Source: Cenococcum geophilum 1.58 (taxonomy: Eukaryota > Ascomycota > Dothideomycetes > Gloniales > Gloniaceae). From it: 64,000 nt of DNA. The notes under the pieces are model-generated. The model had not been told where the DNA came from, ran no database searches, and saw only the letters and a program-made list of their open reading frames with translations. The DNA lies in NCBI GenBank assembly GCA_001692895.1, contig KV748279.1:225743-289742 (forward strand). The letters are read 5' to 3'. Shown here piece by piece: positions 1 through 64,000 of this stretch (the stretch's first letter is position 1; each line of letters begins with the position of its first letter). The translations under genes and the position numbers were made by a program.

Positions 1-1229
1 CCTTTAGCTTAGAGTATTACACATTTTGGTATATAACTTTAATTAAAATATAAGGTAGTAAACGTATATAATTAGAAGGATAACAGCTATTCTATAGGAA
101 AGCTCCTAATTAAGTATAGAGCTATTAGGGCTTATAGCTACGTGGGTTAGTATCTATTATAGGTTTAAAGCTATTATTAAACTTACTTAATAGCGTAGAG
201 TAGAAGGCGGTTAGAATAATTAGACCGCTAATATATAGAGCTAGAAGACCGGCCGTAGTATCTACTACTATTATATTAAAATATTATTCCATCTAGTTAA
301 TATCTCTAAAAAAGAAGTATATACTAAGGATAAGGAGTAAGTTTAAAAGCATACTACTAATTAAGGAAGTTTTAATAATAGTAATCTTGCCCTTAGTTAG
401 GGCTAAGATAGAGATAATTAATTTAATAGCGTTTCTGCGCTAAATATTAGATAATATTAGGATAAATAAGAAGCGGAGAAATATACCTAAAAGTTATATT
501 TAAAAGACTATTTAATATATTACCGGCGCGGAGCGTAATCTCTTTAGTAGTATAACTAAGTATTATAGTAAGCGGAATAATGGCAATAAAGTTAACAATA
601 AATATAGTAATATTGTTAATATAAAGATAATTAACTATAAAGCTAACGGGAACGGTAAGAAGGAGTATATTTATCTATAAGCTAAATAAGACGGCATAAA
701 CCTAATCCTTGGTGGGTATCTTACGCTCTAAAGCTACTTTTAGCCTTTTCTCCTTAATTATTAGCTTAAGATATAAGGATCTTCATAAGCCTATACCGGC
801 CTCTTTATTAGGTTATTTATTATTAAACTTTATTTAGGCTGCTTAATAGGCTTTTAAGAGTGTTGCTAAATTTAAATATACCATTATAAGTATAGTTTTT
901 AATTATTCCTAGAAAGAGCATAATGGAGAAGGGCGATTTTATAGTCTAGAGGGTACCTATATAGAACAAAGACTAAGAAGTCTAATAGTACTTAGGCTAA
1001 CACTAACGCCTTAAATCTATAATAGTGCGTTTAGCTTTTTTTTATAGTTAATTTTATAAGCGAGGATCTAAAGCAAATTCTAAAATAGTTATTATAGAGA
1101 AGAGGAGGATTAATATTAATAACTAGATAAAATAGCCAATAAAAAAAGGAGAAGATAGAGTGTTCTAATAGACGAATAAAAAGTAAAAAGTAAACCGACT
1201 ATTTATAGAAATAAGGACGTAGTAAAATG
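1..1229. other. RIP-degraded sequence, nothing recognised
   Basis: Dense stops occur in all frames, with TpA excess and CpA loss. Short coherent stretches appear on the + strand, but none reached a family I could name. No repeat of another part of the window was noticed here. Confidence 0.5.
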
Positions 1230-1625
1230 TATAAATAAGGGTATAAGTCTATATACCTCTAAGTACTGGCTACTTAGTGTCTTAAATATAAGTCCTCCCT
1301 TAATATAAGGTAGATTAATAAAAGTTATTATACTACCTATATAAGGCGGAGCGCTTATAAAGGGCTTAGCTAGAATGTTAATTAAACCACCCTATAACGC
1401 ACTAATAGCTTCTTTACTATAGATAGGGAGTAAATATATAAGATTAACTGGCTAAGATAAGTCTACTACTTAAGCAGTATTCTACTCTGTAAAGGGTAGG
1501 TGTTAGAAGTAGATTATATAATACTATTCCTACTAGGTAAGGCATTATTAGGGAGTTATTATTGGCTTCTAGTTCTAGTTTATAACTTTATATAAACGCC
1601 TCTAAACCCTATACTGTTAGGGCTG
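1230..1625 (+). repeat. Repeat R1, copy 1
   Basis: About 390 bp that match 31690-32065 in reverse complement. The shared block includes GGCGGAGCGCTTATAAAGGG and a long stretch around 1430-1560. Both copies can be read as protein once TAA/TAG are taken as former Gln codons, so R1 is probably a coding piece of a repeated gene or transposon. The family was not recognised. It lies about 2.7 kb upstream of the kinase start here, and copy 2 lies a similar distance upstream of kinase copy A. Confidence 0.75.
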
Positions 1626-2535
1626 TCTAAAAGCTAAATTGCCTATTTACCTTATTTTAACTTTAAGCCAGACTTGTTAGCTGTTAATTTATTAAGGTAA
1701 TAGGAAGTTACGTTAAGGCGTGTAATAGGGCTTAAGTAAAGCTACGCAACTAGATGGGCATTGCTATATAAAGTAACGCTTAACTAGCTACCTCTATATT
1801 GCCGTCTTAGAATAATTAGAAGAAAGGGGTTAATACTAGCCCTTATTATTTAATATAACCCTCCTATAGAGGTATAGCAAAGTAGGGTATAGATAGGGAA
1901 GAATTATACTCCTATCGTGGCTGTATTATAGTGCATTTATAATACTATGCTAGTATCCCTAAGTTAGTAAATTAGCTCAACTTTTAAGGTATAGTTAAAG
2001 CGGAGCCTACCGTCCGCTCTTCTATTAGCTAAGTGGTAGAAAGGAGCAGGATATAAAAGGCCTCTATATTCTTTAACTAGACCTATATTAAGTACAGTAT
2101 CCTTTAAGGAAATCCCTTCTTACTTTCTTATAAAGACACTTAAACTATTAGCTGCCTTATCTTTTTAATAATAAGCGACTTGGACGCTATAATAGAGGAT
2201 ACTATATTATATTAAATTAAGGTACGCTCTAAATTAAATCCTTTACGGGATACCGCTGACGGAGCTAAAATATACCACTTACTTTTAATCCTAAGGACTT
2301 TAATAAGGCCTTTAATGCAGTAGGGCGGGTATGTAATAGTTACTTTCTGTGGTTTTGTCCCTTTGCTAGCTTACTAATATAAGTAGGATATTTAGTTAGC
2401 ACTAGAACGTAAGAGTAATTTAGAGAACAATAAGGCTAATACGGAAGGAACTATAAGGAAATACTTACCCCACACTAATAAGATAAAGAAGTCATCTTAA
2501 TATAGTCCGCTTAGTAACTCTTTCTAATAAAGCTT
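1626..2535. other. RIP-degraded sequence between R1 and a coiled-coil gene relic
   Basis: No family recognised. The sequence is as AT-rich as its surroundings, with stops in every frame. Confidence 0.4.
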
Positions 2536-2885
2536 ATTAACCCCTAGCTTACTCTATTAGGGGTAATAGAAAGACTAAGTAGTATAGTTAATTAACTTAG
2601 CTATAGGCTTAGCTAAATTAACGGGAAAGTTAGCGGCCTTAAAGAAAGTAACTACTATATTATAAGTTATCTAGGGAAGGTTAACAATTGGATTAATAGC
2701 CTAAGAAGTAACTGGGAAGAAATAAGAGATACTATTAGGCGGTTTTAAAACGAAATCCACACTCTTAAGAGAGGTAGTAATAAAACTTTAGATTATAGAG
2801 ATAAATAGGTTGTAAAGGCTAGAAACAAGATTATGGTATTTAAGAGAAAAAGGGCATGCTTAGCCTAAGGATAGAGAAGTCTATA

Positions 2886-3056
2886 AAAGACCACTCCTGT
2901 TCTACCTGTACAATAACAGGCAAGCCTTGTCAACATACTACCCCTCTTTGCATCAATTGTAAAGGAAATCACTTTGCTAATAGCAAAGACTGCGAGATAC
3001 TTAAAGCAGCTAAACTAGTACGCAGTACTAGCTTAGACGATTCTATGGAAGAATAG
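2886..3056 (+). CDS. C-terminal fragment of a LINE-encoded zinc-knuckle protein
   Basis: About 56 codons in frame to a stop at 3054-3056. The frame also runs back into the target gene at 2856, but that part is not from the LINE. It holds a Cys/His cluster: C-x2-C, then C-x-H, then C-x2-C-x4-H-x5-C around CINCKGNHFANSKDC. This resembles nucleic-acid-binding knuckles of LINE ORF1 (gag-like) proteins in fungal Tad1-type elements. Oddly, the knuckle lies at the 3' end of the element, with only an untranslated region after it and no reverse transcriptase. The parent may therefore be an internally deleted, non-autonomous LINE, or a family with the knuckle at the very C-terminus. Nothing shows that this fragment is expressed. 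Confidence 0.6.
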   Translation, partial: KDHSCSTCTITGKPCQHTTPLCINCKGNHFANSKDCEILKAAKLVRSTSLDDSMEE

Positions 3057-3388
3057 ACAAAGCATAGGATCCTAGAAGGAGGCAACTCCTACTAGGCTCT
3101 TAAAAAGATATTAGAGAGCAAAAGAACAGAAACAAATTGCAAAAGGACAGGGATAGGGGTTAGGATTTTTCCTATCGTTTTCTCATTCCCTAGTAGTTGT
3201 AGTAACTTAGTATTTTACTAAGGAGCTGTAAGCCCTTAGGGGTTTATAAACTACTAGGGCATAGCTACTAGTACATGTTAAGCTGCCTAGAAAGGATTCA
3301 TGTATATAGAACTNTAGCGCCATAGCCTAGAGGCTGCATGCGCAGTATTATACGTAGTATAATACAATCGGATTAAAAAAAAAAAAAA
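2886..3388 (+). mobile_element. 5'-truncated LINE with poly(A) tail, not RIPped
   Basis: About 503 bp flanked by a perfect 13-bp direct repeat AGAGAAGTCTATA (2873-2885 and 3389-3401) and ending in a run of A from about 3375. Those are the signatures of target-primed reverse transcription. It contains the end of an open frame with a zinc knuckle (to 3056) and a roughly 320-bp 3' untranslated region. The last 110 bp recur inverted at 10345-10450. CA and TG are abundant, so it inserted after RIP or was too short to trigger it. One ambiguous base lies at 3314. Confidence 0.88.
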
Positions 3389-3827
3389 AGAGAAGTCTAT
3401 AGAATTAAGGAGGAAATTTATTAGCTTAAATAGTACGCTCTTTAGTTATTATATGTTTACTTATTGTTAAATTTAAGCTTAAACTAGCCCTGCCCTTTAT
3501 AGTAAGTGTTTACCGCATTTATATACTTAATTAGTAATAAGTTAATAGATCTAACTAAGCTTAGTATCTAAAGCGAGCAGAACTACGTTCCGCTATTATA
3601 TGTTTAAGTCTAGTCGCTCTCTAGTCTAGAGTTTTTTATCCTAGCTACTAAGCCAGTGTTGGTTAATAAATGTTTATAGAATATAACAGCTTTATAGGGA
3701 TTTACCTTTATCGCCTACCTATAACCCGGTTAAAATATACTAGTAACTTTTCACCACTAAAGCTATAAGCCCCTTATATAAAAAGTTTACAACAGCTACG
3801 CTTAAGGGGAAGCCGGTTTCGCTAGCG

Positions 3828-4339
3828 ACTATATTTAGTATATTAGGTTTAGCTCGTTTTAGGACTAGCTATATAATCGTTTATAGGCGCTTATAGGATC
3901 AACCCTATAGTTAACCCGCTCTCTTTATAAGAGCCCCGCTATATAAGAGCCCCACTATATTAGAGCCTTATACGTTACGGAACAAACTAAAACTAATAGG
4001 TATAATTAGTCATAGACCATCGCATTTTTAGTTATTGTGGCTTAGTATTTAACTAAGCTCTATAAAGCCTTAGTCTAAGCCATATTAGATCGGCTTAACT
4101 TTTCTACGCCTAATCTTTAATCTATCTCTCTCGCACCTTACTTTCTTTTTTACCTTTTTTTCCTTATCATTTCCTTATTACAAGACGCGCTTAATGTGTC
4201 CTTAACCTCCCTACACTTATTTACTTCTCTACTATTATACCCTCCGTTATATACTAGCCTCCTTAATCTCCCCTTATTGCCTACCTACCCACCTACTACA
4301 TCGGCCCTCCTAATATAGCTCTTAGCGCGTTCTCCCATA
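3828..4339 (+). promoter_or_regulatory. Former promoter and leader of the split FunK1 gene
   Basis: Homologous in reverse complement to 28960-29590, upstream of the internal kinase copy. It includes a long pyrimidine-rich stretch (about 4100-4330) of the kind seen just before fungal start codons. Homology starts near 3828, so the duplicated segment included upstream DNA. Confidence 0.6.
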
Positions 4340-4761
4340 ATGGCAAATCTCTTTAAATTAAAGATAATTAAAATAAAACCTATCGGAGAGGGACTAAATG
4401 GTTTTTATAATTTATTTAACTCAACTTATAAGGATCTAGGTGTCTCTAACTCTTTAAATGCGTCGCGTTAGATAAGTAATAAAGGTAACCGTTAATTTAC
4501 CTAGTGTAAGCTCTATTTAACGCTTGTAGAACTAAAGGATATTTTACTTAATCTAATACTCGCTCTATAGAGCCTTTCTACTTCTTATTTATTACTATTT
4601 AACGGTAGTAATAAAAGCCTTTTTAGTAATCTATTAAGACTTAATTTAGCAGTTAATTCTAACGGCTTTAATATTAAATAGTTCCTACCTCTCTTAAATA
4701 CAATTCTTTGTATTAAGCCTAACGAGATTATCTAGGAAAAGGTATACGCTACTATAATAAA
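4340..4761 (+). pseudogene. FunK1 fungal protein kinase, 5' part of the split gene
   Basis: Starts at ATG 4340 and encodes about 140 residues of the FunK1 N-terminal region, e.g. IGEGLNGFYNLFNSTYKDLG near the start and NEIIxEKVYATI at the end. FunK1 kinases (Pfam Pkinase_fungal) are large families specific to filamentous fungi, of poorly known role. The start codon survives, but several Gln/Trp/Arg codons have become stops. The reading ends at the target duplication of the 52.6 kb insertion, and the remaining gene continues at 57327. The internal copy A matches across this junction. Confidence 0.8.
4757..4761. repeat. Left target-site duplication ATAAA of the giant element
   Basis: ATAAA precedes the left end. 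The same five bases follow the right end at 57327-57331. The uninterrupted paralogue has the matching stretch, one transition different, at 28537-28541 on the other strand. Five AT-only bases could recur by chance, but their position at the exact break in kinase homology makes this less likely. Confidence 0.6.
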
Positions 4762-4764
4762 CAT

Positions 4765-4775
4765 CGGCAAAATAT
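4765..4775 (+). repeat. Left terminal inverted repeat CGGCAAAATAT
   Basis: Matches the reverse complement of 57316-57326 at 10 of 11 positions. Three bases (CAT) lie between it and the target duplication on this side only, so the exact end of the element on the left is uncertain by 3 bp. Confidence 0.55.
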
Positions 4776-4861
4776 GGTACCCTTCCAATGGCCTCAATGG
4801 TTGGTGGTTGACGCAATTGGCGCGCAGTTGAGGGCATTTGGCAACCCGACCGACTAGCCTA

Positions 4862-4940
4862 TGTCGTGTTTTTTTAACACGCAGCCTGCGCGCAACCTGC
4901 GCGCAACCTGCACGCAACCTACACGCAACCTGCAACCACA
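4862..4940 (-). repeat. Subterminal 11-bp repeats at the left end of the giant element
   Basis: About five tandem copies of an 11-bp unit of the type CGCGCAACCTG, read as GGTTGCGCGCA on the - strand. The block 4762-4950 is rich in CA and TG, so it escaped RIP. An open frame across it on the - strand is repeat translation, not a gene. The core GTTGCGTGT recurs in the opposite orientation in the right-end array at 57020-57270, as expected for inverted subterminal binding sites of a transposase or recombinase (inference). Confidence 0.55.
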
Positions 4941-4949
4941 ATTATATTT

Positions 4950-5099
4950 AGAGCCATCTACCTCTTTTGTACCAATAGTATATTTTAGATAATAAAAAAA
5001 GGCTACTTTAAAGCTATTTATAAGGCTAGCAAGGCAAATTATATACACTTCCTTATATAATCCAATATATTATTTTAAATAATATAATATAATATTCCA
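4950..5099. other. Transition from the intact left end to RIPped interior
   Basis: CA and TG become rare after about 4950 and the sequence turns to A/T runs (5060-5110). The short open frames on the - strand across 4732-5048 are repeat or end sequence and are not supported as genes. Confidence 0.4.
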
Positions 5100-6960
5100 A
5101 CTGTTTTATAATATATTCTAAAATTATAAGACCTTTCCTGCTCTCTCTGCGACAATAATATAATATAAGTATTTAGCTTTACTAGTATAGCACATATATA
5201 TAGCCAAAAAGTAGCTACTAAAAGTAGCAGATATAGGCCGAAAGAAAGGTAGATTAAGAGCTAGTATATATAATAAAGAAGCCGCAGTTATCCTATAGGA
5301 GAATATAGAAAGTTCTACACCTAATCTCCTACCAAAAACTCTACCGGCTCCTCTATACTAGAGTCCAGAGCATATATTACAAACTTTATATACTACTCCT
5401 TATTCTTAATTAAATTTAATATTGCTTTCCCGTTACTATACTAGCCATAGCTGTCCTCTATAAGGCTATAGTACTGCTTAAATTATATAAATAACTTATT
5501 AGATTTAAACCTTTTTAGCCTAGGCTTACCAGTTCCTATATTTAGGATAAAGTAATACACTAAAGCAGAGGATATATATTCTACTAAATCTAACAAACTT
5601 AGCTAGTTCCAAAAGTTAAATTAGCAAATATTATAGTAGTAGTAAGGCCCTAGATTTTCTAGCTTACTCTAGAGCTCTCCCTTTAAGACGGACTTAGCGA
5701 ACTAGTCTAGCCTACTCTAGAGCTCTCCCTTTAAGATAGGCTTAGTGGATTAGATAATATAGCCCAGCTTACTAATAAATAGCCTAAGTTAATAATCGCG
5801 TTAGTTTCGTTATCGCTAAGGCTTATAAGGAACCTCTCTCTTACATTATTGCTTAAATCCGCTATAAGGTCGTTAAGGTTATCTTTATACAGGTCCTTAA
5901 TAATTTCTATAGTTAATTAATCCGGCATTAGGCCTATAGCATATTTAATAACTACGGGCTAAAGCCGCAGCCAGATTCTAGATTACCATTTTCTAAACAT
6001 CTAGTTTTAGCCGCCTAAGAGGTTAGCATAGGCTTCTATAACGAGTTAGAGAATAATAATAGGTAGTAAAACACTAAATATATACTAACTACTAATAACA
6101 GTGCTATAAAAGTTGTCTATTCCCTTAGACCCAGTTCTATACTCCCTAATTACATAATATATTGCTATTAAAATAAAAGTAATAGTGTTGCCAGTAAGCT
6201 TTTTAAACATATTACAAAAGCAGGGTAATTAGGTAAGGCCGTTCTTTCCTCTACTATAAAATATACTAGCTATACCAGCAACTATTACGTTGGAACGGAA
6301 GCGGTTATCACTTAGCTATTAACTCTTATTAGTATTTTACTAAATAGCATAGGCAAAATACCTTTATATAATCCAGCGCAATAAAATTATAATTAGTTAG
6401 TAGTTCCACAATAAGTTTAGGCGCGTTGTTAAACCCTAGCCTATATACCTCCCTTACAATCATACGAGCCTTTATAATCACGTAGTTCCTAAAGTTCCCT
6501 ATTGCGTTAAATAGCTATATATAATATTAAGATTATTAGTAAATAATTTAATATAATATTTCTAGTATATAGATACCTTACGAGCGGACACCGGGTCAGG
6601 AATACAATTAGCTTTTTTTTATACTGCTTTTAGCTGCTTTAAAATGGCTTCTAACTATACCTTTTTCATTATATCCTTAATAAGGCCTAGAAAGCGGTCA
6701 AACTATAGGTTAATAAGATGCCCGTTATAAGTCCCAGAGTCAGTTACTAGCCTTACTAGTAAAATAGACCTACAAAGCGCAAATATAGGCTCATATCTCT
6801 TAGGTAGGTTTTCTTTTATACGTCGCCGTTATAATATCCAAAGGTACTCTTCTCTTGCCCATAGCGCGGCAGTTAGGTCAAAATCGTCTTCGTAGTCTAA
6901 CTTATCCTTACTTTCCCTGGCGCTATTCAGGTCCCCTTTAGATTAAATACTAGGTTGGTA
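5100..6960 (-). pseudogene. Unidentified protein gene relic, perhaps DUF6532-like
   Basis: On the - strand a coherent reading starts near 6960 (SARESKDKLDYEDDFDLTAA-like) and runs, with shifts of frame, towards about 5800. One stretch, from about 6310 down to 6050, has the order hydrophobic core, IASIFYSRG, IAIYYVIREYRTGSKGI, then an aromatic stretch. This weakly recalls the DUF6532 family common in fungi (low certainty). The 5100-5800 part is less clear. Two nearly identical 60-bp stretches at about 5640-5760, each containing AGAGCTCTCCCTTTAAGA, look like a small tandem duplication. No function is claimed. Confidence 0.35.
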
Positions 6961-7055
6961 TACTCTGTATTAAAGGGAGGTTACTTATCTCATAGACGAA
7001 GCTATATTAGGGTTTAGGCGGACACGGCTTACTAAAGAGAATATAAAGCCAAATA

Positions 7056-7180
7056 TTAGTTGTTTACGCGATAAGGTACGGATTAGGCGCGTAGAAAAGT
7101 ATTTTAAACTAGCACGCAATTATTTACGCGGTAAGGTACAGATTAGACGCGTAGGAGAGTATTTTAAACCAATACGCAAT
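7056..7180 (+). repeat. Two-copy 60-bp tandem repeat in an open 40-codon stretch
   Basis: Two adjacent 60-bp units (GTTTACGCGATAAGGTACGG type) encode two 20-residue units without stops in one + frame: LRDKVRIRRVEKYFKLARNY, then a close variant. A TAA follows at about 7174. Unit length is a multiple of three and the frame is open, so this was probably coding. The peptide is basic and could be part of a DNA-binding or coiled region. Family not recognised. Confidence 0.5.
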
Positions 7181-7199
7181 TATTAAGAGCCGGAGGTAT

Positions 7200-8340
7200 A
7201 TTGCGAAGATGCTGCTTTTTATAGCGGTTAGCGGTTAGATAGCAAAGAGAGTATTCTATTTACTAGGGCCCGTTAAGTACCAAATAGTAGAGAAGACTAT
7301 TAAGTATTATAGTTAGACTCTGGTTATATATAAAGGTATAACCTACCTTAACCAAAAGATTAGAACTTTACGTCTTTAACTAAGCTAGTTCTACTACCAG
7401 ATTATTAACAGATTTAGTAGATTTATTAATATTTAGTCGCTATCGTTTCGTAAAAGAAGCAGGTGTAGACTTATAGTCACTATCCTCATTATTAGAGATT
7501 ACCCTTTTTGGCCGGAGGCGGCTATATATATTCTATACATTGTTAGCTAGCTTAATATATTATATACAACGTTAACGGGGTCTATTACATGCCTACTCCT
7601 CTCCGCGCCTAAATATAACTAGACTAGAGTTACAATATTACTCATTCTAGCTAGGTTCCACGTGCTCATTCTAGCTGGGCTCCACATACTTATTCTCCAT
7701 CAGCGCGTTCTTCCTTCCGTCAGCTAGGACGTGGGCAACTCCCAACAGTAGACTAGGTAGAGACATAAGGTTAATTATACTAGTTATCCTCGTTTCCTTA
7801 TTATACGTTAACTCAAAGTAGGGTTCTTACTACTAGTTTAAGTGTTTAATAACGCGTTTTTACATTTACCTGCTATAGTAACACTCCTATATTTACCTAG
7901 TTAGTAAAAAGTACAGCTTATAGCTAGAATAGGTTACCTTATAGCTATTTCTATAATGTCTAGGGCGTATATAGATTAACAACTTAAAAGAATGTATACT
8001 GGTATAGTATATATTAGACTAATAGCAGTATTAGTAGGAGTATTATTGCTATAGTGCTTGCAAATAACTTAAATAGGGGTATATTTATTATAATTAGCTG
8101 CTAGTTCTAACTGGTTGCGGTTAAGCCACAACCGCAACCTATTAACTCGCATTAAGTTAGTAGTTAAGAAAACATTATTATATAGTTAAAGATTATCTAA
8201 TACTATTTGCTATTATACGCGAAACTATTTTATTCTATTAGCATATCCCTTAGTAAATACAGTATAGGTATATAAAAGGTTAAACGTTAATCCCGGTAAC
8301 AAAAGCAGCAGGCTAGTAAGGCTCGTGTCTAAATTCAATA
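7200..8340. other. RIP-degraded sequence with one un-RIPped island
   Basis: No family recognised. Two copies of a short unit around CTCATTCTAGCTxGGxTCCAC lie at 7643-7695. The part at 7640-7750 has somewhat more CA/TG than its surroundings. Confidence 0.35.
8113..8139. repeat. Perfect 10-bp hairpin with a 7-nt loop
   Basis: GGTTGCGGTT at 8113-8122 pairs perfectly with AACCGCAACC at 8130-8139. The motif resembles the GGTTGCGxGC units of the element's left subterminal array, so it may be a stray copy of a transposon end. Confidence 0.5.
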
Positions 8341-8349
8341 GGGAGGTAC

Positions 8350-9690
8350 CTTATTAAACCACTTTACCCACCTAGGGCACCGGCTTTTAGATCCTGTACC
8401 TTATTCCAGTCCACCTACACTAGGTTTAACACCCGTCTCACGCTTAAAGCGAAGCTTATCTACCTCATCCGTATAGCTTACTAGTGTAAATAATGCTAGG
8501 GTAGGCACAGGCGGTATATAGGACAGCAATAACACTTCTACATAGTTATATCGCCATATTTTATACCCTTATGCAATACCTAGTATTTCTACCGCAAACA
8601 TCTAATGTTATTCTTCCGTGTCGTTAACCCCGCCAGCCTATAATAAGCCCAACCTATCCCCTATATATATATCGCAATAGCAATTAAATTTAGTAGAATA
8701 GTAAGGAAAGCGCAAGCATAGATATAAGGATTAGGTATTAGATACTAAGAGTAAGCCGGGGACGGTGTTAATATATATTACCCTAACAAGTTTACTAGAA
8801 AGAATAGGTATAAACCTTAGGCTTTATCATCTAATCCCCTTAAGCGTTTTAAGAATGCCGGATAAGTTATAAGAATATCCCAGGATATATTATTCTAAGA
8901 CTCCCTCGCCTAATAGCACGCCAAAGGGCTCTAATATTAAGCCGTCTACCTTTATATATAGTAATCTATTAAACCAGTAAGTATTCCGAATAAAGCAGTG
9001 GCTTCAAGGCGCATAATCCATGCTACGGTTATAGTTACCTTTGCCTTTTCTATTACGGGTTAAGGCGTAGAGTAAGGGCTCTTTTTTAACTAGGAGAGGT
9101 TTTTTAGGATAGCTATGGGTTAAGTATCGCCTTAGTATTAACCTATTTACCTATTCTACCTATTTTTATACGTATAGAGTGCGAGTTATCTAGTAAAGGC
9201 AAGGGTGCGGAAATAGAGGGTAAGTAATTGCATTATTCTTAGCTGGTAGCGCAGACTATAAATACAAGTTAGTAACGCTAAATTAACTTTAAATAGTAAC
9301 CTACTCGTTCTTCTTTATTCTATTATAAATAAAAACCTATCCATTTCTTATAGAAACATATCCTTAACCATACTACGCTATTTCTCTTTATTTATAAGCT
9401 AAATTCGTCCTCTAGCTATCTTATCGCTAATATAGTAGTAAAGCGTTTCGTTCTTAGGGTTAAAGTTAATACCCTAGCCTAGCATGTCTATAAATATATC
9501 AAAGCTTAGATTATCAACGTGTATATCTAGGGCGTTATTCTTACTAGTCGCTAGCTTTCAGGTTAGGATAATTATTAGCTCTTTATTAGCTGCCCGCCGG
9601 ATTAGTATTATTATTATCCTATATAACCTTAGTATTCCCTCCTACCTTATTACCTTTAGTATACCAGCCGGTGGATAATGCGCAATAGCG
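8350..9690. pseudogene. Unidentified gene relic(s), strand unsure
   Basis: Long stretches read coherently on both strands once RIP stops are ignored, so the true strand is not settled. On the - strand the stretch from about 9690 to 9330 gives NxLDIHVDNLSFDIFIDMLG-like sequence. On the + strand 8580-9200 gives TPKGSNIKPSTFIYSNLLNQ-like sequence. No family was recognised, and the boundaries are rough. Confidence 0.3.
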
Positions 9691-9979
9691 GAGTATGGGA
9701 GTACTAGGTTGCCTATTATAATTTGCCTAGTAAAAGCCGTTTTATTTATTTAACGCGTCGCGTTATAGCTATAGCGCTAGGCAAGTTATTTAACATATTT
9801 AGTATATAGATTCTTAGGTAAACCTAGAAACACAGATAGAAATTTATTAGAGATTTCGTTTAATATTTGCCGTATTTATACCTTACTTATAAGGGAGCGT
9901 AGTGGCTATCCAAGGAGCCCGCGCATCGACATTTTAATTTTAACATCATAGTAGATCGTATTATATTATTTATTTATAA

Positions 9980-11690
9980 CCCTAAGATCTCGCTTAAGAG
10001 TGTCTTTAGTGTTATAGCTTAGGTCTATTATTAGTGCTATAATTTTAGAAGCGTTAGGGGAGGTACGGTAGGAAAGACGTCTTAATTACGCGCCAAGACC
10101 AATATATAGGATTATGTAGACAGGTAACTATATTATTTAGTTATATATAAAACAATCGGTTAAATATCTTACAAGAAATAAATAAGCGTATTAGCGAACG
10201 CTTCTCTACCCGCTACACCACCTAGACTTATAAGCCTTCTCCTATCTATTTTACGTCTCCTCCGTCTTAATAAGCTCAATTTAGCACCTAGATTTGTTAA
10301 TACTTTTTATATATATATATATAAAAATTTTTTTATCTCCATTATATTATACTACGTATAATACTGCGTATGTAGCCTCTAGGCTATAGCGCTATAGTTC
10401 TATATATATAAATCCCTTCTAGGCAGCTTAACATATACTAGTAACTATATTTATTAATACTTTAAGACGCCTAGTCAGCCCTTAACTGGTAGAGCCTAGT
10501 TAGTATAATTAGAGGTTCTAACCTCCACTAAAATACTTAATATCCCTAATAAGGGCCAGAATATTATTAGTAAAAACAGAGATATTCCACTATAAGTTAA
10601 TAAGATCTTAGGTCTATCTAGCTTAACAAAAAAGTATCTAAGCTCTTAGTACAATCTTTTAAGAGAAGACACGATTAAACCGTTAAGAGAGGCAGTAGGT
10701 TAAATTAGAGTAGACCCTTTTAGTTTACTAGAATCTAGATATAGTAATAGAATTAGTATATATAAACAGGTAAGCATGCTACAATTCTAAAGTAGTTATC
10801 CCCTAACATCTACAAGGCCTATATTAGCTTAGTAATATTTTTACCTTAAGGGCTAGTAATCCGCGTGGCGTTCTTACTTAGGAGAGTAGGGAAAATAATC
10901 CGTTAGGATTAGTCGAAAAGACTAGTCACCAGGTCTTTAATTGCTTTAACTCCCAAGACTAACATTTTTTAAACGAAATATATACTTGCAATAGCGGCGG
11001 CGAGACTATTAGCCGTATTAGAATAAAATCCTCTAGAGGTTAACTTATTCTTTAAGACCTAAAGAGATTAAGATTAACTTATCCGTATTATAGACGATGG
11101 TTAAGAAACAAACTAGATTTTACAAAGTTAGTCGCTATACTATATTGGCATTATAAAAGCTAATAAGAGAGCCGTAAGTGTGCAATATTTTCTAAATAAG
11201 AAGATATCTAACTATTAATAGATTCCCGTTATTAGAACACCTTATTTAAGTTTAATAGAATATTAAAGCACTATAATACGTTATAAATAAGCCTTATACG
11301 GATCTTAGCTTAATTATAGCTATTAAGGATACTTCCTTATTTAAGAATGTTTATATTCTTAAAGACTGGCCAAATATAACTACTATGGGGCTTAAAGCTA
11401 CTGCGCTAAAACGAGTTCTTATAAAGCGTTTTATAATAATTTAAGGACCTCCAGGCACTAGAAAAACGTGGCTTTAAAGGCATTACTTAGCAATATAACA
11501 ATAGGAGATCCCCCTATTATTATCACATATTATACAAACTATACGCTAGACCAGTTATCTAGGTATATTACTTAAAGTAACCGTCTTAATACTATCGCTT
11601 ATACGGATAGACGATATTACACTACATTAGGCGCCAAGGCCATAGGGGTAGAAAGAAGAGGAAGCGTTAGGGCTCCCTCTTTTTATATCT
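9980..11690 (+). pseudogene. NFX1-type (ZNFX1/Upf1-like SF1) RNA helicase relic
   Basis: The + strand can be followed from about 10000 to 11690. Recognisable blocks include the region before the helicase core (VAIVAARLLAVLEQNPPEVN-like, about 10980-11040), then GPPGTxKT (Walker A, about 11448) and DPPIIITYYTNYTLDQL (about 11509, the family's THxALDQLL block). Known: these SF1 helicases act in RNA surveillance or small-RNA pathways and are multi-copy in many ascomycetes. There are many RIP stops, a frame change just after Walker A, and a short LINE insertion at 10307-10453. The rest of the helicase core is missing: a minisatellite begins at 11699. The N-terminal limit is uncertain. Confidence 0.75.
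10307..10453 (-). mobile_element. Short LINE 3' tail inserted in the helicase relic
   Basis: About 147 bp flanked by the 10-bp direct repeat TTAATACTTT (10297-10306 and 10454-10463). Reading the - strand, 10450 to 10345 matches the last 110 bp of the LINE at 2886-3388. It is followed by an A/T-rich tail (10310-10338) derived from poly(A). It is a severely 5'-truncated copy of the same family, partly RIPped, unlike the other copy. Confidence 0.82.
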
Positions 11691-11698
11691 TATATTTT

Positions 11699-12010
11699 AT
11701 GTTTTTATATTGTCTTATATTATCCTGCCATTGTCCTACTATTATATTATATTATCCCATATTATCCTACCATTATCCCACCATTATGTTATATTGTCCT
11801 ATCATTGTCCTGCTATTATGTCATATTATCCTGTTATTGTCCTACTATTATATCATATTATCCTATTATTGTCCTACCATTGTGTTATATTGTCTTGCCA
11901 TTATCCTACTATTATACTATATTGTCCTATTATTATCCTGCCATTATATTATATTGTCCTATCATTATCTTATATTATCCTACTATTGTCTCGGTACTAC
12001 TATATACTTT
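11699..12010 (+). repeat. Minisatellite, roughly 33-bp T-rich unit
   Basis: About nine degenerate copies of a unit made of TCCTACTATTATATTATATTA-like blocks (TTATCCT/TTGTCCT alternating with ACCATTATGTT). Because it is low complexity it is open in three frames; these give Leu/Ile/Tyr-rich peptides and are not genes. It abuts the truncated helicase relic. Confidence 0.85.
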
Positions 12011-12059
12011 TGCTATTTACTAAGATTATAGTTATAGGTATTTATCGGCCAGGATCCGG

Positions 12060-12228
12060 GCAGTAACTCTTAACAGTAATTTTATTACCCAAATCTCTTG
12101 CCAAGTTTCATTCTGCTAATATAAAATTAGTAGCTTAAAGCTTATTTTTAGTGTTATAGATCTAGATTTTAGAGCTATAGATCAATTAATTAGCATAGAG
12201 CCGTTATATTATAGTAAAGCTATATCTA
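12060..12228. other. RIP-degraded spacer
   Basis: Nothing recognised between the minisatellite and the SINE-like pair. Confidence 0.3.
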
Positions 12229-12278
12229 AGCAATCTATATCATAATCCTTAGCATAGTGCTACATATAGAAATATTTA

Positions 12279-12390
12279 ATTGTAAGATTTAGGAAGGCGT
12301 TTATATTTTAATTAAATTTATAAGACTATAACTAAGGGCCTTTACGGGCAGTGGTATAGTAAGTTCCACAATTACTTTAATTTAGGATTG
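12279..12390 (+). repeat. SINE-like direct repeat, copy 1
   Basis: About 112 bp matching 12812-12922 in direct orientation: GTAAGATTTAGGAAGG, then an A/T block, then GGCAGTGGTATAGTAAGTTC. The GTGGTATAGT block resembles a tRNA-type A box of an RNA polymerase III promoter. A clear B box was not found. A tRNA-derived SINE is one explanation, a simple local duplication another. Confidence 0.5.
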
Positions 12391-12439
12391 CTTAGTCACT
12401 GTAGGAAAGTCGTAATACTTAGCGTAGTATTAAACTTAA

Positions 12440-12471
12440 GGTGCCTCTGCTACTATAGTGGCAGAGACACC
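12440..12471. repeat. Hairpin between the two SINE-like repeats
   Basis: GGTGCCTCTGC (12440-12450) pairs with GCAGAGACACC (12461-12471) with one mismatch, around a 10-nt loop. It could be the ends of a small palindrome. There is no T-run, so it is not a convincing terminator. Confidence 0.45.
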
Positions 12472-12811
12472 CCAAATTTCTAATAACTAAGATTTTGGAC
12501 TACAGCAGATTAACTACTTACTAAAATATAAAATCTGAAATTAAGTTAATCCTTCTATAAGGCTCCAGATAAGCTTTAAGCTCCTAATTTAAACTAACGC
12601 CAAGACCTTAGTTTAGATTCTATATACGGTATAGCTTACTAATCTAGAAAAGCTTTTAGATTAGAAAGTCGCCAGATTAACTAAACAATTACATTAGAAT
12701 CAGATTTAAGCTTTAGATCGGATATATTCTGGGGCCTTTAAATTTAATCTAAAGTCGCCACTAAACGTTCCCTAAGATTTGATGTAGGGATCTCTCCCTA
12801 AGGATCTGGTT

Positions 12812-12922
12812 TAATCGTAAGGTTTAGGAAGGGGTTATAATTTAGTTAAATTCATAAGATTACATTCTAAAGTCCTTATAGCGTAGTGGTATAGTACGTT
12901 CTACCTCTTACTTTAATTTAGA
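12812..12922 (+). repeat. SINE-like direct repeat, copy 2
   Basis: Second copy, 533 bp downstream, with GCGTAGTGGTATAGTACGTT in the A-box-like position. Both copies end at ACTTTAATTTAG. Confidence 0.5.
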
Positions 12923-13106
12923 GCTAGCCTAATATAATTAAAAATCGGCGTAGAAGAGCCAATATGCTTAATATATAGTGCTGAGATTTCGTTAAATATA
13001 TGACTTTAGGCGTTATAAGACACGTATAAAAATATAAGCTTAATTTAGAGCCTTACTAACGCCTAATTTAATAGGAAATGACCTTCTTTTTTAATATTTT
13101 TAATAC

Positions 13107-13180
13107 GCGACAAGTGGGAATCGAACCCACCACGCCTAGGAGTTAAATTCGCGACGTCTAATTACCCAATCTAGCTAGGA
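13107..13180 (-). pseudogene. tRNA-like sequence with an intact T arm
   Basis: On the - strand, GTGGG-TTCGATT-CCCAC (13130 back to 13114) is a perfect T arm and consensus B box, followed by TTGTCGC as a possible 3' acceptor strand (13113-13107). Upstream, GGGTAATTAGAC could be a D arm. The 5' acceptor strand does not pair with TTGTCGC, and no anticodon loop obeys the usual U33/purine-37 rule. I therefore call it a tRNA pseudogene or the head of a tRNA-derived SINE. The T arm has kept its CpA and TpG sites. Confidence 0.5.
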
Positions 13181-13184
13181 GGCT

Positions 13185-13525
13185 CGGCGGCGATATAATA
13201 GGGCTCAATAACGTGATAAGGCTCAACGGCGATGCAATAAGACTCGGTAACGTAATAAGACTTGACGATGTAATAAGGCTCGGTAACATAATAAGGCTTA
13301 ACGGCGATGTAATGAGACTCGGCAGCGTAATAAGACTTAACAATGCAATAAGGCTCGGTAAAATAATAAGGCTTAACGGCGATGTAATAAGACTTGGTAA
13401 CGTAATAAGACTTAATAATGTAATAAGGCTTGGCAACGTAATAAGGCTCGGCGGTAATATAATAATACTCGGTAATATAATAAAACTTAATAATATAAGA
13501 GTCTTAGCGATATAATAAGGCTTAG
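13185..13525. repeat. 18-bp minisatellite, about 18 copies
   Basis: Degenerate 18-bp units of the type AATAAGGCTCGGTAACGT. Because 18 is a multiple of three, both strands are open for 100 or more codons, giving an IRLGNV-like and an ITLPSL-like hexapeptide repeat. Neither is supported as a gene. The array starts right beside the tRNA-like sequence, whose 5' end may have seeded it. Confidence 0.88.
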
Positions 13526-13529
13526 GGTT

Positions 13530-14385
13530 GGGCAACAAGGGGAAGACTTAAGGTTACTTAGTTACTCTAATGCCTAACAGCAAAATCCAACAGTATAGTA
13601 CTGCTATTAAGGTGTTCTAATACGGGTAGGCTATATAAAGGTTTCGTCCGTAATATATCTAATATATCCTAAAAGTCTGCCTTTTGCTTATCTAAGGCTA
13701 AGTTTCTAGCCTATAATAAATTAATTGTTATAGTCGGTAAGAGCACGACAAATAACAGCATGTTTTGCCCTATTATTCTTAGAACCGTTAAACACGAAGT
13801 AGTAAGTAGCCCATTAACCTATATCTATTAGTGCTAGCTAATAAAGTGCGTTTAAAACGTACCAATATCAATAATAGCCCTTTTATTTTGCAGTATAATA
13901 GGCTTAGTAGCAACGGGGTTTCAGTCCTTATTATTAAGCATATTTGTCTAACGGAGCTAGGTTTACTAATTATTCCAGTTAGCATTATATTATAGGTTAA
14001 TTTAATATCTTGCACCTATAGAAAAAGTTAAAAGGCAGATTAAATAGAATAATTAGGGTACGCTTTTCTTTAACATTAGGGATTTTATATAGACATTACA
14101 CAGCATGCAGGTAGAAGCTGGTAGTTGTTAGTAGTAAAAAGTTTTTATACGGGATAGTAAGATCTCAAAAACCACCACTAACGGGAGGATCCTCTTACAT
14201 ATTAATTAGGCTTTTAGAATAACAAAGATAGTAAATATACATAATCTATTAGTAGAGAGGATATACCTTAATAGGAACTGTTTATATATATAGGAACGAG
14301 AGTTAGTGGGCTAGATTACTTAATAGGTATTAAAGTAGTTAGTAGCTAGAGTAATATTAATCTAGACTAAATTTAAACTTTCTAG
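13530..14385. other. RIP-degraded sequence, weak coding sense on the + strand
   Basis: From about 13800 to 14010 one + frame is nearly open (LANKVRLKRTNINNSPFILQ-like), and the - strand is open over the same stretch. No family recognised. The remainder shows nothing. Confidence 0.3.
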
Positions 14386-14389
14386 AATA

Positions 14390-15203
14390 GGCCACCTCGT
14401 GCACGGTCCCACCTTATATTACCCCACCAAAATACTTATACTTAAGAACTACTATAGTTATTTATATAAAAAATTTAATATAGCTTATTAAATAGTAATT
14501 TAGGCTTTTTATAAAATAAAAATTCTTTATTTTAAAGTTATTTTATATATAGTTTTATTTTATATTTTATATTAAAATATAGTTTTAAAATACTTATAGT
14601 GTTACGGCGCTAGTNGAAACTAGTANATATTNGTAAATTNTAGCNGANAATCNNAGACAGTTTTATATAGTTTTAGACAGTTTTAGACATTTGCTATTAT
14701 ATAACTAGAGGATTATATATAACGTTAAGTNGCGCCACCCTCTCCTTTCCTTTCTCTAGCTTTAGATNCTTNTTTATAAACTACCAATTATATAGGCTTA
14801 CGNGTCCCTCTTTNTNTNCTTATNCCTTAATTAACTAAGTCGCTAACATATAGCTTAATAATTATAATAGCTATTTATATAAAAACCAATATAGCTTACT
14901 AATTAATAAGTTAAACTCTTTATAAAATATTTTATAGTATTTTATTTTAATTATATTAAAAGTTTAATATATTAATTAGTAAGCCATATTTAAATTTTTA
15001 TATAAATAGCTATTATAGTTATTAAGCTATAAGTATTTTAAAACTATATATAAAATAGCTTTAAAATTTTAAATTTTTATTTTATAAAAAGCTTAAATTA
15101 CTATTTAATAAGCCATATTTAAAATTTTATATAAATAACTATAGTAGTTCTTAAGTTATAAGTATTTTAGTGGGGTAATATTGGTACTATATATAAGGTG
15201 GCC
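14390..15203. mobile_element. Foldback/MITE element with long inverted arms and TA duplication
   Basis: Begins GGCCACC at 14390 and ends GGTGGCC at 15203, with TA on both sides (14388-14389 and 15204-15205). The arms are inverted repeats over about 210 bp, and the centre (14849-15031) is itself a hairpin, so the original element was nearly a complete palindrome of about 560 bp. No coding capacity. The TA duplication fits a non-autonomous Tc1/mariner-class element (inference). A solo-LTR-like insertion (14600-14848) sits in the left arm. Confidence 0.8.
14600..14848. mobile_element. Probable solo LTR inside the foldback element
   Basis: 249 bp beginning TGTTA and ending TAACA, flanked by the 5-bp duplication TATAG (14595-14599 and 14849-14853). 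Removing it restores the palindrome of the host element. It contains a TATATAA-type stretch and a CT-rich tract. It carries nearly all the ambiguous bases of the window. Family unknown; it is younger than the foldback element. Confidence 0.65.
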
Positions 15204-15205
15204 TA

Positions 15206-15529
15206 TACTTCTATACGGTGGTTAACACTAAGATAATATATCACAAAATATTAAACAGTTGTATATTGTCTACATATATATACATTATACTAAAACACAC
15301 TCTTATTATAGGGGATCGCTACTCTAACTACACTAGCTATGCTATTTCCATTACATTATTATTAGCCTACTAAGTAGGTTGGGTTTTAAACACCTCGTGG
15401 AACTTATTAATTATTATCCTTTTAGTTATTTTGTTATGTAGGAAACTGTATTAGGAAATAGAGGCTTCCTTTACAGGCAAGGCGCCCTCGCTTATTAACC
15501 CTAGCTAAGCCAAGACTGCCCCTTAACCT
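15206..15529. other. RIP-degraded spacer
   Basis: Nothing recognised between the foldback element and the pyrimidine-rich leader downstream. Confidence 0.3.
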
Positions 15530-15945
15530 TAACCATAAAAGGCCATTTCTCTTACTACTTTTCCTCTTATTCTCTATCTTTCCTTTCTCCTAATGCTGCG
15601 CCTCCTCCTCTTCTTACTGCTAGTCCCTGGCATAGTTATATTAAGGCATTTCTGCCGTCCCTTTAGCGCTAATGCGTATATAAGTCTAGCCCGCTTATTG
15701 CTTTATTCCCCTATATCTTAAACTAATAATTAATATAATTAACTGCGGCCTTTCTAATGGGTGAGTTTCTATTCTACGGTAATATATAGATGGTCTTAGC
15801 CTCCTCTCCTAATTCCTGCCTCTGGAGTTAATGGCTTTAATTTTTATTAAGCTCTTTTAGCCCCGCCTCTGTCCGCTAAGCGCGTCTATATCCTTATAAT
15901 TCTATTCTCTCTCTTATATACACCCTCTCTCCTTTCGCCTTCTAG
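15530..15945 (+). promoter_or_regulatory. Pyrimidine-rich former promoter/leader
   Basis: Long C/T-rich blocks (15545-15605 and 15890-15940) and a TATATA stretch lie directly before the ATG at 15946. This is the usual layout upstream of filamentous-fungal genes. Confidence 0.4.
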
Positions 15946-17160
15946 ATGGCGCTAGTCCGCAACTATCCCATAAGAAGGGGGTTAGGGGAATTCCGCAGTT
16001 ACTAGCCGCGTTAGCACTATTATCTTATTTAACTCTGCCGCATATCTCCTTCTAAGGTAGGAAGAGATAGGCGTGCCGTATCCGCCCCCTTAAGGGCTTA
16101 AGCGAGCTTATGTCGCACTCGTTTTAGCTAACCTATATGCTATTTTCTTACCTAGGATATACTGTTAGTTAGACAACCCGCTTTAGCGTTTACTAATAGC
16201 TAAAGCCACCTATATTATAGCTAGTATGCCTACTAGGCTACCCAGTAGAAAAGCAACTAGACGTTGCCGATTTAAGCGACCACCCTATATAGGGCTATGT
16301 TAGGCATTATTTAAACAAACATTATATGGAGTGTCGCTTAGGTGGCCATGTATGCCTGCCTAATAGTATAGTTGCATTACCACGGATGTTTTAAAGATAC
16401 TGTTTAATCTGCTAGTTTAGGGCTAAGGGGCTATTAGCTCTGCCTAACTGCTTAGTAGTAGAGCGGTAAAAGATTAATAATCCGGCCTTCTAAGCTATAG
16501 GGCTATAGTAGGAACCACCCGGATTAAAATTAAAAGGTTATAGCTTTTAGGCATATAATAGATCTGCGGCACTGCGGTATAACTGCGAAGGAATCTCTAA
16601 TACTAGCCAGCTATATTAGGAGGGCGAGCATTATGCAGCACCTTATGCAGTACCCTATATAGTCCTTTACCTAGCATATTTATATATCTATATACGATCA
16701 CCGTGTGAGTAGTAGGCATATCTGTTACTAGGCGGTTAGTATTAGAGAACCCCGCCCGCTACTAATAATAATACTACCTCCTTCCGTTATAAATAGCTCG
16801 CAATACGCATATATAAGCGGGGCTTTATACCCTATTAATATAAGCGGCGTAGAAGATTAGCCGGATTAGTATTATCGGGAAGTAAATAGATATATTAGTA
16901 CTGCCCTTTACTAAGGAATAAAGGTAGAAAACTTAAGCTACTAACCTCCTAATAAGGGGCTAGATGTAATAGCTATGTTAGAGCTAAATATGCTAGCTTA
17001 GATGGGCGGATACGGTTTAATCGTAATTTGCTAAGGGTATTAATTAGGTGCTAGGAATTTAAGCCCTTATAAACCTTTATACCCTATAAACGGCAATTAA
17101 CCCTAGTCTATGCCGGAGGCGTATATATTAAATGCTTTAATTTAATAAGAAACCTAGGCA
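15946..17160 (+). pseudogene. Unidentified gene relic, about 400 codons
   Basis: From ATG 15946 (MALVRNYPIRRG) the + strand stays in sense to about 17160. The interruptions are nearly all TAA/TAG where CAA/CAG/TGG would fit, with some shifts of frame. The composition is rich in Gln, Ile, Tyr and Ser. I do not recognise the family, and an antisense reading of another gene is possible. A convincing leader upstream supports the + strand. Confidence 0.4.
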
Positions 17161-17289
17161 AGGGGTAAAGGGCAAGGGGCGATAGGCGAGTGCTAGTGGC
17201 GAAGGGAGGACTAACGTGCACTTAAAAAGACCTTTAATTCCCCCTTAAAGCTTTTAAAAGCTATAAAACAATAGTAACTCTAATAATAA

Positions 17290-19260
17290 TAATGTTAGCA
17301 CTACCTTAGTCTTTATTTCGTATTTCTTCTAAAATTTCGCTTAATAAGAATAATTTCTATACTAGTCCCCCTAGAAAATTAACAGCTTTATCTTAGCACT
17401 ATATAATTACGGCCCCTAAGAAAAGCGCGAGCAGTAAGCCTAAAAGGAGGAGTAGGGGAGTACCTCTTTTCCCCCTAAAAAGTTAAGAAGTATTATAAGC
17501 TTAGGTACTTAACGGCATGTTATTCCACCTAGGGCCTTAATTTAGATATTCCGTCTAATAAAGCGCCTATAGACCCTATATATAATTATAAGAAAGCTAA
17601 TAATAAGTATTATAAGGATAATAAGGATAATGAGGACAATAAAGAAGATTTCTATAGGGATGGAAATGACAGTTAAGTCTCTAGAAGAAGTAATTAAGGT
17701 AATTATCCCAGTAATTACCCTACCACTCTCCCTTTTTCCCTAGCAGTTCTAAATATATAGTTTTAACAACTAGTAGCAAATTTAATAGTTATTAAAGATA
17801 ATATAGCCAATCTAGACTTAGAAACTAAGGGTAATAAAGCTAGTAACGCTAATAATAAAGCTGACAAAGCCAATAATCAACTAATATCTTATAGATTAGG
17901 TATACGCTTCCCCTTTTAATTTATAATGGCTTATTTAATAATTAGTAGATAACGGGAATAACGGTAGTAGTAAGGGCGATAAAGATAATAAAGAGCTACC
18001 TTTGTTAGAAGCGCTAGAAGAGGAGGTATATGCACCTACGTATAATTATACCACACCCTTAACGCTAGACGGCAATTAAACGGATAATTTAGCTAAGGGG
18101 CGTCGCATCGGAACTGCTCCATAGTTTAGGTAGAAGCTTAGGATATTAATAGCTGCTAGTTAAGAGTCTTTAGGAGCTAAGAAGTTAAAGAAGCGGAGGT
18201 CCGATTAGCTTAATTAGCTAGGTAGCATTAATTATATCTTTAATACTTCCGTTAATAAGAGTAGCGAGAGCGTATAACCTAGGAAGTAATAAAGGTTACC
18301 TACTTCCTAGAGGACCACGCCTTCTAGCTCTCCTACCCTTAGCCTTAATAACTATAACGGTATTAAGGAGTAAGCGGTCTCTACTACGCGGCCCACTAGC
18401 CCCTCCCCCCGGCACTATATATCTCCTTATAATACTAGACCACCAGAATATAGGACTAATAATAGTTGTAATTATATTTTAGACGATTTTGTAAACGGCT
18501 TAACTAAAGAAAGTAATAATAAGGACGGTAAGAACGTTACGGACGAAGGTAAGGCCGGGAATTATGGCAACGGAAGTAATAATAGTAATAATACGGATAA
18601 TAATAACTCTAGGGACGGTAATAGTAGTAGTAGTGATAAGGATAATAAGGCCCGCGGGTATATAGGGCGACGAGGATTACTAACCCCTATTACTAGTTAA
18701 TTAAAGGTAAAGTATGCTATAAAGCATTATTTCTAGCGGTCTTACTATTCCCCTTTAATTTTATCCACGTATGTATCCGACTAAAGCACTACGCTTACTA
18801 GCAATTATTGTAAGCGGGTTACATCCCCTATATATAATCGCCTCCGTACCCAAAAACTGCTGCTAAGTGCTACCTCTAGCTTTAACTCTAATAAAGTAAT
18901 ACTGGGAGCCGCCTTAAATGCTAATTTAGAAGAAATTTTAATTTAAGCAGCTTTTAGGCGCTAGAAAGACGGGTTATATACACTAAATATCCTTCCTTAA
19001 TAATTCCCTTTACCTTTTAACCTAGTTAAGCAGCCCTAGAAGCTAAAGCCCTAAGGGCTAAAGTCTAGAATAAAATTCACTAAAGAGGAAGACGCGTTAC
19101 TTACTAACCTAAAAGGGAAATAAAATCTTCTATGGGACTAGATTAAAGATAGCTTTCTAATAAGAAGTCTTAGATTACTATAGGGGCATTACTGTTTAAA
19201 ATTAAAGGCTTAGCCTGTTATATAGAAGAAATGGGGGCGGCCTACTAGGCGGAAGAATCG
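17290..19260 (+). pseudogene. Relic of a Myb/SANT-domain protein
   Basis: Coherent + strand reading of about 600 codons. Order: a Lys/Ser-rich N-terminus (about 17410-17460), a helical part (17720-17900), a low-complexity Asn/Asp/Gly/Ser region (18480-18650), and a C-terminal SANT/Myb-like repeat at about 19070-19250. The SANT segment reads FTKEEDALLxNLKGK, WDQIKDSFPNRSL, then HYCLKLKA and KKWGRPTRRKNR. Known: fungal proteins with this type of Myb domain bind DNA and occur in expanded accessory families. RIP stops are frequent and at least one frame change is present. Being a host-type gene inside the 52.6 kb insert, it would be cargo (inference). Confidence 0.7.
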
Positions 19261-20580
19261 GTAGTAATAGTGCTGTTCTTTTTGGCCTGAAGTTTTATTT
19301 CTAGCTTTAGGTTTTACTTCTAGCTTATTCTATTTATAGCGCATTTCCTATAACGTCCTATAATTTCCAATTTAAGAAAGTTAAGCCCTTATAAACTATA
19401 TAGAGCGCTAGTAGGCAGAGGGATTTAGGTATATATGCTAATAAAGTGTTATAAGTGTTTATAAGTAATTTAACTAGATATCTGCTGGCTATACTATATA
19501 TAATCGTGATATCGCCTAAAGCTGTAAGCTTAATTTAAATAATGCGAAATTTTAAAGAACAACCTACTTCGCCCATAACTTTAGTCCATTTATTTAGAAT
19601 CCATAAATTATAGGATTATGCTGTATTATCCGATTAAGTATATTTAGTATAACCTTTAGTACTATTAATAGGTTAAGAGATTAAGTATAGATATCGGGTC
19701 TATAAATAAGAATAGGCTATAGTTTATGCAATCCTTTAAAGCATTATATAATAAAAAGGGTAAGGTGTCCGCGTTAACTCGCATCAGCTATATATTAGCG
19801 TGTTTATCTATATAGCTTCCTTTACCGGCTATATAATTTTCGCGGTTAGGTAGTAGACCCTTACGTTATATATACGTGATAATACCAACTAAAGCTTAAG
19901 GCTAAGCCCCGTTATAGAGTTGGGTATTAACGCCTAAGACTAGCCTTAGCTATCTTAAATTTATATTCTCTTTTTATGCGCTAGGCGCGTTACTATTTCG
20001 CGCACTGCGTAGGGTATGGCCTATTAAGGATATAACGTTTCTCCTAACTTTAACCTTTAATCTTAACGCTATCCGCTTTATAGCCTACCCCGCTATACTT
20101 GCCACAGATCTAAAGTATTTAACTATTAAGGTAAGACGATCCTACTTTATCTATGTGTATTATATGGCTAGTAATAATATACGCCGTAGTTCTTTAGCGC
20201 GTTCCTTAGACGATATATTTATATTTTCTATTATTCCGATCCTAATATAATCCTTATCTCTCTAAAGTTGGTAGCTCTCTCTATTAGCCCTTGCTTTTAT
20301 CTTTAACCTATAACTATTTAGTTACCATTATTACCTAGGCTTAGATAGCATATATTAAGAGCTCTTTAGGATAATAAACGGCGGGGTTCCTGTTAATAAT
20401 ATCGCAGATAATAATTAGAAACTTAAAAAAAGAGCTTTAGAGCTAGTAGGCAAAATTTAAAATAGTATAAGATATATTTCGCTAAATACTATCTAGTATA
20501 AAGAGCCTATTAAAATAGGTCCGGAAACAACTAGTATATCTCTAGAGTTAGTGGACCTATTAGTTTAAGCGATTTTAGTA
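19261..20580. other. RIP-degraded spacer
   Basis: Stops in all frames; some short coherent reading on the + strand after 20200, but nothing recognisable. A run of eight G at about 20596 looked like a polypurine tract but is not supported as one. Confidence 0.3.
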
Positions 20581-20589
20581 AAAATATAC

Positions 20590-22080
20590 AGTAGGGGGGG
20601 GGCTGTTAGGGTCTTTAGTAATATAATAAGAAATATGGTTATAGGCCCTAAGGAACCTACTGGCTTCGTTATCCTTATTATAAGGCCTGGTGAGAGCTGC
20701 AGGCTATTTAGTAGTCCTACGGTGCGCTATTTTCGCCTATAGAAGGCAAGGTCGAATTAAATTAACGCTTTATATAATTGAAGAGAGAGTTTAATTTTCG
20801 CGCTTAACCCAAGAGTTAGCTCTAATATAATGTCAATAGATGGTAATAGAACTCCACCTTAAGAGTATACTAGTTTTAAATAGCTGTCCTAATACTACTA
20901 TAGGAAAGTAAGAAGTACTATAAACTTAAGGTTTATAATCTCTCTATAATTTGCTGAGCGAGTTTAAATTATGGCTGTGGATAAAGAGCCTAGTAATGTA
21001 TCTTATTTTGGATTAGTATTCGGCCTTATTAATATAGGGAGGGAAAATCTATACTACTTCCTTCTTTTTATACTGGATTAATTGTAGCCTTAGCTTACGG
21101 AGTCTGACTAGCTAGAGGATTCTGTAAATTTTAGACTGTATCTTAGCGCAGCTAATTAGTGTTTAGAGAATAAACGTCTAATTAATAAGTATAATTGCTC
21201 TGAGCTGACTTTTGTTTTAAACCTATGTCTTTTAGAAATAGGCGTTTTTAAGAGGGCGTAACTAAAGGATCTAATTTATAGACCTCTTTTACGGGATAAG
21301 CGAGATATTTATGTTAAAGATTATACAACTTACTATTCCTATAAGGTATATAATGTTCTACTGCTAGCGAGTCTAAGATAGGGCATTTAAAGGTGGCTTA
21401 GTTGCTTTTAAGATACTATATAAGCCTAATCCAATCTTAAGAATTTAAAGAGGTTACTTTTTACTTGCTAAGGCTTATAGCGTATAGCAAAACTAACCCC
21501 TAACTGTAGTAATGAAGGATATTGCTAAGGAACGTTTAATAGATATTTAACTTACGAGTTATCTATTTCGTCTTTAGAATCCCAGCAGCCGTAATAGCAA
21601 GTTTAGCCGCTCTACTATCCAGCCGTCCTAAGATCCTGAGATTTGTGACACTCTTTTAGAGTTTCTTGCTGTACTTAATAACGCCAAGTAACTAGGGCTT
21701 TGCTACGATCTGGCGCTTATCTAGCTTGGCTTTAAGCGAAATAACTATTTCTTAGCTCTGCTTAAGAAGAGTCTTAAGCTCTAAGTTAGTCACTCTATTA
21801 TAGCCATCTTAGTAGGAAAAGGAATCCTTTTCTTTCGCCTGCAGCACGATATAAGGCAACTCTATATCTTAAGATTGGCGAAGAGGCAAGATTGGCGCGC
21901 TAAAATGAATAGATTAAGAGGCGGCTAAATATTATAGTAGTTAAATAATAAGTTAATGGAAAGTTTATAACAGTTATAGGGCAGTTAGTAGGTATTTAAA
22001 GAGTAGTTAATAGTAGTTAAGGGGAAGTTAGGGGGAAGTTAGGAGGTAACTAGGGGGTAACTAGGGGTAAGATTACTAAA
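20590..22080 (+). pseudogene. Unidentified gene relic, about 480 codons in one frame
   Basis: One + frame keeps sense from about 20610 to 22080. It includes MVIGPKEPTGFVILI (about 20636), YCSELTFVLNLCLLEIGVF-type sequence (about 21200) and DIYVKDYTTYYSYKVYNVLL (about 21309). The in-frame stops are nearly all TAA/TAG. Several Trp (TGG) codons survive, so this stretch is less damaged than its neighbours. A Lys/Gln-rich tail (21940-22080) includes near-repeats of GGGGGAAGTTAG. Family not recognised. Confidence 0.45.
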
Positions 22081-22089
22081 CTTAGTTAG

Positions 22090-22899
22090 CTAATTACCTT
22101 AAGTTTGTTTTATGGGTTATAATATCTTAACCTACTAATATACCGCACTCTATATATTATTAAACTTATTATATCTTTCTTCTTTTTGTCCCCTAATTAG
22201 GACTTATTCTAACGTAAGCTATACTAATATTTATATAGTTAATGTAAGATTAATTCTTTATTAGTCTAAAGCCTCCGCTAAATAAATATCGCCCCTTAGA
22301 GAAATAGCAGGCACACTATTACGGATCTATAACGTCCACCTAGCTTATAGGGATCATTTATACAATCCTTCGCGATACCCCCTATAGCTATACAAATTAT
22401 AGGCTTATCCTATAATAAGAGCTAGTATATACCCTATGGCTTAACTTAGTTAAACTCTCTAACATGTTGGAACGCTATTAAAGATATATAGTCTAGCGCT
22501 ATCTAAGGTTAATTAGGGTAAGTAAGCGGTGTAGTAAATATTTGCGGTATAGTAGTAACTTAGGTCCTATTAATGGGTATAAAAGAAGGCGGATCCTTTA
22601 AAGAAACGATACTATCTACACTTAGCTCCTTACTCCAACCTTGCACTTTAGATTAGTATTACGTTATTAAAGCTTTATAGAGTAATAATGCTAGTTATAT
22701 CTAAGCCTGTTACGCCAGCGCCTTTACTGCCTTATAATAGCATAAACACCCCCCCTGGTAGCCTAAGCTAAACGCATCTGCATTATGGGCAGTTAGCGCA
22801 GTATCTTATAGTTAAAATACTTGTAGCTGTGTTAAAGATAGTCTAAGCGGCCTAACCTCCTCTACCTCCTCTACCTCCTCTACCTCCCCCTATAAGTTT
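22090..22899. other. Spacer with a CCTCTACCT microsatellite
   Basis: Four tandem CCTCCTCTA-like units at about 22852-22892 would code a Pro/Leu run. They may be the N-terminal low-complexity part of the AAA+ gene that follows. Otherwise nothing recognised. Confidence 0.4.
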
Positions 22900-25180
22900 A
22901 GGGGTTAAAGAGATACCCAAAGTAAGAGGTTCCAAGGTTAAAGTTAAGGTGTTAAATGAGATATATGCTTACGAAATCCCTAAAACATACTTGGAAATAC
23001 GCTAATGTAGCGTCTACTACAGCTAGGATAAACAAAACTGCTAATATAAGACTATAGAGACTTCGCCGGATATGTTAAGTGAGCGTAATATATATAATTA
23101 GTATATTTATATCCTTTGGAAGAAATTTAGTCTATCTCTTAGGTGCCTTTAAATATATCAACTTAGATACTAACTTTAAGCTAGAAAAGGACAAGAAAGA
23201 CTATAGCATATACCTAGGTATAAATTTAGGAGAAGTAAAAGACGCCTTATAGGTAGTGCTAAACAGCATATAAGCTATCTCCCTTCGGGAAGATAAGCCT
23301 ATAGTAAGTGGACCTTTTTATAGATATAGCTTATTCTAATTTAACTTCTAGATCCCTATAAACCTTATATTTAATTTCCTACCCCAGTTAAAAATACACT
23401 AGGAGAGTCTTTCTCCTAACTTAATTAGCGCTAGGCACCTTTAGGGGTTACTAAGATTCCTTAAAGACCATTTTGCGCCTATAACTAATAGTCTCCTGCC
23501 GCTTCTAAACCATAGCGAAATTAATTTTGATCTCCTTTAGGCCTTATTTAAACTAAATACGCATATCCTTATAATTTATAAAGGCTCGGATTAACCAAGA
23601 TGCCTTATATATAATTTAGGCAACTTTAAAACCTTACTTTTTAGCAAAAAGAGCTTTAAACTTAACTGTTACTATTTTAGCTATAATAGGAAGGCATTTA
23701 GTAAGGTAAAAACCACCCTCTCTATTCCGGAATTCCGTTCAACTATAAAAATTATATCTTTTAAGGTATTTCCGCTAGAGCGTTATAAGAGACAAGCTGA
23801 GATAAAGTAGGATCTTATTAGCAATAGCTAGAAGTTCGTGTCTTTAAGAGGCATTAACCACTATAAATATAAAGGGATTATGTTTTTCTAGACTAAAGAT
23901 AGCCCGTTAAGATTTTCTATAAGCGGCCATATTATAGTAGACGCGATAGCATTTTATCGTTAGAATTCTAACTATAGCAAGTAGCTAATTACTATAGATA
24001 TATACGGAATAAGCGTAATTGATTAAGGGACTAATTGGTAAGGCGACGTAAAGAATTAAGGTTTAGTTCCTAAGGAGATAGGAAATAATAAGTACCTAAT
24101 TTGTCTACTAACAGCCCTAGCCTTTAGTTTGGCAGATAAAAAATAGGGTTAGGCTTTTTATACTCTTTTTCTAGAGCTAGCGAATTATATGTACTAATAT
24201 AAGCACTAATAGGTGAATTTGCCGTCGCCAATATTAAGGACATTAAATGGAATGCCTTAGTATTTAAGTCACTCGTAATTAAGGAGGATAAGAAAATGGT
24301 GCTTTAAGGACTTATAAAGAGCTACTAGTCTAGGTTTAGGAAATTAAAGTTTAATAATATAATTAAAGGGAAGGGGAAAGGCCTAGTTTTCTTGCTATAG
24401 TAAGTTTTCTAGTAAGGCATTAGCTGTTTTAAAGGCTGACCGTTTTAGTGGCCTACCTAGGGTAGGAAAGATATTAACAGCTAAAGCACTTGCCGAATCT
24501 TAGAGGAGACCCCTCTATATAGTTTGTTCCCCTTTATAAGTGTATTTATATACTAGTTTAACTATAAGAAGGCTTATATAGGAGACCTTAATATAAATCT
24601 AGCCTATTTAGAATAAAAACTGGCTCTAATAGTTAAAAATGTTTACCGCTAGAGCGCTGTCCTTTTTTTAGATAAGGCCGATGTCTTTCTTATAGAAAGA
24701 ACTTTAAATAATATCCGACGTAATAGCCTAGTATCCGTCTTCCTATAATAGATGGAGTATTTCTAAGGTATTATGTTTCTTATAACAAATAAAATTACCG
24801 TATTTAATGCAGCTATATAGAGTAGAATATATCTTATACTTAGATATAACGAGCTAAAGAGACCAGTAAGAGAGTAGGTATAGAAGACCTTCCTAAAGCA
24901 AGCCGATGCTGCTGCTAATATCTCTAAAAAGGATATAGAGCGGCTTTTGGACTATTAATTAAACAAAAGACAGGCAAGGCAATATTTAAGAAAAAGTTTA
25001 GAGGCTAGTGCTAATATACTATATTAGATTAAGAACACTATACGGATTAGTTATAGCTTGGCTAAAAGTAAGGGGGAGAAACTTACATATAAGCATTTAG
25101 GTAAGGCTCTTATATTAAGCTAAGATTTTAAAAGTGATTTTAAAGGTGCTAAATTAGTTAAGAATTTAAACTTATATATA
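22900..25180 (+). pseudogene. AAA+ ATPase relic, copy A (fungal DUF7025-AAA type)
   Basis: N-terminal DUF7025-like region (about 22930-24200; a landmark is RGINHYKYKGIMFF at about 23850), then the AAA+ core. Walker A is degraded to SGLPRVGKI (24446-24472), followed by LTAKALAES. Walker B is AVLFLDKADVF (about 24655-24690), with the catalytic Glu now Lys. Next come a sensor-like ITNK, an arginine-finger region SRIYLIL, and a C-terminal lid ending SYSLAKSKGEKLTYKHLGKALIL. Known: these ATPases are expanded in filamentous fungi and of unknown role. The mutated Walker motifs and many stops make it dead. It faces the FunK1 gene at 26560-28958, with a GTAGGGG-rich minisatellite between them. Confidence 0.88.
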
Positions 25181-25289
25181 TAGATTCGCTTATATATACA
25201 GAGTATTAAATACGTCTTATAGATCTTGTAGCTGGTGGCATTATTACTTATTGCTTTCTTAAAATTACTTTCTTACTTTTGTGGTAATA

Positions 25290-26135
25290 AGACCTATACG
25301 GTAGGCAGTGGCGTGGGCAAATTGTTTATAGATCCGGGAACAGGAGAACAGAAGCTGTAGGGCATTAGTTCCTATAGGGGAGTGGAAAATATAAGCGTTG
25401 GTTCCCGTAAGGAATTAAAAGCTATAAGGCGACGGAGAAAGCGGGTATTAACCCCTATAGAGAACCGCAAGCTGTAGGAGATTAGTTTCCGTAGGGAAGT
25501 AGAAGAAATTGCCATTAGTTCTTGTAGGGGAGTAAAAGCTATATAGGAGCAGGAGCTATAGGGTATAGTTCTTATAGGGTAGTAGAAGATATAGTTACTA
25601 TATATAGGAACGGAATTTATAGGGGATTTGTTTTGTAAGGGAGTGGAAGATATAGCTAATAGTATCTATAGATCTAGGAATAGAGAACGGAAGCTATAGG
25701 GCATTAGTTCCCGTACGGGAGAGGAAAATGTAGCTATTGGCCCCTATAGGGGAGCAAAAGCCGTACGGGAATATAAGCCGTAGGGGATTGGTTCCTATAG
25801 GGCGGTAGAATATATGGGCATTGGTACCCGTAGGGGATTCGTTAGCGTAGGGGATTTGTTACCGTAGGGGATTTATTACCGCAGGGGAGTAGATCCTATA
25901 GGGGAGTGGATCCCGTAGGGGATTTGTTACCGTAGGGGAGTAGATCCCGTAGGGGAGTAGATCCTATAGGGGATTTATTAAAGTAGGGAATCGGATCCTG
26001 TAGGGGATTATTAAGAGTAAGGGATTAGTTCCTATAGGGCGGCGAAATACGTAGGCATTAGCTCCTGTAGGGGATTTGTTTAAATAGGGGACTTATTTAA
26101 GTAGGGGATTGGCTAGAGTAAGGGATTAATTCTCT
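25290..26135. repeat. Degenerate minisatellite between the convergent genes, copy A
   Basis: Roughly 17-20-bp units with the core GTAGGGGATTTGTTACC or GTAGGGGAGTAGATCC, very degenerate on the left and regular from about 25830. The same array exists inverted at 59800-60130, so it predates the duplication of the gene pair. G-clustered on the + strand. Confidence 0.85.
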
Positions 26136-26269
26136 AATAGCCTCTATTTAGATAGTATAAGGCGGCTTCTAATAGGCTAGAGAGTAGGTTACGTGTTTTA
26201 TAGAAATTTAAAGCCTATACGGGATGGTAGGGTATAGGGGCCTAGCGGAAGATTAGGTTATCTGCTTTC

Positions 26270-26545
26270 CTAGGTTTATTTAGCCTAGGCAACTTACCCT
26301 ACGCTATTTTATATGCGTTTTGACTAAGGCTACTGCCTAGCCTTAACCGCCTAAATCCCCGCAAAACTTTAACCCGTGCGGTAGAAGAATATAGGAAAAT
26401 GAAATATTATTCTTTTTTGGGTTTATTTAGCCTAGGTAACTCGCCCTATGCTATTTTATATACGTTTTAACTAAGGCTACTACCTAGCCTTAGCCGCCCA
26501 AATCTCCGTAAAACTTCACTTATATAGTGGAAGAGTAATAAAATA
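26270..26545. repeat. 125-145-bp tandem duplication at the FunK1 3' end, copy A only
   Basis: The block starting TTTATTTAGCCTAGGCAACT (26276) is repeated from about 26420. Each copy contains CTAAGGCTACTGCCTAGCCTT. Flanking copy B (59550-59690) has a single copy, so the duplication happened after the two segments separated or was lost there. Confidence 0.7.
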
Positions 26546-26559
26546 TTATTCTATCTACT

Positions 26560-28958
26560 CTACTAGCACCTTTAGATCCTTCCTTGCTTCCTAAAGCACC
26601 TCCTTTATTTAAGAAGGAAGTTTTTTATTATTTCCCTTTTGCCTCCTACCGCTTAGAAATACTACCTTCCGCAATCTATTAACCTAAGGGATTAGTGGCT
26701 AATAGTACGGCGAAAAGTTATTACCTGTATTCTTAAGAAAATCCCCTTTATTATCCACTTCTTCTTTTTTTTATCTTAGCTAGCTCTTCCGTATCTATAG
26801 AATTCCACTTATTAAACCTATTAATAACGTTGCCTTTCTTATTAGGTCTATTATAGTAAATGCATATCTAGAATAGTACCTAAAAAAACGACTTAAAATT
26901 ATGCTAAGCTAAATATATCTCGCCTAGGAGCACTCTAATCGCTATAAACGCTTTTATGCTGGTCTTGCCCTGCGCTCCTAAAGGCCCTTTTTACTGCTCC
27001 TTAATTATAAGATCGAAGTCGATTAAGAATGCTGGCTAAGAAGGATTATTATTTTCCTTGTTTATTATAAGGTTGCCTGTTAAAATGTTATATTAGATAA
27101 TGCTGGCCCGCGTATATAAAGACTTATATCCTTTAATGCCACCCTCTAGTGCAGTAAGTATTGTAGCCCGAGAGCTTGCCTTATAAAGAGGCTTTTTATA
27201 GTCCCTAGTAATAATACGTTAATATACTTAATTTAGGGTTGTAAGGCGCCTTCCGCCTTTAGGTGGAGAGCCTAAATATATACGCTTGCTAAGCGGTAAT
27301 AGGGCGTTGGTGTGGCTGGACGACCTTTTTCTACTAAAACTTCGGCCTTGCCTTATACTGATTTTCGCTCCAGCCGGTCTTAGAGGCATTATTAAGTCTT
27401 TTAGCTTATAGTTTATCGCTCTTATAATATCTAGCCCCTTATAGACGTTATTATAAATATTATCTTCTTTACCGCCTATATAAACTATCTCGTGGTAATA
27501 GTACCTAGCTATATTAACCACTTCTTTCTCTATTACCTTATGTAGCAGTTTACCTTCTTTCTTGCGCTATAGGTACTGCTATAAGTCTTTAATAACGAGG
27601 GGTATCTTAGAGGTGTCCCCCTTATAGTATACTTTCTAGTAAGTAGTCGCTTGACCGGCGATATAGCGTGCCCGCTTTATAAGTTTATTAAGGATAAGAT
27701 GCTTAGTCTGATTATTGCGCACGACCTTAATATATCGCTTGCCGTCTGATGTTAGAATAGTAGGGTTAAACCTAAGCTACTCCTTATTTATCTAGAGAAA
27801 TCCTAATATCGCTAAGGTAAATTATAATCCGTTTTTATTAATATTGAATAGTAATAATGCGATGCCTCTTACCCGGTTATACTCCTATAGCCGCATAATA
27901 GATCTATAGAGGGTAAAGCTTAGAATAAAGCGATGAGTGTCCTAAGCGGCGAAGACTTCTCTTATATATTTTCCTAAATTAAACCATGCCTGCGAAGCTA
28001 TATTAGTGTTTAGATTACTCTTTAGCTCTCCTAGTATAAGTATATACAACTAATAGCATTAAGAGCTTTCGCTAGCTATTAGATCATCCATAAAACTAAT
28101 ATCTAGCTTTTACTTTGCTATAGACCCTTATAAGGGCTGCTCGGTATATGCAATAAGCGTTTATTATATCTTTAGGGCAGACCTATACTCCTCTATAAAG
28201 CCTAAAAATAATTTAATTAGGTTATTAAACCACTTTAGGACATTAATCTGCTCTATACTTTTAGGCCAGTTACGCTAGCCGCCCTTAGCGTATAGTGGAT
28301 TGTCCCCTTCCTTATATTTCTTAAAAATGGCGGCGCTTGCCTCTTTAAGACCTTCTACTCCCCTAAAGAATGCTTTATATAAGCTAGAAATCCCCACGTA
28401 AAGAGAGCCTAGCTCCTCCTTTAGAATATAATCTACGTATTTCCTGTATTTGGACGAGTTAGTAAAGCTGCTTGTATTATATAAATATAGGGTTTATTAA
28501 ATATGGAGTGGCAGCGGTTAGGGGGGAGGCGTGGACTCTATTATAGTGGTAATAGTATTACTCTAAACGTCCTTATCCGATTCGCGATTAATAACTGTTT
28601 TTAAGAAAGGGGTGAACCGTTTAATATTAAAGTCGTTAAAATCAACTAAAGGGAGAAGTCGGAAAAGGTTACTATAAAGAGTGCTGCGGCTAGCGCTAGA
28701 CGGAAGTAGTTAAGTAGTAAGAAGGTTCTATAATGCTAGAATAAGGTTAACTATAAGATTTTTAAGCCCTATATATATTAGAGAGAACCTATAATAGATA
28801 AATTAATAATTACCTTTATAGCCTATCTAGCGTAACGAGTTTAGAGAGCTAGGGATGCCTAGATCTTAATAAGTTAAGTTAAATAAATTGCGAAAGCTAT
28901 TTAGTCCTTCCCTAATAGGATTTGTTTTAATTATCTCTAATCTAAAGAGATTTACTAT
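26560..28958 (-). pseudogene. FunK1 fungal protein kinase relic, copy A (uninterrupted)
   Basis: Reads on the - strand from the former start at 28958-28956 (ATG now ATA) to about 26560, roughly full length for the family. Landmarks: YRKYVDYILKEELG (about 28450), LYKAFFRGVEGLKE, VVNIARYYYHEIVYIG (about 27520), the Ser/Arg/Lys linker SFSRKRSSSHTNALLP (about 27340), and the catalytic region GNLIINKENNNPS then PAFLIDFDLIIKE (about 27080-26990). The HRD-type motif is degraded to YNI, while the Asp pair in LIDFDL is kept. The C-terminal GKTSIKAFIAIRVLLGE is also visible. It reads straight through the site where the other copy carries the 52.6 kb insertion. Confidence 0.9.
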
Positions 28959-28959
28959 T

Positions 28960-29590
28960 GTGAGTAAACGCGCTAAGAGCTACGTTGGGAGGGCTAGCGT
29001 GGTAGATAGGTAGGTAGGCGAGGGGGGATTAAAGAGACTAGTATATAAGGATGGTATAATAGTAGAGAAGTAAATAAGTATAGGGAGGTTAAATATATAT
29101 TGGGCGCGTCTTAAAATAAGGGAATAGCGAAAGAGGAAAGTGTAAGGGAGGAAGTAAGGTACGAGTGGAATGCGAGGAGGATTTAAAGGTTGGGCGTAGA
29201 AAAGTTAAGCCGATTTAATATGGCTTAGACTAAGGCTTTGCGGGGCTTAGTTAAATGCTAAGCTATAATAACCTAAAGTGTAGAAATATTGTTTATAGTC
29301 CTAGTTATATAGGTTAAAAATATAGTGCGTATATAGGGTTTTAGTATTATTAGAAAGTTGTAGGCAGTATTTATTAGTAATTATAATTATTGGCTTTTAG
29401 TTTATTCCGTAACGCGTAAGGCTTAAATAGAGTAAGGCTTTAATATAGCGATACTGAAAGGCGCTAGGTAAGGTATAGCTGGCGATAGTGGGTTAATTAT
29501 TGGGTTAGTCGTGTAAGCACCTATAATTAATTACGTGGCTGGTCCTAAAATAAGCTAAACCTAATATACCAAATATAGATATAGCCAACC
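28960..29590 (-). promoter_or_regulatory. Former promoter/leader of FunK1 copy A
   Basis: Homologous to 3828-4339. Purine-rich on the + strand (pyrimidine-rich on the coding strand) at about 28990-29180, immediately upstream of the kinase. Homology stops near 29590. Confidence 0.55.
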
Positions 29591-29636
29591 CTATTTTATA
29601 GCGCTTAATTGACCTATTTCCTATAACTAGGATCTA

Positions 29637-29925
29637 GTTCTTAGAACCAGATCCTTTTTTGGGATTACGCCCTTTTTATAGTAGTTAATTGGTTTGCTTT
29701 ATAAACCTAAATTAAAATCTTGGTTTTAGAATTAGATTCCGTTTCTGGAATTATAACTTAAGCTATAACTAAAAATAGCTCCTCTCTTTTAAGACCGTTG
29801 AACCGCTTAGCTTAACGCTATACCTTTTTGGTTATATTTAGTATGTTTAGCTTAGAATCGGGATAGGATAGAGTCTTTAGAATTAGATCTAGTTCTTAGA
29901 ACAAGATCCTATTTTTAGAGTTATA
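29637..29925. repeat. Direct repeats with a palindromic core
   Basis: GGATCTAGTTCTTAGAACCAGATCC-like palindromes at about 29630-29655 and 29885-29910, each followed by a TTTTTxGxGTTATxACT-like stretch. A third weaker copy lies around 29735. Function unknown; these may be subterminal motifs of a degraded element. Confidence 0.45.
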
Positions 29926-30239
29926 ACTTAGGCTAATATTAAGAGAGATATCCTGTATTTATTCTTAACATTCCTACCTTATTAATATGAAATTTAGAGT
30001 TAACCCGCACCCTAGTTACCTATAAAAACGCCAGAGACTTTAATACCTTAACTTTAATTCTTTGTAAAGGACTAGCGAGTTATAGGGTGGCTAACTTATT
30101 GCTGCCAAGTATATAAAGGTGGAGGACTTTACTATAAGCGAGTTCTTAACTTTAATTTAATATATATGTAAATAATAACGAGATACTCTTAATATGGAAG
30201 CAACTAGATAGAAAAATAATACTAAGCTAAAGAAATCCT

Positions 30240-31345
30240 AATTGGCGCCTTAATTCTTAACGCTAGAAAACAAGAATATAATTACAAAAATCTTTTCTTA
30301 TAAGAAATTTCTCATTTCTTTAGCTTCTTGGAGGCTCTATCTATGGTATAATCTACCTTTCTTTTGCGTATCCCTCTCCTTAATAGATCTAAATAATCAT
30401 CTGGTGCCTCTCCTAGTTAGTCTCTTTGCTTATATAGTTTACCCTTTTAAGCTATCTCTATTATAACATCTTTAAGCGGTTTGTATATTATAGCATAATA
30501 ATAGAGGTAACGCGGGTTCTTAGTATAGTATGATATAAGTTTCTTATATGGTATACCCGCGGGTAAAACCTAGGTAGGATACCAGTATACTACTGCGATA
30601 GGACTATATATAGATATAACTAATCTATATCTAGGGTTTTGGAGACGCTTTAAGTCCTCTATTATATAGCAAGTTAGCAACCATAATAAGAGATACTTTA
30701 GTTGTCCGTCTAAAATTGTAGCATTAGAAATTGTTAATACTTTAGTTAGGGGAGATATATCTCCAAGGAAGTTTATATAATTGGCTAAACTATTCTTTAC
30801 TTAACTATTAGTATTGCTAAAAAATATATAGGTGTTTTATAAATATACCTGGAGGTACTAGCAAACCTTTAATATAGCCCTCTTTTAGTTAAGGTAAGTC
30901 TATTTTAGCCTCGCCATGGCCCTCTATTAGCTTAGGTAAGACTATCTTAGTTTTGCTACGGCCTTCCAGGCTCTTAAGGTAATTAGCGTATATTTCTATA
31001 TCCTCTTATATATTACCCTCCGTATTATCGTCGATTTTATAAGAGTTAACCTCATTAGGTATTTAAGTAGGCGTATAAGGTATTTGTTTCTGTATAGGGT
31101 CGGAAAGCTATAATTGTTTCTTCTCCCTACTAGCAGATGCTATATCTTTATTATCAATACAATTCTAGGATAATTTAAGGTTTCCAGCAAGTTAATAAAC
31201 AGGTATATTATCTTCGGGGCGATAGCATATCGTAATATTTTTATAAATACCAATTAAGGACCTATAGGTTATATTAGCAACGTATTTAAGCTTAGTTAAG
31301 GTAATATATATAATGTCTAGTATTCTTATAGGGATGTATAGTCAA
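30240..31345 (-). pseudogene. Unidentified gene relic
   Basis: One coherent - strand reading of about 360 codons, including DNTEGNIQEDIEIYANYLKS (about 31040-30980) and, further on, LKYLLLWLLTCYIIEDLKRL (about 30705-30650). Interrupted almost only by TAA/TAG. A basic C-terminal stretch RKRKVDYTIDRASKKLKK lies near 30330. Family not recognised. It lies between FunK1 copy A and repeat R1. Confidence 0.45.
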
Positions 31346-31689
31346 GAGGTCAAATTTAAAGGTAAGTCAAATTAATGGTATATAAAAACTAGGAGTATGA
31401 TATTTATATTCCATTTCTCTTCTAGGGCGGAGTTAAGACAGAAGGTAGAAGGGAAAGGTAGAGTATACTAGCCGCCCTTTTCCACTTTATATGGTGTCTG
31501 TAGTACAATATTTAGTGGCTATAATTACTCTTAGCTTACGTATTATCTGCGCCCGAAACTATAGGTGCCTAGAGTAATCTATAAGTGAGGCATTATTAGG
31601 GGTAGCTATTGGCTAAGCTGCTGCTAAACTTAAATGGCTAACAATCCCTAACGGACGCCGCATGCCTTAGTAGGGTTTAGAAGCGTTTG

Positions 31690-32065
31690 CATAAAGTTAT
31701 AAACTAGAATTAGAAGTTAATAATGACCCCTAATAACGCCTCTCTTAGTAGGAATAGCATTATATAATCTACTTCTAACGCCTATCCTTCCTAGGGCAAG
31801 ATACTGCCTAAGCAGTAGACTTATCCTAGCCAGTTAATCTTATATATTGACCCCCCATCTATAGCAAAGGAGCTATTAATACCTCTAGGGTAGTTTAATT
31901 GCTATTCTAGCTAAGCCCTTTATAAGCGCTCCGCCTTATATAGGCGGTAATTAACTCCTGTTAATCTACCTTGCGTTAGGGGAGATCTTTTACTTAAGGT
32001 ATTAAGCAGCCGGTACTTAGAGGTCTATAGACATATTCCATATCCCAACAATATTGACTACAATT
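31690..32065 (-). repeat. Repeat R1, copy 2 (inverted)
   Basis: Matches 1230-1625 in reverse complement. Copy 2 has more intact CA/TG sites than copy 1. Confidence 0.75.
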
Positions 32066-32099
32066 TCTCCTTAAGTGGTATTCGCAACCCTAAGTACCT

Positions 32100-32960
32100 A
32101 TAAGCGCAGCGTCCCTAAATTGTTAGCTAGTGAGTGGGCGTTTATAGATAAAGAAACCGACTTTAGAGATAACGGCAACGTAGAGGCGTTAGCTAGTTAA
32201 GAAAGTAACTTTAGTAATAAGGATTAAGAATAGGACGTAGAGATATTATATAACAGAGAAAATGGTTTTAGTACTAAAGATTAAAAAATAGGGGCAGATA
32301 GCAATAAAGAGATATTAAGCGACAAGGTTATATAGGCGACGGTTAAATACGGTGGCCTTAGCTTTATAGTCTTAAATCTATAAGTACAGGATATAAATAT
32401 AAAGAAGATTTCTAATAAAAGCTAGTAAAAGGGTTAAAACTTTGGCTACTTTTTGTTTAGCCTATCGCGAAACAAAACAATATTTTATTATTTCTACTAG
32501 AGTTTCTACCCGCTTGACTTATAGCGAGCTATAAAGTATTCGCGATAATCTATACTTTCACTTAGATGAATTTATTTACTACCTTAAAAGCGATAATAGA
32601 AGGAAAATCTATACTAATAACCTAGGATTTTTTAAATTTCTTATAGACCTGGGACGCATGCCACCTTAGTAACTATTAGTCGTATTTAAGACTATAGTAC
32701 TTATAGATTTATATCTTAAGGATATAAACATATTTTTTTATAGTATTTTCTTTTTATTTAAATTATTTCTCTACTTATAGTATATAGCGGTTATTTATCT
32801 ATTCTAGTGTAGTGGGGAGAAGTAGTTAGGTTACGTAAGAGGGCTTAGACTTATAGCTACGCTTATAGGGCTGTTTATATAGGAACTTCTCTAAGTATAT
32901 ATAAGGGGTTTTTATATAGGAACTTCTTTAATATTTCTAGATCTAGGACTTATATATTTC
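32100..32960 (+). pseudogene. Unidentified acidic gene relic
   Basis: The + strand at 32130-32430 reads DKETDFRDNGNVEALAS, then FSNKDxExDVEILYNRENGF. This is an acidic Asn/Asp-rich stretch, followed by a basic part to about 32700. Stops are TAA/TAG. Family not recognised; the ends are unclear. Confidence 0.35.
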
Positions 32961-32999
32961 TTTTTTTTGTAGTTCTAGTATTTTCCTAACATTTGCTTC

Positions 33000-33640
33000 T
33001 TATTTACATGCTAGGCGTTAATAGAGGGCGCTAGGTTAGATTACCCTGCTTATATAATTACTCTGCTTGCACGATTACTCTACTTATACGATCGCCTAGC
33101 TTGCACGATTACCTAGTTTGTACAATTACCTAGCTCGCATAATTACCTAGCTCGCACAATTATCTAGTTCGCATAATCGCCTAGCTCGCACGATTACCTA
33201 GCTTGTAGGATTACCTAGCTCCCATAAGCACCATACTTGCACAATTACCTAGCTCGCACGATTACCTAGCTCGTGGAATTGGCCAGCTCCTACGAGTATC
33301 TAGCTCGCACGATTACCTAGTTTGCACGATTGCCTAGCTCGTACGATTACCTAGCTTATAGGATTGCCCAGCTCCTATAAGCACTATGCTCGCATAATTA
33401 CCTAGCTTATAGGATTGGCTAGCCCCTATAAGCATCTAGCTCGCATAATTAAAGCCGAAGTTATTAAACCTATTAATACCCTATTTATACGCTAGGAATT
33501 AATTAGAGGGCGCTAGGTTAGACCACTCTACTTATATAATTACCTAGCTCGTAGGATCCCCCAGCTCCTACGAGCCCCTAGCTTTTATAACCTCCTAGCT
33601 TATAGGACTAAAGCCATAGCCGCTAAATCCGTTAAGATCC
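33000..33640. repeat. 17-19-bp minisatellite with a longer duplicated block
   Basis: About 20 degenerate copies of a unit such as CGCACGATTACCTAGCT at 33050-33450. A longer block beginning TTAATAGAGGGCGCTAGGTTAGA (33008) is repeated at 33490, so the array was itself duplicated. No coding sense. Confidence 0.85.
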
Positions 33641-33699
33641 TAGCTGTATATTTAGAGGACGCTACGCCTAACTACCTAGCTTACTATTTTTATAGAATT

Positions 33700-36000
33700 C
33701 CTTAATTAATCAACGGTGCCTATTCTGAAAATATCCCTTAATGACTTCTTATAATAGAAATTTCTTATTACACAATTCTATAAGGAGATTTACTTCCTTA
33801 ACTGTTTATGCTGGCTCTTTAGCGCGAAGGATATAGCTATAATGGCGCTAATATGCACCCGGTATTCTCCCTAATAGGGCTTTTATAACATTATCCTATA
33901 ATAAAACTGTAAGTAATACCTAGTGACCTAGCTCTATAAGGATTTAATCTTTATAGGGTATCTAATTTTAAGACTAGGGCTCCTATAAGGCTTTATTTGC
34001 AATAATAATCTTTAAAATATTAGCAAAGCTATTAGAAGTTGTATCTAAGAAAAGAAACTAACCGGCAATATACGCTAAAACTCTATATTTAGGTTATAGG
34101 GTTATAAGAGATCCTATGTGTTACTTAACCTAGTAAATGTAAGTAATATATAGCCTTAGTAGGATAAGGTATAAGACGTATAGGATTAGGTATATCTCCG
34201 AAATTTAAGCTGGTAAATACGGCACCTATTTAGCAATATTTATAAACAGAAACCTGTCCTGCCTTAAAAAGTATATAATAGCTTTCTCTTTATTTATCTA
34301 TTTACTACTTGCTCCGGTATTAAGAAAAAGGCTATAATATTTCTGCTTATAACCTAGTGTTAGTCTATTAAGCTTAGACGAAATACTGCCCTAACTATCA
34401 CTATCTTTAAAGGTCGTGTTAATTAATTTAAATTATTCCTTAACTAACTAAGACTTATATATAGATACTAAGGGCTTGTTATTCGTGTAAGGGCTAGTTA
34501 AGTTACACTTTATAAAGTGTTAGTAAAGTCTTACTAGGGAAAGGCCAATAGTGTAAACTAACAGTTTAGGTGGTTTTTAGAGAGTTAAGTTAATTAATGT
34601 TAAGCGGGTAATCGGCGCTGGTAGCTCTAGATTAACTATTATTAGTAAAACCCTTACTAGACGCTGGACTGGTTGCTCTTAACTTATTAGGAATATCCAT
34701 AAAGTAAACTTCGTTATCTAGATTAATAGATTTTATTAACGTTAAAAATAATAGTAATAGATTACATTGCTAGAGTGATTAATTAAAGTATATCTTATAT
34801 TAAAACTGCAAGAGGTATAGTAGGAGCGTTAGTAGTAATTAGGAGGACATTTAGCGGAATATATCTATTTAATAACACTAGGCGGCTAATAAATGCAATA
34901 ACACCACTAATATAACTCCCCCTTAATATACAAGCGCTGCAATTTCAAGAATTTTAGATGTATATACGTAAATTTACATTATAGTGCAAGCGGATTTATT
35001 TAAAGACTGGAGGATTAATTTTAATTATATGCCGAAATCTTAACTCTAAGCTAGATACAAAAAACTACTATTAAAGGTCCGTAATATTAATGAGTGGACG
35101 TGGCTTCTATAAGAGAGCACTATTTATACCTTTCTCTTTAATATAGTTCTGTAAGTCTTAGAGAATCGCCTGGATTATAGTCTATAATTTAATTAGAATA
35201 GATATTATATAGGAGATATTAAATATACTTAGACTCGTGATGCGTTAGAGCAATTATATATTAACTTAGAGAAAGCAGATATATAGATAATATCCTATAC
35301 TTTTCGCTCTCTAGTTCTTTTATAAAGAACACTAAGGAAATTCTATAGAGGCTTAGGGAACGAATGAATTATTCTATAAGAGAGTATATCCGCAGTTCTC
35401 TTATAAGTTAGAGTCTTATCTATTAGAGTCTTATCTAAGCAAGTGCTAAGAATTTCACTTAATATTATATTATTAAGTATTTAGGGTACTTATTAGTATT
35501 ATATATGTGTAGGATCTACCGGACCCCTAAATGCCCTTTGCTAGTTACTTAGGCCTATAGTAATTTAATTAGATAATAGACCGGTGCTAGGACGCTTAGA
35601 ATTGTTTAACTTAGAAGGTATCATTTCCTTACTTTATGAGCTCTTTATAGGCCAACTAATCCTAGTAATAGAAGACGCCTTTTCTAGATCTACCTTAATA
35701 GATTATAGGGTATTTGCTCGTTAATAAAGCTTAATAATTAATGCACCGTATTTAGAATCTTGATCCTAACTATAAGCGGCTGTTAAAGTACCAATAATTA
35801 ATATAAGAGGCAGCTAAATATAACGCTTTAAGAAACTAATAGTCGGCGTAATTTAGTAAGTTGCGGCTTTAATAAGCAAGCTAATAGTTAAATAAGTATC
35901 CATATTAAAGAGTAAAGAGCGGCCGTAAATGGTTAGCGGAAATAGGATAAGCTAGGGAATAGTTTAAAAGGAGTGGTAAAAATAGTAAAGTAGGGTAGTA
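33700..36000 (+). pseudogene. Unidentified gene relic(s)
   Basis: Coherent + strand stretches: YAKTLYLGYRVIRDPMCYLT (about 34066-34130), DLYIDTKGLLFVxGLVKLHF (about 34452-34510), RESPGLxSIIxLEQILYRRY (about 35155-35215). Some resemblance in layout to DUF3435-type recombinases was considered but could not be supported. Heavily RIPped, boundaries unclear; it could be two genes. Confidence 0.35.
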
Positions 36001-36424
36001 ATAAATGAAAGATATAGAAGACGCGTTAAGGTAACTAGCAGAGTGGGCGATAAAGGCAATTATATATCCCCAGTATAATGGGGCGGAAATTAGCTCTATA
36101 TATTAGGTATTTCCGTGTTCTTTCCTTTAAATAGCATCCTTAGATTTATTAAGGCGTCTTACTCTTTAGCTCCTTAAGGAAGAAATTATTATAAATTGTA
36201 CATCCTACGCATTAGTTAGAAAAGGAATCCTCTAATAGTATTAAGGCTTACGGCCTTCTGCAATAAAATAAGCTGTATTACTAAATATTTTATATTGCAC
36301 GCCTAATTAAGTTTGCGACTTATATCGCCTCCTATCTTAGCTAAAAGAGAGGTTTAATTTTTGACTACGCATTATAAGCAAAAGCGAGGTTAATAATTGC
36401 CACTATATTAGCGCAGCTCTAATA
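36001..36424. other. RIP-degraded spacer
   Basis: Nothing recognised. Confidence 0.3.
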
Positions 36425-36501
36425 AGGGCCTTGCGCCAATTATATCGCTTTAATTAAGTACGCGATACTTAATTAAAGCGATGTAATTGGTGTAAGGCTC
36501 T
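36425..36501. repeat. 77-bp near-perfect hairpin
   Basis: AGGGCCTTGCGCCAATTATA... (36425-36460) pairs with the inverted 36466-36501 around the 5-nt loop CGCGA. The mismatches are transitions (GCGCC against GGTGT, for example), as if RIP struck a perfect palindrome. No coding sense; it may be the head-to-head ends of a lost element or a small foldback element. Confidence 0.75.
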
Positions 36502-36789
36502 TCTAAGTTTTAGGGGCGCTAGCGACCTACTAGGGAATTAAGAGCGGAGGGGAACTGCACTTGACTACTCTTTTATCTTAATATAAATTATATAACTTAC
36601 AACCCACTATTATAGACTTTAGCATTATAGTAGCTTTAGATCTTATCTATAATGCTTTTAATAAGTAGCTTTAACCTTATCTCCCTAATATTATATATAC
36701 TATTTAAAGGCTCTAGAAGCTTCCTATTAACACCTTTTAATATTTACCGCCTCTCTTAGAGAATAAATATAGCCACTATAATTCGCTTT
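36502..36789. other. RIP-degraded spacer
   Basis: Nothing recognised between the hairpin and the minisatellite. Confidence 0.3.
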
Positions 36790-37035
36790 ACGCTCCTCTA
36801 GGGAGTGAGGATATTTAGCCTTCTCTAGGGAATTAGGATGTCGTCTAGCCTTTTCTAGGGAATAAGGATGATGCCGTTTAGTCTTCTTTAGGGAGTGTCT
36901 AGCCTTCTTTAGGGAATAAGGATGTTGTTAAGCCTTCTTTAGAGAGTAAGGATGTCTAGCCTTTTTTAGGAAATAAGGATAATATCGTCTAGCCTTCTTT
37001 AGGGAGTGTCTAGCCTTTTTTAGGGAATGAGGTTG
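36790..37035. repeat. Minisatellite of CTTCTTTAGGGAGT/AAGGATG units
   Basis: About nine copies of the core TAGCCTTCTTTAGGGAATAA, spaced 22-36 bp apart and followed by GGATG. A - strand open frame at 37010-37216 begins downstream of it and is probably a shadow. Confidence 0.8.
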
Positions 37036-37039
37036 CTTC

Positions 37040-38105
37040 TCTACCTTCCCTTTTACCTAGATGTGCGAACCTGCTTAACACATTATTAGTAAACCTCTCT
37101 AAGATTAAGACATTCGTTAATATATCTATAGGGAAAGATCTAAAGGGCATTATTGGCGAACTAAAGTGGTTAAACAAACATCCCCTTATTAAGGATCTTA
37201 TTACTACCAATAGCAATTTATTAAATAACGCTATTTTTTAAAAACTTCTTAGCTAATAGATACTTGCGGATTCTTTTAAGAAATGGCAACTAAAGTCTAT
37301 AGGTGCGTTAAGGATTAAAAGTTTAGTTAAAAGTTAAGCCACTTCCGTAAAGGGAGTTAGCTATATTATATTATTTATAAGAAGTATAGGATGTTACGAC
37401 GTCACTAAAGCGGCTTTAGCTATTAGATATAGAATTAAGCTTTATATTATATAAAGGCTTAAAGGGGTAGGGCTATTAGTTCTTTTAGCCTTTACTTATA
37501 ACGCCTGCCGAAGATTAAATTTACCTAACATTAACGATTTTCTTATGGCTTTACGGCACCGGTCTTATTTTATGATATTTAAAATTACGCAAAAATGTTT
37601 AGTTTGGATGGGATAGTATTAAGAGCTTTATTCTAGTTAGATGCTTTCTCTTAGACCAATATATCTTAGCACTACTAACCCGCCCTAGCCGAGCCCAAAA
37701 AAGCGAATTTCCTCCCCTTATAAACGCCCCTGTGTAGAAGTTGCTAAACCTGGAGATCTTATATTAGCGTATAATTATTAACGCGCAGATTTAATAATAT
37801 CGCACCCTTTTTAGCTACTAATAACGGCCTTAATAAATAGCATGTAGATATATAAGAGTAGTTATACTTCCAAATAGTAGTATCTCTAATTTATTATAGG
37901 CTATAGAACATCTTCTTTGCGATTTATTAAATAATATCCTTAAGCCTCTAAGCCGGCGGGCAAATCCCTTATACTACGCCTTAGTCAAGAACGCTTGTTA
38001 TAAGATTTCCCTACCCCTTTTAATACCCGCGGCAACCTTACGTAAAGATACTTAAATATAAATAGCACAGCGTGTTTAAATGGAAACCCTAGCAGCTCTA
38101 GTTCT
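37040..38105 (+). pseudogene. Unidentified gene relic preceding a Gln-rich repeat region
   Basis: The + strand reads ISIGKDLKGIIGELKWLNKH (about 37112-37170), then LALRHRSYFMIFKI-type sequence near 37550 and SPKKRISSPYKRPCVEVAKP (about 37695-37750). Stops are TAA/TAG. Probably one gene with the 27-codon repeats that follow. Family not recognised. Confidence 0.4.
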
Positions 38106-38109
38106 ATAG

Positions 38110-38395
38110 ATATTAGTGGCAATAGTAAATAGATAAGCTATAATAAGGTGTAATGGGTATATAGAGACTAAATCGACGGTAATACGCCACTGGCAATTAG
38201 AAACAGCAAACAGATAAGCTATAATAAGGCGCAATAAATATACGGAGACCAAATTAACGGTAATATGCTACTAGGAATTAGTAACAGCGAATAGATAGGC
38301 TATAATAAGGCGCAATAGGTGTATAGAGACCAAATTGGTGGTAATACGCTACCGGCGATTAGTGACAGCGAATAAATAAGCTATAGCTCCGCGTA
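38110..38395 (+). repeat. 81-bp tandem repeat encoding a Gln-rich 27-residue unit
   Basis: Three and a half copies of an 81-bp (27-codon) unit with the core GATAAGCTATAATAAGGxGxA. The unit length is a multiple of three, and stops fall where CAA/CAG would be, giving a unit like SYNKAQQIYGDQINGN. The array was therefore probably an in-frame protein repeat of the surrounding gene. Confidence 0.75.
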
Positions 38396-38399
38396 ATAG

Positions 38400-40165
38400 G
38401 TATATAATAAGTCCCTTAACAGTGCGGTTGCTATAAGTTCTACTTATAGGTATTAGTAAATTTCTTCTAAAACTCTTATATTGTTATACACCCCGGTTTT
38501 AGGTTTTTAACGCGGTACAATAATAGTTTAATAATATCCCTTATTAAGTAGAACCAGCAGTTTAAGCTTAGCTAATAATTAGCACCATAATTATTATATT
38601 AACGCCACCTCTACTCCCGTTCCATTTTACCCATTATAAACTAGCCCAGCAACAGCCCTACCCGCTCTCTAAATGCGGGATAGTATAACTAAGCGGGACC
38701 TAGGAGTCCTAATAAGGGCTAAAAGCTAATATACACACTACTAAATCGTTTAGATATTGCATTAAAATGCGTCGTCCCGTAAAATAGACTGTTAGGCCTA
38801 TACGTAAAGAGTTTATATTAACTACTCCGACTCCTAACTTTAGTAGTATTTCTAGTATCTTTAACTTAAATTCCTTATTTGCGTTAGCCGCTAGAGTTAC
38901 TATACTAAAGTAAACTATATTAAATATACTATTTTCGCAAGCTTACGCGCTTTATTACTTTCCGTAGTGTCTGTTAAGGCAATAGTAGGTATAGTTTTGG
39001 TTGGCGTAGTCTTCTAGATCTTTTATATCGCCTCTTCTAGGCTAAATCGTACGAGGTTTATATACGACTTATTAATTACGGATACTATATATATCCTATT
39101 CCGGTAATCCTTTATTAGAGTTTTATGCTTACTTATTTTTTGCGTTACTATATCTAATTTTACGAGCTCGCTGTAAGTAAAATTATCTAAGTAGTAGGGC
39201 AGTTTAGAGGGGTAGGCTTATCGGCCTATTTATATTTCACGCGCTAGGCATACTAATTTGCTAATATATATAAATATTAAAATGCTTAGCATTTTAAACG
39301 AGCCTTAAATATTTAACACCCTAACGCTTAGGCTTTACCATTTTTATTGGCGAGGATTTAGTAGTAATATTTTTAATATCTTAAATATACCGCTAAAATA
39401 AGATTAATATATATAATGGCCGCTATGCGGGCCGCTATATATATTAAACGCTTGGCATCTTATCCCACGTAAATGTATTTATAGTGCCCTTTCTGCCCTT
39501 TAATATATCTAGCGGCCCAGACTTTTTACCTAGCTACAATAAGGCCTATAAATGGCATATAGCACGCACTATAACCTCTTAACAATCTTTATTAATTGCT
39601 ACCCCTACTCCTATCCACAATTATATAGCTATACTTTTAGAACTAATAAGTACTATATTTAACGCTTTTTTCTTTCTAAGTTAGACTATTTAAGCCCTTA
39701 GAAGTAAGGATAAAGTGCACCTTAATCTACTACCTACTAAAACGTTTACTAACTAACCTAGACCTCTTATATTACACTACTACTAAGAAAATACTTATCC
39801 TTATTAAATATGCCTAGAATAGAAGAGTATTATATGCTCTTTAAAACGTCTAAAACTGGCTATAATAAAATAGCCGGAGTTTTTCTTAACGCTTGGGGAA
39901 AAGAACAGTTTGAATTTGTTAAAGTAGGTTATAAATCTAGGTAATTTCCAATAAATCTTAAGCTTTATAGGTTTTAAAATAGATCGGTTTCCGCTATAAT
40001 CTACCTACTAAACCCAAATACGCTTAAGTCCTAATATATTTTCGCATTAGTAGGATTAAAAAGTAGTTATATGCTCTATTAGAAGCAGTAGGGCTAATAT
40101 AAGGTAGGGAGCAAATTGTAGAAGATATAAACGCGGTAAAATTAAAGGTTAAATAGTTAAAGTTG
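38400..40165 (+). pseudogene. Unidentified gene relic(s) after the Gln-rich repeat
   Basis: The clearest part is 39811-40110: MPRIEEYYMLFKTSKTGYNK, then IAGVFLNAxGKEQFEFVKVG, then KSRxFPINLKLY. It starts at an ATG (39811), so a small separate gene is possible. A short + frame open at 40218-40409 carries no recognisable domain. Other stretches are coherent but unrecognised. Confidence 0.4.
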
Positions 40166-40499
40166 CTAGAGGGGTCTTCTAGTGACTTAAAAAAGAGCAA
40201 CGTAGAGGAGGGTTTACGTGCTCTGGGCTTTAAGATATAGTTTAACCGTATGGAATATCTATAGTATATATTATATATCTAGGAAAACCTGCTATTCGGC
40301 TACTAGATTATTAATTCTTGTTTTAAATAGTATTAATTTCTCCCATTTCACTTTCTTTTTACTCCCTATATTTTCAGAATTAAAGTTTACTATACCCCCA
40401 CCTTATTAGTGCTGCTAGCTATCTACTATACTTTAGCCTGTTACTAATACCATGGTTAGAAAACCTTCTTTAGGGAATTTATTTACTAAGGGAATTATT

Positions 40500-41270
40500 A
40501 TAAAGTTCTTATATTTTTAGGTGCAGTTAAGAAGATAAATAGTAGAAAAGAAATCCTATAATAGATAGAGCGTGAAATATAGGATAATAGAAATTGTAAT
40601 ATAAGGTATAGTATAGAAGAGGACTGGGATAAAGATGGGGATGCGTATAAGGACGTATATAGGGAGGACATAGTTGCCAGGATTAAGGCTTTAGGGATTA
40701 ATTTAAAGAAGAATATGTCTCTCCGCTAGTAACTATTCCTTCTATAAATAGTATAGCGAAGGCTATTATATAACGTTTTTACATTTCCACGCATAATTAT
40801 AGCGTACTAATTTATACCTCCCCCTATGCTACGCAATTATACTTATAGCCGGCCAAGCTAGGCTTCTCTACTTATAATAGGTTAGCCTCCTATATTCTGC
40901 AAGCATACTTAGTTTTACCCTTTACCGATCTTTTACTATCTATAGTAAGGCTAGAACAGGCGTCTTCTTATATTTATACCGTCTAGTAAGTTATATTTAG
41001 GCCTGCCTTTATGCATTTTATACCGTTTACAGCCTAACTTAAATCTACGCACTTCCTCGTTGCTCCAGTAAGAACTACTATATAATTTAACCTTGCTAAT
41101 ACGTATATACTGCCTCTACTAGGGTTTTACTAATTAATATATAAATAGGCCTCTAAGACCTCTATAGACCTCTAAAGGCCTTTAATAACCTCTAAAGACT
41201 AGCAATAACTTACCTACTAAGGCAAGCAGTATATAACCTGCCCCTTCTATATCTTTAGTAATCTAATTGC
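40500..41270 (+). pseudogene. Acidic gene relic, unidentified
   Basis: At about 40590-40720 the + strand reads a Glu/Asp-rich stretch (YSIEEDxDKDGDAYKDVYRE), then IVARIKALGINLKKNM. The remainder to 41270 is Thr/Pro/Leu-rich and less clear. It may be joined to the relic that follows. Confidence 0.35.
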
Positions 41271-41279
41271 TACTCTTAG

Positions 41280-42480
41280 GTACCTATTATTATAATAGAT
41301 ACATCTAATAGAAGCCAAAAGTCAGCCTATTAGGTTCTAAAGTTAGGAGAAGAGATTTCTAAGGAGGATAAAAAACGAGATATTACCTTTATGGGATAAG
41401 AAGAAGGCAATTTACGTAAAGCAAAAGTAAGTAATTACCTATATTATAAGTAGCAGGTCCCTAATATCTTAAAGATTTATAAGATTATCGGCATTCTATA
41501 TACTTAACCCAATATTCGCCGGGCTATAGGTCCGATATATAATATAATTATTTAAATAACTTTAGTCGTGCTATATTACCGTAGTAGCAGATTAGTTATA
41601 GCGGAAATTAATTATAATGGAACATTAATAAGGTCTAATTGCTTTTCTGGCGATATACAGTTTATAGAAGGTGGAAAGGAAGCTTTGGAACAATTAGATA
41701 AAGAGGTAAAGGAACTTAATAATGCTAACTAGACTACTACGCCTCCCTTTTTGGTTAGATTGGCGTACTTTACTACCCCAATACTTGCAATAGCTTTAGT
41801 ACTTCCGTATAGGGAATAGTTAAGTTTATATAGAGGAACTACGCTGCTTAAATTGCTTAATTTCGTTTAAAGAATATAAGATCTCGTGCGGCTTATATAA
41901 TGGTCTAGCAATTTGCTATTATTCTATAACTAAGCCTAAAGCCCTTATACCTTCACGTTCGCCTATACTTACAACCCCCACTAAAATTAAACCCCCCTCT
42001 CTACGCTTTTTTCTCCCGGCCTTACTAAAATACCTAGTATAAATATACTTCTTTTATAACAAAGATAGAAAGGCTATATAGAAGTGGTCTTTTAAAACCC
42101 AATGCTTAATTTTTATAAACTATATAAGCATAGCTAATCTTACGAGCTGGGTGATTATACAGGCTATATTAGTATATAGTTAAGAAAAAAGTAGAATAGT
42201 ATAATTAGCGGGCCGGTACGTAGGAATATAATACTATTTAACTTTACTTAATATAGCTTGGAGGAGTATAGAGCCTTAACCTAAGCTACGGGAACACGTC
42301 CTCTAACTAAGCCTCTATTATATAACCACTAACTACTTCTAGGCGCTATAGCTGCCGTATACCCCGCCACTTACCCTTTTTAGAACTTTAGAAGTTATAC
42401 TAGTCCTTAGTTAAGCGACTAACATTTAAAGCTCTAACTAACTAGCTAAATCCGTCGCAGATTAAACAAAGCTAATAATA
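41280..42480 (+). pseudogene. Unidentified gene relic, about 390 codons
   Basis: A single + frame keeps sense over about 1.2 kb with few stops: LRKAKVSNYLYYKxQVPNIL (about 41410), FSGDIQFIEGGKEALEQLDK (about 41645), EELRCLNCLISFKEYKISCG (about 41836), FLPALLKYLVQIYFFYNKDR-type (about 42013). A CLNC...SCG cluster could be a small zinc site. Family not recognised. Good candidate for a profile search. Confidence 0.5.
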
Positions 42481-42610
42481 ACTTCTTAATGTATATATAG
42501 AGGCTCTAGAGCCACGTTTAATAAAGCAGAGTTCTTATTCTTAATTATCCTATTTAATACCAAATCACTCCCTTAAATATTACTTAAGACACAGTCAAAA
42601 CTAGAGAAAT

Positions 42611-43729
42611 ATGCCATCTAAGAGTATTCCGTTTAGCTTAGCGTAGCTTATAGATAGCAGGAAATATAGCAACTTAAAACTTATATACTAGGGGCTAGAG
42701 TTTAAAGTCTATAAAGCGATTATATATACCTAATCTCTTATGCTTACAGCTGCCTATAATAGAGGCTTTTAGGTAAAAGCTAACCAAATATCTAGTAGAA
42801 TTAACCCTAACTAACTAACTAATGGGTAGGAGGCGGTAACTAACATTATAAATATTAACGAGTTCAATTCCGGCACCGTTAAGAGGATAATCCAATTTAT
42901 ATACAAGAGGGACTATAAGAATGGTAAGGAGGAGTAAGGATCTAATATTGACAACACCGATACCTTATCGCCATCTAAACTAGATAATAGCGGTGGCAAT
43001 AATAAAGACACAATAATACGGCCGACGACGGCCCATATTATACTTCGTCACATCTATATTAATATAATTGCCAATTACTATAATATACCATAGCTAAAAG
43101 AGCTTATAAATATAAAAATCTAATATATTCTAGGAACCAGCTAGTCCATAAACGGGTTTCCTAATGTTGTTAAGGATGTCTTTAGCCTAATAGGCGACTT
43201 AGTATTGTATAATATAATCACCTTAACAGCAGCCAAGTATATTAAAGAGCTTATTAAACTTAGGGACTTTATAGAGCTGGATGTTATAAGCAATTTCGCT
43301 ATTAGCATTATATGGATAGTGATTACCGCATCTAAGGACATGGAGGAAAATTTTATACTAAAACTTCAAGCTGTTTAATCTCAGCTATAATAAATAGAAT
43401 CACTGCTTTAATCCGCCAAGGCGAGGTATATTGCGGCTGAGCGCAAAAGCAAAAATATTAATAACTGTCTTAATACCTTCTGTACGACTAGGACCTGTTA
43501 TAATATTAGTTACAGAGCCGAGTTTATATATTATATTAAGGATAGTAGTCATCTATCCGACCCTAATTACCCTTATATACTTTATTGCAAAAGGTGCGAG
43601 CGTTATATATAAGTAAAGATACATAGCTTAGGAGATTGGCTTAGGTAAGAAGTCATTATATCGTTTAGGTTAATCTAAGAAATTCGAATATATATCTCGT
43701 CTATAGTCGATCCGTTAGATATTATATAG
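42611..43729 (+). pseudogene. BTB/POZ-domain protein gene relic
   Basis: One frame from ATG 42611 to TAG 43729 (about 372 codons), with no frame change seen. The BTB/POZ fold is visible: YSNLKLIY, then LEFKVYKAIIYT, LMLTAAYNRGF (about 42660-42780), and IIQFIYKRDYKNGKEE (about 42890). Next come NIIANYYNIPxLKELINIKI (about 43065) and a helical tail with a probable coiled coil (ENFILKLQAVQSQLQQIES-like, about 43348). At least ten in-frame TAA/TAG fit former CAA/CAG/TGG codons. Known: BTB domains mediate dimerisation or act as Cullin-3 adaptors. It converges on the DUF3435 gene. Probably cargo of the large element. Confidence 0.82.
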
Positions 43730-43765
43730 CAACTGTATTATCTATCTCCCATCAGCCTCCCCTTA

Positions 43766-43885
43766 CCTTACCCCTTACCCCTTACCCCTTACCCCTTACC
43801 CCTTACCCCTTACCCCTCACCCCACCCTTTATCTCATCCTTTACCTCACCCTTACCTTTACCCTCACCTATTACCCCTTGCCCCC
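43766..43885. repeat. (TTACCCC)n tract
   Basis: About seven exact 7-bp units TTACCCC (43769-43820), then degenerate CACCCTTTACCTC-type copies to about 43885. The other strand is (GGGGTAA)n, which can form G-quadruplexes. It resembles but does not equal the usual fungal telomere repeat TTAGGG. It lies between the convergent BTB and DUF3435 genes. Confidence 0.85.
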
Positions 43886-44074
43886 TAGACAAATTATAAA
43901 ATCCTAGTTATTATATCTATTCTACTAAATACTAGAATAGGATTGGATGATAATAGACTAAAATAAAATAAAAAGTAGTAAAGAATAATAAGATAAGCGA
44001 GAAATAACTAGGAAAAGGTCCTATGTATAAGGAACGCATAGTTCTAAATTTACTAGTTATATACCTTTCTATTA
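43886..44074. other. RIP-degraded spacer
   Basis: A/T-rich; nothing recognised. Confidence 0.3.
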
Positions 44075-46640
44075 GTACTAGAGGGTTAGTATAGGATTCT
44101 TATATAAGCAAGGCGACTTACCTAGTGGTGCCTTTTAATTAAATGCCATACGCCATGCATAAGGGCTGCGTGATTTTTAAAATGCTTAAGTCCTTTAATC
44201 CACTCTAAATAACAAGGATGCTTATAGCGGAACCTCTACCTAAACATTCCTTCTATAACGTGATTATTAAGATGCTTCTATAGTGTATCCTTTTTCGTAA
44301 ATAGGCGGGTCTGCCTTAGTGTTAAGAGTCGGTTATCGCTAATATAGATAAGGTAAATAAGATTAGTAAACGTTATAGGATACGGTAGCTGTATTATCTT
44401 AATACCCTCTTCCTTAATTAGGACCGCGCTCTATATCTTATCTAGGTTTTCTTAAAAAGGCAAGTCTAAGCTAATATATTCTTTCTGCCGCTTTGCCTAT
44501 TAATAGGTACCAGTATTAGTGTTACTTACACCTCTTTTTACGCCTACTATACTTTGGTCTACTTTAGACCTAAGTTAAAGTCCAATAGCCTTGCTTAGGA
44601 TCCTATTCTACTAGCTCTCTTGTTAATTATAATACTTAATAAGATTGCGGATAAACTTTATACGGAGTTTTATAGCGTGCCCTTCTTCAAGCTCGTTTAG
44701 CGGCTAAGATAGTAGTTTAGTAATAGCAGCATATTCGCGAAATTTATACTATATAGCTAAACGGGTAGGAATATGTGAGGGGATCTTGTAGACAGGGGGC
44801 TATAAGGACACGATTGGAATAAGATAGATTGGTGAGAGAGACGAATCCTTGAGGAGGTAAGGCCTCTGGGATCGTGGAGACTATATACTACGGGCACGTG
44901 CCTCCGGCACGTGACCGGCGATTATCCGAGGGGCGTCCGGGGGTTGTCCTGAGGGCAACCCGAGGTGTCCGCAATAATATCCCTTACAGAATATCCGTCC
45001 CAACGCTACTATTAAGCTGTCTTTTAATATTGTAATTATTAATGGCGTCGTGAAAATTAAGAATAACCTAGTCCTCTTTTTGTTTGCGTAGGACGTTTAT
45101 AATACTATAAAGTTTACGTCTGGCTTCGTTATAACGGTTATATAGTTTCGTTCCCTTCGCGGCGTTAATAGGGTAATATCCTCGGCTCCTGATCTTTTGC
45201 TTATATCACTCTCGTTTCTTATAAAGCTATAAAATATTAGGGTGTTAATTAAGTTCTAACTAGAATTTAAGCTTCTGCTCGTTAGTTAAACCTATAGAGG
45301 CCCGCTCGTCCCTTAAAATCCCCATTTATACGGTATATTAGATAAGGTTGTCCTATGATGAAGTCCTAAAGTAGATTAACTGGAAATCGCGCTTAATTAA
45401 ATTAGGTAAATAAAACCGTTAGTAGGTATTACCGTGATAACCTATTATCTAATTTCGCTCTTCTAGAGTAAGGGTAGCTAGAAAGGTTAGTTAATAGATA
45501 CACTTATATTAAATTAGACACTTACTATTTAATTTCCTTCCGGACGCTTATTATAGCTAGTAAAGTTTAAGCAATTATTTAAACCCGGCCACTTGGCCTA
45601 ACCACACGTAGTAATCGCGGCATTTCTGGTAAGGGAATGCTTTAGTGTCCGATACTCCCCTATAACTAGCTATTATCTTAATATCTTAAAAGATAGGTTA
45701 TTCCTCCATCTGCTTCTTAAACTTTACTTTAAAACTCTTTTTATTTGCTAGGATTTTAAGTTTAAAAATCTCTTCTAGCGAAGTATAATAGCGCCGAAAT
45801 GTATTATTTGTAATAGTAAGGCTTATAAGATGGGATAGAATATAAAAAGCTAGGATGCTTTTAAGACGGAAAATAAACCTCTTACTATAGGTCTATTAGC
45901 GCCATTCGCGCCGTCTTTAATCGGCGTTACTATATACCGTCTACCTATGCCTCTAGAATTCTTAATATACACAAGACTTACGAGGGCGATAGTTATAGTT
46001 TAATTAAAGTTTTTCGTATCGCGAACTTTTAGGATTGTGATATATTTATATAAAAGCGCTTTATTAGAGCCTCTCGCGCTTAAACTTTTAATAAGAGCTT
46101 AGGGTCTTATTGCCATGGCACTAGAGAGGAGGAGGATTGCTTTTATTTATACTCAAAAACAACTATAGCGAGGCTTCGCGTCTATTATTTAATAGGCATT
46201 AATAATTGTATATAAGTCTTACATATATATTGCATACTTTTCTTTCTCTAACGTATCTAGCTCGTATATTAGCATTAAGTAGGTTAGAATCTACTATAAC
46301 AAATTAACTAAGTTTTTTTTTTTAAAGGTTAAAGATTGCCTTATATCTTATATATTAAGTTCTGCGCTATTATTTATACTATGGCCTGCTATATCTATAA
46401 ATTTATATAGAATTCGTCTCTAATATACCTTAATCGCGCTTTCCTTCTTAATTTAAGAATTCTTTACGCGCTATTTAAGGTATATTTTAAATGTGTCGGC
46501 CATACACTAATAAAGGGCCTTGGTTGGGTTAGACTTAACTTTTAGGTAGAACCTAAATATAAATCGTTAGTATTATAAGGTAAATCTTAGTCTAAATATA
46601 AACGAACTTTTCCTAATTCTAAAACTTACGCTTAATAAGA
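44075..46640 (-). pseudogene. DUF3435 tyrosine-recombinase (Starship captain-like) relic
   Basis: Reads on the - strand. Landmarks: KKESAIKVYWRRILYKFIDI-like N-terminal block (about 46450-46390); RPxALIKSLSARGSNKALLYKY (about 46110-46050, RP-x-ALI motif of the family); DTKAFPYQKCRDYYVWLGQV (about 45640); ASGRKLNS (about 45540); then TLTLEERNxIIGYHGNTYQR and FYLPNLI (about 45490-45390), where the H-G-x-T-Y-x-x-F-Y block fits the catalytic end of DUF3435. After these come the KRERYKQKIRSRGYYPINAA region (about 45200) and a C2H2-like finger near the C-terminus (HPCYLEWIKGLKHFKNHAAL, about 44225-44165). A solo LTR (44774-44988) splits the gene. Known: DUF3435 proteins mobilise Starships. The gene points inward from the element's right end. 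RIP-dead. Confidence 0.85.
44774..44988. mobile_element. Solo LTR, family S, copy 1
   Basis: 215 bp from TGTGAGGGG to CCCTTACA with TG...CA ends, flanked by the 5-bp duplication GAATA (44769-44773 and 44989-44993). GC-rich, CpG-rich and with many CA/TG sites, so it was hardly touched by RIP. It contains GGCACGTGCC-type palindromes. An LTR retrotransposon fossil reduced to one LTR, inserted in the DUF3435 relic. A second copy lies at 58976-59192. Confidence 0.88.
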
Positions 46641-46859
46641 GAAGTAGACCAGGGCTTCCGTTTTAACTTTGCTCTTCCTTAACCCTTATAATATATAATC
46701 CTCTGCCGTAAATATTCCCCCTTAGACTTAGCGTCTTCCCTAGCTCTAAAATTAGAGCTTAAATCTAAGTCTGAAGCTGGCTTAGAATAAGACGGCTTGC
46801 CTAATTTAAGGTCTAAGCTAGAGGCTAAATCTATATTTTACCATTTCTTGCTTTAAAAG

Positions 46860-47430
46860 GGCATGGTGGTTAAACGCGTGGTGTCTTAGTGCTTTAGTAG
46901 CTACTAGTTGCCTACACGCAGAAGCTAGCTTAAGAGTAACTGCTGTTAATGGGAACGCTGAAAAAGGCTCTACGGGAGATAGGTGTTCTTAAGAGCGGGA
47001 CAGGGCTAAAAAACCCCGTAAGTAGAAACCTAGAAATTAAGTATTAGAAGCGAATGATATAATAATAGGGGAAAATGCATACGTAGCTACTGTGGGAAAA
47101 GGGTTAAAGGAGCGTAGTGCAGAAGGGAGGTTTCGTCGGGTGAGGGTAGTGCTTTTGGCGGAGGATAAGGACGAAGGTAGAAACTGGATTAGGTAGGCGG
47201 CGGACGTCCATAGCTTCTTAAATAGCCATTAAGGGACGTTTAGGGAGCTTCGAGAGGTGTATTACAGGGCTGCACGCGCGCTTCTAGGTTTGGTAGGTGA
47301 GGGAGACCCTGCCGCCCTTGGCACGCTTAGCATGTTGTAAAAGCGGCGATAGATATGGGTCTAAGCGAGGAGAAACAGCCTCCTAAAACGGGGGGTAGGA
47401 ACCTCCAAATCCGGCTGCGTCTTCCCTAAT
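46860..47430. other. Less-mutated, G-rich stretch
   Basis: CA/TG and GC content are higher than in the surroundings. A + frame at about 47160-47345 reads LAEDKDEGRNWIR, then ADVHSFLNSHxGTFRELREV and YYRAARALLGLVGEGDPAAL. This could be a short coding remnant of an unidentified protein or a chance open stretch. It lies upstream of the DUF3435 gene and could have held its promoter. Confidence 0.35.
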
Positions 47431-47449
47431 AACAAGATTCTAGTAGTAA

Positions 47450-49800
47450 TAGTTTACTACTAGTTTAATGGCTAACTTATAAGGCGTAATAGCGTATATG
47501 CTGCTGGTTCGTAACTACTAAACAGTAATCTCTTATTAGGATTCCTTTTAAGTACTTTATTAACGTATTTTATAATTAGCTTTAGTTTCCTAGAGTTAGT
47601 AATTATACTTTAATTCCTCTAAAGCGGATTCTTATCTAAAGGTTTATCCTATTTTTTGCTGCAAAACTCATTAACTGTCCACCTTGGCTTTATTCTAACT
47701 TTTGCCTTATCCTTCCACTATATATCCTACCACTTATCTCCTACCTTAGCCAGGCCTAAAAAGATAGCAAAAATTTTTAATAAGCGACCGGCTCCCTCTA
47801 GAAATTAATCTATATTAAAGACGGGTTCTTCTCCTTTTCTTCCTTTAGCTTTCCAGTGTTTAAAAGCTTTATTTAGCTGTTTAAAAGCATCTAAAGATGC
47901 TCCACGCTAGAGCTTATTAATATACGGTTTAAATATTAAATCATTTATTATATAGCAGTCTTAGTAAACAACCAGTGGTAGCTTATTAATTACCCTCCTA
48001 TTAAACCATCGGTCTTCCCCTATCCTACGTATAATTAAGATCTTTATAATTAAAGAGAAGCATTTTTTAAAGCCCGTAATAACCTTATTTGGAAAAAAAG
48101 AGCAATTAGCTGCTCCTAGCTTTTTATATTTAATTAATGCTTTAATATTACAATTATTAATTAATTTTATATTTATGGAATCCGCCTAATTAGGGGCCCT
48201 AAAAATTTCTAAAGCGGGAATTAGACTTATAAAACCTTCGCTAGTTAGTATACCGAAAGTAAACACTACTAAAGGTCAAGAGGTGTAGTAGGCTATTTTA
48301 CTATTACCATCCTTATAAGATAGGCCCAGGCGTTAAAAGCGAGGAAATACTACTTAATTATTATATACTTATTTAGCCATTTTTATTAGATAACCTATCT
48401 CTAACCTATCTATATAGAACTCGTCAGTAAGAATCCCACTAATAATATAATAAGGACCACCGTCTCTATAGAGATTAAAAATAGTCTTATACTATTCCTA
48501 AGCGGTCCAGGTTATTGCCTAAGTTTATAATATTATAATTATAAGATACAAAGCCAATCTTAGGTCTATTATCCACCAGACCTTCTCACCTTCTCTTTCG
48601 CATTTTATAGGTTTAAGAATATCTTTATCTTTATCTATAAAATTATACTTCTTTATACTAGACCTAATAAAAGCCGAATAGCGTACGCGAACTTGTAGTT
48701 TACCTCTGGGAATATAATTATTTAGTTCTAAGGTTTTAAACTATAATTTAACGTCTTTAACTGCTTAGGGTAGTAGATTCTGTCTAGTAATATATATAGT
48801 TAGTCCTACTAGCCGGTAAAGAAAATTTCTGGTAATACTTCTCTTAACATAACAGCACTGTAGTATACTATCTATTTAACTTAGGTATTAAGTATTAGGC
48901 GGCTATAGGTATTTATTTATACCAGGGGCAAGATAGAGACTTTTATCTCTACCTTCTTAATTTTTCCAATTAAGCCAGTTAAGGTTAATCTTAGTTATTA
49001 ACACGCTAGTATACCAGATTAAAAGCATTTAAAGTATCTTACCTAAACCCATTATATCCGCGAGAAAGGTCCTACTTAGGGCTATATAATTACAAAGAGT
49101 ATAAGTAACACTAAGCAGCTAATATATCTATATAGCTTTACCCTTTTTTATGCCGTATAAGTAGAAGGTTACATCTTAAAGAGTATTATAAATAGTTAAC
49201 GGAAATAAGAGGAACTGTAGCGCCTTTACCTATAATATTAGGTTAATATATACTTCTCGCACGTCCTTTAAGTAATTAACTTCCTAATTAACCTCCTTAA
49301 TTCCATCCTCGTGCTTATCTTCTAGTTCCTTATTAGTCAAAATAGGGTTAATTAAGGCATTAAAGTAGCGGCGCTCCCATGTGCGGTTAAGATTAATTTC
49401 CCCAATACAAATTAGGTTAGGGTTATTATTTATATCCTTAAATAATATATCAATAAATATTTCGCAATTAGACTTTAGCTATTTATTATACTATCCTTTC
49501 ATCTCATCTTATAGCATTATCTTAAATGTTTATACTTTATCCAGATCCACGCCTTTTAAGAGCTCCAATTTATCTAGCAGGGGCTAGTCTTTACTACTAT
49601 AGGTCCAACTACAAGCAGTTTTAATTATAGCCGGCTATACGGCTAATAATACACCAGTAGGTATAGGTGGCGTAGACTTTAGGGTTAATATAGGCTTTAG
49701 ATTTAACTGCTTAGATATAGGTAGCGTAGACTCTAGAATTAACTGCTTATAACTACTTTAACCTAGGGCAGGTATACCTATTCTTCTCCTAGTTAGCACC
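47450..49800 (-). pseudogene. Unidentified gene relic(s)
   Basis: The - strand gives coherent pieces such as LLRALKNASLQLQRS (about 48080-48040) and DQLYILLDRIYYPKQLKTLN (about 48810-48750), with frame changes. Low-complexity direct repeats around TAGGTATAGGTGGCGTAGACTTTAG occur at about 49655-49745. A + frame open at 49381-49587 shows no domain. Family not recognised. Confidence 0.3.
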
Positions 49801-49859
49801 GGTTGTATAATATTAGGGTTAAAGTCAGACTTAGAAGTACTCTTATTAAATCTTATACC

Positions 49860-50960
49860 TATAAATATACGTTAGATAACTCTATATAATATTATACAAT
49901 CTTATATAAGTTATAAAGTCTCTTACACTTTATAATCTAATTAGGATTTTTAACTCCAATTATAATTATATTAAGTCCAGCCTTCTTTATAAAAAGCACC
50001 GTAAATACTAGGTTTATATAGTTGAGAATTAATATACTAGTAGTTAGATCTACTATAGCCCAGCTATCCCTATATTTATCCGCTAAGAAGTTTATACTTA
50101 TCGCGGCCTACAGCTTATTATATCTATAATAATATACATTAACTTTCTCTAGAGAATCAGATAATAGATGCTTATACTTAATTTTTAATGCAAATCCGTA
50201 TAGAATAGGGGCCCTATTTAATGGCGTTTTATTTAGGTAACTATATATAGCAAAGCTCATTTTATAGAATAGTATAAGTATAGTATTTAGCTATTATAGG
50301 ACTTTAATAGACAGTCCACCAAACACCTAGGCAGCCTTAGAGGCTACCCTTAATCTAGATAAATCAACAAACTGCTCTCTGGAAGACAAGCCGCTATGCT
50401 TTAAAATAATATCAGCTATTATAACCTCCACGCCTCCACGTTTATTAGTCGTTACATATCGCCATATAGATTTTTTAGCGGTAATAGCAAAAGCTTTAAA
50501 CTCTAATGGTAGATCGGATCTCTTAAACACGTGCCTATACTTAGTGTTAAAAAGGTTAAAGACTATACGCTTAACTCCATTTTATACGGGCCCAGACGCT
50601 AGCAACCTACCGCTAAACGCTTCGTTAATTTCGCTAGCATAGTATTAGAGGATTTCTTTATATGTTTTTTCGTTAATCGCGAGTCCTTACTACAGCTTTA
50701 GACCACTTATTTACAATAAGTTCTTATTAGTCGCAGTGGTTAAGTACCAACTAGAGTCTGGGTATAGCGCCGCTATTATAGTTAAGGACCCTATATATTT
50801 ATAAGCGGGTAAAAGTTTTATATAGAATAGTATAGAGTGACTTATAAAGATAGTAGAGCGGATAATATATTAGATAATTAGTAATAATCCAATAAGACAA
50901 TCCTAACAGTTATAATAAGAAGGTATGCTAATAGTGTTAACTTAAAACAATAGCGGATTC
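49860..50960 (-). pseudogene. Unidentified gene relic with a 67-codon undamaged stretch
   Basis: The - strand at 50530-50327 is open (MFKRSDLPLEFKAFAITAKK onward), and the same frame goes on with RIP stops to about 49900 (YLNKTPLNRAPILYGFALKI, then KYRDSWAIVDLTTSIL). Because the frame continues past the stop, this is part of a larger protein rather than a short gene. Family not recognised. Confidence 0.45.
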
Positions 50961-51395
50961 TAACGAGAGCGATATAAGAGCGATGCGAGAAATAGAATAG
51001 AATGCGAGTCTTAATGCGAGAAGTAGGATAAGATATAAGCTTTAATATGGGCAGTAGAACAAAATGTAAGACTTAGAGTAAGAAACGGAACAAAAGGTAT
51101 ATAGCGAGATAAGATGCAAGATTTGCGCTGCTAACTAAGTAAATAAAATTGCAAGATGTAAATAGCAAGGCATATAAAAACAAGTATAATCCGCAGTAGA
51201 AGCCTTAGAATATTAGTTGTTATATACATTATATAGAAAGCCAAAGAGTTATAGACAGGATAATAGATGCCCTAATAGGTATACTTAAGCAACTAAACTA
51301 GATATATAATAATAAGAGAGCTAATAATTCTATTCTTTGTGTTGTAACTAGTTAGTAAAGCAGCTCTAGAGAGGTTAGAGAACAAGTTTAGGACA
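50961..51395. other. A/G-rich noncoding-looking spacer
   Basis: Loose repeats of GCGAGAxxTAGxATAAxATGCxAG type occur at 50960-51130. No protein sense noticed. Confidence 0.35.
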
Positions 51396-51396
51396 A

Positions 51397-51720
51397 TCTA
51401 AGACATTAAAAATGTCCAAGATTGTACGAAAAAGTAAAATATAATATAGCATTTTATTCCACAAGCGCAAGGTAAGGTAAAATGCATAGTAAAGAGAGGC
51501 GGGGGGATAATCCAAGACATTATAAAAGGTCCAAGATTGTATAAAAAAAAGTAAAATATAATATAGTATTTTATCCCATAAGTATAAAATAAGGTAAAGT
51601 ATATAGTAGAGAGAGATAGGGGGATAATCTAAGACATTATAAAAAGTCTAAGATTATACAAAATAAAGTAAAATATAATATGGTATTTTATCCCATAAGC
51701 GCAAGATAAGGCTTTAGGAT
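51397..51720. repeat. 114-117-bp tandem repeat, 2.8 copies
   Basis: Units start TCTAAGACATT or TCCAAGACATT at 51397, 51511 and 51628. Each contains TCCAAGATTGTA, AAAATATAATATAG and an AGAGAGxxxGGGGGATAA end. Differences are mainly transitions. No coding sense. Confidence 0.88.
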
Positions 51721-52211
51721 ACCCTTTCACCTAAAGTATAACCCATTTTTAAGCTATATCACTAATAAAGCAACTTTTTTTTAGATAAGCTATTATATCT
51801 ACTACATAGGCAACCTAAAACTAGTATCCTAGATCCCACTTATAGCTACTACGCTTTATATTAAAGATATTCGCTAGACTTATTTGCATATAGGTCCCGT
51901 AGTCTGAATTGCATATCAAGCCATCCATAACACAGCTATTGTCACTCTAGCCCTATAACACCGTACTCTCATTTACGCGCCTTTTTCTTCCATTTCCTGC
52001 CATTATTCGCTTAATCTTTTAAACTTCTATAGCCGCCTAAACCAACACCACAGCCTCTTTGTCTTTAAAAATATAGCTACGTTAAGCTTACCTTAGCCTT
52101 AATTTCTCTAAACGCACACTGCCTAGAAATATATCCCGCCTTATACAACTACTATAAGCTCTACCTATAATATAGCGTTTAGTGCCCTAGCGCGGAGCGG
52201 GCTCTCTTAAA
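51721..52211. other. RIP-degraded spacer with C/T-rich part
   Basis: Pyrimidine-rich stretches at 51960-52130 could have been a leader for the relic starting at 52212. Nothing else recognised. Confidence 0.3.
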
Positions 52212-52990
52212 AGCCGCATTATAATGCCTTCCAGAAACCAGACACCTAAAGCCTCTTTAGCCGCTGCGAATAAGGGAGATGCTAATACATAGATCGACGG
52301 TGGCATACCGGGTAGAGATGGCCCTAATCTTCGCAAGCTAAAGTAGGATGTTAAGGTTAAGCTGGCCGATCTACAGGCTAACCTAAATAACCCGTTCTTT
52401 TCTAGCAAATCATTTAAAAAGCTCTAACTGTATTTTAGCTCTCCGCACCCTAGTAGTATATAGGCTTATACTAATATATCTATTTAATAGGAAACCGGAG
52501 ATGTTAAAAGGAATTCTAGAAATAAACTTTTAAAAGCCGTTAAAGACAAGTAGTTAGCCTATAAGACACGGGCTTTCTATTTAGTTACTTCGCGGGCTTT
52601 AAATTATCTATATTATTGCTAATACCCGTTATCTAGCCTAGCCCTTTAACGTTACCCTAACGACGAATATAAGACTTCCAGGCGGCAGCTTAAGTTAGAT
52701 ATTAGTTAGAACTCTATATACCTAAGACTGGATATTATAGTTCTAAGTGCTAACTTATTCAGTTATCTCAACTTAACTAGCACTACCCTTAATCTTCCCT
52801 TTTTTTCTTTCTATGGCTTATATAAAAACAACGGAATTCGTAGGTCTAGATAGCTAATATTATCGGGCTCTATAACATCAGTAGTAAATAATATCTTCGC
52901 CGTTACTATAGTCCTATAGCTATTACCTAAGAATACTATATATTATTATTTAGATAGATAAAAGTTTTTTAGGTACTATTAAGTCTTTAG
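52212..52990 (+). pseudogene. Unidentified gene relic, about 260 codons
   Basis: From ATG 52212 (MPSRNQTPKASLAAANKGDA) one + frame keeps sense to about 52990, including GGIPGRDGPNLRKLK, then VKVKLADLQANLNNPFFSSK. Stops are TAA/TAG only. An open - strand frame at 52187-52408 is its shadow. Family not recognised; perhaps a structural or gag-like small protein of the element that follows, but this is a guess. Confidence 0.45.
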
Positions 52991-52994
52991 TTTA

Positions 52995-53320
52995 TAGTGT
53001 CTAGTTCTACTACTTTAGACTCTTTAAGTCCTTAAACTCGGTGTTAAGCTCGGTATTAAGCTAGTTACACTTACACTTTAGTATATAGTTTGGCTGCCTT
53101 AGACTCTTTTAAGTCCTTAAACTCGGTGTTAAGCTGGTTATACTTATGCTTTAGCATCTAGTTTGGCTGCCTTAGACTCTTTTAAGTCCTTAAACTCGGT
53201 ATTAAGCTAGTTATACTTGCGCTTTAGCGTCTATTTTAGCTGCCTTGGACTCTTTTAAGTCCTTAAACTTGGTATTAGGCTAGTTATACTTATGCTTTAG
53301 CGTAACTAGTTCTAGCAAGA
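52995..53320. repeat. 74-bp tandem repeat, about 4 copies
   Basis: Units contain TTAGACTCTTTTAAGTCCTT and AAACTCGGTGTTAAGCTxGTTA, then a CTTTAGCxTCTAGTTT-type end. On the - strand each unit reads like YNQLNTEFKDLKESKAAKLD, a heptad-like coiled-coil repeat. The 74-bp period would break frame between units unless a base was lost, so coding use is uncertain. Confidence 0.8.
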
Positions 53321-53639
53321 AAATAAAAGGTATACTCTTAGTAGCTATAAAGCCAAGCCACCTACACAGATTAAATACCGGCAATTAACGGTTAGTACTA
53401 TAATACGCACTCTTTACGCCTAGAAACAATACCACATTATTTAATATATAATTAGCGATAATACAGCGGAGCTGTCTATAGTGTTCTTATACCCCTAAGA
53501 GTTATAGCGGCCTTTACCGACACCTATGGTGCTATAAAAGGCGACTACCTAGCCACTAATACGTCTATAAAAAAGCACGCAAAGAGAGATATAACACTCA
53601 CACATTTATTATAGCCCGACTACTCACAATTCGCGATTA

Positions 53640-56600
53640 ATTCTACCACTCTTACTAGTTAGATAACGCGCGATTATAACCGGACGGTATAGATATGGAT
53701 ACCAATAAGTACGCTCCGGTGGCGGTAGAATATAAGCAGAATGCCTATTTGGTGCCTTTATGCGGTATACTATATTAGAAAAGCGTTATATTGTTATTAT
53801 TATTACTTAGAGTAAAGATATTTAAAGTAACTAAGAATATAAAGGTGGGTAAACCAATTTTATATGAGACCGATAATAATATATAGTAAGTTAGCTAGAT
53901 AATTTTAGATATTACTATATTATAATATAATAATAGCTAAAGTATACTATATAATCCTTTTTATTCGGAGTTTAATTATACCTTTTTAATATAGCTATAC
54001 TATATTTGCTGCACAAAGAGAGACGTTAACGTACTGCTTAAAGACACCCGCCTTAGCCCACTTTATAGCCTACTTAGCTTCCAATCTATAAATTAATGGA
54101 AAGAACTAATTACCGCTATTCTATTTAGTATATAAGACGAACAATAGCTCCGATTAGAGTGTAAGGTAAAATTAAATATTAAAGGCTCTAAGCAGAGGGA
54201 ATACCATATTCTTTACTAGAATGTTATAAATATAATTACCTTTCTAATTAGCTATTAACCCTTTAAAGATATACTAGTATATACACTAAAGAGACTCTAT
54301 AATACTAAAAACCACTAAGTCTATAATAAGCTATATAGCGGTAACTAGTGGTAAGAGACACAAGGTAAGCTTCCTAGCGGTACTATAGTAGTTCCTATAC
54401 TTATAGTAGTTAATAAGACCTAGCTAATAATGCACTATAGCAATAAATCGGCCTAGCCGGTATATCTTACTATCGGTAATCTTAACCAACAAGTTCAGCG
54501 CCAATAGATATCCCCTATAAATATCCTTATCGGCTTTATACTAGTTATTAAAGAAAAAGATAATAATATAAAAAGTAAAGTATATTATAAGGCAATGAGA
54601 ACTATACTTAAACGTAAGTCCTATTTTAGTATTCTAACGCTATATTCTATTAACTAAAACATAATAGCAATTAAGCATCTTATAAAAAGCGGCGTAGACC
54701 TTTAATATACGGATAATTTTATGTGACGATGTTATCTAATTATATATAGAATAATAGTAGACTATAAAGAATAAGTGCTGCTTATAGGTGTTAAAAGCCA
54801 ACAGCATTGTACTATATACTAGGTTCCCCCTCTAAAGCGTAAGAACTTAACTAAGAAATAATACCCGCTACGTACCTATAAGGAGACAAGAAGATAGATT
54901 AAACGCCAGAAACTAGAGAATATTCTTTTATTCTTAGATAACTGGGTATACCTAGTAGAATATTTTACGTGGCACTATCGCCTATTTAATATCCATAAGG
55001 GCATAATAGTAGATGTTCTATATTAGCTTCTAAAGGGTATCGTTATATAACTTATTAAATAGGTATAGAAACTGGTAGGCAATATTATCTAGCCAAAAAA
55101 AAAGAGAAGAGGGATAAAGATAACTATAACAAATATATCTGCGGAGGCTTAGCTTAATTAGCGTTTTAGATAAGTCCTAGCTTTTATAGGGCTAAAATGG
55201 TTTAATAACCTGTCATTTAGTAAAGTTACTTAATAGACAGGTAATAAATAAAAAGCCATAGTTCGTTAACTTGTCGCTATGCTAGCCCCACTGCTGTTAT
55301 CTAGGGAACTATATACTATGCATTTTATAAGAGCCGTATACAACTTTATTATTATAGCTTAGTACCGCACCCATAATAAGGAGACACTATAATATATACA
55401 CCACGCCCTATATCAAATTAATATACTTAAAGGCGTGTTTTAAAGTTTCCGTCTAAAGGTAAAGGATTCTAATATAGGCCATTTTAATATATCAAAATTC
55501 CATACCTTTATATATTTTAAGGAAAATATCCGCCTATACGGATATGCAGATAGGTACTACACTAGTGCAAATAGCGAAGCTGGACACCGTTACATTATTA
55601 AGGCGTTTTATAACTTAATAAATAAATAGGATTCGCTATCTTAAATCTACTCTTACAATTTAAGACGGGTAGCAGTACTAGTAATAGAAGACGAAATAGC
55701 TTTTATAAATAGTAATTCTATACCACAGTCTTCCCAGCGTCTAAAGGTGTAGGCTACTTAACCAATATAGCATTTAGCAGTTGCAAAGCTTTGGTAGCCT
55801 TTGGAAGATATAAATAGGGCAACAGATCTTATCTAGAGGCGTCTTAGGTTAAAGACGTGGCTTTATATATCTTATATAGCAAACTACTACAAAATCCCAG
55901 GGTTTCTAGACGGCATTGTGGTATTTATCCGAGAGTATAGGCGAAAACTACAAGGCGAATGTACCTAGAACTCTAATATGGACCGGAAAGAGAAGGACCC
56001 CTTATAGGTTAAGTGCCTACTTATTAAAATATATCTATCTATTCGCTATTAGAAACAAGACGGAAAAAATATAACTAACCTTAAGGGCCAAATTAGTGAG
56101 GTAGTACGTTGCACACCAAATTGGCAATATTTTAACTAGTAGAGGCGTAATTATGTATGGGTCCAGGAGTATATAGATAACAGCAACCGTATTAGAAAGG
56201 GCCGCACGCTATTAGGTAGAAGACTTATAGGCCAGCTTTAGCTAATTGTTACTATTCTAGATATTAAAAGGTTAGATAAGTATGGTGTATACATGCAGTA
56301 TACTAGAGCTATAGTAGAGCTGCTTCAGCCATTAAATCGTGGACTGCCGCATCCAACACACGGCATAGTTAAGGTGAAAAGGTGGCCGCGCCCGAGCGTA
56401 AATACTAGGTAAGTACTTAGAGGTAGTCGCTTTTATTTAATGCCATCTATTCTACAAAGCGCGCATATTATTCTAGCCGCTACTTCTTGTCTAGATTTAT
56501 ACTACGTCAATAATTATATTAATTAGGACTACTATAATACTCTGTACTCGGACAACTTTCTTAAAGAAGGAACTCGCATCGCGTTATTATATAGAAGCTA
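53640..56600 (+). mobile_element. Plavaka (CACTA-like) DNA transposon, transposase relic
   Basis: The + strand carries the Plavaka/KDZ-like transposase order: LYSGNxWQEIQGKLPSG-like (about 54335), PVYLTIGNLNQQ (about 54460), IGFIPV, KAMRTILK (about 54590), QRCYLIIYRIIVDYKEQVLL (about 54725-54780), a CTI-x-QVPPL zinc-like block (about 54815), then FTWHYRLFNIHKGIIVDVLY (about 54963-55020, the family's HxLxKG block). The part after 55480 includes GHFNISKFHTF and SANSEAGHRYIIKAFYNL, also typical. Downstream to 56600 the reading stays coherent (C-terminal domain). Many RIP stops and a few frame changes; terminal inverted repeats not found. Lies inside the giant element near its right end. Confidence 0.85.
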
Positions 56601-56639
56601 GGATAAATAGTAAAAGCAGCTAAGCTAGCATAGAACCTA

Positions 56640-56885
56640 TAATATATAATATAATAATAAACCTATATAAGACTATATAGGACTATATAAGATTATATAA
56701 GATTATATAAGATTATATAAGATTATATAAGATTATATAAGATTATATAAGATTATATAAGATTATATAAGATTATATAAGATTGTATAAAATTATATAA
56801 GATTATATAAGATTGTATAAGATTATATAAGATTATATAAGATTATATAAAATTGTATAAAATTATATGAGATTATATATAATAT
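56640..56885. repeat. (GATTATATAA)n decamer array
   Basis: About 20 copies of the 10-bp unit GATTATATAA/GACTATATAA from about 56672 to 56885, with G/A and T/C variants. Degenerate sequence of the same kind occurs at 49870-49925. Confidence 0.9.
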
Positions 56886-57019
56886 ATATTATAAGCTAGC
56901 ATACTACAGGCTAAGAAAATAGTAAAAATTTATTTATACAATTAGCATATAACTTTAAAATAATATATTACATTACCTTAATTGCATGTTAAGGAATATG
57001 CAGTTGGCTTTTAAAGTTG
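56886..57019. other. AT-rich spacer
   Basis: Nothing recognised between the decamer array and the right-end minisatellite. Confidence 0.3.
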
Positions 57020-57270
57020 TTAAGTAGGTTAACTACGTGTTATTTAACTTTTAAATATATTAAGTTAGTTAAGTTAAATATTAAGTTGGTTAATTGCGTA
57101 TTAAGTTAGTTAAGTTAAATATTAAGTTGGTTAATTGCGTGTTAAGTTAGTTAAGTTAAATATTAAGTTGGTCAATTACGTGTTAAGTTAGTTAAGTTGC
57201 ATATTAAGTTAGTTAATTGCGTGTCAAGTTAGTTAAGTTATATATTAAGTTGGTCAATTACATGTTAATT
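57020..57270 (+). repeat. Minisatellite (about 40-bp unit) next to the right end of the giant element
   Basis: Five to six copies of a roughly 40-bp unit built from TTAAGTTAGTTAAGTT, TTAAGTTGGTTAATTG and CGTGT. Each unit includes ATTGCGTGT or a mutated form of it. This resembles GTTGCGTGT of the left subterminal array in inverted orientation. No coding sense was seen. Confidence 0.6.
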
Positions 57271-57315
57271 ATGTGAAACGCGCTAAACAAAGTCTACTTG
57301 AATCTCATCCTGCGA

Positions 57316-57326
57316 ATATTTTCCCG
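57316..57326 (-). repeat. Right terminal inverted repeat, ATATTTTCCCG on the + strand
   Basis: Inverted partner of 4765-4775. The roughly 50 bp inside it (57270-57315) keep several CA and TG dinucleotides, as the left end does, unlike the heavily mutated interior. Confidence 0.55.
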
Positions 57327-57331
57327 ATAAA
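57327..57331. repeat. Right target-site duplication ATAAA of the giant element
   Basis: Partner of the ATAAA at 4757-4761. Kinase homology to the internal copy starts exactly here and continues rightwards. Confidence 0.6.
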
Positions 57332-58975
57332 GTCTATACCTCCTTCCTAACTGCTACTACTCCACATTTAATAAACCCTATATCTGTATAGTATAGGCAG
57401 CTTTACTAACTTGTCTAAATATAGGAAATACGTAGATTATATTCTAAAGGAGGAGCTAGGCCCTCTTTATATAGGAATTCCTAGCTTATATAAAGCATTC
57501 TTTAGGGGAGTAGAAGGTCTTAAAGAGGTAAGCGCTGCCGTTTTTAAGAAATGCAAGGAAGGGGACAATTCACTATACGCTAAGGGCGGCTAGTATAACT
57601 AGCCTAAAAGTATAGAGCAAGATAATATCCTAAAGTAGTTTAATAACCTAATAAAATTATTTTTAGACTTTGTAGAGGAGTATAGGTCCGCCCTAAAGAT
57701 ATAACAAACGCTTATTATATATACTAAGCAGCCCTTATAAGGGTCTATAGCAAAGTAAAAGCTAAATATTAGTTTTATAGATAATCTAATAGCTAGTGAA
57801 AGCTCTTAATGCCATTAATTGTATATACTTGTGCTAGAAGAGCTAAAGAGTAATTTAAATACCAATATAGCCTTACAGGTATAGTTTAATTTAGGAAAAT
57901 ATATAAGAGAAGTCTTCGCCGCTTAGAATACTCGTCGCTTTATCCCAGGCTTTACCCTTTATAAATCTATTATACGGCTATAGAAGTATAACCGGGTAGG
58001 AGGCATTGTATTATTACTATTCAATATTAACAAAGACGGACTATAATTTACCTTGGCAATATTAGGATTTCTTTAGATAAATAAGGAGCAGCTTGGGTTT
58101 AACCCTACTATTTTAATATCGGACGGTAAATAGTATATTAAAATTGTACGCAATAACCAGACTAAGCGTTTTATCCTTAATAAACTTATAAAGCAGGTAC
58201 GCTGTATTACTAGTTAAGCAACTACTTACTAAAAAGTATACCGTAAGGGGACACCTAAAATACCCTTTATTATTAAAGACTTATAGCAGTACCTAGAGCG
58301 CGAGAAAGAAGGTAAACTGCTATATAAGATATTAAAGAAGGGAGTGGTTAACGTAGCTAGGTACTATTACTATAAGACTATTTACGTAGATAGACAAGAT
58401 AATAATATCTATAATATCCGCAAGGGGCTAAATATTATAAAAGCGACAAACTATAAGTTAGAAGGCTTAATAATGCCTCTAAGACTAGATAGAGTACAAG
58501 GTAGTATAAGAAAAGGTTAAAGTTTTAGTAGAAAGAGGTCTTCTAGCTACAGTGCCCCATTACTGCCTAGTAAGCGCCCGTATTTAACCTCTCTAACTAA
58601 GCGCTCTATTATATAGAATTACGTATATTGACGCGTTATTACTAGTAACTATAGGAAGCCTCTTTATAAGGCAGGCTCTTAGGCTACAATACTTACTATA
58701 CTAAAAGGTAGTATTAAAGGATACGAGTCTTTATATACGTAGGCCGGTATTATCTAATATAATATTTTAATAGGCAACCTTATAATAAACAAGGAAAATA
58801 ACAATCCTTCTTAGCCGGCATTCTTAATTAACTTTAATCTCGTAATTAAAGAGAAGTAAAAAGAACTTTTGGGAGTACGGGATAAGACCGGTATAAGAGC
58901 GTTTATAGCTATAGAAGTGCTTCTAGGCGAGAAATACTCCTTTAGGCATAATCTGGAGTCGTTCTTCTAGGTGCT

Positions 58976-59192
58976 TATAAGGGGATCTTATAGACAGGGG
59001 GCTATAAGGACACGATTATGGAACAGGATAAATTGGTAAGAGAGACGAATCCTTAAGGAGGTAAGGCCTCTAGGATTGTAGAGACTATATACTACGGGCA
59101 CGTGCCTCTGGCACGTGACCGGCGACCATCTAAAGGGCGTTTAGGGGTTGTCCTAAGGGCAACCCAAGGTGACCGCAATAATATCCCTTACA
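58976..59192. mobile_element. Solo LTR, family S, copy 2
   Basis: 217 bp homologous in the same orientation to 44774-44988, flanked by the 5-bp duplication GTGCT (58971-58975 and 59193-59197). It sits inside the kinase C-terminal half and is absent from copy A at the matching place (about 26930). More RIPped than copy 1, so perhaps older or hit separately. Confidence 0.9.
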
Positions 59193-59799
59193 GTGCTTTT
59201 CTAGATATACATACAACTATAATAGATTAGGTAAAGATATTAGTCCAACTAAGTTTAAGTGTTAGAACTATAAGAATACTATAAAGCTGGCTAAGTTAAA
59301 ATTAGGGCTAGTAAGTAGAGAAGGCTATTTTCTTAACCGTATAGCTAAGGTATTTATACCCTACTACTAACCGCTAAAGCCGTAGGTTAATAGGCTGCGG
59401 AAGGTAGTTTTCCTAATAGATAGGGGGTAGGAGAAGGAAGATAAGGCGCTTTATTCCTAGATAAAAGAGATTCTTTAATAAGCATAAAAGGATCTAGAGG
59501 TGTTAGCAGGGTATATAGAATAATATTTTGTTATCCTGTATTCTACTATATAAGTTAAAGTTTTATAGGGATTTAGGCGGCTAAGGCTAGGTAGTAGCTT
59601 AAGTCGAAACGTATATAAAACAGCGGAGGGTAAATTGCTTGGGCTAAATAAACCTAGAAAAGTGGATAACCTAATCTTCCGCTAGATTATTAGGTCTCTA
59701 TACCCTACTATCCTATATAGGCTTTATATTTCTATAAAATATATAATTTACTTCCTAGCCTATTAGAAGCCGCCTTATACCGCTAAATAGAGGCTATAG

Positions 59800-60130
59800 A
59801 AGAATAAATCCCCTACTCTAACTAATCCCCTACTTAAATAAATCCGCTATAGAAGCTAATGCCTATATATTTCGCCGCCCTATAGAAGCTAGTCCCCTAC
59901 TTTAATAAATCCCCTATAGTAACAAATCCCCTATAGTAATAAATCCCCTATAGTAATAAACCCCCTATGGTAATAAACCCCCTATGGTAATAAACCCCCT
60001 ATGGTAATAAATCCCCTACGGTAATAAATCCCCTATAGTAATGAACCCCCTATGGTAATAAATCCCCTATAGTAATAAATCCCCTATGGTAATAAATCCT
60101 CTATGGGTGCTAATGCCTATATATTCTATC
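59800..60130. repeat. 17-bp minisatellite between the convergent genes, copy B
   Basis: About a dozen copies of AATAAATCCCCTATAGT, regular at 59900-60110. Inverted counterpart of 25290-26135. Here the units are much more homogeneous than in copy A, suggesting recent expansion or conversion within the array. Confidence 0.88.
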
Positions 60131-60399
60131 GCCTTATAGGAACTAATCCCCTATAGCTTATATTCCTACATAGCTTTTACTCCCCTATAAAAGCTAATAG
60201 CTATATCTTCCTCTCCTATATAGGAACTAATGCCCTATAGCTTCCGTTCTCCTATTCCTAAACCCTTTAGCAATTTGCCTATACTATAGCCTACTATATA
60301 GGCCTTATTATTACAGGAGTAAATAAGTATATAGGCTTATGTCCTTACGGGAATAAAAGCTATCTATAATTATAATTTTAAAAAGTAATAAATACTAAT

Positions 60400-62338
60400 A
60401 CTACTAGCTATAAGATCTATAAAATGTATTTACCGATACTATATATATAAGCGAATCTATATATATAAGTTTAAATTCTTAACTAGTCTAGCGCCTTTAA
60501 AGTTACTTTTAAAATTTTAGTTTAATATAAGAGCTATTCTTAAATGCTTATATATAAGTTTCTCCCCCTTACTTTTGGCTAAGCTATAACTAATCTATAT
60601 AGTGTTCTTAATCTAACATAGTATATTAGCACTAGCCTTAAAACTCTTACTTAAATATTACCTTACCTATCTTCCGTTTAATTAATAGTCCAAAAGCCAC
60701 TCTATATCTTTTTTAGAGATATTAGTAGTAGTATTAGCTTACTTTAGAAAGGTCTTCTATACCTACTCTCTTACCGGTTTCTTTAGCTTATTATATCTAA
60801 GTGCAAAATATATTCTGCTCTATATAGCTGTATTAAATATAATAATTCTATTTATTATAAAAAATATAATGCCTTAAAAATACTCCATCTATTATAGGAA
60901 GATAGATACTAGGCTATTACGTTGGATATTATTTAAAGTTCTTTCTATAAGAAAAACATCGGCCTTATCTAGAAGAAGGACAGCGCTCTAGTAGTAAATG
61001 TTCTTAACTATTAGAGCTAGGTTTTATTCTAAATGGGCTAAATCTATATTAAGGTCTCCCGCATAAGCCTTCTTATAGTTAAAGTAGTATATAAATACAC
61101 TTATAAAGGGGAACAAACCATATAGAGGGGTCTCCTTTAAAATTCGGTAAGTGCTTTAGCTGTTAATATCTTTCCTACCCTAGGTAGGCTACTAAAACGG
61201 TTAGCCTTTAAAACAGCCAATGTCTTACTAGAAAACTTACTATAGTAAAAAAACTAGGCCTTTCCCCTTCCCTTTAATTATATTATTAAACTTTAATTTC
61301 CCGGACCTAGACTAGTAGCTCTTTATAAGTCCTTAAAGTACAATTTTCTTATCCTCCTTAATTACGAGTGATTTAAATACTAAGGCATTCTATTTAATGT
61401 CCTCAATATTAACGACAGCAAATTTACCTATTAGTGCTTGTATTAGTATATATAATTCGCTAGCTTTAGAAAAAGTATATAAAAAGCCTAACCCTATTTT
61501 TTATCTACTAAACTAAAGGCCAGGGCTATTAGTAGATAGATTAGGTACTTATTATCTCCTATCTCCTTAGGAACTAAACCCTAATTCTTTATATCGCCTT
61601 ACTAATTAGTCCCTTAATTATATACGCCGATTCCGTATATATCTATAGCGATTAACTGCTTGCTATAGTTAGGATTCTAATAATAAAATGCTATCGCGTC
61701 TACTATAATGCGGCCGCTTATAGAAAATTTTAACGGGCTATCTTTGGTCCAGAAAAACGCGATCCCTTTATATTCATAGTGGTTAATACCTCTTAAAGAC
61801 ACGAACTTCCAGCCATTACTAATAAGATCCTGCTTTATCTTGGCTTATCTCTTATAACGCTCTAGTAGAAATACCTTAAGAGATGTAATTTTTATAGTTA
61901 AACGGAATTCCGGAATAGAGAGGGTAGTTTTTACCTTGCTAAATACCTTCCTATTATAGCCAAATAGTAACAGTTAAGTTTAAAGCTCTTTTCGCTAAAA
62001 AGTAAGGTTTTAAAGTTGCCTAAATTATTTATAAGGCATCTTAGTTAATCTAAGCCTTTGCAAATTATAAGGATGTATATATTTAGTTTAAATAAGGCCT
62101 AAAGGAGATTAAAATTAATTTCGCTATAGTCTAGGAGCGGTAGAAGACTATTAGTTATAGGCGCGAAATGGTCTTTAAGAAATCTTAGTAACCCCTAAAA
62201 GTACCTAGCGCCAATTAAATCGGGAGAAAGACTTTCCTAGTGTGTTTTTAACTGGGGTAAAAAATTAAATATAAGGTTTATAGAAATCTAGAAGTTAAAT
62301 TAAAATAAGCTATATCTATAAAAAGGTCTACTTACTAC
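60400..62338 (-). pseudogene. AAA+ ATPase relic, copy B, truncated
   Basis: Reads on the - strand from 62338 to about 60440 and matches 23303-25180. The core is in the expected places: degraded Walker A near 61190, Walker B (FLDKADVF) near 60980, lid region near 60590. The N-terminal part present in copy A (22900-23303) is missing because a Tc1-like transposase begins at 62339. Dead through stops and altered Walker motifs. Convergent with the kinase half at 57327-59560. Confidence 0.85.
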
Positions 62339-63345
62339 GCTTGCAACGCTTATATCTGCCTCCTATGCCTAAAAGGATTCCTGAATGGCAGCTCCATCAA
62401 ATTTTGGTAGCTTTTCTATTTGATTGGACGGTCAAATGTATCGCGGCAGCTACTAAGTTACACCTTTCAACTATATACCGTATCCAGCTTAACTTGGACC
62501 TCTATAGAGAGCCATACCCCCTACTAAATCTTAAGATTGGGCGACTAAGTAATATACAAGCGGAATATAAGCGAGTTCATAATATATAACATCATAGTAT
62601 TGGGTATACTAATCTCATTCACAGGCGCTTCTTGCCTACTTAGAAGACCGCCCTACTGCCTACCTTAATAAGATGGCCTGGTTCCTATGGGACGATTGTA
62701 ATATTATACAGCGCAGAGCGCAGGAGCGATCTAAAGATCTTCGTGCTGCTTAAAAGGGACTCTAATCGCCTTATATTTATTAATAAGTTGGGCGCTAATA
62801 AGAGGACTAGCTATAGGAAGTTTGGTTAGAGTCCTATAAACCTTCCTGCAATTAATATAGTATTAATTAAGCGCTTAGAACGGTAGAGTATTCTACCTAC
62901 GTATTTACTTAACGGCTTCCTCCCTAGGACTCTTATATGGTAGGGCTTAATTACGTCTAAAATATTTAATGCCTAGATTAAGTTTTTTATTCTACCGCAA
63001 TGTATACCTAGTTATATAGTCTTAGTGTTAGATAACGCCTTAATATATAAGAGTTAAGTAAGAGAGTAGTTATATATATATTATAGCTATATAATCTAAC
63101 TAGGTGTAGGAATTTATAGAGCTCTACGCCGCCGCTAATGTCTCTATTAAGTATCTTTCTCTATACTGCCTAGAGTTTAACCCAATTAAGCTTTCCTTTT
63201 ATGACTTAAAGGCATAGATTTGACTAAATATTTACTTAATTTAGGACTATAAGAGCTTTGGTACGTTCCTATAATTTAGACTATAGTATATAGGAATTCG
63301 TCACTTAACTTAAGGATACTTTTAATAGGCCGGCTACCTAGTAGA
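62339..63345 (+). mobile_element. Tc1/mariner-like (DDE_3) transposase, partly RIPped
   Basis: The first 80 codons (62341-62586) are open and barely mutated: MPKRIPEWQLHQILVAFLFD, then an HTH region VKCIAAATKLHLSTIYRIQL and the Pro/Gly linker with LKIGRLSNIQAEYK. Downstream, with stops and shifts, come RLIFINKLGANKRTSYRKFG (about 62770; first catalytic Asp now Asn), ILPTYLLNGFLPRTLI (about 62892), VLVLDNALIYKSQ (about 63024; second Asp kept), then FNPIKLSFYDLKAxI (about 63180; NPIE now NPIK). It ends near IGIRHLT-GYF (about 63330). Family: fungal Tc1-like, DDE_3 fold. The start of the frame has no clear ATG (TTG at 62341), and no inverted repeats were found at either end, so the left end was probably lost. 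Confidence 0.82.
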
Positions 63346-64000
63346 AAACTAGTTAGGAGTGCGATTTTTTAGATTTAGGTAGTGCCCTTATAGAAATTAA
63401 AAACTTACTATCCCTTTTAGTTTGCTTAAAAGGTCTTAAGCTTACGCCTTAATTAAGGTAGGAGCCCTACTATAAGGCCTAACTTATCTACCTATGCCTA
63501 CTTAGATATTTCTAAGCGGAGCGCCTCTAAGTTATAGAAGTTATTAATAAGTGTATTAAGGATAGTCTTAAGCTCCGCTATAAGCTTTAGAGTTACCTAG
63601 CTAGGTCACCTTTTTACCCAGTTAAAGAACTCGCGGAGCCTCTTCTTAGAATCTAAGTCGCTACTAATAGGGCTAGTTGGTGGCGCTGCCGGTATTACCT
63701 ATATGGTAGCTACCGGCGTTAGAGTTACCGGAGACTGTTAAGGTGCTTATATAGGTGCCTAGTATAGATTCTGTTACACTCCGGTAGTTATATAGTAGGT
63801 AGGTAGTAGCCCTTAGGGGGGGTAGCTAGGTTAACTATAGGGAGGATGGTAGCCAAAATCGTTAGCTCCTGCTTGAAAATACCCCCTAGGCCCATGCGCC
63901 CGCCACCCCTCTACTACCACCACTACTGCTGCCTCCCGTGGCCCTATTCTTAGTTGAAAGGCGTACAGCAAGCGGCGCAGGAGGCGCCTCTTTAGAAGCC
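63346..64000. other. Right edge, returning to normal composition
   Basis: 63350-63680 is RIPped with a weak coherent + frame (ERLxVIEVINKCIKDSLKLR-like, about 63510). From about 63690, and clearly from 63840, GC content, CA and TG rise (CACCACTACTGCTGCC, for example). The - strand of the last part reads Ala/Gly/Ser-rich. No family recognised; a gene may begin beyond the window. Confidence 0.35.

What the first reader, a model, noticed from the sequence alone, without database searches (positions are those of the whole stretch)
4757..57331. A 52.6 kb Starship-sized insertion splits a FunK1 kinase gene
The two halves of one kinase gene, both on the + strand, lie 52.6 kb apart and meet at the same codon. 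The inserted block has a 5-bp ATAAA duplication, inverted terminal CGG(C/G)AAAATAT and a DUF3435 recombinase relic inside. An uninterrupted paralogue within the insert gives the pre-insertion sequence. Family knowledge: Starships carry DUF3435 captains. Inferred: a RIP-killed giant element not delimited before.
Basis: partly seen in the sequence, partly recalled or inferred. Interest (0 to 1): 0.92.

Follow-up and report, generated by a model that had tools for sequence, protein, structure and literature searches.

The report
Giant Plavaka-type insertion, not a Starship
A 52.6 kb block of decayed mobile DNA really does split a fungal kinase gene, but its ends and its end-most transposase look like a Plavaka (CACTA-like) cut-and-paste transposon rather than a Starship, and how much of the block moved in at once is not known.

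Summary
A FunK1-type kinase gene is cut at 4761/57332; the pieces join in frame, and an uninterrupted copy inside the block (29277-26875, minus) shows the pre-insertion order. The block has matched inverted ends and a short target duplication.

The Starship label is not supported. The DUF3435 relic (45011-45856, minus) lies 11.5 kb from the nearer end. The recognised gene next to the right end is a Plavaka transposase relic (54175-55044, plus; Pfam E 1.4e-34). The ends fit Plavaka: left CATCGGCAAAATAT; right, read inward, TATCGGGAAAATAT, whose outermost base differs by a RIP-type change. The duplication is then AA, and the reported ATAAA is the terminal ATA plus AA. Published PlavakaB ends are CATCA..TGATG with 2-3 bp duplications (PMC12730594).

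Nearly all of the block is RIP-mutated; the outermost 180 bp (left) and 60 bp (right) are not. Whether 52.6 kb moved as one unit, or a smaller Plavaka element swelled by later insertions, cannot be settled without other genomes. Amoebidium has 'Plavaka giant repeats' up to 50 kb with tyrosine recombinases (PMC11244446), so this is probably a variant of a known kind.

The parts
4760..4761 (.). left copy of the target duplication AA (or the last 2 bases of a 5-bp ATAAA, 4757-4761)
4762..4775 (+). left terminal inverted repeat CATCGGCAAAATAT
4776..4940 (.). left subterminal region with 11-bp tandem repeats (CACGCAACCTG, 4878-4934) and no RIP signature
6082..6354 (-). DUF6532 relic (coding-like up to about 6.9 kb), the recognised coding relic nearest the left end
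   Evidence: Pfam E 7.9e-6
10823..11068 (+). ZNFX1-domain relic
   Evidence: Pfam E 5.9e-8
14390..15203 (.). nested fold-back element, arms about 170 bp, TA on both sides, holding 16 of the 17 Ns
   Evidence: limits set by eye
23302..29578 (-). inner copy of the host FunK1 plus DUF7025 block (kinase 26.8-29.3 kb minus; DUF7025 23496-23783 plus)
44778..44989 (+). MITE-like repeat (212 bp) just downstream of the DUF3435 relic; second copy (214 bp) at 58980-59193 in the outer kinase block
45011..45856 (-). DUF3435 tyrosine-recombinase relic (profile 99-363 of 418), not terminal
   Evidence: Pfam E 2.5e-27
47532..49868 (-). long coding-like relic of unknown family, upstream of DUF3435
   Evidence: codon model (part of it was in the training set); no Pfam hit
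54175..55044 (+). Plavaka transposase core (coding-like frame about 53812-56577), the recognised gene nearest the right end
   Evidence: Pfam E 1.4e-34
57060..57268 (.). right subterminal 41-bp tandem repeats
57316..57329 (-). right terminal inverted repeat, read inward TATCGGGAAAATAT
57330..57331 (.). right copy of the target duplication AA (or the end of ATAAA, 57327-57331)
4027..4761 (+). left piece of the split FunK1 gene and its upstream region (assigned by alignment to the paralogue, not by a Pfam hit)
57332..58975 (+). right piece of the split FunK1 gene

Best explanation
The outer ends belong to a Plavaka-type TIR transposon (CACTA/EnSpm-like DDE transposase), which inserted once into a FunK1 kinase gene by cut-and-paste. 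The transposase binds the ends CATCGG[C/G]AAAATAT, perhaps with their repeated subterminal sites, cuts, and joins them to a staggered cut that left a 2-bp AA duplication (or 5-bp ATAAA). The locus was then silenced by RIP, which broke the transposase and the other genes. The DUF3435 recombinase is a passenger or a nested relic, not the captain. Shown: split gene, in-frame junction, matched ends, Plavaka relic just inside one end, RIP. Inferred: that this transposase made the insertion, the 2-bp reading of the duplication, and the order of events. Not decided: whether all 52.6 kb arrived together.
For: Gap-free in-frame junction against the uninterrupted copy. A Plavaka transposase hit in 1 of 30 six-frame chunks, E 1.4e-34, its coding-like frame ending about 0.75 kb from the right terminus. 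Ends matching 12 of 14, or 13 if the terminal CpA-to-TpA change is allowed; at least 12 in 11 of 20,000 random draws. Published PlavakaB ends CATCA..TGATG with 2-3 bp duplications, and 2-5 bp with CA..TG ends in most cases for the wider clade (PMC12730594: outline, passages and one section). 6-mers repeated at the left end recur inverted at the right end more than in any of 5,004 other tiles (5 against at most 4). TTAACACGCA occurs once at each end, inverted, and nowhere else (found by looking, so weak). No reverse transcriptase, integrase or other DDE transposase domain at E 0.05 or below in the six-frame Pfam scan.
Against: The right end departs from CAT..ATG in its last base, and the fifth terminal base is G, not A, so the PlavakaB fit is partial. 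The subterminal signal is weak: with 5-mers 23 of 5,004 tiles do as well, no repeated left-end 7-mer recurs, and Smith-Waterman beyond the TIR is no better than chance (535 of 1,000 shuffles and 1,912 of 2,851 random pairs reach it, and the direct orientation scores higher, 23 against 20). I recall no fungal Plavaka of 50 kb. No second copy of these ends was available to prove the family.
Confidence: 0.68

Rival explanations
1. An ordinary Plavaka element of perhaps 5-12 kb (size recalled, not tested) inserted in the kinase, and later nested insertions and duplications between its two ends swelled it to 52.6 kb. The FunK1 block, DUF3435 and the small repeats are latecomers. This is a rival on size only.
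For: Nested small elements are present: an 814-bp fold-back element with TA on both sides, a 212-bp MITE-like repeat, and two short repeats shared with the flank. The inner kinase block duplicates the host locus. Coding relics near the two ends (DUF6532, Plavaka) would make a normal-sized element.
Against: No retrotransposon or second DDE transposase domain turned up at E 0.05 or below to account for about 45 kb of infill. The nested elements identified amount to about 1 kb plus the 6.3 kb block.
Confidence: 0.45
2. A Starship: the DUF3435 recombinase moved the block by site-specific integration.
For: DUF3435 relic inside; size; the literal 5-bp ATAAA duplication.
Against: The captain is 11.5 kb from the nearer end, with a 779-codon coding-like relic and a Plavaka gene between. 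No DUF3723, patatin, NLR or ferric-reductase domain at E 0.05 or below. The ends carry matched TIRs next to a DDE-type transposase.
Confidence: 0.08
3. The outer ends belong to another TIR superfamily with 5-bp duplications, and the Plavaka relic is a nested stranger.
For: A 5-bp ATAAA is literally present; the right end is CCCG on that reading.
Against: It leaves an unpaired CAT at the left end only. No other DDE transposase was found at E 0.05 or below. Plavaka lies beside the right end.
Confidence: 0.15
4. Assembly misjoin or rearrangement between two kinase paralogues rather than an insertion.
For: The 4435-4745 patch is more diverged than its neighbours on both sides.
Against: In-frame junction, target duplication and matched inverted ends at both breaks; no long run of N.
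Confidence: 0.03

Closest known systems
Plavaka DNA transposons, PlavakaB lineage (CMCT clade; PMC12730594)
   Same: PF18759 transposase; CATC.. left end; inverted ends; a 2-bp duplication fits
   Different: 52.6 kb between the ends; fifth terminal base G, not A; right terminal base differs; no TET/JBP domain at E 0.05 or below
Amoebidium 'Plavaka giant repeats' (PMC11244446)
   Same: up to 50 kb; [quoted passage not shown] tyrosine recombinase genes inside
   Different: there tandem clusters of intron-poor genes in a protist, highly methylated; here a RIP-mutated fungal locus with one recombinase relic, and both termini and the target gene are defined
Starships (for example Sanctuary, PMC12506042)
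   Same: DUF3435 present; target duplication; large size
   Different: captain not at the edge; no Starship accessory families seen; Plavaka transposase and TIRs at the ends

Membership tests
Starship | DUF3435 captain as first gene at the 5' edge (about 350 bp from the edge in Sanctuary) | tested here: not met
   relic at 45011-45856, 11.5 kb from the right end and 40 kb from the left; definition from PMC12506042 passages
Starship | accessory families (NLR, patatin-like, ferric reductase, DUF3723) | tested here: not met
   none at E 0.05 or below in six frames with X at stops; sensitivity limited by RIP
Starship | DUF3435 gene present | tested here: met
Starship | presence/absence between strains | not testable with these tools
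   no genome held
Plavaka | PF18759 transposase domain | tested here: met
   E 1.4e-34, profile 35-317 of 325
Plavaka | PlavakaB termini 5'-CATCA..TGATG-3' | tested here: inconclusive
   left CATCG; right end read inward TATCG
Plavaka | 2-3 bp target duplication | tested here: inconclusive
   AA fits; ATAAA also fits
Plavaka | C(2)C and H(3-4)H between second D and E; place in the CMCT tree | not tested
   decayed frame; no reference proteins on hand
Plavaka giant repeat (Amoebidium type) | block of tens of kb flanked by a Plavaka transposase | tested here: met
   description from PMC11244446 passages; that the block is one unit is not shown
Plavaka giant repeat (Amoebidium type) | many tyrosine recombinase genes inside | tested here: inconclusive
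   one DUF3435 relic found
[quoted passage not shown]
   few coding relics recognisable

The most novel reading that the evidence does not exclude
Fungi have a second kind of giant cargo-carrying transposon besides Starships: 50-kb Plavaka elements that carry a tyrosine recombinase together with kinase, DUF7025 and ZNFX1-type genes, the fungal counterpart of Amoebidium's Plavaka giant repeats. They move by a CACTA-like DDE transposase and are silenced by RIP nearly everywhere except at the transposase-binding ends.
Probability: 0.25. Interest if true: 0.75.

Novelty: new variant of a known kind. Interest (0 to 1): 0.5.

Why it matters
This insertion has both ends defined and a DUF3435 relic inside, yet its end-most recognised gene is a Plavaka transposase. 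If the whole block moved at once, cargo transport in fungi is not a monopoly of tyrosine-recombinase captains. Even if it did not, it gives a delimited Plavaka-like insertion with an ancestral-site paralogue, and a warning for Starship annotation by domain alone.

Tried and rejected
Tried: searching the window's own genome (none held). A relative of the Plavaka relic in viral contigs: 5 pattern stretches, none confirmed. The left-end 18-mer in viral contigs: 5 exact matches, presumed chance and not looked at. tRNA and Rfam: 0 and 0. PDB by sequence for four relic frames at E 0.1 or below: 0 hits in three, and one E 0.069 hit to a receptor fusion, dismissed. By eye I thought 42.6-43.8 kb resembled a BTB protein and 48-50 kb a SNF2 helicase; Pfam and PDB gave nothing, so neither is claimed. 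Similarity of the two subterminal regions by Smith-Waterman: not above chance. They share 11 9-mers, reached by 45 of 1,873 random pairs, but 9 of the 11 are AT-only words. An own TIR of the FunK1 block: none seen by eye. An exact-TIR scan for nested elements gave 110 pairs; of the 40 printed, 28 came from the inverted kinase-block copies, and the rest I took as the fold-back element or chance.

Limits: the six-frame Pfam scan used 30 long chunks with X at stops and can miss short or heavily mutated domains. In the localising scans I chose frames by heuristics, so only 6 of the 30 long chunks and 20 shorter pieces were scanned singly. The codon model was trained on the relics it then marks.

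Full report
What was checked. The window is RIP-mutated in nearly every 500-base tile: TpA is in excess of ApT and CpA/TpG are depleted. No genome is held for it, so the work rests on the window itself plus papers. That it is fungal is inferred from RIP and from the fungal families found.

The split gene. Pkinase_fungal was hit in one chunk each, taken from frame and position to be the right piece and the inner copy; the left piece is assigned by alignment only. Joined flanks align to the inner copy at 29277-26875 as one run (joined one base off). With the join at 4761/57332 the junction loses and gains nothing and the frame continues, with small gaps a little to the left. The paralogous unit is larger than the kinase: about 6.3 kb, 3829-4761 plus 57332-62337 outside and 23302-29578 inside. 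It holds a DUF7025 relic on the opposite strand, E 2.2e-15 inside and only E 0.12 outside at 61934-62143. Differences between the copies are mostly transitions: 107 transitions and 2 transversions in 903 sites over 57332-58234, and 170 and 12 in 1,872 over 60459-62330; 58 and 110 of these transitions are in CpA/TpG context. The copies were thus close to identical there before RIP. One patch breaks this rule: 4435-4745 has 41 transversions in 311 sites, and 4746-4759 has 1 in 14. The divergence runs up to, or to within about 15 bp of, the insertion. Gene conversion that stopped at the inserted block would explain it, but this is inference.

The ends. CGGNAAAATAT is found exactly twice, inverted, at the two breaks. 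Extending outward, the left end reads CATCGGCAAAATAT and the right end, read inward, TATCGGGAAAATAT. At up to 2 mismatches to the left 14-mer the only other place in the window is 6348 (+). The outermost base of the right end differs by C to T before A, the usual RIP change. With that reading the ends are symmetric, but for one C/G position, and the duplication is AA. Without it the duplication is ATAAA and the left end has an unpaired CAT. Both readings give the same empty site. A match of at least 12 of 14 at random paired positions came up in 11 of 20,000 draws. The outer 180 bp at the left and 60 bp at the right lack the RIP signature while the host sequence just outside is mutated. Ten of 2,128 180-bp tiles have a substrate index as high as the left end.

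The contents. Six-frame Pfam scans and localising scans found: DUF6532 at 6082-6354 (-), ZNFX1 at 10823-11068 (+), the kinase plus DUF7025 block, DUF3435 at 45011-45856 (-) and Plavaka transposase at 54175-55044 (+). Weak hits to GndA (E 0.024), TcaA_2nd (0.04), MgtE_N (0.013 and 0.0025), SHQ1 (0.68) and, in the right flank, HTH_23 (0.11) I take as chance or unproven; all but TcaA_2nd, whose cut-off was not shown, are below their curated cut-offs. A codon model trained on these relics marks Plavaka coding over 53812-56577 and an unnamed relic over 47532-49868 (-). No reverse transcriptase, integrase or other DDE transposase reached E 0.05. Nested small elements are visible: a fold-back element at 14390-15203 with TA on both sides and a 212-bp repeat at 44778-44989, whose second copy sits in the outer kinase block at 58980-59193.

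What it most likely is. The right end lies beside a Plavaka transposase. Kojima (PMC12730594; outline, passages and one section seen) places Plavaka with CACTA/EnSpm, gives PlavakaB ends CATCA..TGATG with 2-3 bp duplications, and gives CA..TG ends in most cases with 2-5 bp for the clade. The left end here begins CATC. [quoted passage not shown] here DUF3435 is 11.5 kb from the nearer edge, behind other genes. So the insertion works like, and is probably, a Plavaka element. The terminal motif and duplication tests are inconclusive in detail, so I hold this at 0.68.

Size. Whether 52.6 kb moved together is open. For: no large foreign element was recognised in the interior. Against: small nested elements and a copy of the host block are there, and ordinary Plavaka elements are smaller (recalled). 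[quoted passage not shown] A Marasmius oreades element library, from a genome rich in KDZ and Plavaka elements (PMC8290104, passages), reaches about 42 kb, but the passage seen does not say which element (PMC9674265). The shared pairing of Plavaka and a tyrosine recombinase is striking, but DUF3435 genes are common in fungal repeats (recalled), so it may be chance.

Literature. In the held library 11 papers mention Plavaka (10 listed); I saw passages of six (PMC12730594, PMC8290104, PMC11075540, PMC9674265, PMC11244446, PMC8955403). No paper there holds both Plavaka and Starship, both 'giant transposon' and Plavaka, or both FunK1 and DUF3435. Three papers holding CACTA, giant, cargo, fungal and Starship were seen only as a listing. 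FunK1 is a fungal kinase family with lineage-specific expansions and unknown role (PMC3203195, passages). These searches cover openly licensed PubMed Central papers only.

Mechanistic note, inference. Unmutated ends beside a mutated interior would be expected if only elements with intact transposase-binding ends can still be moved, or if RIP misses short diverged ends. Nothing here separates the two.

Noticed in passing
4435-4745: Patch of the split kinase with 41 transversions in 311 sites, running to or near the insertion, while sequence on either side is near-identical to the paralogue apart from transitions: a gene-conversion-like mosaic.
   Followed up: partly
4762-4940: Left terminal 180 bp lacks the RIP signature although host and interior are heavily mutated.
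   Followed up: partly
44778-44989 and 58980-59193: MITE-like repeat, 89% alike, with 5-6 bp direct repeats at its ends by eye; one copy beside DUF3435, one in the outer kinase block and absent from the inner block.
   Followed up: partly
14390-15203: 814-bp AT-rich fold-back element holding 16 of the window's 17 Ns.
   Followed up: partly
31671-32039 with 1240-1611; 10328-10448 with 3261-3380: Short inverted-orientation repeats shared between the insert and the left flank, 83% and 89% alike.
   Followed up: partly
43766-43823: Eight copies of a 7-bp CCTTACC repeat downstream of the DUF3435 relic.
   Followed up: no
62299-62589: 96-codon open frame at the end of the duplicated block, helix-turn-helix-like (HTH_23 E 0.11), perhaps a transposase start.
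   Followed up: partly
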